The position numbers and the translations under genes were made by a program. The notes under the pieces are model-generated. The model did no database searches. It was given only the letters and a program-made list of their open reading frames with translations, and had not been told where the DNA came from. 64,000 nt of DNA from Sabellastarte sp. h YS-2021 (taxonomy: Eukaryota > Annelida > Polychaeta > Sabellida > Sabellidae), in assembly GCA_964017235.1 (NCBI GenBank), contig OZ024931.1:100892221-100956220 (forward strand), written 5' to 3'. Numbering within the stretch: the stretch's first letter is position 1; every line of letters starts with the position of its first letter. This document shows, in pieces, positions 1 through 64,000 of this stretch.

Positions 1-7
1 GTTAGGG

Positions 8-19
8 ATATTTAAATAT
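8..19. other. 12-bp AT palindrome at the start of A monomers
   Basis: ATATTTAAATAT is a perfect palindrome. In B, T to C at the second base trims it to ATTTAAAT. It lies just after GTTAGGG. It could be a bent or easily unwound site; no function can be assigned from sequence. Confidence 0.35.
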
Positions 20-417
20 GGACTTCTTTATTATATGGATTTAATTTTGTCAAAGTTGTGATTTTTATGTCTCATGCAACAGCAACAACCAGGGTCATAT
101 TATGACAGGTACTCTGCATTGTTATTTTGGGGAGTCATACCTACACAGAGGTGACAGCCTATATCATTAGATGTCAAACTTGCTAACCCACAAGGACATT
201 CTATTTTGTCGAGGATAAGAAATCATATCTCAAGCAGTAAACTATTCCCACTAAAGGTAGCACAAGTGATAAAGCCTGCCTTTCCTCTCAGTTAATCACA
301 CATATTTAGTGTTTGATGTCATTTTTATTGCATTAAATTTCATACACAAGTCACAGAGAAGAATATTATGTATTATTATTTGCTGTGCATAGTAATTTTT
401 AAAACATTTACCTTAAT

Positions 418-428
418 ATTGGACCAAT
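418..428. other. CCAAT dyad (NF-Y-like) in each monomer
   Basis: ATTGGACCAAT is a perfect inverted repeat with five-base arms around one central A. It holds CCAAT pentamers on both strands. The same dyad occurs in nearly every monomer, for example 1083-1093 in B. In seven A monomers (dimers 2, 4, 18, 31, 32, 41, 42) ACCAAT is changed to ACCTAT, destroying one arm. Resemblance to the NF-Y/CCAAT site is by sequence only. Confidence 0.45.
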
Positions 429-584
429 TTTCCTCAAATCAAAAGGAACATAACCTCTAGAAATTTGCCATTAAATTGGTATAGATATTATATGGCTAGC
501 TTCAATAAAACAATCACCAAAACTATTTTAAACACAGTTCCAGCAAGATTGTGGATCACAACAGGTGTTCGTGTTCTTCAAATA

Positions 585-596
585 TTTTAAAAAAAA
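585..596. repeat. 12-base T/A tract of A monomers
   Basis: The tract always totals 12 bases but splits as T4A8, T5A7 or T6A6. T5A7 occurs in all ten gamma dimers and nowhere else. T6A6 occurs in ten dimers, all alpha. All other dimers are T4A8. The base at the boundary therefore marks the lineage. Confidence 0.85.
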
Positions 597-709
597 TCAC
601 ACCAGTTATTGCAATAAATAGGATATAATTAATATACTATAACACAATAAAATGATATAGAGTTAGGGACATTTAAATATGGACTTCTTTATTATGTGGA
701 TTTAATTTT

Positions 710-723
710 GTCAAAGGTCAAAG
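710..723. other. 7-bp tandem duplication specific to B monomers
   Basis: GTCAAAG occurs twice in B and once in A. The duplication creates TTGTCAAAGGTCA, resembling a one-base-spaced direct repeat of nuclear-receptor half sites (second half AGGTCA perfect, first half TTGTCA degenerate). It is present in B monomers of all three subtypes and in the recombinant, so it predates their split. Confidence 0.5.
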
Positions 724-1220
724 TTGTGATTTTTATGTCTCATGCAACAGCAACAGCCAGGGTCATATTATGAAAGGTACTCTGCATTGTCATTTTGGGT
801 AGTCATACCTACACAGAGGTGACAGCCTATCATCAGATGTCAAACTTGCTAACCCACAAGGACATTCTATTTTGTCAAGCATAAGAAATCATATCAGAAG
901 CACTAAACTATTCCCACTAAAGGTAGCACAAGTGATAAAGCCTGCCTTTCCTCTCAGTTAATCACACATATTTAGTGTTTGATGTCATTTTTATTGCATT
1001 AAATTTCATCCACAAGTCACAGAGAAGAATATTTTTATTATTATTTGCTGTGCATAGTAATTTTTAAAACAATTATCTTAATATTGGACCAATTTTCCTC
1101 AAATCAAAAGGAACATAACCTCTAGAAATTTGCCTTTAAATTGGTATAGATATTAGATTGCTAGCTTCAATAAAACAATCACAAAAATTATTTTAAACAG
1201 AGTGCCAGCAAGATTGTGGA

Positions 1221-1234
1221 TCACACCAGGTGTT
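1221..1234. other. Dyad TCACACC/AGGTGT in B monomers
   Basis: TCACACCAGGTGTT contains ACACC and GGTGT arms around one A, resembling facing T-box half sites. A monomers have ACAACAGGTGTT, so only the right half and the CAGGTG E-box core remain. The B-constant CpG follows immediately (TTCG). Confidence 0.35.
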
Positions 1235-1326
1235 CGTTTTCTTCAAATATTTTTTAAAAAGTCACACCAGTTATTGCAATAAATATGATATAATTAATAT
1301 ACTATAACACAATAAAATGATATAGA

Positions 1327-2645
1327 GTTAGGGATATTTAAATATGGACTTCTTTATTATATGGATTTAATTTTGTCAAAGTTGTGATTTTTATGTCTCA
1401 TGCAACAGCAACAACCAGGGTCATATTATGACAGGTACTCTGCATTGTTATTTTGGGGAGTCATACCTACACAGAGGTGACAGCCTATATCATTAGATGT
1501 CAAACTTGCTAACCCACAAGGACATTCTATTTTGTCGAGGATAAGAAATCATATCTCAAGCAGTAAACTATTCCCACTAAAGGTAGCACAAGTGATAAAG
1601 CCTGCCTTTCCTCTCAGTTAATCACACATATTTAGTGTTTGATGTCATTTTTATTGCATTAAATTTCATACACAAGTCACAGAGAAGAATATTATGTATT
1701 ATTATTTGCTGTGCATAGTAATTTTTAAAACATTTACCTTAATATTGGACCTATTTTCCTCAAATCAAAAGGAACATAACCTCTAGAAATTTGCCATTAA
1801 ATTGGTATAGATATTATATGGCTAGCTTCAATAAAACAATCACCAAAACTATTTTAAACACAGTTCCAGCAAGATTGTGGATCACAACAGGTGTTCGTGT
1901 TCTTCAAATATTTTAAAAAAAATCACACCAGTTATTGCAATAAATAGGATATAATTAATATACTATAACACAATAAAATGATATAGAGTTAGGGACATTT
2001 AAATATGGACTTCTTTATTATGTGGATTTAATTTTGTCAAAGGTCAAAGTTGTGATTTTTATGTCTCATGCAACAGCAACAGCCAGGGTCATATTATGAA
2101 AGATACTCTGCATTGTCATTTTGGGGAGTCACAGAGGTGACAGCCTATCATCAGATGTCAAACTTGCTAACCCACAAGGACATTCTATTTTGTCAAGCAT
2201 AAGAAATCATATCTGAAGCACTAAACTATTCCCACTAAAGGTAGCACAAGTGATAAAGCCTGCCTTTCCTCTCAGTTAATCACACATATTTAGTGTTTGA
2301 TGTCATTTTTATTGCATTAAATATCATCCACAAGTCACAGAGAAGAATATTATTTATTATTATTTGCTGTGCATAGTAATTTTTAAAACAATTATCTTAA
2401 TATTGGACCAATTTTCCTCAAATCAAAAGGAACATAACCTCTAGAAATTTGCCTTTAAATTGATATAGATATTATATTGCTAGCTTCAATAAAACAATCA
2501 CAAAAATTATTTTAAACAGAGTTCCAGCAAGATTGTGGATCACACCAGGTGTTCGTTTTCTTCAAATATTTTTTAAAAAGTCACACCAGTTATTGCAATA
2601 AATATGATATAATTAATATACTATAACACAATAAACTGATATAGA
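1327..2645. repeat. Dimer 2: A + B-beta with 8-bp deletion
   Basis: B starts at 1988 and is only 658 bp: eight bases are missing between GGAGTC (ending 2130) and ACAGAGG, making this the shortest dimer (1319 bp). A carries ACCTAT. Counterpart of dimer 18, which lacks the deletion. Confidence 0.95.
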
Positions 2646-3971
2646 GTTAGGGATATTTAAATATGGACTTCTTTATTATATGGATTTAATTTTGTCAAAG
2701 TTGTGATTTTTATGTCTCATGCAACAGCAACAACCAGGGTCATATTATGACAGGTACTCTGCATTGTTATTTTGGGGAGTCATACCTACACAGAGGTGAC
2801 AGCCTATATCATTAGATGTCAAACTTGCTAACCCACAAGGACATTCTATTTTGTCAAGGATAAGAAATCATATCTCAAGCAGTAAACTATTCCCACTAAA
2901 GGTAGCACAAGTGATAAAGCCTGCCTTTCCTCTCAGTTAATCACACATATTTAGTGTTTGATGTCATTTTTATTGCATTAAATTTCACACACAAGTCACA
3001 GAGAAGAATATTATGTATTATTATTTGCTGTGCATAGTAATTTTTAAAACATTTACCTTAATATTGGACCAATTTTCCTCAAATCAAAAGGAACATAACC
3101 TCTAGAAATTTGCCATTAAATTGGTATAGATATTGTATGGCTAGCTTCAATAAAACAATCACCAAAACTATTTTAAACACAGTTCCAGCAAGATTGTGGA
3201 TCACAACAGGTGTTCGTGTTCTTCAAATATTTTTTAAAAAATCACACCAGTTATTGCAATAAATAGGATATAATTAATATACTATAACACAATAAAATGA
3301 TATAGAGTTAGGGACATTTAAATATGGACTTCTTTATTATGTGGATTTAATTTTGTCAAAGGTCAAAGTTGTGATTTTTATGTCTCATGCAACAGCAACA
3401 GCCAGGGTCATATTATGAAAGGTACTCTGCATTGTCATTTTGGGTAGTCATACCTACACAGAGGTGACAGCCTATCATCAGATGTCAAACTTGCTAACCC
3501 ACAAGGACATTCTATTTTGTCAAGCATAAGAAATCATATCAGAAGCACTAAACTATTCCCACTAAAGGTAGCACAAGTGATAAAGCCTGCCTTTCCTCTC
3601 AGTTAATCACACATATTTAGTGTTTGATGTCATTTTTATTGCATTAAATTTCATCCACAAGTCACAGAGAAGAATATTTTTATTATTATTTGCTGTGCAT
3701 AGTAATTTTTAAAACAATTATCTTAATATTGGACCAATTTTCCTCAAATCAAAAGGAACATAACCTCTAGAAATTTGCCTTTAAATTGGTATAGATATTA
3801 GATTGCTAGCTTCAATAAAACAATCACAAAAATTATTTTAAACAGAGTGCCAGCAAGATTGTGGATCACACCAGGTGTTCGTTTTCTTCAAATATTTTTT
3901 AAAAAGTCACACCAGTTATTGCAATAAATATGATATAATTAATATACTATAACACAATAAAATGATATAGA
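2646..3971. repeat. Dimer 3: A + B-alpha
   Basis: B starts at 3307. A is GTCAAG, T6A6 and has the rare TTTCACACAC (C at 2988), otherwise seen only in dimer 19. A also has a private TATTGTATGG. Confidence 0.95.
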
Positions 3972-5297
3972 GTTAGGGATATTTAAATATGGACTTCTTT
4001 ATTATATGGATTTAATTTTGTCAAAGTTGTGATTTTTATGTCTCATGCAACAGCAACAACCAGGGTCATATTATGACAGGTACTCTGCATTGTTATTTTG
4101 GGGAGTCATACCTACACAGAGGTGACAGCCTATATCATTAGATGTCAAACTTGCTAACCCACAAGGACATTCTATTTTGTCGAGGATAAGAAATCATATC
4201 TCAAGCAGTAAACTATTCCCACTAAAGGTAGCACAAGTGATAAAGCCTGCCTTTCCTCTCAGTTAATCACACATATTTAGTGTTTGATGTCATTTTTATT
4301 GCATTAAATTTCATACACAAGTCACAGAGAAGAATATTATGTATTATTATTTGCTGTGCATAGTAATTTTTAAAACATTTACCTTAATATTGGACCTATT
4401 TTCCTCAAATCAAAAGGAACATAACCTCTAGAAATTTGCCATTAAATTGGTATAGATATTATATGGCTAGCTTCAATAAAACAATCACCAAAACTATTTT
4501 AAACACAGTTCCAGCAAGATTGTGGATCACAACAGGTGTTCGTGTTCTTCAAATATTTTAAAAAAAATCACACCAGTTATTGCAATAAATAGGATATAAT
4601 TAATATACTATAACACAATAAAATGATATAGAGTTAGGGACATTTAAATATGGACTTCTTTATTATGTGGATTTAATTTTGTCAAAGGTCAAAGTTGTGA
4701 TTTTTATGTCTCATGCAACAGCAACAGCCAGGGTCATATTATGAAAGATACTCTGCATTGTCATTTTGGGGAGTCATACCTACACAGAGGTGACAGCCTA
4801 TCATCAGATGTCAAACTTGCTAACCCACAAGGACATTCTATTTTGTCAAGCATAAGAAATCATATCAGAAGCACTAAACTATTCCCACTAAAGGTAGCAC
4901 AAGTGATAAAGCCTGCCTTTCCTCTCAGTTAATCACACATATTTAGTGTTTGATGTCATTTTTATTGCATTAAATTTCATCCACAAGTCACAGAGAAGAA
5001 TATTTTTATTATTATTTGCTGTGCATAGTAATTTTTAAAACAATTATCTTAATATTGGACCAATTTTCCTCAAATCAAAAGGAACATAACCTCTAGAAAT
5101 TTGCCTTTAAATTGGTATAGATATTAGATTGCTAGCTTCAATAAAACAATCACAAAAATTATTTTAAACAGAGTGCCAGCAAGATTGTGGATCACACCAG
5201 GTGTTCGTTTTCTTCAAATATTTTTTAAAAAGTCACACCAGTTATTGCAATAAATATGATATAATTAATATACTATAACACAATAAAATGATATAGA
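3972..5297. repeat. Dimer 4: A + recombinant B (beta 5', alpha 3')
   Basis: B starts at 4633. It is beta at GAAAGATAC and GGGGAG, then alpha from ATATCAGAAG onward (AAATTTCATCC, ATATTTTTATT, TATTAGATTG, GAGTGCC, AAAATGAT). A carries ACCTAT, as in beta dimers. The join removes both subtype-specific stops, so a 63-codon frame is open. Confidence 0.93.
4741..4932 (+). other. 63-codon open frame in recombinant B monomer, probably non-coding
   Basis: Same frame as in gamma B but with Asp for Gly at codon 3 (the beta base GAT). It is open because the 5' part comes from beta (no TAG at codon 11) and the 3' part from alpha (AGA rather than TGA at codon 43). It is an accidental by-product of recombination and useful mainly as a marker of the junction. 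Confidence 0.1.
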
Positions 5298-6622
5298 GTT
5301 AGGGATATTTAAATATGGACTTCTTTATTATATGGATTTAATTTTGTCAAAGTTGTGATTTTTATGTCTCATGCAACAGCAACAACCAGGGTCATATTAT
5401 GACAGGTACTCTGCATTGTTATTTTGGGGAGTCATACCTACACAGAGGTGACAGCCTATATCATTAGATGTCAAACTTGCTAACCCACAAGGACATTCTA
5501 TTTTGTCGAGGATAAGAAATCATATCTCAAGCAGTAAACTATTCCCACTAAAGGTAGCACAAGTGATAAAGCCTGCCTTTCCTCTCAGTTAATCACATAT
5601 TTAGTGTTTGATGTCATTTTTATTGCATTAAATTTCATACACAAGTCACAGAGAAGAATATTATGTATTATTATTTGCTGTGCATAGTAATTTTTAAAAC
5701 ATTTACCTTAATATTGGACCAATTTTCCTCAAATCAAAAGGAACATAACCTCTAGAAATTTGCCATTAAATTGGTATAGATATTATATGGCTAGCTTCAA
5801 TAAAACAATCACCAAAACTATTTTAAACACAGTTCCAGCAAGATTGTGGATCACAACAGGTGTTCGTGTTCTTCAAATATTTTAAAAAAAATCACACCAG
5901 TTATTGCAATAAATAGGATATAATTAATATACTATAACACAATAAAATGATACAGAGTTAGGGACATTTAAATATGGACTTCTTTATTATGTGGATTTAA
6001 TTTTGTCAAAGGTCAAAGTTGTGATTTTTATGTCTCATGCAACAGCAACAGCCAGGGTCATATTATGAAAGATACTCTGCATTGTCATTTTGGGGAGTCA
6101 TACCTACACAGAGGTGACAGCCTATCATCAGATGTCAAACTTGCTAACCCACAAGGACATTCTATTTTGTCAAGCATAAGAAATCATATCTGAAGCACTA
6201 AACTATTCCCACTAAAGGTAGCACAAGTGATAAAGCCTGCCTTTCCTCTCAGTTAATCACACATATTTAGTGTTTGATGTCATTTTTATTGCATTAAATA
6301 TCATCCACAAGTCACAGAGAAGAATATTATTTATTATTATTTGCTGTGCATAGTAATTTTTAAAACAATTATCTTAATATTGGACCAATTTTCCTCAAAT
6401 CAAAAGGAACATAACCTCTAGAAATTTGCCTTTAAATTGATATAGATATTATATTGCTAGCTTCAATAAAACAATCACAAAAATTATTTTAAACAGAGTT
6501 CCAGCAAGATTGTGGATCACACCAGGTGTTCGTTTTCTTCAAATATTTTTTAAAAAGTCACACCAGTTATTGCAATAAATATGATATAATTAATATACTA
6601 TAACACAATAAACTGATATAGA
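5298..6622. repeat. Dimer 5: A (659 bp) + B-beta
   Basis: B starts at 5957. A has the CA deletion (CACAT), T4A8 and the GATACAG tail. Confidence 0.95.
5957..6622. repeat. Monomer B, subtype beta, type copy
   Basis: Representative beta B monomer, 666 bp. Beta-specific changes are GAAAGATAC, ATATCTGAAG (TGA at 6191-6193), AAATATCATCC, AATTGATATAG and the tail AAACTGAT. It keeps GGGGAG, GAATATTATTT, ATTATATTG and GAGTTCC. Nineteen copies are present. The tail variant is tightly linked to the next A monomer (GTCAAG instead of GTCGAG), so the homogenised block runs from beta B into the following A. Confidence 0.95.
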
Positions 6623-7948
6623 GTTAGGGATATTTAAATATGGACTTCTTTATTATATGGATTTAATTTTGTCAAAGTTGTGATTTTTATGTCTCATGCA
6701 ACAGCAACAACCAGGGTCATATTATGACAGGTACTCTGCATTGTTATTTTGGGGAGTCATACCTACACAGAGGTGACAGCCTATATCATTAGATGTCAAA
6801 CTTGCTAACCCACAAGGACATTCTATTTTGTCAAGGATAAGAAATCATATCTCAAGCAGTAAACTATTCCCACTAAAGGTAGCACAAGTGATAAAGCCTG
6901 CCTTTCCTCTCAGTTAATCACACATATTTAGTGTTTGATGTCATTTTTATTGCATTAAATTTCATACACAAGTCACAGAGAAGAATATTATGTATTATTA
7001 TTTGCTGTGCATAGTAATTTTTAAAACATTTACCTTAATATTGGACCAATTTTCCTCAAATCAAAAGGAACATAACCTCTAGAAATTTGCCATTAAATTG
7101 GTATAGATATTATATGGCTAGCTTCAATAAAACAATCACCAAAACTATTTTAAACACAGTTCCAGCAAGATTGTGGATCACAACAGGTGTTCGTGTTCTT
7201 CAAATATTTTAAAAAAAATCACACCAGTTATTGCAATAAATAGGATATAATTAATATACTATAACACAATAAAATGATATAGAGTTAGGGACATTTAAAT
7301 ATGGACTTCTTTATTATGTGGATTTAATTTTGTCAAAGGTCAAAGTTGTGATTTTTATGTCTCATGCAACAGCAACAGCCAGGGTCATATTATGAAAGGT
7401 ACTCTGCATTGTCATTTTGGGTAGTCATACCTACACAGAGGTGACAGCCTATCATCAGATGTCAAACTTGCTAACCCACAAGGACATTCTATTTTGTCAA
7501 GCATAAGAAATCATATCAGAAGCACTAAACTATTCCCACTAAAGGTAGCACAAGTGATAAAGCCTGCCTTTCCTCTCAGTTAATCACACATATTTAGTGT
7601 TTGATGTCATTTTTATTGCATTAAATTTCATCCACAAGTCACAGAGAAGAATATTTTTATTATTATTTGCTGTGCATAGTAATTTTTAAAACAATTATCT
7701 TAATATTGGACCAATTTTCCTCAAATCAAAAGGAACATAACCTCTAGAAATTTGCCTTTAAATTGGTATAGATATTAGATTGCTAGCTTCAATAAAACAA
7801 TCACAAAAATTATTTTAAACAGAGTGCCAGCAAGATTGTGGATCACACCAGGTGTTCGTTTTCTTCAAATATTTTTTAAAAAGTCACACCAGTTATTGCA
7901 ATAAATATGATATAATTAATATACTATAACACAATAAAATGATATAGA
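6623..7948. repeat. Dimer 6: A + B-alpha
   Basis: B starts at 7284. A is GTCAAG with T4A8. This is the only GTCAAG A followed by alpha that lacks T6A6. Confidence 0.95.
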
Positions 7949-9273
7949 GTTAGGGATATTTAAATATGGACTTCTTTATTATATGGATTTAATTTTGTCA
8001 AAGTTGTGATTTTTATGTCTCATGCAACAGCAACAACCAGGGTCATATTATGACAGGTACTCTGCATTGTTATTTTGGGGAGTCATACCTACACAGAGGT
8101 GACAGCCTATATCATTAGATGTCAAACTTGCTAACCCACAAGGACATTCTATTTTGTCGAGGATAAGAAATCATATCTCAAGCAGTAAACTATTCCCACT
8201 AAAGGTAGCACAAGTGATAAAGCCTGCCTTTCCTCTCAGTTAATCACATATTTAGTGTTTGATGTCATTTTTATTGCATTAAATTTCATACACAAGTCAC
8301 AGAGAAGAATATTATGTATTATTATTTGCTGTGCATAGTAATTTTTAAAACATTTACCTTAATATTGGACCAATTTTCCTCAAATCAAAAGGAACATAAC
8401 CTCTAGAAATTTGCCATTAAATTGGTATAGATATTATATGGCTAGCTTCAATAAAACAATCACCAAAACTATTTTAAACACAGTTCCAGCAAGATTGTGG
8501 ATCACAACAGGTGTTCGTGTTCTTCAAATATTTTAAAAAAAATCACACCAGTTATTGCAATAAATAGGATATAATTAATATACTATAACACAATAAAATG
8601 ATACAGAGTTAGGGACATTTAAATATGGACTTCTTTATTATGTGGATTTAATTTTGTCAAAGGTCAAAGTTGTGATTTTTATGTCTCATGCAACAGCAAC
8701 AGCCAGGGTCATATTATGAAAGATACTCTGCATTGTCATTTTGGGGAGTCATACCTACACAGAGGTGACAGCCTATCATCAGATGTCAAACTTGCTAACC
8801 CACAAGGACATTCTATTTTGTCAAGCATAAGAAATCATATCTGAAGCACTAAACTATTCCCACTAAAGGTAGCACAAGTGATAAAGCCTGCCTTTCCTCT
8901 CAGTTAATCACACATATTTAGTGTTTGATGTCATTTTTATTGCATTAAATATCATCCACAAGTCACAGAGAAGAATATTATTTATTATTATTTGCTGTGC
9001 ATAGTAATTTTTAAAACAATTATCTTAATATTGGACCAATTTTCCTCAAATCAAAAGGAACATAACCTCTAGAAATTTGCCTTTAAATTGATATAGATAT
9101 TATATTGCTAGCTTCAATAAAACAATCACAAAAATTATTTTAAACAGAGTTCCAGCAAGATTGTGGATCACACCAGGTGTTCGTTTTCTTCAAATATTTT
9201 TTAAAAAGTCACACCAGTTATTGCAATAAATATGATATAATTAATATACTATAACACAATAAACTGATATAGA
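7949..9273. repeat. Dimer 7: A (659 bp) + B-beta
   Basis: B starts at 8608. A has CACAT, T4A8 and GATACAG. Same haplotype as dimer 5, 2651 bp upstream. Confidence 0.95.
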
Positions 9274-10600
9274 GTTAGGGATATTTAAATATGGACTTCT
9301 TTATTATATGGATTTAATTTTGTCAAAGTTGTGATTTTTATGTCTCATGCAACAGCAACAACCAGGGTCATATTATGAAAGGTACTCTGCATTGTTATTT
9401 TGGGGAGTCATACCTACACAGAGGTGACAGCCTATATCATTAGATGTCAAACTTGCTAACCCACAAGGACATTCTATTTTGTCAAGGATAAGAAATCATA
9501 TCTCAAGCAGTAAACTATTCCCACTAAAGGTAGCACAAGTGATAAAGCCTGCCTTTCCTCTCAGTTAATCACACATATTTAGTGTTTGATGTCATTTTTA
9601 TTGCATTAAATTTCATACACAAGTCACAGAGAAGAATATTATGTATTATTATTTGCTGTGCATAGTAATTTTTAAAACATTTACCTTAATATTGGACCAA
9701 TTTTCCTCAAATCAAAAGGAACATAACCTCTAGAAATTTGCCATTAAATTGGTATAGATATTATATGGCTAGCTTCAATAAAACAATCACCAAAACTATT
9801 TTAAACACAGTTCCAGCAAGATTGTGGATCACAACAGGTGTTCGTGTTCTTCAAATATTTTAAAAAAAATCACACCAGTTATTGCAATAAATAGGATATA
9901 ATTAATATACTATAACACAATAAAATGATATAGAGTTAGGGACATTTAAATATGGACTTCTTTATTATGTGGATTTAATTTTGTCAAAGGTCAAAGTTGT
10001 GATTTTTATGTCTCATGCAACAGCAACAGCCAGGGTCATATTATGAAAGATACTCTGCATTGTCATTTTGGGGAGTCATACCTACACAGAGGTGACAGCC
10101 TATCATCAGATGTCAAACTTGCTAACCCACAAGGACATTCTATTTTGTCAAGCATAAGAAATCATATCTGAAGCACTAAACTATTCCCACTAAAGGTAGC
10201 ACAAGTGATAAAGCCTGCCTTTCCTCTCAGTTAATCACACATATTTAGTGTTTGATGTCATTTTTATTGCATTAAATATCATCCACAAGTCACAGAGAAG
10301 AATATTATTTATTATTATTTGCTGTGCATAGTAATTTTTAAAACAATTATCTTAATATTGGACCAATTTTCCTCAAATCAAAAGGAACATAACCTCTAGA
10401 AATTTGCCTTTAAATTGATATAGATATTATATTGCTAGCTTCAATAAAACAATCACAAAAATTATTTTAAACAGAGTTCCAGCAAGATTGTGGATCACAC
10501 CAGGTGTTCGTTTTCTTCAAATATTTTTTAAAACTTCACACCAGTTATTGCAATAAATATGATATAATTAACATACTATAACACAATAAACTGATATAGA
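9274..10600. repeat. Dimer 8: A + B-beta, with private variants
   Basis: B starts at 9935. A has the B-type GAAAGG where other A monomers have GACAGG, plus GTCAAG and T4A8. B has the private changes AAAACTTCAC (for AAAAAGTCAC) and TTAACATAC near its end. Confidence 0.95.
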
Positions 10601-11926
10601 GTTAGGGATATTTAAATATGGACTTCTTTATTATATGGATTTAATTTTGTCAAAGTTGTGATTTTTATGTCTCATGCAACAGCAACAACCAGGGTCATAT
10701 TATGACAGGTACTCTGCATTGTTATTTTGGGGAGTCATACCTACACAGAGGTGACAGCCTATATCATTAGATGTCAAACTTGCTAACCCACAAGGACATT
10801 CTATTTTGTCAAGGATAAGAAATCATATCTCAAGCAGTAAACTATTCCCACTAAAGGTAGCACAAGTGATAAAGCCTGCCTTTCCTCTCAGTTAATCACA
10901 CATATTTAGTGTTTGATGTCATTTTTATTGCATTAAATTTCATACACAAGTCACAGAGAAGAATATTATGTATTATTATTTGCTGTGCATAGTAATTTTT
11001 AAAACATTTACCTTAATATTGGACCAATTTTCCTCAAATCAAAAGGAACATAACCTCTAGAAATTTGCCATTAAATTGGTATAGATATTATATGGCTAGC
11101 TTCAATAAAACAATCACCAAAACTATTTTAAACACAGTTCCAGCAAGATTGTGGATCACAACAGGTGTTCGTGTTCTTCAAATATTTTTTAAAAAATCAC
11201 ACCAGTTATTGCAATAAATAGGATATAATTAATATACTATAACACAATAAAATGATATAGAGTTAGGGACATTTAAATATGGACTTCTTTATTATGTGGA
11301 TTTAATTTTGTCAAAGGTCAAAGTTGTGATTTTTATGTCTCATGCAACAGCAACAGCCAGGGTCATATTATGAAAGGTACTCTGCATTGTCATTTTGGGT
11401 AGTCATACCTACACAGAGGTGACAGCCTATCATCAGATGTCAAACTTGCTAACCCACAAGGACATTCTATTTTGTCAAGCATAAGAAATCATATCAGAAG
11501 CACTAAACTATTCCCACTAAAGGTAGCACAAGTGATAAAGCCTGCCTTTCCTCTCAGTTAATCACACATATTTAGTGTTTGATGTCATTTTTATTGCATT
11601 AAATTTCATCCACAAGTCACAGAGAAGAATATTTTTATTATTATTTGCTGTGCATAGTAATTTTTAAAACAATTATCTTAATATTGGACCAATTTTCCTC
11701 AAATCAAAAGGAACATAACCTCTAGAAATTTGCCTTTAAATTGGTATAGATATTAGATTGCTAGCTTCAATAAAACAATCACAAAAATTATTTTAAACAG
11801 AGTGCCAGCAAGATTGTGGATCACACCAGGTGTTCGTTTTCTTCAAATATTTTTTAAAAAGTCACACCAGTTATTGCAATAAATATGATATAATTAATAT
11901 ACTATAACACAATAAAATGATATAGA
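10601..11926. repeat. Dimer 9: A + B-alpha
   Basis: B starts at 11262. A is GTCAAG, T6A6 with an AAAATGAT tail. Similar to the alpha half of the following tetramers, but without their AAACTGAT A tail. Confidence 0.95.
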
Positions 11927-13251
11927 GTTAGGGATATTTAAATATGGACTTCTTTATTATATGGATTTAATTTTGTCAAAGTTGTGATTTTTATGTCTCA
12001 TGCAACAGCAACAACCAGGGTCATATTATGACAGGTACTCTGCATTGTTATTTTGGGGAGTCATACCTACACAGAGGTGACAGCCTATATCATTAGATGT
12101 CAAACTTGCTAACCCACAAGGACATTCTATTTTGTCGAGGATAAGAAATCATATCTCAAGCAGTAAACTATTCCCACTAAAGGTAGCACAAGTGATAAAG
12201 CCTGCCTTTCCACTCAGTTAATCACATATTTAGTGTTTGATGTCATTTTTATTGCATTAAATTTCATACACAAGTCACAGAGAAGAATATTATGTATTAT
12301 TATTTGCTGTGCATAGTAATTTTTAAAACATTTACCTTAATATTGGACCAATTTTCCTCAAATCAAAAGGAACATAACCTCTAGAAATTTGCCATTAAAT
12401 TGGTATAGATATTATATGGCTAGCTTCAATAAAACAATCACCAAAACTATTTTAAACACAGTTCCAGCAAGATTGTGGATCACAACAGGTGTTCGTGTTC
12501 TTCAAATATTTTAAAAAAAATCACACCAGTTATTGCAATAAATAGGATATAATTAATATACTATAACACAATAAAATGATATAGAGTTAGGGACATTTAA
12601 ATATGGACTTCTTTATTATGTGGATTTAATTTTGTCAAAGGTCAAAGTTGTGATTTTTATGTCTCATGCAACAGCAACAGCCAGGGTCATATTATGAAAG
12701 ATACTCTGCATTGTCATTTTGGGGAGTCATACCTACACAGAGGTGACAGCCTATCATCAGATGTCAAACTTGCTAACCCACAAGGACATTCTATTTTGTC
12801 AAGCATAAGAAATCATATCTGAAGCACTAAACTATTCCCACTAAAGGTAGCACAAGTGATAAAGCCTGCCTTTCCTCTCAGTTAATCACACATATTTAGT
12901 GTTTGATGTCATTTTTATTGCATTAAATATCATCCACAAGTCACAGAGAAGAATATTATTTATTATTATTTGCTGTGCATAGTAATTTTTAAAACAATTA
13001 TCTTAATATTGGACCAATTTTCCTCAAATCAAAAGGAACATAACCTCTAGAAATTTGCCTTTAAATTGATATAGATATTATATTGCTAGCTTCAATAAAA
13101 CAATCACAAAAATTATTTTAAACAGAGTTCCAGCAAGATTGTGGATCACACCAGGTGTTCGTTTTCTTCAAATATTTTTTAAAAAGTCACACCAGTTATT
13201 GCAATAAATATGATATAATTAATATACTATAACACAATAAACTGATATAGA
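11927..13251. repeat. Dimer 10: A (659 bp) + B-beta
   Basis: B starts at 12586. A has CACAT and the marker TTTCCACTCAG (A at 12212), shared only with dimers 12 and 14. Confidence 0.95.
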
Positions 13252-14577
13252 GTTAGGGATATTTAAATATGGACTTCTTTATTATATGGATTTAATTTTG
13301 TCAAAGTTGTGATTTTTATGTCTCATGCAACAGCAACAACCAGGGTCATATTATGACAGGTACTCTGCATTGTTATTTTGGGGAGTCATACCTACACAGA
13401 GGTGACAGCCTATATCATTAGATGTCAAACTTGCTAACCCACAAGGACATTCTATTTTGTCAAGGATAAGAAATCATATCTCAAGCAGTAAACTATTCCC
13501 ACTAAAGGTAGCACAAGTGATAAAGCCTGCCTTTCCTCTCAGTTAATCACACATATTTAGTGTTTGATGTCATTTTTATTGCATTAAATTTCATACACAA
13601 GTCACAGAGAAGAATATTATGTATTATTATTTGCTGTGCATAGTAATTTTTAAAACATTTACCTTAATATTGGACCAATTTTCCTCAAATCAAAAGGAAC
13701 ATAACCTCTAGAAATTTGCCATTAAATTGGTATAGATATTATATGGCTAGCTTCAATAAAACAATCACCAAAACTATTTTAAACACAGTTCCAGCAAGAT
13801 TGTGGATCACAACAGGTGTTCGTGTTCTTCAAATATTTTTTAAAAAATCACACCAGTTATTGCAATAAATAGGATATAATTAATATACTATAACACAATA
13901 AACTGATATAGAGTTAGGGACATTTAAATATGGACTTCTTTATTATGTGGATTTAATTTTGTCAAAGGTCAAAGTTGTGATTTTTATGTCTCATGCAACA
14001 GCAACAGCCAGGGTCATATTATGAAAGGTACTCTGCATTGTCATTTTGGGTAGTCATACCTACACAGAGGTGACAGCCTATCATCAGATGTCAAACTTGC
14101 TAACCCACAAGGACATTCTATTTTGTCAAGCATAAGAAATCATATCAGAAGCACTAAACTATTCCCACTAAAGGTAGCACAAGTGATAAAGCCTGCCTTT
14201 CCTCTCAGTTAATCACACATATTTAGTGTTTGATGTCATTTTTATTGCATTAAATTTCATCCACAAGTCACAGAGAAGAATATTTTTATTATTATTTGCT
14301 GTGCATAGTAATTTTTAAAACAATTATCTTAATATTGGACCAATTTTCCTCAAATCAAAAGGAACATAACCTCTAGAAATTTGCCTTTAAATTGGTATAG
14401 ATATTAGATTGCTAGCTTCAATAAAACAATCACAAAAATTATTTTAAACAGAGTGCCAGCAAGATTGTGGATCACACCAGGTGTTCGTTTTCTTCAAATA
14501 TTTTTTAAAAAGTCACACCAGTTATTGCAATAAATATGATATAATTAATATACTATAACACAATAAAATGATATAGA
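13252..14577. repeat. Dimer 11: A + B-alpha
   Basis: B starts at 13913. A is GTCAAG, T6A6 and ends in AAACTGAT, a tail otherwise confined to beta-type B monomers. Confidence 0.95.
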
Positions 14578-15902
14578 GTTAGGGATATTTAAATATGGAC
14601 TTCTTTATTATATGGATTTAATTTTGTCAAAGTTGTGATTTTTATGTCTCATGCAACAGCAACAACCAGGGTCATATTATGACAGGTACTCTGCATTGTT
14701 ATTTTGGGGAGTCATACCTACACAGAGGTGACAGCCTATATCATTAGATGTCAAACTTGCTAACCCACAAGGACATTCTATTTTGTCGAGGATAAGAAAT
14801 CATATCTCAAGCAGTAAACTATTCCCACTAAAGGTAGCACAAGTGATAAAGCCTGCCTTTCCACTCAGTTAATCACATATTTAGTGTTTGATGTCATTTT
14901 TATTGCATTAAATTTCATACACAAGTCACAGAGAAGAATATTATGTATTATTATTTGCTGTGCATAGTAATTTTTAAAACATTTACCTTAATATTGGACC
15001 AATTTTCCTCAAATCAAAAGGAACATAACCTCTAGAAATTTGCCATTAAATTGGTATAGATATTATATGGCTAGCTTCAATAAAACAATCACCAAAACTA
15101 TTTTAAACACAGTTCCAGCAAGATTGTGGATCACAACAGGTGTTCGTGTTCTTCAAATATTTTAAAAAAAATCACACCAGTTATTGCAATAAATAGGATA
15201 TAATTAATATACTATAACACAATAAAATGATATAGAGTTAGGGACATTTAAATATGGACTTCTTTATTATGTGGATTTAATTTTGTCAAAGGTCAAAGTT
15301 GTGATTTTTATGTCTCATGCAACAGCAACAGCCAGGGTCATATTATGAAAGATACTCTGCATTGTCATTTTGGGGAGTCATACCTACACAGAGGTGACAG
15401 CCTATCATCAGATGTCAAACTTGCTAACCCACAAGGACATTCTATTTTGTCAAGCATAAGAAATCATATCTGAAGCACTAAACTATTCCCACTAAAGGTA
15501 GCACAAGTGATAAAGCCTGCCTTTCCTCTCAGTTAATCACACATATTTAGTGTTTGATGTCATTTTTATTGCATTAAATATCATCCACAAGTCACAGAGA
15601 AGAATATTATTTATTATTATTTGCTGTGCATAGTAATTTTTAAAACAATTATCTTAATATTGGACCAATTTTCCTCAAATCAAAAGGAACATAACCTCTA
15701 GAAATTTGCCTTTAAATTGATATAGATATTATATTGCTAGCTTCAATAAAACAATCACAAAAATTATTTTAAACAGAGTTCCAGCAAGATTGTGGATCAC
15801 ACCAGGTGTTCGTTTTCTTCAAATATTTTTTAAAAAGTCACACCAGTTATTGCAATAAATATGATATAATTAATATACTATAACACAATAAACTGATATA
15901 GA
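14578..15902. repeat. Dimer 12: A (659 bp) + B-beta
   Basis: B starts at 15237. Second copy of the TTTCCACTCAG haplotype (A at 14863). Confidence 0.95.
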
Positions 15903-17228
15903 GTTAGGGATATTTAAATATGGACTTCTTTATTATATGGATTTAATTTTGTCAAAGTTGTGATTTTTATGTCTCATGCAACAGCAACAACCAGGGTCAT
16001 ATTATGACAGGTACTCTGCATTGTTATTTTGGGGAGTCATACCTACACAGAGGTGACAGCCTATATCATTAGATGTCAAACTTGCTAACCCACAAGGACA
16101 TTCTATTTTGTCAAGGATAAGAAATCATATCTCAAGCAGTAAACTATTCCCACTAAAGGTAGCACAAGTGATAAAGCCTGCCTTTCCTCTCAGTTAATCA
16201 CACATATTTAGTGTTTGATGTCATTTTTATTGCATTAAATTTCATACACAAGTCACAGAGAAGAATATTATGTATTATTATTTGCTGTGCATAGTAATTT
16301 TTAAAACATTTACCTTAATATTGGACCAATTTTCCTCAAATCAAAAGGAACATAACCTCTAGAAATTTGCCATTAAATTGGTATAGATATTATATGGCTA
16401 GCTTCAATAAAACAATCACCAAAACTATTTTAAACACAGTTCCAGCAAGATTGTGGATCACAACAGGTGTTCGTGTTCTTCAAATATTTTTTAAAAAATC
16501 ACACCAGTTATTGCAATAAATAGGATATAATTAATATACTATAACACAATAAACTGATATAGAGTTAGGGACATTTAAATATGGACTTCTTTATTATGTG
16601 GATTTAATTTTGTCAAAGGTCAAAGTTGTGATTTTTATGTCTCATGCAACAGCAACAGCCAGGGTCATATTATGAAAGGTACTCTGCATTGTCATTTTGG
16701 GTAGTCATACCTACACAGAGGTGACAGCCTATCATCAGATGTCAAACTTGCTAACCCACAAGGACATTCTATTTTGTCAAGCATAAGAAATCATATCAGA
16801 AGCACTAAACTATTCCCACTAAAGGTAGCACAAGTGATAAAGCCTGCCTTTCCTCTCAGTTAATCACACATATTTAGTGTTTGATGTCATTTTTATTGCA
16901 TTAAATTTCATCCACAAGTCACAGAGAAGAATATTTTTATTATTATTTGCTGTGCATAGTAATTTTTAAAACAATTATCTTAATATTGGACCAATTTTCC
17001 TCAAATCAAAAGGAACATAACCTCTAGAAATTTGCCTTTAAATTGGTATAGATATTAGATTGCTAGCTTCAATAAAACAATCACAAAAATTATTTTAAAC
17101 AGAGTGCCAGCAAGATTGTGGATCACACCAGGTGTTCGTTTTCTTCAAATATTTTTTAAAAAGTCACACCAGTTATTGCAATAAATATGATATAATTAAT
17201 ATACTATAACACAATAAAATGATATAGA
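15903..17228. repeat. Dimer 13: A + B-alpha
   Basis: B starts at 16564. Same haplotype as dimer 11, including the AAACTGAT A tail. Confidence 0.95.
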
Positions 17229-18553
17229 GTTAGGGATATTTAAATATGGACTTCTTTATTATATGGATTTAATTTTGTCAAAGTTGTGATTTTTATGTCT
17301 CATGCAACAGCAACAACCAGGGTCATATTATGACAGGTACTCTGCATTGTTATTTTGGGGAGTCATACCTACACAGAGGTGACAGCCTATATCATTAGAT
17401 GTCAAACTTGCTAACCCACAAGGACATTCTATTTTGTCGAGGATAAGAAATCATATCTCAAGCAGTAAACTATTCCCACTAAAGGTAGCACAAGTGATAA
17501 AGCCTGCCTTTCCACTCAGTTAATCACATATTTAGTGTTTGATGTCATTTTTATTGCATTAAATTTCATACACAAGTCACAGAGAAGAATATTATGTATT
17601 ATTATTTGCTGTGCATAGTAATTTTTAAAACATTTACCTTAATATTGGACCAATTTTCCTCAAATCAAAAGGAACATAACCTCTAGAAATTTGCCATTAA
17701 ATTGGTATAGATATTATATGGCTAGCTTCAATAAAACAATCACCAAAACTATTTTAAACACAGTTCCAGCAAGATTGTGGATCACAACAGGTGTTCGTGT
17801 TCTTCAAATATTTTAAAAAAAATCACACCAGTTATTGCAATAAATAGGATATAATTAATATACTATAACACAATAAAATGATATAGAGTTAGGGACATTT
17901 AAATATGGACTTCTTTATTATGTGGATTTAATTTTGTCAAAGGTCAAAGTTGTGATTTTTATGTCTCATGCAACAGCAACAGCCAGGGTCATATTATGAA
18001 AGATACTCTGCATTGTCATTTTGGGGAGTCATACCTACACAGAGGTGACAGCCTATCATCAGATGTCAAACTTGCTAACCCACAAGGACATTCTATTTTG
18101 TCAAGCATAAGAAATCATATCTGAAGCACTAAACTATTCCCACTAAAGGTAGCACAAGTGATAAAGCCTGCCTTTCCTCTCAGTTAATCACACATATTTA
18201 GTGTTTGATGTCATTTTTATTGCATTAAATATCATCCACAAGTCACAGAGAAGAATATTATTTATTATTATTTGCTGTGCATAGTAATTTTTAAAACAAT
18301 TATCTTAATATTGGACCAATTTTCCTCAAATCAAAAGGAACATAACCTCTAGAAATTTGCCTTTAAATTGATATAGATATTATATTGCTAGCTTCAATAA
18401 AACAATCACAAAAATTATTTTAAACAGAGTTCCAGCAAGATTGTGGATCACACCAGGTGTTCGTTTTCTTCAAATATTTTTTAAAAAGTCACACCAGTTA
18501 TTGCAATAAATATGATATAATTAATATACTATAACACAATAAACTGATATAGA
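17229..18553. repeat. Dimer 14: A (659 bp) + B-beta
   Basis: B starts at 17888. Third copy of the TTTCCACTCAG haplotype (A at 17514). Confidence 0.95.
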
Positions 18554-19879
18554 GTTAGGGATATTTAAATATGGACTTCTTTATTATATGGATTTAATTT
18601 TGTCAAAGTTGTGATTTTTATGTCTCATGCAACAGCAACAACCAGGGTCATATTATGACAGGTACTCTGCATTGTTATTTTGGGGAGTCATACCTACACA
18701 GAGGTGACAGCCTATATCATTAGATGTCAAACTTGCTAACCCACAAGGACATTCTATTTTGTCAAGGATAAGAAATCATATCTCAAGCAGTAAACTATTC
18801 CCACTAAAGGTAGCACAAGTGATAAAGCCTGCCTTTCCTCTCAGTTAATCACACATATTTAGTGTTTGATGTCATTTTTATTGCATTAAATTTCATACAC
18901 AAGTCACAGAGAAGAATATTATGTATTATTATTTGCTGTGCATAGTAATTTTTAAAACATTTACCTTAATATTGGACCAATTTTCCTCAAATCAAAAGGA
19001 ACATAACCTCTAGAAATTTGCCATTAAATTGGTATAGATATTATATGGCTAGCTTCAATAAAACAATCACCAAAACTATTTTAAACACAGTTCCAGCAAG
19101 ATTGTGGATCACAACAGGTGTTCGTGTTCTTCAAATATTTTTTAAAAAATCACACCAGTTATTGCAATAAATAGGATATAATTAATATACTATAACACAA
19201 TAAACTGATATAGAGTTAGGGACATTTAAATATGGACTTCTTTATTATGTGGATTTAATTTTGTCAAAGGTCAAAGTTGTGATTTTTATGTCTCATGCAA
19301 CAGCAACAGCCAGGGTCATATTATGAAAGGTACTCTGCATTGTCATTTTGGGTAGTCATACCTACACAGAGGTGACAGCCTATCATCAGATGTCAAACTT
19401 GCTAACCCACAAGGACATTCTATTTTGTCAAGCATAAGAAATCATATCAGAAGCACTAAACTATTCCCACTAAAGGTAGCACAAGTGATAAAGCCTGCCT
19501 TTCCTCTCAGTTAATCACACATATTTAGTGTTTGATGTCATTTTTATTGCATTAAATTTCATCCACAAGTCACAGAGAAGAATATTTTTATTATTATTTG
19601 CTGTGCATAGTAATTTTTAAAACAATTATCTTAATATTGGACCAATTTTCCTCAAATCAAAAGGAACATAACCTCTAGAAATTTGCCTTTAAATTGGTAT
19701 AGATATTAGATTGCTAGCTTCAATAAAACAATCACAAAAATTATTTTAAACAGAGTGCCAGCAAGATTGTGGATCACACCAGGTGTTCGTTTTCTTCAAA
19801 TATTTTTTAAAAAGTCACACCAGTTATTGCAATAAATATGATATAATTAATATACTATAACACAATAAAATGATATAGA
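18554..19879. repeat. Dimer 15: A + B-alpha
   Basis: B starts at 19215. Last A with the AAACTGAT tail; end of the tetramer block. Confidence 0.95.
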
Positions 19880-20540
19880 GTTAGGGATATTTAAATATGG
19901 ACTTCTTTATTATATGGATTTAATTTTGTCAAAGTTGTGATTTTTATGTCTCATGCAACAGCAACAACCAGGGTCATATTATGACAGGTACTCTGCATTG
20001 TTATTTTGGGGAGTCATACCTACACAGAGGTGACAGCCTATATCATTAGATGTCAAACTTGCTAACCCACAAGGACATTCTATTTTGTCGAGGATAAGAA
20101 ATCATATCTCAAGCAGTAAACTATTCCCACTAAAGGTAGCACAAGTGATAAAGCCTGCCTTTCCTCTCAGTTAATCACACATATTTAGTGTTTGATGTCA
20201 TTTTTATTGCATTAAATTTCATACACAAGTCACAGAGAAGAATATTATGTATTATTATTTGCTGTGCATAGTAATTTTTAAAACATTTACCTTAATATTG
20301 GACCAATTTTCCTCAAATCAAAAGGAACATAACCTCTAGAAATTTGCCATTAAATTGGTATAGATATTATATGGCTAGCTTCAATAAAACAATCACCAAA
20401 ACTATTTTAAACACAGTTCCAGCAAGATTGTGGATCACAACAGGTGTTCGTGTTCTTAAAATATTTTTAAAAAAATCACACCAGTTATTGCAATAAATAG
20501 GATATAATTAATATACTATAACACAATAAAATGATACAGA

Positions 20541-21206
20541 GTTAGGGACATTTAAATATGGACTTCTTTATTATGTGGATTTAATTTTGTCAAAGGTCAA
20601 AGTTGTGATTTTTATGTCTCATGCAACAGCAACAGCCAGGGTCATATTATGAAAGGTACTCTGCATTGTCATTTTGGGGAGTCATACCTACACAGAGGTG
20701 ACAGCCTATCATCAGATGTCAAACTTGCTAACCCACAAGGACATTCTATTTTGTCAAGCATAAGAAATCATATCAGAAGCACTAAACTATTCCCACTAAA
20801 GGTAGCACAAGTGATAAAGCCTGCCTTTCCTCTCAGTTAATCACACATATTTAGTGTTTGATGTCATTTTTATTGCATTAAATTTCATCCACAAGTCACA
20901 GAGAAGAATGTTATTTATTATTATTTGCTGTGCATAGTAATTTTTAAAACAATTATCTTAATATTGGACCAATTTTCCTCAAATCAAAAGGAACATAACC
21001 TCTAGAAATTTGCCTTTAAATTGGTATAGATATTATATTGCTAGCTTCAATAAAACAATCACAAAAATTATTTTAAACAGAGTTCCAGCAAGATTGTGGA
21101 TCACACCAGGTGTTCGTTTTCTTCAAATATTTTTTAAAAAGTCACACCAGTTATTGCAATAAATATGATATAATTAATATACTATAACACAATAAAATGA
21201 TATAGA
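20541..21206. repeat. Monomer B, subtype gamma, type copy
   Basis: Representative gamma B monomer, 666 bp. It combines GAAAGGTAC, GGGGAG, ATATCAGAAG, AAATTTCATCC, GAATGTTATTT, TTGGTATAG, ATTATATTG, GAGTTCC and AAAATGAT. Only GAATGTT is private. Every other diagnostic base agrees with alpha, beta or A, so gamma looks nearest to the ancestral B (inference). Ten copies, each preceded by an A monomer with a T5A7 tract. Gamma keeps the 63-codon frame open. Confidence 0.93.
20649..20840 (+). other. 63-codon open frame in gamma B monomer, probably non-coding
   Basis: Reads from an ATG 108 bases into B to TAA. The predicted peptide is identical in all ten gamma copies (20649, 32582, 33909, 35236, 37889, 45849, 48503, 51156, 59114, 61768). 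It is basic, with a Ser/Ile/Leu-rich middle. I see no signal peptide, membrane segment or known motif, and I do not recognise it. Alpha monomers stop at codon 11 (TAG), beta at codon 43 (TGA), and A monomers shift frame and stop after about 23 codons. With 37 of 48 B monomers interrupted, selection for a protein is unlikely. The open state probably reflects gamma's closeness to the ancestral B. Bases around the ATG (A at -3, A at +4) are only moderately favourable. No promoter is evident. Confidence 0.12.
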
Positions 21207-22532
21207 GTTAGGGATATTTAAATATGGACTTCTTTATTATATGGATTTAATTTTGTCAAAGTTGTGATTTTTATGTCTCATGCAACAGCAACAACCAGGG
21301 TCATATTATGACAGGTACTCTGCATTGTTATTTTGGGGAGTCATACCTACACAGAGGTGACAGCCTATATCATTAGATGTCAAACTTGCTAACCCACAAG
21401 GACATTCTATTTTGTCGAGGATAAGAAATCATATCTCAAGCAGTAAACTATTCCCACTAAAGGTAGCACAAGTGATAAAGCCTGCCTTTCCTCTCAGTTA
21501 ATCACACATATTTAGTGTTTGATGTCATTTTTATTGCATTAAATTTCATACACAAGTCACAGAGAAGAATATTATGTATTATTATTTGCTGTGCATAGTA
21601 ATTTTTAAAACATTTACCTTAATATTGGACCAATTTTCCTCAAATCAAAAGGAACATAACCTCTAGAAATTTGCCATTAAATTGGTATAGATATTATATG
21701 GCTAGCTTCAATAAAACAATCACCAAAACTATTTTAAACACAGTTCCAGCAAGATTGTGGATCACAACAGGTGTTCGTGTTCTTCAAATATTTTAAAAAA
21801 AATCACACCAGTTATTGCAATAAATAGGATATAATTAATATACTATAACACAATAAAATGATATAGAGTTAGGGACATTTAAATATGGACTTCTTTATTA
21901 TGTGGATTTAATTTTGTCAAAGGTCAAAGTTGTGATTTTTATGTCTCATGCAACAGCAACAGCCAGGGTCATATTATGAAAGGTACTCTGCATTGTCATT
22001 TTGGGTAGTCATACCTACACAGAGGTGACAGCCTATCATCAGATGTCAAACTTGCTAACCCACAAGGACATTCTATTTTGTCAAGCATAAGAAATCATAT
22101 CAGAAGCACTAAACTATTCCCACTAAAGGTAGCACAAGTGATAAAGCCTGCCTTTCCTCTCAGTTAATCACACATATTTAGTGTTTGATGTCATTTTTAT
22201 TGCATTAAATTTCATCCACAAGTCACAGAGAAGAATATTTTTATTATTATTTGCTGTGCATAGTAATTTTTAAAACAATTATCTTAATATTGGACCAATT
22301 TTCCTCAAATCAAAAGGAACATAACCTCTAGAAATTTGCCTTTAAATTGGTATAGATATTAGATTGCTAGCTTCAATAAAACAATCACAAAAATTATTTT
22401 AAACAGAGTGCCAGCAAGATTGTGGATCACACCAGGTGTTCGTTTTCTTCAAATATTTTTTAAAAAGTCACACCAGTTATTGCAATAAATATGATATAAT
22501 TAATATACTATAACACAATAAAATGATATAGA
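21207..22532. repeat. Dimer 17: A + B-alpha
   Basis: B starts at 21868. A is GTCGAG, T4A8. Counterpart of dimer 1. Confidence 0.95.
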
Positions 22533-23859
22533 GTTAGGGATATTTAAATATGGACTTCTTTATTATATGGATTTAATTTTGTCAAAGTTGTGATTTTTAT
22601 GTCTCATGCAACAGCAACAACCAGGGTCATATTATGACAGGTACTCTGCATTGTTATTTTGGGGAGTCATACCTACACAGAGGTGACAGCCTATATCATT
22701 AGATGTCAAACTTGCTAACCCACAAGGACATTCTATTTTGTCGAGGATAAGAAATCATATCTCAAGCAGTAAACTATTCCCACTAAAGGTAGCACAAGTG
22801 ATAAAGCCTGCCTTTCCTCTCAGTTAATCACACATATTTAGTGTTTGATGTCATTTTTATTGCATTAAATTTCATACACAAGTCACAGAGAAGAATATTA
22901 TGTATTATTATTTGCTGTGCATAGTAATTTTTAAAACATTTACCTTAATATTGGACCTATTTTCCTCAAATCAAAAGGAACATAACCTCTAGAAATTTGC
23001 CATTAAATTGGTATAGATATTATATGGCTAGCTTCAATAAAACAATCACCAAAACTATTTTAAACACAGTTCCAGCAAGATTGTGGATCACAACAGGTGT
23101 TCGTGTTCTTCAAATATTTTAAAAAAAATCACACCAGTTATTGCAATAAATAGGATATAATTAATATACTATAACACAATAAAATGATATAGAGTTAGGG
23201 ACATTTAAATATGGACTTCTTTATTATGTGGATTTAATTTTGTCAAAGGTCAAAGTTGTGATTTTTATGTCTCATGCAACAGCAACAGCCAGGGTCATAT
23301 TATGAAAGATACTCTGCATTGTCATTTTGGGGAGTCATACCTACACAGAGGTGACAGCCTATCATCAGATGTCAAACTTGCTAACCCACAAGGACATTCT
23401 ATTTTGTCAAGCATAAGAAATCATATCTGAAGCACTAAACTATTCCCACTAAAGGTAGCACAAGTGATAAAGCCTGCCTTTCCTCTCAGTTAATCACACA
23501 TATTTAGTGTTTGATGTCATTTTTATTGCATTAAATATCATCCACAAGTCACAGAGAAGAATATTATTTATTATTATTTGCTGTGCATAGTAATTTTTAA
23601 AACAATTATCTTAATATTGGACCAATTTTCCTCAAATCAAAAGGAACATAACCTCTAGAAATTTGCCTTTAAATTGATATAGATATTATATTGCTAGCTT
23701 CAATAAAACAATCACAAAAATTATTTTAAACAGAGTTCCAGCAAGATTGTGGATCACACCAGGTGTTCGTTTTCTTCAAATATTTTTTAAAAAGTCACAC
23801 CAGTTATTGCAATAAATATGATATAATTAATATACTATAACACAATAAACTGATATAGA
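22533..23859. repeat. Dimer 18: A + B-beta
   Basis: B starts at 23194. A carries ACCTAT. Counterpart of dimer 2, with the eight bases present that dimer 2 lacks. Confidence 0.95.
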
Positions 23860-25185
23860 GTTAGGGATATTTAAATATGGACTTCTTTATTATATGGATT
23901 TAATTTTGTCAAAGTTGTGATTTTTATGTCTCATGCAACAGCAACAACCAGGGTCATATTATGACAGGTACTCTGCATTGTTATTTTGGGGAGTCATACC
24001 TACACAGAGGTGACAGCCTATATCATTAGATGTCAAACTTGCTAACCCACAAGGACATTCTATTTTGTCAAGGATAAGAAATCATATCTCAAGCAGTAAA
24101 CTATTCCCACTAAAGGTAGCACAAGTGATAAAGCCTGCCTTTCCTCTCAGTTAATCACACATATTTAGTGTTTGATGTCATTTTTATTGCATTAAATTTC
24201 ACACACAAGTCACAGAGAAGAATATTATGTATTATTATTTGCTGTGCATAGTAATTTTTAAAACATTTACCTTAATATTGGACCAATTTTCCTCAAATCA
24301 AAAGGAACATAACCTCTAGAAATTTGCCATTAAATTGGTATAGATATTATATGGCTAGCTTCAATAAAACAATCACCAAAACTATTTTAAACACAGTTCC
24401 AGCAAGATTGTGGATCACAACAGGTGTTCGTGTTCTTCAAATATTTTTTAAAAAATCACACCAGTTATTGCAATAAATAGGATATAATTAATATACTATA
24501 ACACAATAAAATGATATAGAGTTAGGGACATTTAAATATGGACTTCTTTATTATGTGGATTTAATTTTGTCAAAGGTCAAAGTTGTGATTTTTATGTCTC
24601 ATGTAACAGCAACAGCCAGGGTCATATTATGAAAGGTACTCTGCATTGTCATTTTGGGTAGTCATACCTACACAGAGGTGACAGCCTATCATCAGATGTC
24701 AAACTTGCTAACCCACAAGGACATTCTATTTTGTCAAGCATAAGAAATCATATCAGAAGCACTAAACTATTCCCACTAAAGGTAGCACAAGTGATAAAGC
24801 CTGCCTTTCCTCTCAGTTAATCACACATATTTAGTGTTTGATGTCATTTTTATTGCATTAAATTTCATCCACAAGTCACAGAGAAGAATATTTTTATTAT
24901 TATTTGCTGTGCATAGTAATTTTTAAAACAATTATCTTAATATTGGACCAATTTTCCTCAAATCAAAAGGAACATAACCTCTAGAAATTTGCCTTTAAAT
25001 TGGTATAGATATTAGATTGCTAGCTTCAATAAAACAATCACAAAAATTATTTTAAACAGAGTGCCAGCAAGATTGTGGATCACACCAGGTGTTCGTTTTC
25101 TTCAAATATTTTTTAAAAAGTCACACCAGTTATTGCAATAAATATGATATAATTAATATACTATAACACAATAAAATGATATAGA
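23860..25185. repeat. Dimer 19: A + B-alpha
   Basis: B starts at 24521. A has TTTCACACAC (C at 24202), as in dimer 3. B has a private CATGTAACAGC. Confidence 0.95.
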
Positions 25186-26510
25186 GTTAGGGATATTTAA
25201 ATATGGACTTCTTTATTATATGGATTTAATTTTGTCAAAGTTGTGATTTTTATGTCTCATGCAACAGCAACAACCAGGGTCATATTATGACAGGTACTCT
25301 GCATTGTTATTTTGGGGAGTCATACCTACACAGAGGTGACAGCCTATATCATTAGATGTCAAACTTGCTAACCCACAAGGACATTCTATTTTGTCGAGGA
25401 TAAGAAATCATATCTCAAGCAGTAAACTATTCCCACTAAAGGTAGCACAAGTGATAAAGCCTGCCTTTCCTCTCAGTTAATCACATATTTAGTGTTTGAT
25501 GTCATTTTTATTGCATTAAATTTCATACACAAGTCACAGAGAAGAATATTATGTATTATTATTTGCTGTGCATAGTAATTTTTAAAACATTTACCTTAAT
25601 ATTGGACCAATTTTCCTCAAATCAAAAGGAACATAACCTCTAGAAATTTGCCATTAAATTGGTATAGATATTATATGGCTAGCTTCAATAAAACAATCAC
25701 CAAAACTATTTTAAACACAGTTCCAGCAAGATTGTGGATCACAACAGGTGTTCGTGTTCTTCAAATATTTTAAAAAAAATCACACCAGTTATTGCAATAA
25801 ATAGGATATAATTAATATACTATAACACAATAAAATGATATAGAGTTAGGGACATTTAAATATGGACTTCTTTATTATGTGGATTTAATTTTGTCAAAGG
25901 TCAAAGTTGTGATTTTTATGTCTCATGCAACAGCAACAGCCAGGGTCATATTATGAAAGATACTCTGCATTGTCATTTTGCGGAGTCATACCTACACAGA
26001 GGTGACAGCCTATCATCAGATGTCAAACTTGCTAACCCACAAGGACATTCTATTTTGTCAAGCATAAGAAATCATATCTGAAGCACTAAACTATTCCCAC
26101 TAAAGGTAGCACAAGTGATAAAGCCTGCCTTTCCTCTCAGTTAATCACACATATTTAGTGTTTGATGTCATTTTTATTGCATTAAATATCATCCACAAGT
26201 CACAGAGAAGAATATTATTTATTATTATTTGCTGTGCATAGTAATTTTTAAAACAATTATCTTAATATTGGACCAATTTTCCTCAAATCAAAAGGAACAT
26301 AACCTCTAGAAATTTGCCTTTAAATTGATATAGATATTATATTGCTAGCTTCAATAAAACAATCACAAAAATTATTTTAAACAGAGTTCCAGCAAGATTG
26401 TGGATCACACCAGGTGTTCGTTTTCTTCAAATATTTTTTAAAAAGTCACACCAGTTATTGCAATAAATATGATATAATTAATATACTATAACACAATAAA
26501 CTGATATAGA
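25186..26510. repeat. Dimer 20: A (659 bp) + B-beta
   Basis: B starts at 25845. B has a private TTTTGCGGAG, which creates an extra CpG. Confidence 0.95.
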
Positions 26511-27836
26511 GTTAGGGATATTTAAATATGGACTTCTTTATTATATGGATTTAATTTTGTCAAAGTTGTGATTTTTATGTCTCATGCAACAGCAACAACC
26601 AGGGTCATATTATGACAGGTACTCTGCATTGTTATTTTGGGGAGTCATACCTACACAGAGGTGACAGCCTATATCATTAGATGTCAAACTTGCTAACCCA
26701 CAAGGACATTCTATTTTGTCAAGGATAAGAAATCATATCTCAAGCAGTAAACTATTCCCACTAAAGGTAGCACAAGTGATAAAGCCTGCCTTTCCTCTCA
26801 GTTAATCACACATATTTAGTGTTTGATGTCATTTTTATTGCATTAAATTTCATACACAAGTCACAGAGAAGAATATTATGTATTATTATTTGCTGTGCAT
26901 AGTAATTTTTAAAACATTTACCTTAATATTGGACCAATTTTCCTCAAATCAAAAGGAACATAACCTCTAGAAATTTGCCATTAAATTGGTATAGATATTA
27001 TATGGCTAGCTTCAATAAAACAATCACCAAAACTATTTTAAACACAGTTCCAGCAAGATTGTGGATCACAACAGGTGTTCGTGTTCTTCAAATATTTTTT
27101 AAAAAATCACACCAGTTATTGCAATAAATAGGATATAATTAATATACTATAACACAATAAAATGATATAGAGTTAGGGACATTTAAATATGGACTTCTTT
27201 ATTATGTGGATTTAATTTTGTCAAAGGTCAAAGTTGTGATTTTTATGTCTCATGCAACAGCAACAGCCAGGGTCATATTATGAAAGGTACTCTGCATTGT
27301 CATTTTGGGTAGTCATACCTACACAGAGGTGACAGCCTATCATCAGATGTCAAACTTGCTAACCCACAAGGACATTCTATTTTGTCAAGCATAAGAAATC
27401 ATATCAGAAGCACTAAACTATTCCCACTAAAGGTAGCACAAGTGATAAAGCCTGCCTTTCCTCTCAGTTAATCACACATATTTAGTGTTTGATGTCATTT
27501 TTATTGCATTAAATTTCATCCACAAGTCACAGAGAAGAATATTTTTATTATTATTTGCTGTGCATAGTAATTTTTAAAACAATTATCTTAATATTGGACC
27601 AATTTTCCTCAAATCAAAAGGAACATAACCTCTAGAAATTTGCCTTTAAATTGGTATAGATATTAGATTGCTAGCTTCAATAAAACAATCACAAAAATTA
27701 TTTTAAACAGAGTGCCAGCAAGATTGTGGATCACACCAGGTGTTCGTTTTCTTCAAATATTTTTTAAAAAGTCACACCAGTTATTGCAATAAATATGATA
27801 TAATTAATATACTATAACACAATAAAATGATATAGA
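26511..27836. repeat. Dimer 21: A + B-alpha
   Basis: B starts at 27172. A is GTCAAG, T6A6. Confidence 0.95.
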
Positions 27837-29161
27837 GTTAGGGATATTTAAATATGGACTTCTTTATTATATGGATTTAATTTTGTCAAAGTTGTGATTT
27901 TTATGTCTCATGCAACAGCAACAACCAGGGTCATATTATGACAGGTACTCTGCATTGTTATTTTGGGGAGTCATACCTACACAGAGGTGACAGCCTATAT
28001 CATTAGATGTCAAACTTGCTAACCCACAAGGACATTCTATTTTGTCGAGGATAAGAAATCATATCTCAAGCAGTAAACTATTCCCACTAAAGGTAGCACA
28101 AGTGATAAAGCCTGCCTTTCCTCTCAGTTAATCACATATTTAGTGTTTGATGTCATTTTTATTGCATTAAATTTCATACACAAGTCACAGAGAAGAATAT
28201 TATGTATTATTATTTGCTGTGCATAGTAATTTTTAAAACATTTACCTTAATATTGGACCAATTTTCCTCAAATCAAAAGGAACATAACCTCTAGAAATTT
28301 GCCATTAAATTGGTATAGATATTATATGGCTAGCTTCAATAAAACAATCACCAAAACTATTTTAAACACAGTTCCAGCAAGATTGTGGATCACAACAGGT
28401 GTTCGTGTTCTTCAAATATTTTAAAAAAAATCACACCAGTTATTGCAATAAATAGGATATAATTAATATACTATAACACAATAAAATGATATAGAGTTAG
28501 GGACATTTAAATATGGACTTCTTTATTATGTGGATTTAATTTTGTCAAAGGTCAAAGTTGTGATTTTTATGTCTCATGCAACAGCAACAGCCAGGGTCAT
28601 ATTATGAAAGATACTCTGCATTGTCATTTTGGGGAGTCATACCTACACAGAGGTGACAGCCTATCATCAGATGTCAAACTTGCTAACCCACAAGGACATT
28701 CTATTTTGTCAAGCATAAGAAATCATATCTGAAGCACTAAACTATTCCCACTAAAGGTAGCACAAGTGATAAAGCCTGCCTTTCCTCTCAGTTAATCACA
28801 CATATTTAGTGTTTGATGTCATTTTTATTGCATTAAATATCATCCACAAGTCACAGAGAAGAATATTATTTATTATTATTTGCTGTGCATAGTAATTTTT
28901 AAAACAATTATCTTAATATTGGACCAATTTTCCTCAAATCAAAAGGAACATAACCTCTAGAAATTTGCCTTTAAATTGATATAGATATTATATTGCTAGC
29001 TTCAATAAAACAATCACAAAAATTATTTTAAACAGAGTTCCAGCAAGATTGTGGATCACACCAGGTGTTCGTTTTCTTCAAATATTTTTTAAAAAGTCAC
29101 ACCAGTTATTGCAATAAATATGATATAATTAATATACTATAACACAATAAACTGATATAGA
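27837..29161. repeat. Dimer 22: A (659 bp) + B-beta
   Basis: B starts at 28496. Same A haplotype as dimer 20 (CACAT, T4A8, GATATAG). Confidence 0.95.
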
Positions 29162-30487
29162 GTTAGGGATATTTAAATATGGACTTCTTTATTATATGGA
29201 TTTAATTTTGTCAAAGTTGTGATTTTTATGTCTCATGCAACAGCAACAACCAGGGTCATATTATGACAGGTACTCTGCATTGTTATTTTGGGGAGTCATA
29301 CCTACACAGAGGTGACAGCCTATATCATTAGATGTCAAACTTGCTAACCCACAAGGACATTCTATTTTGTCAAGGATAAGAAATCATATCTCAAGCAGTA
29401 AACTATTCCCACTAAAGGTAGCACAAGTGATAAAGCCTGCCTTTCCTCTCAGTTAATCACACATATTTAGTGTTTGATGTCATTTTTATTGCATTAAATT
29501 TCATACACAAGTCACAGAGAAGAATATTATGTATTATTATTTGCTGTGCATAGTAATTTTTAAAACATTTACCTTAATATTGGACCAATTTTCCTCAAAT
29601 CAAAAGGAACATAACCTCTAGAAATTTGCCATTAAATTGGTATAGATATTATATGGCTAGCTTCAATAAAACAATCACCAAAACTATTTTAAACACAGTT
29701 CCAGCAAGATTGTGGATCACAACAGGTGTTCGTGTTCTTCAAATATTTTTTAAAAAATCACACCAGTTATTGCAATAAATAGGATATAATTAATATACTA
29801 TAACACAATAAAATGATATAGAGTTAGGGACATTTAAATATGGACTTCTTTATTATGTGGATTTAATTTTGTCAAAGGTCAAAGTTGTGATTTTTATGTC
29901 TCATGCAACAGCAACAGCCAGGGTCATATTATGAAAGGTACTCTGCATTGTCATTTTGGGTAGTCATACCTACACAGAGGTGACAGCCTATCATCAGATG
30001 TCAAACTTGCTAACCCACAAGGACATTCTATTTTGTCAAGCATAAGAAATCATATCAGAAGCACTAAACTATTCCCACTAAAGGTAGCACAAGTGATAAA
30101 GCCTGCCTTTCCTCTCAGTTCATCACACATATTTAGTGTTTGATGTCATTTTTATTGCATTAAATTTCATCCACAAGTCACAGAGAAGAATATTTTTATT
30201 ATTATTTGCTGTGCATAGTAATTTTTAAAACAATTATCTTAATATTGGACCAATTTTCCTCAAATCAAAAGGAACATAACCTCTAGAAATTTGCCTTTAA
30301 ATTGGTATAGATATTAGATTGCTAGCTTCAATAAAACAATCACAAAAATTATTTTAAACAGAGTGCCAGCAAGATTGTGGATCACACCAGGTGTTCGTTT
30401 TCTTCAAATATTTTTTAAAAAGTCACACCAGTTATTGCAATAAATATGATATAATTAATATACTATAACACAATAAAATGATATAGA
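29162..30487. repeat. Dimer 23: A + B-alpha
   Basis: B starts at 29823. B has a private CAGTTCATCAC, which alters the position of the frame's normal TAA. That frame is already closed upstream by the alpha TAG. Confidence 0.95.
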
Positions 30488-31812
30488 GTTAGGGATATTT
30501 AAATATGGACTTCTTTATTATATGGATTTAATTTTGTCAAAGTTGTGATTTTTATGTCTCATGCAACAGCAACAACCAGGGTCATATTATGACAGGTACT
30601 CTGCATTGTTATTTTGGGGAGTCATACCTACACAGAGGTGACAGCCTATATCATTAGATGTCAAACTTGCTAACCCACAAGGACATTCTATTTTGTCGAG
30701 GATAAGAAATCATATCTCAAGCAGTAAACTATTCCCACTAAAGGTAGCACAAGTGATAAAGCCTGCCTTTCCTCTCAGTTAATCACATATTTAGTGTTTG
30801 ATGTCATTTTTATTGCATTAAATTTCATACACAAGTCACAGAGAAGAATATTATGTATTATTATTTGCTGTGCATAGTAATTTTTAAAACATTTACCTTA
30901 ATATTGGACCAATTTTCCTCAAATCAAAAGGAACATAACCTCTAGAAATTTGCCATTAAATTGGTATAGATATTATATGGCTAGCTTCAATAAAACAATC
31001 ACCAAAACTATTTTAAACACAGTTCCAGCAAGATTGTGGATCACAACAGGTGTTCGTGTTCTTCAAATATTTTAAAAAAAATCACACCAGTTATTGCAAT
31101 AAATAGGATATAATTAATATACTATAACACAATAAAATGATACAGAGTTAGGGACATTTAAATATGGACTTCTTTATTATGTGGATTTAATTTTGTCAAA
31201 GGTCAAAGTTGTGATTTTTATGTCTCATGCAACAGCAACAGCCAGGGTCATATTATGAAAGATACTCTGCATTGTCATTTTGGGGAGTCATACCTACACA
31301 GAGGTGACAGCCTATCATCAGATGTCAAACTTGCTAACCCACAAGGACATTCTATTTTGTCAAGCATAAGAAATCATATCTGAAGCACTAAACTATTCCC
31401 ACTAAAGGTAGCACAAGTGATAAAGCCTGCCTTTCCTCTCAGTTAATCACACATATTTAGTGTTTGATGTCATTTTTATTGCATTAAATATCATCCACAA
31501 GTCACAGAGAAGAATATTATTTATTATTATTTGCTGTGCATAGTAATTTTTAAAACAATTATCTTAATATTGGACCAATTTTCCTCAAATCAAAAGGAAC
31601 ATAACCTCTAGAAATTTGCCTTTAAATTGATATAGATATTATATTGCTAGCTTCAATAAAACAATCACAAAAATTATTTTAAACAGAGTTCCAGCAAGAT
31701 TGTGGATCACACCAGGTGTTCGTTTTCTTCAAATATTTTTTAAAAAGTCACACCAGTTATTGCAATAAATATGATATAATTAATATACTATAACACAATA
31801 AACTGATATAGA
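30488..31812. repeat. Dimer 24: A (659 bp) + B-beta
   Basis: B starts at 31147. A has CACAT and GATACAG, the haplotype of dimers 5 and 7. Confidence 0.95.
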
Positions 31813-33139
31813 GTTAGGGATATTTAAATATGGACTTCTTTATTATATGGATTTAATTTTGTCAAAGTTGTGATTTTTATGTCTCATGCAACAGCAACAA
31901 CCAGGGTCATATTATGACAGGTACTCTGCATTGTTATTTTGGGGAGTCATACCTACACAGAGGTGACAGCCTATATCATTAGATGTCAAACTTGCTAACC
32001 CACAAGGACATTCTATTTTGTCAAGGATAAGAAATCATATCTCAAGCAGTAAACTATTCCCACTAAAGGTAGCACAAGTGATAAAGCCTGCCTTTCCTCT
32101 CAGTTAATCACACATATTTAGTGTTTGATGTCATTTTTATTGCATTAAATTTCATACACAAGTCACAGAGAAGAATATTATGTATTATTATTTGCTGTGC
32201 ATAGTAATTTTTAAAACATTTACCTTAATATTGGACCAATTTTCCTCAAATCAAAAGGAACATAACCTCTAGAAATTTGCCATTAAATTGGTATAGATAT
32301 TATATGGCTAGCTTCAATAAAACAATCACCAAAACTATTTTAAACACAGTTCCAGCAAGATTGTGGATCACAACAGGTGTTCGTGTTCTTCAAATATTTT
32401 TAAAAAAATCACACCAGTTATTGCAATAAATAGGATATAATTAATATACTATAACACAATAAAATGATACAGAGTTAGGGACATTTAAATATGGACTTCT
32501 TTATTATGTGGATTTAATTTTGTCAAAGGTCAAAGTTGTGATTTTTATGTCTCATGCAACAGCAACAGCCAGGGTCATATTATGAAAGGTACTCTGCATT
32601 GTCATTTTGGGGAGTCATACCTACACAGAGGTGACAGCCTATCATCAGATGTCAAACTTGCTAACCCACAAGGACATTCTATTTTGTCAAGCATAAGAAA
32701 TCATATCAGAAGCACTAAACTATTCCCACTAAAGGTAGCACAAGTGATAAAGCCTGCCTTTCCTCTCAGTTAATCACACATATTTAGTGTTTGATGTCAT
32801 TTTTATTGCATTAAATTTCATCCACAAGTCACAGAGAAGAATGTTATTTATTATTATTTGCTGTGCATAGTAATTTTTAAAACAATTATCTTAATATTGG
32901 ACCAATTTTCCTCAAATCAAAAGGAACATAACCTCTAGAAATTTGCCTTTAAATTGATATAGATATTATATTGCTAGCTTCAATAAAACAATCACAAAAA
33001 TTATTTTAAACAGAGTTCCAGCAAGATTGTGGATCACACCAGGTGTTCGTTTTCTTCAAATATTTTTTAAAAAGTCACACCAGTTATTGCAATAAATATG
33101 ATATAATTAATATACTATAACACAATAAACTGATATAGA
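31813..33139. repeat. Dimer 25: A + B gamma/beta chimaera
   Basis: B starts at 32474. Gamma up to GAATGTT (G at 32843), then the beta markers AATTGATATAG (A at 32957) and AAACTGAT. A is GTCAAG, T5A7, GATACAG. Frame open at 32582-32773. Confidence 0.93.
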
Positions 33140-34466
33140 GTTAGGGATATTTAAATATGGACTTCTTTATTATATGGATTTAATTTTGTCAAAGTTGTGA
33201 TTTTTATGTCTCATGCAACAGCAACAACCAGGGTCATATTATGACAGGTACTCTGCATTGTTATTTTGGGGAGTCATACCTACACAGAGGTGACAGCCTA
33301 TATCATTAGATGTCAAACTTGCTAACCCACAAGGACATTCTATTTTGTCGAGGATAAGAAATCATATCTCAAGCAGTAAACTATTCCCACTAAAGGTAGC
33401 ACAAGTGATAAAGCCTGCCTTTCCTCTCAGTTAATCACACATATTTAGTGTTTGATGTCATTTTTATTGCATTAAATTTCATACACAAGTCACAGAGAAG
33501 AATATTATGTATTATTATTTGCTGTGCATAGTAATTTTTAAAACATTTACCTTAATATTGGACCAATTTTCCTCAAATCAAAAGGAACATAACCTCTAGA
33601 AATTTGCCATTAAATTGGTATAGATATTATATGGCTAGCTTCAATAAAACAATCACCAAAACTATTTTAAACACAGTTCCAGCAAGATTGTGGATCACAA
33701 CAGGTGTTCGTGTTCTTCAAATATTTTTAAAAAAATCACACCAGTTATTGCAATAAATATGATATAATTAATATACTATAACACAATAAAATGATACAGA
33801 GTTAGGGACATTTAAATATGGACTTCTTTATTATGTGGATTTAATTTTGTCAAAGGTCAAAGTTGTGATTTTTATGTCTCATGCAACAGCAACAGCCAGG
33901 GTCATATTATGAAAGGTACTCTGCATTGTCATTTTGGGGAGTCATACCTACACAGAGGTGACAGCCTATCATCAGATGTCAAACTTGCTAACCCACAAGG
34001 ACATTCTATTTTGTCAAGCATAAGAAATCATATCAGAAGCACTAAACTATTCCCACTAAAGGTAGCACAAGTGATAAAGCCTGCCTTTCCTCTCAGTTAA
34101 TCACACATATTTAGTGTTTGATGTCATTTTTATTGCATTAAATTTCATCCACAAGTCACAGAGAAGAATGTTATTTATTATTATTTGCTGTGCATAGTAA
34201 TTTTTAAAACAATTATCTTAATATTGGACCAATTTTCCTCAAATCAAAAGGAACATAACCTCTAGAAATTTGCCTTTAAATTGATATAGATATTATATTG
34301 CTAGCTTCAATAAAACAATCACAAAAATTATTTTAAACAGAGTTCCAGCAAGATTGTGGATCACACCAGGTGTTCGTTTTCTTCAAATATTTTTTAAAAA
34401 GTCACACCAGTTATTGCAATAAATATGATATAATTAATATACTATAACACAATAAACTGATATAGA
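33140..34466. repeat. Dimer 26: A + B gamma/beta chimaera
   Basis: B starts at 33801, with the same gamma-to-beta switch as dimer 25 (between 34170 and 34284). A is GTCGAG despite following an AAACTGAT tail, the only such exception, and ends in B-type AATATGAT (T at 33760). Frame open at 33909-34100. Confidence 0.93.
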
Positions 34467-35793
34467 GTTAGGGATATTTAAATATGGACTTCTTTATTAT
34501 ATGGATTTAATTTTGTCAAAGTTGTGATTTTTATGTCTCATGCAACAGCAACAACCAGGGTCATATTATGACAGGTACTCTGCATTGTTATTTTGGGGAG
34601 TCATACCTACACAGAGGTGACAGCCTATATCATTAGATGTCAAACTTGCTAACCCACAAGGACATTCTATTTTGTCAAGGATAAGAAATCATATCTCAAG
34701 CAGTAAACTATTCCCACTAAAGGTAGCACAAGTGATAAAGCCTGCCTTTCCTCTCAGTTAATCACACATATTTAGTGTTTGATGTCATTTTTATTGCATT
34801 AAATTTCATACACAAGTCACAGAGAAGAATATTATGTATTATTATTTGCTGTGCATAGTAATTTTTAAAACATTTACCTTAATATTGGACCAATTTTCCT
34901 CAAATCAAAAGGAACATAACCTCTAGAAATTTGCCATTAAATTGGTATAGATATTATATGGCTAGCTTCAATAAAACAATCACCAAAACTATTTTAAACA
35001 CAGTTCCAGCAAGATTGTGGATCACAACAGGTGTTCGTGTTCTTCAAATATTTTTAAAAAAATCACACCAGTTATTGCAATAAATAGGATATAATTAATA
35101 TACTATAACACAATAAAATGATACAGAGTTAGGGACATTTAAATATGGACTTCTTTATTATGTGGATTTAATTTTGTCAAAGGTCAAAGTTGTGATTTTT
35201 ATGTCTCATGCAACAGCAACAGCCAGGGTCATATTATGAAAGGTACTCTGCATTGTCATTTTGGGGAGTCATACCTACACAGAGGTGACAGCCTATCATC
35301 AGATGTCAAACTTGCTAACCCACAAGGACATTCTATTTTGTCAAGCATAAGAAATCATATCAGAAGCACTAAACTATTCCCACTAAAGGTAGCACAAGTG
35401 ATAAAGCCTGCCTTTCCTCTCAGTTAATCACACATATTTAGTGTTTGATGTCATTTTTATTGCATTAAATTTCATCCACAAGTCACAGAGAAGAATGTTA
35501 TTTATTATTATTTGCTGTGCATAGTAATTTTTAAAACAATTATCTTAATATTGGACCAATTTTCCTCAAATCAAAAGGAACATAACCTCTAGAAATTTGC
35601 CTTTAAATTGGTATAGATATTATATTGCTAGCTTCAATAAAACAATCACAAAAATTATTTTAAACAGAGTTCCAGCAAGATTGTGGATCACACCAGGTGT
35701 TCGTTTTCTTCAAATATTTTTTAAAAAGTCACACCAGTTATTGCAATAAATATGATATAATTAATATACTATAACACAATAAAATGATATAGA
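34467..35793. repeat. Dimer 27: A + B-gamma
   Basis: B starts at 35128. A is GTCAAG, T5A7, GATACAG. Matches dimers 37 and 47. Frame open at 35236-35427. Confidence 0.95.
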
Positions 35794-37119
35794 GTTAGGG
35801 ATATTTAAATATGGACTTCTTTATTATATGGATTTAATTTTGTCAAAGTTGTGATTTTTATGTCTCATGCAACAGCAACAACCAGGGTCATATTATGACA
35901 GGTACTCTGCATTGTTATTTTGGGGAGTCATACCTACACAGAGGTGACAGCCTATATCATTAGATGTCAAACTTGCTAACCCACAAGGACATTCTATTTT
36001 GTCGAGGATAAGAAATCATATCTCAAGCAGTAAACTATTCCCACTAAAGGTAGCACAAGTGATAAAGCCTGCCTTTCCTCTCAGTTAATCACACATATTT
36101 AGTGTTTGATGTCATTTTTATTGCATTAAATTTCATACACAAGTCACAGAGAAGAATATTATGTATTATTATTTGCTGTGCATAGTAATTTTTAAAACAT
36201 TTACCTTAATATTGGACCAATTTTCCTCAAATCAAAAGGAACATAACCTCTAGAAATTTGCCATTAAATTGGTATAGATATTATATGGCTAGCTTCAATA
36301 AAACAATCACCAAAACTATTTTAAACACAGTTCCAGCAAGATTGTGGATCACAACAGGTGTTCGTGTTCTTCAAATATTTTAAAAAAAATCACACCAGTT
36401 ATTGCAATAAATAGGATATAATTAATATACTATAACACAATAAAATGATATAGAGTTAGGGACATTTAAATATGGACTTCTTTATTATGTGGATTTAATT
36501 TTGTCAAAGGTCAAAGTTGTGATTTTTATGTCTCATGCAACAGCAACAGCCAGGGTCATATTATGAAAGGTACTCTGCATTGTCATTTTGGGTAGTCATA
36601 CCTACACAGAGGTGACAGCCTATCATCAGATGTCAAACTTGCTAACCCACAAGGACATTCTATTTTGTCAAGCATAAGAAATCATATCAGAAGCACTAAA
36701 CTATTCCCACTAAAGGTAGCACAAGTGATAAAGCCTGCCTTTCCTCTCAGTTAATCACACATATTTAGTGTTTGATGTCATTTTTATTGCATTAAATTTC
36801 ATCCACAAGTCACAGAGAAGAATATTTTTATTATTATTTGCTGTGCATAGTAATTTTTAAAACAATTATCTTAATATTGGACCAATTTTCCTCAAATCAA
36901 AAGGAACATAACCTCTAGAAATTTGCCTTTAAATTGGTATAGATATTAGATTGCTAGCTTCAATAAAACAATCACAAAAATTATTTTAAACAGAGTGCCA
37001 GCAAGATTGTGGATCACACCAGGTGTTCGTTTTCTTCAAATATTTTTTAAAAAGTCACACCAGTTATTGCAATAAATATGATATAATTAATATACTATAA
37101 CACAATAAAATGATATAGA
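35794..37119. repeat. Dimer 28: A + B-alpha
   Basis: B starts at 36455. A is GTCGAG, T4A8. Matches dimers 38 and 48. Confidence 0.95.
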
Positions 37120-38446
37120 GTTAGGGATATTTAAATATGGACTTCTTTATTATATGGATTTAATTTTGTCAAAGTTGTGATTTTTATGTCTCATGCAACA
37201 GCAACAACCAGGGTCATATTATGACAGGTACTCTGCATTGTTATTTTGGGGAGTCATACCTACACAGAGGTGACAGCCTATATCATTAGATGTCAAACTT
37301 GCTAACCCACAAGGACATTCTATTTTGTCGAGGATAAGAAATCATATCTCAAGCAGTAAACTATTCCCACTAAAGGTAGCACAAGTGATAAAGCCTGCCT
37401 TTCCTCTCAGTTAATCACACATATTTAGTGTTTGATGTCATTTTTATTGCATTAAATTTCATACACAAGTCACAGAGAAGAATATTATGTATTATTATTT
37501 GCTGTGCATAGTAATTTTTAAAACATTTACCTTAATATTGGACCAATTTTCCTCAAATCAAAAGGAACATAACCTCTAGAAATTTGCCATTAAATTGGTA
37601 TAGATATTATATGGCTAGCTTCAATAAAACAATCACCAAAACTATTTTAAACACAGTTCCAGCAAGATTGTGGATCACAACAGGTGTTCGTGTTCTTCAA
37701 ATATTTTTAAAAAAATCACACCAGTTATTGCAATAAATAGGATATAATTAATATACTATAACACAATAAAATGATATAGAGTTAGGGACATTTAAATATG
37801 GACTTCTTTATTATGTGGATTTAATTTTGTCAAAGGTCAAAGTTGTGATTTTTATGTCTCATGCAACAGCAACAGCCAGGGTCATATTATGAAAGGTACT
37901 CTGCATTGTCATTTTGGGGAGTCATACCTACACAGAGGTGACAGCCTATCATCAGATGTCAAACTTGCTAACCCACAAGGACATTCTATTTTGTCAAGCA
38001 TAAGAAATCATATCAGAAGCACTAAACTATTCCCACTAAAGGTAGCACAAGTGATAAAGCCTGCCTTTCCTCTCAGTTAATCACACATATTTAGTGTTTG
38101 ATGTCATTTTTATTGCATTCAATTTCATCCACAAGTCACAGAGAAGAATGTTATTTATTATTATTTGCTGTGCATAGTAATTTTTAAAACAATTATCTTA
38201 ATATTGGACCAATTTTCCTCAAATCAAAAGGAACATAACCTCTAGAAATTTGCCTTTAAATTGGTATAGATATTATATTGCTAGCTTCAATAAAACAATC
38301 ACAAAAATTATTTTAAACAGAGTTCCAGCAAGATTGTGGATCACACCAGGTGTTCGTTTTCTTCAAATATTTTTTAAAAAGTCACACCAGTTATTGCAAT
38401 AAATATGATATAATTAATATACTATAACACAATAAAATGATATAGA
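37120..38446. repeat. Dimer 29: A + B-gamma
   Basis: B starts at 37781. A is GTCGAG, T5A7, GATATAG. B has GCATTCAATTT (C at 38120), shared only with dimer 39. Frame open at 37889-38080. Confidence 0.95.
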
Positions 38447-39772
38447 GTTAGGGATATTTAAATATGGACTTCTTTATTATATGGATTTAATTTTGTCAAA
38501 GTTGTGATTTTTATGTCTCATGCAACAGCAACAACCAGGGTCATATTATGACAGGTACTCTGCATTGTTATTTTGGGGAGTCATACCTACACAGAGGTGA
38601 CAGCCTATATCATTAGATGTCAAACTTGCTAACCCACAAGGACATTCTATTTTGTCGAGGATAAGAAATCATATCTCAAGCAGTAAACTATTCCCACTAA
38701 AGGTAGCACAAGTGATAAAGCCTGCCTTTCCTCTCAGTTAATCACACATATTTAGTGTTTGATGTCATTTTTATTGCATTAAATTTCATACACAAGTCAC
38801 AGAGAAGAATATTATGTATTATTATTTGCTGTGCATAGTAATTTTTAAAACATTTACCTTAATATTGGACCAATTTTCCTCAAATCAAAAGGAACATAAC
38901 CTCTAGAAATTTGCCATTAAATTGGTATAGATATTATATGGCTAGCTTCAATAAAACAATCACCAAAACTATTTTAAACACAGTTCCAGCAAGATTGTGG
39001 ATCACAACAGGTGTTCGTGTTCTTCAAATATTTTAAAAAAAATCACACCAGTTATTGCAATAAATAGGATATAATTAATATACTATAACACAATAAAATG
39101 ATATAGAGTTAGGGACATTTAAATATGGACTTCTTTATTATGTGGATTTAATTTTGTCAAAGGTCAAAGTTGTGATTTTTATGTCTCATGCAACAGCAAC
39201 AGCCAGGGTCATATTATGAAAGGTACTCTGCATTGTCATTTTGGGTAGTCATACCTACACAGAGGTGACAGCCTATCATCAGATGTCAAACTTGCTAACC
39301 CACAAGGACATTCTATTTTGTCAAGCATAAGAAATCATATCAGAAGCACTAAACTATTCCCACTAAAGGTAGCACAAGTGATAAAGCCTGCCTTTCCTCT
39401 CAGTTAATCACACATATTTAGTGTTTGATGTCATTTTTATTGCATTAAATTTCATCCACAAGTCACAGAGAAGAATATTTTTATTATTATTTGCTGTGCA
39501 TAGTAATTTTTAAAACAATTATCTTAATATTGGACCAATTTTCCTCAAATCAAAAGGAACATAACCTCTAGAAATTTGCCTTTAAATTGGTATAGATATT
39601 AGATTGCTAGCTTCAATAAAACAATCACAAAAATTATTTTAAACAGAGTGCCAGCAAGATTGTGGATCACACCAGGTGTTCGTTTTCTTCAAATATTTTT
39701 TAAAAAGTCACACCAGTTATTGCAATAAATATGATATAATTAATATACTATAACACAATAAAATGATATAGA
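38447..39772. repeat. Dimer 30: A + B-alpha
   Basis: B starts at 39108. A is GTCGAG, T4A8. Counterpart of dimer 40. Confidence 0.95.
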
Positions 39773-41099
39773 GTTAGGGATATTTAAATATGGACTTCTT
39801 TATTATATGGATTTAATTTTGTCAAAGTTGTGATTTTTATGTCTCATGCAACAGCAACAACCAGGGTCATATTATGACAGGTACTCTGCATTGTTATTTT
39901 GGGGAGTCATACCTACACAGAGGTGACAGCCTATATCATTAGATGTCAAACTTGCTAACCCACAAGGACATTCTATTTTGTCGAGGATAAGAAATCATAT
40001 CTCAAGCAGTAAACTATTCCCACTAAAGGTAGCACAAGTGATAAAGCCTGCCTTTCCTCTCAGTTAATCACACATATTTAGTGTTTGATGTCATTTTTAT
40101 TGCATTAAATTTCATACACAAGTCACAGAGAAGAATATTATGTATTATTATTTGCTGTGCATAGTAATTTTTAAAACATTTACCTTAATATTGGACCTAT
40201 TTTCCTCAAATCAAAAGGAACATAACCTCTAGAAATTTGCCATTAAATTGGTATAGATATTATATGGCTAGCTTCAATAAAACAATCACCAAAACTATTT
40301 TAAACACAGTTCCAGCAAGATTGTGGATCACAACAGGTGTTCGTGTTCTTCAAATATTTTAAAAAAAATCACACCAGTTATTGCAATAAATAGGATATAA
40401 TTAATATACTATAACACAATAAAATGATATAGAGTTAGGGACATTTAAATATGGACTTCTTTATTATGTGGATTTAATTTTGTCAAAGGTCAAAGTTGTG
40501 ATTTTTATGTCTCATGCAACAGCAACAGCCAGGGTCATATTATGAAAGATACTCTGCATTGTCATTTTGGGGAGTCATACCTACACAGAGGTGACAGCCT
40601 ATCATCAGATGTCAAACTTGCTAACCCACAAGGACATTCTATTTTGTCAAGCATAAGAAATCATATCTGAAGCACTAAACTATTCCCACTAAAGGTAGCA
40701 CAAGTGATAAAGCCTGCCTTTCCTCTCAGTTAATCACACATATTTAGTGTTTGATGTCATTTTTATTGCATTAAATATCATCCACAAGTCACAGAGAAGA
40801 ATATTATTTATTATTATTTGCTGTGCATAGTAATTTTTAAAACAATTATCTTAATATTGGACCAATTTTCCTCAAATCAAAAGGAACATAACCTCTAGAA
40901 ATTTGCCTTTAAATTGATATAGATATTATATTGCTAGCTTCAATAAAACAATCACAAAAATTATTTTAAACAGAGTTCCAGCAAGATTGTGGATCACACC
41001 AGGTGTTCGTTTTCTTCAAATATTTTTTAAAAAGTCACACCAGTTATTGCAATAAATATGATATAATTAATATACTATAACACAATAAACTGATATAGA
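39773..41099. repeat. Dimer 31: A + B-beta
   Basis: B starts at 40434. A is GTCGAG with ACCTAT. Counterpart of dimer 41. Confidence 0.95.
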
Positions 41100-42426
41100 G
41101 TTAGGGATATTTAAATATGGACTTCTTTATTATATGGATTTAATTTTGTCAAAGTTGTGATTTTTATGTCTCATGCAACAGCAACAACCAGGGTCATATT
41201 ATGACAGGTACTCTGCATTGTTATTTTGGGGAGTCATACCTACACAGAGGTGACAGCCTATATCATTAGATGTCAAACTTGCTAACCCACAAGGACATTC
41301 TATTTTGTCAAGGATAAGAAATCATATCTCAAGCAGTAAACTATTCCCACTAAAGGTAGCACAAGTGATAAAGCCTGCCTTTCCTCTCAGTTAATCACAC
41401 ATATTTAGTGTTTGATGTCATTTTTATTGCATTAAATTTCATACACAAGTCACAGAGAAGAATATTATGTATTATTATTTGCTGTGCATAGTAATTTTTA
41501 AAACATTTACCTTAATATTGGACCTATTTTCCTCAAATCAAAAGGAACATAACCTCTAGAAATTTGCCATTAAATTGGTATAGATATTATATGGCTAGCT
41601 TCAATAAAACAATCACCAAAACTATTTTAAACACAGTTCCAGCAAGATTGTGGATCACAACAGGTGTTCGTGTTCTTCAAATATTTTAAAAAAAATCACA
41701 CCAGTTATTGCAATAAATAGGATATAATTAATATACTATAACACAATAAAATGATATAGAGTTAGGGACATTTAAATATGGACTTCTTTATTATGTGGAT
41801 TTAATTTTGTCAAAGGTCAAAGTTGTGATTTTTATGTCTCATGCAACAGCAACAGCCAGGGTCATATTATGAAAGATACTCTGCATTGTCATTTTGGGGA
41901 GTCATACCTACACAGAGGTGACAGCCTATCATCAGATGTCAAACTTGCTAACCCACAAGGACATTCTATTTTGTCAAGCATAAGAAATCATATCTGAAGC
42001 ACTAAACTATTCCCACTAAAGGTAGCACAAGTGATAAAGCCTGCCTTTCCTCTCAGTTAATCACACATATTTAGTGTTTGATGTCATTTTTATTGCATTA
42101 AATATCATCCACAAGTCACAGAGAAGAATATTATTTATTATTATTTGCTGTGCATAGTAATTTTTAAAACAATTATCTTAATATTGGACCAATTTTCCTC
42201 AAATCAAAAGGAACATAACCTCTAGAAATTTGCCTTTAAATTGATATAGATATTATATTGCTAGCTTCAATAAAACAATCACAAAAATTATTTTAAACAG
42301 AGTTCCAGCAAGATTGTGGATCACACCAGGTGTTCGTTTTCTTCAAATATTTTTTAAAAAGTCACACCAGTTATTGCAATAAATATGATATAATTAATAT
42401 ACTATAACACAATAAACTGATATAGA
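41100..42426. repeat. Dimer 32: A + B-beta
   Basis: B starts at 41761. A is GTCAAG with ACCTAT, a combination seen only here and in dimer 42. Two beta dimers stand side by side. Confidence 0.95.
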
Positions 42427-43752
42427 GTTAGGGATATTTAAATATGGACTTCTTTATTATATGGATTTAATTTTGTCAAAGTTGTGATTTTTATGTCTCA
42501 TGCAACAGCAACAACCAGGGTCATATTATGACAGGTACTCTGCATTGTTATTTTGGGGAGTCATACCTACACAGAGGTGACAGCCTATATCATTAGATGT
42601 CAAACTTGCTAACCCACAAGGACATTCTATTTTGTCAAGGATAAGAAATCATATCTCAAGCAGTAAACTATTCCCACTAAAGGTAGCACAAGTGATAAAG
42701 CCTGCCTTTCCTCTCAGTTAATCACACATATTTAGTGTTTGATGTCATTTTTATTGCATTAAATTTCATACACAAGTCACAGAGAAGAATATTATGTATT
42801 ATTATTTGCTGTGCATAGTAATTTTTAAAACATTTACCTTAATATTGGACCAATTTTCCTCAAATCAAAAGGAACATAACCTCTAGAAATTTGCCATTAA
42901 ATTGGTATAGATATTATATGGCTAGCTTCAATAAAACAATCACCAAAACTATTTTAAACACAGTTCCAGCAAGATTGTGGATCACAACAGGTGTTCGTGT
43001 TCTTCAAATATTTTTTAAAAAATCACACCAGTTATTGCAATAAATAGGATATAATTAATATACTATAACACAATAAAATGATATAGAGTTAGGGACATTT
43101 AAATATGGACTTCTTTATTATGTGGATTTAATTTTGTCAAAGGTCAAAGTTGTGATTTTTATGTCTCATGCAACAGCAACAGCCAGGGTCATATTATGAA
43201 AGGTACTCTGCATTGTCATTTTGGGTAGTCATACCTACACAGAGGTGACAGCCTATCATCAGATGTCAAACTTGCTAACCCACAAGGACATTCTATTTTG
43301 TCAAGCATAAGAAATCATATCAGAAGCACTAAACTATTCCCACTAAAGGTAGCACAAGTGATAAAGCCTGCCTTTCCTCTCAGTTAATCACACATATTTA
43401 GTGTTTGATGTCATTTTTATTGCATTAAATTTCATCCACAAGTCACAGAGAAGAATATTTTTATTATTATTTGCTGTGCATAGTAATTTTTAAAACAATT
43501 ATCTTAATATTGGACCAATTTTCCTCAAATCAAAAGGAACATAACCTCTAGAAATTTGCCTTTAAATTGGTATAGATATTAGATTGCTAGCTTCAATAAA
43601 ACAATCACAAAAATTATTTTAAACAGAGTGCCAGCAAGATTGTGGATCACACCAGGTGTTCGTTTTCTTCAAATATTTTTTAAAAAGTCACACCAGTTAT
43701 TGCAATAAATATGATATAATTAATATACTATAACACAATAAAATGATATAGA
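42427..43752. repeat. Dimer 33: A + B-alpha
   Basis: B starts at 43088. A is GTCAAG, T6A6. Counterpart of dimer 43. Confidence 0.95.
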
Positions 43753-45079
43753 GTTAGGGATATTTAAATATGGACTTCTTTATTATATGGATTTAATTTT
43801 GTCAAAGTTGTGATTTTTATGTCTCATGCAACAGCAACAACCAGGGTCATATTATGACAGGTACTCTGCATTGTTATTTTGGGGAGTCATACCTACACAG
43901 AGGTGACAGCCTATATCATTAGATGTCAAACTTGCTAACCCACAAGGACATTCTATTTTGTCGAGGATAAGAAATCATATCTCAAGCAGTAAACTATTCC
44001 CACTAAAGGTAGCACAAGTGATAAAGCCTGCCTTTCCTCTCAGTTAATCACACATATTTAGTGTTTGATGTCATTTTTATTGCATTAAATTTCATACACA
44101 AGTCACAGAGAAGAATATTATGTATTATTATTTGCTGTGCATAGTAATTTTTAAAACATTTACCTTAATATTGGACCAATTTTCCTCAAATCAAAAGGAA
44201 CATAACCTCTAGAAATTTGCCATTAAATTGGTATAGATATTATATGGCTAGCTTCAATAAAACAATCACCAAAACTATTTTAAACACAGTTCCAGCAAGA
44301 TTGTGGATCACAACAGGTGTTCGTGTTCTTCAAATATTTTAAAAAAAATCACACCAGTTATTGCAATAAATAGGATATAATTAATATACTATAACACAAT
44401 AAAATGATATAGAGTTAGGGACATTTAAATATGGACTTCTTTATTATGTGGATTTAATTTTGTCAAAGGTCAAAGTTGTGATTTTTATGTCTCATGCAAC
44501 AGCAACAGCCAGGGTCATATTATGAAAGATACTCTGCATTGTCATTTTGGGGAGTCATACCTACACAGAGGTGACAGCCTATCATCAGATGTCAAACTTG
44601 CTAACCCACAAGGACATTCTATTTTGTCAAGCATAAGAAATCATATCTGAAGCACTAAACTATTCCCACTAAAGGTAGCACAAGTGATAAAGCCTGCCTT
44701 TCCTCTCAGTTAATCACACATATTTAGTGTTTGATGTCATTTTTATTGCATTAAATATCATCCACAAGTCACAGAGAAGAATATTATTTATTATTATTTG
44801 CTGTGCATAGTAATTTTTAAAACAATTATCTTAATATTGGACCAATTTTCCTCAAATCAAAAGGAACATAACCTCTAGAAATTTGCCTTTAAATTGATAT
44901 AGATATTATATGGCTAGCTTCAATAAAACAATCACAAAAATTATTTTAAACAGAGTTCCAGCAAGATTGTGGATCACACCAGGTGTTCGTTTTCTTCAAA
45001 TATTTTTTAAAAAGTCACACCAGTTATTGCAATAAATATGATATAATTAATATACTATAACACAATAAACTGATATAGA
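43753..45079. repeat. Dimer 34: A + B-beta
   Basis: B starts at 44414. B carries the A-type TATGGCTAG (GG at 44912-44913), shared only with dimer 44. A has intact CACACAT, unlike dimer 44. Confidence 0.95.
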
Positions 45080-46406
45080 GTTAGGGATATTTAAATATGG
45101 ACTTCTTTATTATATGGATTTAATTTTGTCAAAGTTGTGATTTTTATGTCTCATGCAACAGCAACAACCAGGGTCATATTATGACAGGTACTCTGCATTG
45201 TTATTTTGGGGAGTCATACCTACACAGAGGTGACAGCCTATATCATTAGATGTCAAACTTGCTAACCCACAAGGACATTCTATTTTGTCAAGGATAAGAA
45301 ATCATATCTCAAGCAGTAAACTATTCCCACTAAAGGTAGCACAAGTGATAAAGCCTGCCTTTCCTCTCAGTTAATCACACATATTTAGTGTTTGATGTCA
45401 TTTTTATTGCATTAAATTTCATACACAAGTCACAGAGAAGAATATTATGTATTATTATTTGCTGTGCATAGTAATTTTTAAAACATTTACCTTAATATTG
45501 GACCAATTTTCCTCAAATCAAAAGGAACATAACCTCTAGAAATTTGCCATTAAATTGGTATAGATATTATATGGCTAGCTTCAATAAAACAATCACCAAA
45601 ACTATTTTAAACACAGTTCCAGCAAGATTGTGGATCACAACAGGTGTTCGTGTTCTTCAAATATTTTTAAAAAAATCACACCAGTTATTGCAATAAATAG
45701 GATATAATTAATATACTATAACACAATAAAATGATACAGAGTTAGGGACATTTAAATATGGACTTCTTTATTATGTGGATTTAATTTTGTCAAAGGTCAA
45801 AGTTGTGATTTTTATGTCTCATGCAACAGCAACAGCCAGGGTCATATTATGAAAGGTACTCTGCATTGTCATTTTGGGGAGTCATACCTACACAGAGGTG
45901 ACAGCCTATCATCAGATGTCAAACTTGCTAACCCACAAGGACATTCTATTTTGTCAAGCATAAGAAATCATATCAGAAGCACTAAACTATTCCCACTAAA
46001 GGTAGCACAAGTGATAAAGCCTGCCTTTCCTCTCAGTTAATCACACATATTTAGTGTTTGATGTCATTTTTATTGCATTAAATTTCATCCACAAGTCACA
46101 GAGAAGAATGTTATTTATTATTATTTGCTGTGCATAGTAATTTTTAAAACAATTATCTTAATATTGGACCAATTTTCCTCAAATCAAAAGGAACATAACC
46201 TCTAGAAATTTGCCTTTAAATTGGTATAGATATTATATTGCTAGCTTCAATAAAACAATCACAAAAATTATTTTAAACAGAGTTCCAGCAAGATTGTGGA
46301 TCACACCAGGTGTTCGTTTTCTTCAAATATTTTTTAAAAAGTCACACCAGTTATTGCAATAAATATGATATAATTAATATACTATAACACAATAAAATGA
46401 TATAGA
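45080..46406. repeat. Dimer 35: A + B-gamma
   Basis: B starts at 45741. A is GTCAAG, T5A7, GATACAG. Frame open at 45849-46040. Counterpart of dimer 45. Confidence 0.95.
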
Positions 46407-47733
46407 GTTAGGGATATTTAAATATGGACTTCTTTATTATATGGATTTAATTTTGTCAAAGTTGTGATTTTTATGTCTCATGCAACAGCAACAACCAGGG
46501 TCATATTATGACAGGTACTCTGCATTGTTATTTTGGGGAGTCATACCTACACAGAGGTGACAGCCTATATCATTAGATGTCAAACTTGCTAACCCACAAG
46601 GACATTCTATTTTGTCGAGGATAAGAAATCATATCTCAAGCAGTAAACTATTCCCACTAAAGGTAGCACAAGTGATAAAGCCTGCCTTTCCTCTCAGTTA
46701 ATCACACATATTTAGTGTTTGATGTCATTTTTATTGCATTAAATTTCATACACAAGTCACAGAGAAGAATATTATGTATTATTATTTGCTGTGCATAGTA
46801 ATTTTTAAAACATTTACCTTAATATTGGACCAATTTTCCTCAAATCAAAAGGAACATAACCTCTAGAAATTTGCCATTAAATTGGTATAGATATTATATG
46901 GCTAGCTTCAATAAAACAATCACCAAAACTATTTTAAACACAGTTCCAGCAAGATTGTGGATCACAACAGGTGTTCGTGTTCTTCAAATATTTTAAAAAA
47001 AATCACACCAGTTATTGCAATAAATAGGATATAATTAATATACTATAACACAATAAAATGATATAGAGTTAGGGACATTTAAATATGGACTTCTTTATTA
47101 TGTGGATTTAATTTTGTCAAAGGTCAAAGTTGTGATTTTTATGTCTCATGCAACAGCAACAGCCAGGGTCATATTATGAAAGATACTCTGCATTGTCATT
47201 TTGGGGAGTCATACCTACACAGAGGTGACAGCCTATCATCAGATGTCAAACTTGCTAACCCACAAGGACATTCTATTTTGTCAAGCATAAGAAATCATAT
47301 CTGAAGCACTAAACTATTCCCACTAAAGGTAGCACAAGTGATAAAGCCTGCCTTTCCTCTCAGTTAATCACACATATTTAGTGTTTGATGTCATTTTTAT
47401 TGCATTAAATATCATCCACAAGTCACAGAGAAGAATATTATTTATTATTATTTGCTGTGCATAGTAATTTTTAAAACAATTATCTTAATATTGGACCAAT
47501 TTTCCTCAAATCAAAAGGAACATAACCTCTAGAAATTTGCCTTTAAATTGATATAGATATTATATTGCTAGCTTCAATAAAACAATCACAAAAATTATTT
47601 TAAACAGAGTTCCAGCAAGATTGTGGATCACACCAGGTGTTCGTTTTCTTCAAATATTTTTTAAAAAGTCACACCAGTTATTGCAATAAATATGATATAA
47701 TTAATATACTATAACACAATAAACTGATATAGA
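46407..47733. repeat. Dimer 36: A + B-beta
   Basis: B starts at 47068. A is GTCGAG, CACACAT, T4A8. Last dimer of the first super-repeat copy. Confidence 0.95.
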
Positions 47734-49060
47734 GTTAGGGATATTTAAATATGGACTTCTTTATTATATGGATTTAATTTTGTCAAAGTTGTGATTTTTA
47801 TGTCTCATGCAACAGCAACAACCAGGGTCATATTATGACAGGTACTCTGCATTGTTATTTTGGGGAGTCATACCTACACAGAGGTGACAGCCTATATCAT
47901 TAGATGTCAAACTTGCTAACCCACAAGGACATTCTATTTTGTCAAGGATAAGAAATCATATCTCAAGCAGTAAACTATTCCCACTAAAGGTAGCACAAGT
48001 GATAAAGCCTGCCTTTCCTCTCAGTTAATCACACATATTTAGTGTTTGATGTCATTTTTATTGCATTAAATTTCATACACAAGTCACAGAGAAGAATATT
48101 ATGTATTATTATTTGCTGTGCATAGTAATTTTTAAAACATTTACCTTAATATTGGACCAATTTTCCTCAAATCAAAAGGAACATAACCTCTAGAAATTTG
48201 CCATTAAATTGGTATAGATATTATATGGCTAGCTTCAATAAAACAATCACCAAAACTATTTTAAACACAGTTCCAGCAAGATTGTGGATCACAACAGGTG
48301 TTCGTGTTCTTCAAATATTTTTAAAAAAATCACACCAGTTATTGCAATAAATAGGATATAATTAATATACTATAACACAATAAAATGATACAGAGTTAGG
48401 GACATTTAAATATGGACTTCTTTATTATGTGGATTTAATTTTGTCAAAGGTCAAAGTTGTGATTTTTATGTCTCATGCAACAGCAACAGCCAGGGTCATA
48501 TTATGAAAGGTACTCTGCATTGTCATTTTGGGGAGTCATACCTACACAGAGGTGACAGCCTATCATCAGATGTCAAACTTGCTAACCCACAAGGACATTC
48601 TATTTTGTCAAGCATAAGAAATCATATCAGAAGCACTAAACTATTCCCACTAAAGGTAGCACAAGTGATAAAGCCTGCCTTTCCTCTCAGTTAATCACAC
48701 ATATTTAGTGTTTGATGTCATTTTTATTGCATTAAATTTCATCCACAAGTCACAGAGAAGAATGTTATTTATTATTATTTGCTGTGCATAGTAATTTTTA
48801 AAACAATTATCTTAATATTGGACCAATTTTCCTCAAATCAAAAGGAACATAACCTCTAGAAATTTGCCTTTAAATTGGTATAGATATTATATTGCTAGCT
48901 TCAATAAAACAATCACAAAAATTATTTTAAACAGAGTTCCAGCAAGATTGTGGATCACACCAGGTGTTCGTTTTCTTCAAATATTTTTTAAAAAGTCACA
49001 CCAGTTATTGCAATAAATATGATATAATTAATATACTATAACACAATAAAATGATATAGA
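47734..49060. repeat. Dimer 37: A + B-gamma
   Basis: B starts at 48395. A is GTCAAG, T5A7, GATACAG. First dimer of the second super-repeat copy. Frame open at 48503-48694. Confidence 0.95.
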
Positions 49061-50386
49061 GTTAGGGATATTTAAATATGGACTTCTTTATTATATGGAT
49101 TTAATTTTGTCAAAGTTGTGATTTTTATGTCTCATGCAACAGCAACAACCAGGGTCATATTATGACAGGTACTCTGCATTGTTATTTTGGGGAGTCATAC
49201 CTACACAGAGGTGACAGCCTATATCATTAGATGTCAAACTTGCTAACCCACAAGGACATTCTATTTTGTCGAGGATAAGAAATCATATCTCAAGCAGTAA
49301 ACTATTCCCACTAAAGGTAGCACAAGTGATAAAGCCTGCCTTTCCTCTCAGTTAATCACACATATTTAGTGTTTGATGTCATTTTTATTGCATTAAATTT
49401 CATACACAAGTCACAGAGAAGAATATTATGTATTATTATTTGCTGTGCATAGTAATTTTTAAAACATTTACCTTAATATTGGACCAATTTTCCTCAAATC
49501 AAAAGGAACATAACCTCTAGAAATTTGCCATTAAATTGGTATAGATATTATATGGCTAGCTTCAATAAAACAATCACCAAAACTATTTTAAACACAGTTC
49601 CAGCAAGATTGTGGATCACAACAGGTGTTCGTGTTCTTCAAATATTTTAAAAAAAATCACACCAGTTATTGCAATAAATAGGATATAATTAATATACTAT
49701 AACACAATAAAATGATATAGAGTTAGGGACATTTAAATATGGACTTCTTTATTATGTGGATTTAATTTTGTCAAAGGTCAAAGTTGTGATTTTTATGTCT
49801 CATGCAACAGCAACAGCCAGGGTCATATTATGAAAGGTACTCTGCATTGTCATTTTGGGTAGTCATACCTACACAGAGGTGACAGCCTATCATCAGATGT
49901 CAAACTTGCTAACCCACAAGGACATTCTATTTTGTCAAGCATAAGAAATCATATCAGAAGCACTAAACTATTCCCACTAAAGGTAGCACAAGTGATAAAG
50001 CCTGCCTTTCCTCTCAGTTAATCACACATATTTAGTGTTTGATGTCATTTTTATTGCATTAAATTTCATCCACAAGTCACAGAGAAGAATATTTTTATTA
50101 TTATTTGCTGTGCATAGTAATTTTTAAAACAATTATCTTAATATTGGACCAATTTTCCTCAAATCAAAAGGAACATAACCTCTAGAAATTTGCCTTTAAA
50201 TTGGTATAGATATTAGATTGCTAGCTTCAATAAAACAATCACAAAAATTATTTTAAACAGAGTGCCAGCAAGATTGTGGATCACACCAGGTGTTCGTTTT
50301 CTTCAAATATTTTTTAAAAAGTCACACCAGTTATTGCAATAAATATGATATAATTAATATACTATAACACAATAAAATGATATAGA
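49061..50386. repeat. Dimer 38: A + B-alpha
   Basis: B starts at 49722. A is GTCGAG, T4A8. Counterpart of dimer 28. Confidence 0.95.
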
Positions 50387-51713
50387 GTTAGGGATATTTA
50401 AATATGGACTTCTTTATTATATGGATTTAATTTTGTCAAAGTTGTGATTTTTATGTCTCATGCAACAGCAACAACCAGGGTCATATTATGACAGGTACTC
50501 TGCATTGTTATTTTGGGGAGTCATACCTACACAGAGGTGACAGCCTATATCATTAGATGTCAAACTTGCTAACCCACAAGGACATTCTATTTTGTCGAGG
50601 ATAAGAAATCATATCTCAAGCAGTAAACTATTCCCACTAAAGGTAGCACAAGTGATAAAGCCTGCCTTTCCTCTCAGTTAATCACACATATTTAGTGTTT
50701 GATGTCATTTTTATTGCATTAAATTTCATACACAAGTCACAGAGAAGAATATTATGTATTATTATTTGCTGTGCATAGTAATTTTTAAAACATTTACCTT
50801 AATATTGGACCAATTTTCCTCAAATCAAAAGGAACATAACCTCTAGAAATTTGCCATTAAATTGGTATAGATATTATATGGCTAGCTTCAATAAAACAAT
50901 CACCAAAACTATTTTAAACACAGTTCCAGCAAGATTGTGGATCACAACAGGTGTTCGTGTTCTTCAAATATTTTTAAAAAAATCACACCAGTTATTGCAA
51001 TAAATAGGATATAATTAATATACTATAACACAATAAAATGATATAGAGTTAGGGACATTTAAATATGGACTTCTTTATTATGTGGATTTAATTTTGTCAA
51101 AGGTCAAAGTTGTGATTTTTATGTCTCATGCAACAGCAACAGCCAGGGTCATATTATGAAAGGTACTCTGCATTGTCATTTTGGGGAGTCATACCTACAC
51201 AGAGGTGACAGCCTATCATCAGATGTCAAACTTGCTAACCCACAAGGACATTCTATTTTGTCAAGCATAAGAAATCATATCAGAAGCACTAAACTATTCC
51301 CACTAAAGGTAGCACAAGTGATAAAGCCTGCCTTTCCTCTCAGTTAATCACACATATTTAGTGTTTGATGTCATTTTTATTGCATTCAATTTCATCCACA
51401 AGTCACAGAGAAGAATGTTATTTATTATTATTTGCTGTGCATAGTAATTTTTAAAACAATTATCTTAATATTGGACCAATTTTCCTCAAATCAAAAGGAA
51501 CATAACCTCTAGAAATTTGCCTTTAAATTGGTATAGATATTATATTGCTAGCTTCAATAAAACAATCACAAAAATTATTTTAAACAGAGTTCCAGCAAGA
51601 TTGTGGATCACACCAGGTGTTCGTTTTCTTCAAATATTTTTTAAAAAGTCACACCAGTTATTGCAATAAATATGATATAATTAATATACTATAACACAAT
51701 AAAATGATATAGA
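50387..51713. repeat. Dimer 39: A + B-gamma
   Basis: B starts at 51048. B has GCATTCAATTT (C at 51387), as in dimer 29. Frame open at 51156-51347. Confidence 0.95.
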
Positions 51714-53039
51714 GTTAGGGATATTTAAATATGGACTTCTTTATTATATGGATTTAATTTTGTCAAAGTTGTGATTTTTATGTCTCATGCAACAGCAACA
51801 ACCAGGGTCATATTATGACAGGTACTCTGCATTGTTATTTTGGGGAGTCATACCTACACAGAGGTGACAGCCTATATCATTAGATGTCAAACTTGCTAAC
51901 CCACAAGGACATTCTATTTTGTCGAGGATAAGAAATCATATCTCAAGCAGTAAACTATTCCCACTAAAGGTAGCACAAGTGATAAAGCCTGCCTTTCCTC
52001 TCAGTTAATCACACATATTTAGTGTTTGATGTCATTTTTATTGCATTAAATTTCATACACAAGTCACAGAGAAGAATATTATGTATTATTATTTGCTGTG
52101 CATAGTAATTTTTAAAACATTTACCTTAATATTGGACCAATTTTCCTCAAATCAAAAGGAACATAACCTCTAGAAATTTGCCTTTAAATTGGTATAGATA
52201 TTATATGGCTAGCTTCAATAAAACAATCACCAAAACTATTTTAAACACAGTTCCAGCAAGATTGTGGATCACAACAGGTGTTCGTGTTCTTCAAATATTT
52301 TAAAAAAAATCACACCAGTTATTGCAATAAATAGGATATAATTAATATACTATAACACAATAAAATGATATAGAGTTAGGGACATTTAAATATGGACTTC
52401 TTTATTATGTGGATTTAATTTTGTCAAAGGTCAAAGTTGTGATTTTTATGTCTCATGCAACAGCAACAGCCAGGGTCATATTATGAAAGGTACTCTGCAT
52501 TGTCATTTTGGGTAGTCATACCTACACAGAGGTGACAGCCTATCATCAGATGTCAAACTTGCTAACCCACAAGGACATTCTATTTTGTCAAGCATAAGAA
52601 ATCATATCAGAAGCACTAAACTATTCCCACTAAAGGTAGCACAAGTGATAAAGCCTGCCTTTCCTCTCAGTTAATCACACATATTTAGTGTTTGATGTCA
52701 TTTTTATTGCATTAAATTTCATCCACAAGTCACAGAGAAGAATATTTTTATTATTATTTGCTGTGCATAGTAATTTTTAAAACAATTATCTTAATATTGG
52801 ACCAATTTTCCTCAAATCAAAAGGAACATAACCTCTAGAAATTTGCCTTTAAATTGGTATAGATATTAGATTGCTAGCTTCAATAAAACAATCACAAAAA
52901 TTATTTTAAACAGAGTGCCAGCAAGATTGTGGATCACACCAGGTGTTCGTTTTCTTCAAATATTTTTTAAAAAGTCACACCAGTTATTGCAATAAATATG
53001 ATATAATTAATATACTATAACACAATAAAATGATATAGA
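51714..53039. repeat. Dimer 40: A + B-alpha
   Basis: B starts at 52375. A has the B-type TTGCCTTTAAATT (near 52181) where other A monomers have TTGCCATTAAATT. This is one of two differences noticed from the first super-repeat copy. Confidence 0.95.
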
Positions 53040-54366
53040 GTTAGGGATATTTAAATATGGACTTCTTTATTATATGGATTTAATTTTGTCAAAGTTGTGA
53101 TTTTTATGTCTCATGCAACAGCAACAACCAGGGTCATATTATGACAGGTACTCTGCATTGTTATTTTGGGGAGTCATACCTACACAGAGGTGACAGCCTA
53201 TATCATTAGATGTCAAACTTGCTAACCCACAAGGACATTCTATTTTGTCGAGGATAAGAAATCATATCTCAAGCAGTAAACTATTCCCACTAAAGGTAGC
53301 ACAAGTGATAAAGCCTGCCTTTCCTCTCAGTTAATCACACATATTTAGTGTTTGATGTCATTTTTATTGCATTAAATTTCATACACAAGTCACAGAGAAG
53401 AATATTATGTATTATTATTTGCTGTGCATAGTAATTTTTAAAACATTTACCTTAATATTGGACCTATTTTCCTCAAATCAAAAGGAACATAACCTCTAGA
53501 AATTTGCCATTAAATTGGTATAGATATTATATGGCTAGCTTCAATAAAACAATCACCAAAACTATTTTAAACACAGTTCCAGCAAGATTGTGGATCACAA
53601 CAGGTGTTCGTGTTCTTCAAATATTTTAAAAAAAATCACACCAGTTATTGCAATAAATAGGATATAATTAATATACTATAACACAATAAAATGATATAGA
53701 GTTAGGGACATTTAAATATGGACTTCTTTATTATGTGGATTTAATTTTGTCAAAGGTCAAAGTTGTGATTTTTATGTCTCATGCAACAGCAACAGCCAGG
53801 GTCATATTATGAAAGATACTCTGCATTGTCATTTTGGGGAGTCATACCTACACAGAGGTGACAGCCTATCATCAGATGTCAAACTTGCTAACCCACAAGG
53901 ACATTCTATTTTGTCAAGCATAAGAAATCATATCTGAAGCACTAAACTATTCCCACTAAAGGTAGCACAAGTGATAAAGCCTGCCTTTCCTCTCAGTTAA
54001 TCACACATATTTAGTGTTTGATGTCATTTTTATTGCATTAAATATCATCCACAAGTCACAGAGAAGAATATTATTTATTATTATTTGCTGTGCATAGTAA
54101 TTTTTAAAACAATTATCTTAATATTGGACCAATTTTCCTCAAATCAAAAGGAACATAACCTCTAGAAATTTGCCTTTAAATTGATATAGATATTATATTG
54201 CTAGCTTCAATAAAACAATCACAAAAATTATTTTAAACAGAGTTCCAGCAAGATTGTGGATCACACCAGGTGTTCGTTTTCTTCAAATATTTTTTAAAAA
54301 GTCACACCAGTTATTGCAATAAATATGATATAATTAATATACTATAACACAATAAACTGATATAGA
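53040..54366. repeat. Dimer 41: A + B-beta
   Basis: B starts at 53701. A is GTCGAG with ACCTAT. Counterpart of dimer 31. Confidence 0.95.
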
Positions 54367-55693
54367 GTTAGGGATATTTAAATATGGACTTCTTTATTAT
54401 ATGGATTTAATTTTGTCAAAGTTGTGATTTTTATGTCTCATGCAACAGCAACAACCAGGGTCATATTATGACAGGTACTCTGCATTGTTATTTTGGGGAG
54501 TCATACCTACACAGAGGTGACAGCCTATATCATTAGATGTCAAACTTGCTAACCCACAAGGACATTCTATTTTGTCAAGGATAAGAAATCATATCTCAAG
54601 CAGTAAACTATTCCCACTAAAGGTAGCACAAGTGATAAAGCCTGCCTTTCCTCTCAGTTAATCACACATATTTAGTGTTTGATGTCATTTTTATTGCATT
54701 AAATTTCATACACAAGTCACAGAGAAGAATATTATGTATTATTATTTGCTGTGCATAGTAATTTTTAAAACATTTACCTTAATATTGGACCTATTTTCCT
54801 CAAATCAAAAGGAACATAACCTCTAGAAATTTGCCATTAAATTGGTATAGATATTATATGGCTAGCTTCAATAAAACAATCACCAAAACTATTTTAAACA
54901 CAGTTCCAGCAAGATTGTGGATCACAACAGGTGTTCGTGTTCTTCAAATATTTTAAAAAAAATCACACCAGTTATTGCAATAAATAGGATATAATTAATA
55001 TACTATAACACAATAAAATGATATAGAGTTAGGGACATTTAAATATGGACTTCTTTATTATGTGGATTTAATTTTGTCAAAGGTCAAAGTTGTGATTTTT
55101 ATGTCTCATGCAACAGCAACAGCCAGGGTCATATTATGAAAGATACTCTGCATTGTCATTTTGGGGAGTCATACCTACACAGAGGTGACAGCCTATCATC
55201 AGATGTCAAACTTGCTAACCCACAAGGACATTCTATTTTGTCAAGCATAAGAAATCATATCTGAAGCACTAAACTATTCCCACTAAAGGTAGCACAAGTG
55301 ATAAAGCCTGCCTTTCCTCTCAGTTAATCACACATATTTAGTGTTTGATGTCATTTTTATTGCATTAAATATCATCCACAAGTCACAGAGAAGAATATTA
55401 TTTATTATTATTTGCTGTGCATAGTAATTTTTAAAACAATTATCTTAATATTGGACCAATTTTCCTCAAATCAAAAGGAACATAACCTCTAGAAATTTGC
55501 CTTTAAATTGATATAGATATTATATTGCTAGCTTCAATAAAACAATCACAAAAATTATTTTAAACAGAGTTCCAGCAAGATTGTGGATCACACCAGGTGT
55601 TCGTTTTCTTCAAATATTTTTTAAAAAGTCACACCAGTTATTGCAATAAATATGATATAATTAATATACTATAACACAATAAACTGATATAGA
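54367..55693. repeat. Dimer 42: A + B-beta
   Basis: B starts at 55028. A is GTCAAG with ACCTAT. Counterpart of dimer 32. Confidence 0.95.
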
Positions 55694-57019
55694 GTTAGGG
55701 ATATTTAAATATGGACTTCTTTATTATATGGATTTAATTTTGTCAAAGTTGTGATTTTTATGTCTCATGCAACAGCAACAACCAGGGTCATATTATGACA
55801 GGTACTCTGCATTGTTATTTTGGGGAGTCATACCTACACAGAGGTGACAGCCTATATCATTAGATGTCAAACTTGCTAACCCACAAGGACATTCTATTTT
55901 GTCAAGGATAAGAAATCATATCTCAAGCAGTAAACTATTCCCACTAAAGGTAGCACAAGTGATAAAGCCTGCCTTTCCTCTCAGTTAATCACACATATTT
56001 AGTGTTTGATGTCATTTTTATTGCATTAAATTTCATACACAAGTCACAGAGAAGAATATTATGTATTATTATTTGCTGTGCATAGTAATTTTTAAAACAT
56101 TTACCTTAATATTGGACCAATTTTCCTCAAATCAAAAGGAACATAACCTCTAGAAATTTGCCATTAAATTGGTATAGATATTATATGGCTAGCTTCAATA
56201 AAACAATCACCAAAACTATTTTAAACACAGTTCCAGCAAGATTGTGGATCACAACAGGTGTTCGTGTTCTTCAAATATTTTTTAAAAAATCACACCAGTT
56301 ATTGCAATAAATAGGATATAATTAATATACTATAACACAATAAAATGATATAGAGTTAGGGACATTTAAATATGGACTTCTTTATTATGTGGATTTAATT
56401 TTGTCAAAGGTCAAAGTTGTGATTTTTATGTCTCATGCAACAGCAACAGCCAGGGTCATATTATGAAAGGTACTCTGCATTGTCATTTTGGGTAGTCATA
56501 CCTACACAGAGGTGACAGCCTATCATCAGATGTCAAACTTGCTAACCCACAAGGACATTCTATTTTGTCAAGCATAAGAAATCATATCAGAAGCACTAAA
56601 CTATTCCCACTAAAGGTAGCACAAGTGATAAAGCCTGCCTTTCCTCTCAGTTAATCACACATATTTAGTGTTTGATGTCATTTTTATTGCATTAAATTTC
56701 ATCCACAAGTCACAGAGAAGAATATTTTTATTATTATTTGCTGTGCATAGTAATTTTTAAAACAATTATCTTAATATTGGACCAATTTTCCTCAAATCAA
56801 AAGGAACATAACCTCTAGAAATTTGCCTTTAAATTGGTATAGATATTAGATTGCTAGCTTCAATAAAACAATCACAAAAATTATTTTAAACAGAGTGCCA
56901 GCAAGATTGTGGATCACACCAGGTGTTCGTTTTCTTCAAATATTTTTTAAAAAGTCACACCAGTTATTGCAATAAATATGATATAATTAATATACTATAA
57001 CACAATAAAATGATATAGA
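55694..57019. repeat. Dimer 43: A + B-alpha
   Basis: B starts at 56355. A is GTCAAG, T6A6. Counterpart of dimer 33. Confidence 0.95.
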
Positions 57020-58344
57020 GTTAGGGATATTTAAATATGGACTTCTTTATTATATGGATTTAATTTTGTCAAAGTTGTGATTTTTATGTCTCATGCAACA
57101 GCAACAACCAGGGTCATATTATGACAGGTACTCTGCATTGTTATTTTGGGGAGTCATACCTACACAGAGGTGACAGCCTATATCATTAGATGTCAAACTT
57201 GCTAACCCACAAGGACATTCTATTTTGTCGAGGATAAGAAATCATATCTCAAGCAGTAAACTATTCCCACTAAAGGTAGCACAAGTGATAAAGCCTGCCT
57301 TTCCTCTCAGTTAATCACATATTTAGTGTTTGATGTCATTTTTATTGCATTAAATTTCATACACAAGTCACAGAGAAGAATATTATGTATTATTATTTGC
57401 TGTGCATAGTAATTTTTAAAACATTTACCTTAATATTGGACCAATTTTCCTCAAATCAAAAGGAACATAACCTCTAGAAATTTGCCATTAAATTGGTATA
57501 GATATTATATGGCTAGCTTCAATAAAACAATCACCAAAACTATTTTAAACACAGTTCCAGCAAGATTGTGGATCACAACAGGTGTTCGTGTTCTTCAAAT
57601 ATTTTAAAAAAAATCACACCAGTTATTGCAATAAATAGGATATAATTAATATACTATAACACAATAAAATGATATAGAGTTAGGGACATTTAAATATGGA
57701 CTTCTTTATTATGTGGATTTAATTTTGTCAAAGGTCAAAGTTGTGATTTTTATGTCTCATGCAACAGCAACAGCCAGGGTCATATTATGAAAGATACTCT
57801 GCATTGTCATTTTGGGGAGTCATACCTACACAGAGGTGACAGCCTATCATCAGATGTCAAACTTGCTAACCCACAAGGACATTCTATTTTGTCAAGCATA
57901 AGAAATCATATCTGAAGCACTAAACTATTCCCACTAAAGGTAGCACAAGTGATAAAGCCTGCCTTTCCTCTCAGTTAATCACACATATTTAGTGTTTGAT
58001 GTCATTTTTATTGCATTAAATATCATCCACAAGTCACAGAGAAGAATATTATTTATTATTATTTGCTGTGCATAGTAATTTTTAAAACAATTATCTTAAT
58101 ATTGGACCAATTTTCCTCAAATCAAAAGGAACATAACCTCTAGAAATTTGCCTTTAAATTGATATAGATATTATATGGCTAGCTTCAATAAAACAATCAC
58201 AAAAATTATTTTAAACAGAGTTCCAGCAAGATTGTGGATCACACCAGGTGTTCGTTTTCTTCAAATATTTTTTAAAAAGTCACACCAGTTATTGCAATAA
58301 ATATGATATAATTAATATACTATAACACAATAAACTGATATAGA
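57020..58344. repeat. Dimer 44: A (659 bp) + B-beta
   Basis: B starts at 57679. A has CACAT where dimer 34 has CACACAT. B has A-type TATGGCTAG (GG at 58177-58178). Confidence 0.95.
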
Positions 58345-59671
58345 GTTAGGGATATTTAAATATGGACTTCTTTATTATATGGATTTAATTTTGTCAAAGT
58401 TGTGATTTTTATGTCTCATGCAACAGCAACAACCAGGGTCATATTATGACAGGTACTCTGCATTGTTATTTTGGGGAGTCATACCTACACAGAGGTGACA
58501 GCCTATATCATTAGATGTCAAACTTGCTAACCCACAAGGACATTCTATTTTGTCAAGGATAAGAAATCATATCTCAAGCAGTAAACTATTCCCACTAAAG
58601 GTAGCACAAGTGATAAAGCCTGCCTTTCCTCTCAGTTAATCACACATATTTAGTGTTTGATGTCATTTTTATTGCATTAAATTTCATACACAAGTCACAG
58701 AGAAGAATATTATGTATTATTATTTGCTGTGCATAGTAATTTTTAAAACATTTACCTTAATATTGGACCAATTTTCCTCAAATCAAAAGGAACATAACCT
58801 CTAGAAATTTGCCATTAAATTGGTATAGATATTATATGGCTAGCTTCAATAAAACAATCACCAAAACTATTTTAAACACAGTTCCAGCAAGATTGTGGAT
58901 CACAACAGGTGTTCGTGTTCTTCAAATATTTTTAAAAAAATCACACCAGTTATTGCAATAAATAGGATATAATTAATATACTATAACACAATAAAATGAT
59001 ACAGAGTTAGGGACATTTAAATATGGACTTCTTTATTATGTGGATTTAATTTTGTCAAAGGTCAAAGTTGTGATTTTTATGTCTCATGCAACAGCAACAG
59101 CCAGGGTCATATTATGAAAGGTACTCTGCATTGTCATTTTGGGGAGTCATACCTACACAGAGGTGACAGCCTATCATCAGATGTCAAACTTGCTAACCCA
59201 CAAGGACATTCTATTTTGTCAAGCATAAGAAATCATATCAGAAGCACTAAACTATTCCCACTAAAGGTAGCACAAGTGATAAAGCCTGCCTTTCCTCTCA
59301 GTTAATCACACATATTTAGTGTTTGATGTCATTTTTATTGCATTAAATTTCATCCACAAGTCACAGAGAAGAATGTTATTTATTATTATTTGCTGTGCAT
59401 AGTAATTTTTAAAACAATTATCTTAATATTGGACCAATTTTCCTCAAATCAAAAGGAACATAACCTCTAGAAATTTGCCTTTAAATTGGTATAGATATTA
59501 TATTGCTAGCTTCAATAAAACAATCACAAAAATTATTTTAAACAGAGTTCCAGCAAGATTGTGGATCACACCAGGTGTTCGTTTTCTTCAAATATTTTTT
59601 AAAAAGTCACACCAGTTATTGCAATAAATATGATATAATTAATATACTATAACACAATAAAATGATATAGA
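58345..59671. repeat. Dimer 45: A + B-gamma
   Basis: B starts at 59006. A is GTCAAG, T5A7, GATACAG. Frame open at 59114-59305. Confidence 0.95.
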
Positions 59672-60998
59672 GTTAGGGATATTTAAATATGGACTTCTTT
59701 ATTATATGGATTTAATTTTGTCAAAGTTGTGATTTTTATGTCTCATGCAACAGCAACAACCAGGGTCATATTATGACAGGTACTCTGCATTGTTATTTTG
59801 GGGAGTCATACCTACACAGAGGTGACAGCCTATATCATTAGATGTCAAACTTGCTAACCCACAAGGACATTCTATTTTGTCGAGGATAAGAAATCATATC
59901 TCAAGCAGTAAACTATTCCCACTAAAGGTAGCACAAGTGATAAAGCCTGCCTTTCCTCTCAGTTAATCACACATATTTAGTGTTTGATGTCATTTTTATT
60001 GCATTAAATTTCATACACAAGTCACAGAGAAGAATATTATGTATTATTATTTGCTGTGCATAGTAATTTTTAAAACATTTACCTTAATATTGGACCAATT
60101 TTCCTCAAATCAAAAGGAACATAACCTCTAGAAATTTGCCATTAAATTGGTATAGATATTATATGGCTAGCTTCAATAAAACAATCACCAAAACTATTTT
60201 AAACACAGTTCCAGCAAGATTGTGGATCACAACAGGTGTTCGTGTTCTTCAAATATTTTAAAAAAAATCACACCAGTTATTGCAATAAATAGGATATAAT
60301 TAATATACTATAACACAATAAAATGATATAGAGTTAGGGACATTTAAATATGGACTTCTTTATTATGTGGATTTAATTTTGTCAAAGGTCAAAGTTGTGA
60401 TTTTTATGTCTCATGCAACAGCAACAGCCAGGGTCATATTATGAAAGATACTCTGCATTGTCATTTTGGGGAGTCATACCTACACAGAGGTGACAGCCTA
60501 TCATCAGATGTCAAACTTGCTAACCCACAAGGACATTCTATTTTGTCAAGCATAAGAAATCATATCTGAAGCACTAAACTATTCCCACTAAAGGTAGCAC
60601 AAGTGATAAAGCCTGCCTTTCCTCTCAGTTAATCACACATATTTAGTGTTTGATGTCATTTTTATTGCATTAAATATCATCCACAAGTCACAGAGAAGAA
60701 TATTATTTATTATTATTTGCTGTGCATAGTAATTTTTAAAACAATTATCTTAATATTGGACCAATTTTCCTCAAATCAAAAGGAACATAACCTCTAGAAA
60801 TTTGCCTTTAAATTGATATAGATATTATATTGCTAGCTTCAATAAAACAATCACAAAAATTATTTTAAACAGAGTTCCAGCAAGATTGTGGATCACACCA
60901 GGTGTTCGTTTTCTTCAAATATTTTTTAAAAAGTCACACCAGTTATTGCAATAAATATGATATAATTAATATACTATAACACAATAAACTGATATAGA
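59672..60998. repeat. Dimer 46: A + B-beta
   Basis: B starts at 60333. A is GTCGAG, T4A8. Last dimer of the second super-repeat copy. Confidence 0.95.
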
Positions 60999-62325
60999 GT
61001 TAGGGATATTTAAATATGGACTTCTTTATTATATGGATTTAATTTTGTCAAAGTTGTGATTTTTATGTCTCATGCAACAGCAACAACCAGGGTCATATTA
61101 TGACAGGTACTCTGCATTGTTATTTTGGGGAGTCATACCTACACAGAGGTGACAGCCTATATCATTAGATGTCAAACTTGCTAACCCACAAGGACATTCT
61201 ATTTTGTCAAGGATAAGAAATCATATCTCAAGCAGTAAACTATTCCCACTAAAGGTAGCACAAGTGATAAAGCCTGCCTTTCCTCTCAGTTAATCACACA
61301 TATTTAGTGTTTGATGTCATTTTTATTGCATTAAATTTCATACACAAGTCACAGAGAAGAATATTATGTATTATTATTTGCTGTGCATAGTAATTTTTAA
61401 AACATTTACCTTAATATTGGACCAATTTTCCTCAAATCAAAAGGAACATAACCTCTAGAAATTTGCCATTAAATTGGTATAGATATTATATGGCTAGCTT
61501 CAATAAAACAATCACCAAAACTATTTTAAACACAGTTCCAGCAAGATTGTGGATCACAACAGGTGTTCGTGTTCTTCAAATATTTTTAAAAAAATCACAC
61601 CAGTTATTGCAATAAATAGGATATAATTAATATACTATAACACAATAAAATGATACAGAGTTAGGGACATTTAAATATGGACTTCTTTATTATGTGGATT
61701 TAATTTTGTCAAAGGTCAAAGTTGTGATTTTTATGTCTCATGCAACAGCAACAGCCAGGGTCATATTATGAAAGGTACTCTGCATTGTCATTTTGGGGAG
61801 TCATACCTACACAGAGGTGACAGCCTATCATCAGATGTCAAACTTGCTAACCCACAAGGACATTCTATTTTGTCAAGCATAAGAAATCATATCAGAAGCA
61901 CTAAACTATTCCCACTAAAGGTAGCACAAGTGATAAAGCCTGCCTTTCCTCTCAGTTAATCACACATATTTAGTGTTTGATGTCATTTTTATTGCATTAA
62001 ATTTCATCCACAAGTCACAGAGAAGAATGTTATTTATTATTATTTGCTGTGCATAGTAATTTTTAAAACAATTATCTTAATATTGGACCAATTTTCCTCA
62101 AATCAAAAGGAACATAACCTCTAGAAATTTGCCTTTAAATTGGTATAGATATTATATTGCTAGCTTCAATAAAACAATCACAAAAATTATTTTAAACAGA
62201 GTTCCAGCAAGATTGTGGATCACACCAGGTGTTCGTTTTCTTCAAATATTTTTTAAAAAGTCACACCAGTTATTGCAATAAATATGATATAATTAATATA
62301 CTATAACACAATAAAATGATATAGA
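60999..62325. repeat. Dimer 47: A + B-gamma
   Basis: B starts at 61660. A is GTCAAG, T5A7, GATACAG. Opens the third super-repeat copy. Frame open at 61768-61959. Confidence 0.95.
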
Positions 62326-63651
62326 GTTAGGGATATTTAAATATGGACTTCTTTATTATATGGATTTAATTTTGTCAAAGTTGTGATTTTTATGTCTCAT
62401 GCAACAGCAACAACCAGGGTCATATTATGACAGGTACTCTGCATTGTTATTTTGGGGAGTCATACCTACACAGAGGTGACAGCCTATATCATTAGATGTC
62501 AAACTTGCTAACCCACAAGGACATTCTATTTTGTCGAGGATAAGAAATCATATCTCAAGCAGTAAACTATTCCCACTAAAGGTAGCACAAGTGATAAAGC
62601 CTGCCTTTCCTCTCAGTTAATCACACATATTTAGTGTTTGATGTCATTTTTATTGCATTAAATTTCATACACAAGTCACAGAGAAGAATATTATGTATTA
62701 TTATTTGCTGTGCATAGTAATTTTTAAAACATTTACCTTAATATTGGACCAATTTTCCTCAAATCAAAAGGAACATAACCTCTAGAAATTTGCCATTAAA
62801 TTGGTATAGATATTATATGGCTAGCTTCAATAAAACAATCACCAAAACTATTTTAAACACAGTTCCAGCAAGATTGTGGATCACAACAGGTGTTCGTGTT
62901 CTTCAAATATTTTAAAAAAAATCACACCAGTTATTGCAATAAATAGGATATAATTAATATACTATAACACAATAAAATGATATAGAGTTAGGGACATTTA
63001 AATATGGACTTCTTTATTATGTGGATTTAATTTTGTCAAAGGTCAAAGTTGTGATTTTTATGTCTCATGCAACAGCAACAGCCAGGGTCATATTATGAAA
63101 GGTACTCTGCATTGTCATTTTGGGTAGTCATACCTACACAGAGGTGACAGCCTATCATCAGATGTCAAACTTGCTAACCCACAAGGACATTCTATTTTGT
63201 CAAGCATAAGAAATCATATCAGAAGCACTAAACTATTCCCACTAAAGGTAGCACAAGTGATAAAGCCTGCCTTTCCTCTCAGTTAATCACACATATTTAG
63301 TGTTTGATGTCATTTTTATTGCATTAAATTTCATCCACAAGTCACAGAGAAGAATATTTTTATTATTATTTGCTGTGCATAGTAATTTTTAAAACAATTA
63401 TCTTAATATTGGACCAATTTTCCTCAAATCAAAAGGAACATAACCTCTAGAAATTTGCCTTTAAATTGGTATAGATATTAGATTGCTAGCTTCAATAAAA
63501 CAATCACAAAAATTATTTTAAACAGAGTGCCAGCAAGATTGTGGATCACACCAGGTGTTCGTTTTCTTCAAATATTTTTTAAAAAGTCACACCAGTTATT
63601 GCAATAAATATGATATAATTAATATACTATAACACAATAAAATGATATAGA
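62326..63651. repeat. Dimer 48: A + B-alpha
   Basis: B starts at 62987. Counterpart of dimers 28 and 38. Confidence 0.95.
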
Positions 63652-64000
63652 GTTAGGGATATTTAAATATGGACTTCTTTATTATATGGATTTAATTTTG
63701 TCAAAGTTGTGATTTTTATGTCTCATGCAACAGCAACAACCAGGGTCATATTATGACAGGTACTCTGCATTGTTATTTTGGGGAGTCATACCTACACAGA
63801 GGTGACAGCCTATATCATTAGATGTCAAACTTGCTAACCCACAAGGACATTCTATTTTGTCGAGGATAAGAAATCATATCTCAAGCAGTAAACTATTCCC
63901 ACTAAAGGTAGCACAAGTGATAAAGCCTGCCTTTCCTCTCAGTTAATCACACATATTTAGTGTTTGATGTCATTTTTATTGCATTAAATTTCATACACAA
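63652..64000. repeat. Dimer 49, partial (first 349 bp of A)
   Basis: Cut by the window edge. GTCGAG and CACACAT agree with the A of dimers 29 and 39, as the super-repeat predicts. Confidence 0.93.

Follow-up and report, generated by a model that had tools for sequence, protein, structure and literature searches.

A block of ten satellite dimers was found repeated head to tail, in one register and almost without change, from position 34171 to the end of the window (the whole stretch of 64,000 nt analysed here, contig OZ024931.1 of Sabellastarte sp. h YS-2021). The block is probably a 20-monomer higher-order (HOR) unit that unequal exchange in register has amplified recently, within a dimer-based satellite with three main dimer subtypes. 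Assembly false duplication is the main rival to this reading.

The repeated block

Unit and copies: Read from dimer 27, the subtype order of the unit is C B C B A A B A C A. Dimers 27–38 match dimers 37–48 one for one; the numbers of differing alignment columns along this series (lag of ten dimers) were 0 0 0 1 0 0 0 2 0 0 0 0, the "2" being one 2-bp indel. Thus the copies, compared over ca. 16.56 kb, differ by one substitution and one 2-bp loss (Table 1); between the two monomers of the dimer, 26 of 659 aligned columns are mismatched. The unit measures ten dimers exactly, the whole repeat stays in the same dimer register, and three dimer subtypes recur in its ten slots, as types do inside the unit of a cascading HOR. 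It fills 2.25 copies, a lower limit, the third copy meeting the end of the window; the last 330 bases of the window are identical to their counterpart. To the left of the block, seven mismatches were found between 33728 and 34170, all in the C-type part of the chimeric dimer 26.

Earlier description: The first-pass annotation, made from the letters alone, had reported that dimers 27–36 recur as dimers 37–46 and begin again at dimer 47, in 2.2 tandem copies of a 13.27-kb unit with only two differences over about 13 kb; the recurrence and the unit were recovered, and the same count of two held over the longer ca. 16.56 kb. The markers on which it relied are present: C at 38120 and 51387 (column 982, in 2 of 48 dimers), GG at 44912 and 58177 (column 1141, likewise in 2 of 48), and the CA loss in dimer 44 that shifts the offset from 13,267 to 13,265. 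Its left edge (34467) had to be moved about 300 bp further left, to 34171. The term "third-order" calls for a qualification: the ten-dimer level is one of four, the others being the monomer, the dimer and a local double dimer.

Table 1: Features of the array and of the repeated block (positions in the window).
Feature	Position	Strand	Remark
Underlying satellite, 48 complete dimers (consensus 1,327 bp)	20..63670	.	anchor-based cutting; array continues past both window ends
Copy 1, 13,267-bp unit, 10 dimers/20 monomers	34171..47437	.	identity at offset 13,267 begins at 34171
Copy 2, 13,265 bp	47438..60702	.	2 bp shorter through CA loss; offset goes from 13,267 to 13,265 at the CA site
Copy 3, start, 3,298 bp	60703..64000	.	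ends with the window; letter-for-letter equal to the first 3,298 bases of copies 1 and 2
Sole substitution between copies	38916 (A, dimer 30) vs 52183 (T, dimer 40)	.	the paralogous monomer also has T here
2-bp difference between copies	44049..44050 (CA, dimer 34); lost at 57316 (dimer 44)	.	CA-less allele occurs elsewhere in the array
Dimer 26, chimera	33159..34485	.	subtype C to ca. 34170, subtype A from the next markers; holds the left edge of the repeated block
Double-dimer unit, 2,651 bp, three identical tandem copies (dimers 10–15)	11946–19898		strongest block besides the ten-dimer one

Controls: The run statistic scored, across lags 1–39, the longest unbroken series of dimer pairs that differed in no more than two columns; the real dimer order scored 12, and 2,000 shuffles of it scored from 2 to 7. 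In a redraw control the subtype order was kept and dimers of the same subtype were drawn from dimers 1–26, subtype C being drawn from all 48 (dimers 1–26 contain one C dimer); the mean was 28.3 events and the minimum in 20,000 draws was 6, against 2 observed. Same-subtype pairs within dimers 1–26 (n = 111) differed by a mean of 2.7 events per pair; about 10% of them showed no difference, so that single identical dimers mean little and the ordered run alone shows the repeat. A 40-mer distance count over the whole window gave its highest peak at an offset of 13,264 ± 15 (0.895 of positions); other offsets reach 0.87, the peak being barely the highest because all dimers are alike and the signal sits in the variable columns.

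The underlying array

Monomers and dimers: Satellite DNA fills the entire window, as a single head-to-tail array of a 1,327-bp dimer. The monomer anchor gave 97 matches on the + strand and none on the − strand of the window; spacings: 661 bp (39), 666 bp (28), 665 bp (19), 659 bp (9), 658 bp (1), i.e., head-to-tail monomers of one family, 658–666 bp apart. The 48 complete dimers obtained by anchor-based cutting are 1,319–1,327 bp long, and 41 of 1,327 columns are variable among them. The consensus dimer consists of monomers of 661 and 666 bp that are 96% identical (633 of 659 aligned columns agree; gaps of 7 and 2 bases). GC content is 31% throughout the window; CpG occurs at 8% of expectation (3 in the consensus dimer, 31.5 expected), and CA (1.61 of expectation) is far more enriched than TG (1.10) over positions 1–64000.

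Searches: No internal sub-repeat of the monomer was found beyond short matches of 14–21 bases. For the second monomer consensus the best internal ungapped period was 435 bp (38% identity), not clearly above 300 shuffles (P 0.087); periods of 166, 221 and 332 bp gave 26–28% identity. Tandem Repeats Finder, the longest period of which is 500 bp, returned 0 rows; Rfam gave nothing at gathering scores for 34000–38000; a distant-mode search of phage records with one 1,328-base stretch gave no match, and exact matching of a 25-base pattern against viral contigs and prokaryote genome contigs gave nothing. Within 34000–38000, three open reading frames of at least 60 aa proved to be one 63-aa frame repeated and were not taken as a gene.

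Subtypes: Ten linked columns in the second monomer define the three main subtypes, with 19 dimers of subtype A, 18 of B and 8 of C; the remainder are two C/A chimeras (dimers 25 and 26) and one A/B chimera (dimer 4). The recombinant dimer 4 (3991–5316) follows subtype A as far as column 781 and subtype B from column 877 onward, with the switch at ca. 4771–4867. Dimers 25 and 26 (31832–34485) carry the same C/A chimera; it probably arose once and was later duplicated, since both share it and differ by only two columns. The three chimeric dimers point to recombination between dimers. Dimer 2 (1346–2664) has a private 8-bp deletion (alignment columns 785–792); no other dimer has as many private substitutions as dimer 8 (9293–10619), with four, and three of these lie in a span of 39 columns (1242–1280).

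Smaller repeats: Dimers 10–15 are an independent, perfectly homogeneous in-register amplification; the preceding dimer 9 differs from dimer 11 in one column. Further near-matches were seen at lags of 2, 4, 8, 12, 15, 20 and 24 dimers, mostly where subtypes A and B alternate. An older ten-dimer footprint extending leftward (dimers 22–24 have the subtypes of dimers 32–34) was considered and set aside, since alternating subtypes match in this way at several lags.

Differences between the copies

Alleles: Each of the two differences consists of a base or allele that also occurs at other places in the array, which suggests that they were introduced by short gene conversion. The CA-less allele is also present in eight other dimers (5, 7, 10, 12, 14, 20, 22 and 24), all of subtype A like dimer 44. 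Independent slippage is possible at this site, because the loss shortens (CA)3 to (CA)2; recurrent mutation or a consensus error would give the same look as conversion.

Array-wide pattern: Minor substitution alleles equal the consensus base of the paralogous monomer in 8 of 30 cases (P about 4e-9 for random mutations), rare ones (in at most 3 dimers) in 4 of 16 (ca. 0.2 expected; P about 5e-5) and singletons in 3 of 11 (P about 3e-4); these P values assume independent and uniform mutations, and satellites may violate both assumptions. The common matching alleles may reflect older, shared variation, and short-tract conversion fits the rare ones, the putative tracts being flanked by unconverted markers 35–83 bp apart. 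Ordinary mutation also goes on in the array, since at 12 of the 16 rare alleles the paralogous monomer has another base. The same pattern of paralogous alleles would result from polishing with misplaced reads. A stronger proposal, that the post-duplication differences were copied in and that the array diversifies mainly by short-tract (under ca. 85 bp) conversion between the two monomers of the dimer, faster than by point mutation, is put forward tentatively and is rather doubtful.

Age: With one substitution in 16,563 bp, a mammalian rate of 2.2e-9 per site and year would give an age of ca. 14 thousand years (the interval running from 0.35 to 76 thousand), a figure that is illustrative only, because this rate may not be that of the host and the substitution may be a conversion.

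Origin of the block

Preferred route: A run of ten dimers would have been duplicated head to tail to give the 13.27-kb, 20-monomer higher-order unit, now present 2.25 times or more; the most likely process is unequal exchange between misaligned arrays, sister or homologous, that had paired in register. The third copy, identical in its visible part, would point to repeated exchange or a burst, and short gene conversion may then have made the two later differences. Unequal exchange is favoured because the unit is a whole number of dimers with the register kept, as homology-driven exchange predicts. Counted for amplification were the twelve consecutive dimer pairs with two events in all, against the mean for single same-subtype pairs in dimers 1–26; the second in-register duplication in the same window (dimers 10–15); and the subtype chimeras (dimers 4, 25 and 26).

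False duplication: The first-pass annotation had left the choice between recent amplification and an assembly duplication; the sequence supports the former, and the latter stays as a rival, though an unlikely one. Two haplotypes, or two passes of a repeat graph, would have been laid end to end, the differences being heterozygous sites or consensus errors. Very low divergence is what such an error would show, and two differences in ca. 16.56 kb lie within the range of allelic difference; each variant also recurs at other places in the array, as mis-assigned polishing reads would give. A simple join of two haplotypes is, however, insufficient, as the window includes 3,298 bp of a third copy without any difference; the smaller in-register amplification of dimers 10–15 suggests that the array does amplify, although the same doubt applies there. 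Assembly errors of this class are documented (PMC9516828, in the part cited).

Other routes: Rolling-circle reinsertion or break-induced replication, with the window at the left edge of a long homogeneous array, would account for more than two copies, for a third copy identical as far as it is visible and for a block that reaches the window end; yet only 2.25 copies are visible, no sequence feature demands a circle or a replication fork, and the exact register is equally compatible with homology-driven exchange. This origin is considered improbable, more so than false duplication; the sequence itself reads the same for unequal exchange and for replication- or circle-based amplification, because unequal exchange leaves no scar in identical sequence. 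That three dimer subtypes in an irregular array came back in the same order by chance can practically be dismissed: alternating subtypes do give a six-dimer near-match at the same lag of 10 (dimers 9–14 with 19–24), but shuffling never exceeded 7 against the real run of 12, the private markers come back at the right places, and no same-subtype redraw fell below 6 events.

Relation to known satellites

HOR arrays: The present array works like published HORs and conforms to the HOR definition apart from copy number, with 2.25 copies before the window ends. In the cited part of PMC11050224, cascading HORs are HORs with repeated types inside the unit, exemplified by a 20mer of human chromosome 15 in 164 copies. 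The unit described here is like these alpha-satellite repeats in its many monomers with recurring types, its tandem array of alike units and its shorter internal periods; it is unlike the chromosome 15 20mer in monomer length (661–666 bp vs ca. 171 bp) and in the 2.25 copies visible. The monomers here are 4% apart, under the 5% type cut-off given there, and the subtypes are accordingly dimer haplotypes. Marmoset dimeric alpha satellite, in the passages cited from PMC13041921, has dimer haplotypes ("dimhaps"), and the most frequent of its X-specific HORs is a 28-mer; common to both systems are the dimer as basic unit, arrays told apart by dimer haplotypes and a larger HOR on top, whereas the marmoset case concerns ca. 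170-bp monomers of simian alpha satellite with chromosome-scale evidence and ours one window. Membership in alpha satellite was rejected on monomer length (661 and 666 bp, not ca. 171 bp). The core of the 17-bp CENP-B box gave 0 matches with at most 2 mismatches in the window; with 3 mismatches 269 matches were counted against a shuffle mean of 314, shuffles being an unfair yardstick for a window that is one unit repeated 48 times.

Long monomers: TMAsat of sirenians, as described in the cited part of PMC8421680, is similar in its long monomer (ca. 684–687 bp) and two-part organisation. Its segments 1–332 and 333–687 are 55.8% identical; its AT content is 54.6% and 56.3% in two species, vs 69% here; and it has CENP-B box-like motifs, of which none was seen here. 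It differs in composition and internal structure as described there. The crayfish Pontastacus leptodactylus has satellite units of 14 to 664 bp in the data cited (PMC7859515), and the longest resembles the present monomer, the comparison being one of length alone; CpG depletion as strong as in the present array would be more vertebrate-like, probably mammal-like.

Other reports: According to the cited portions of the respective papers, eight lemur species have each their own centromere repeat (monomers 41–548 bp, GC from 28.7%; PMC13228423), the cattle Y centromere carries a 3.7-kb HOR of a 73-bp monomer (PMC11436988), and new human HORs are dated to ca. 13–23 thousand years on one chromosome and 80–153 thousand on chromosome 11 (PMC11062924). 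A literature search by sequence, size and type gave no matching satellite among the papers listed; subscription papers lay mostly outside its scope, and the satellite may already be published. Three size matches were discarded, being in the text cited an ITS length, an RNA and a gene rather than satellite units.

Significance

The accepted picture of satellite evolution is unchanged, such array growth being already well known. Were the conversion-led diversification considered above true, standard clocks would misdate duplications of this kind. The array is a clean base-level example of a satellite gaining a new hierarchical level, with the block edge and both later changes visible; if real, it would allow exchange and conversion events to be counted against point mutations in a non-alpha satellite.
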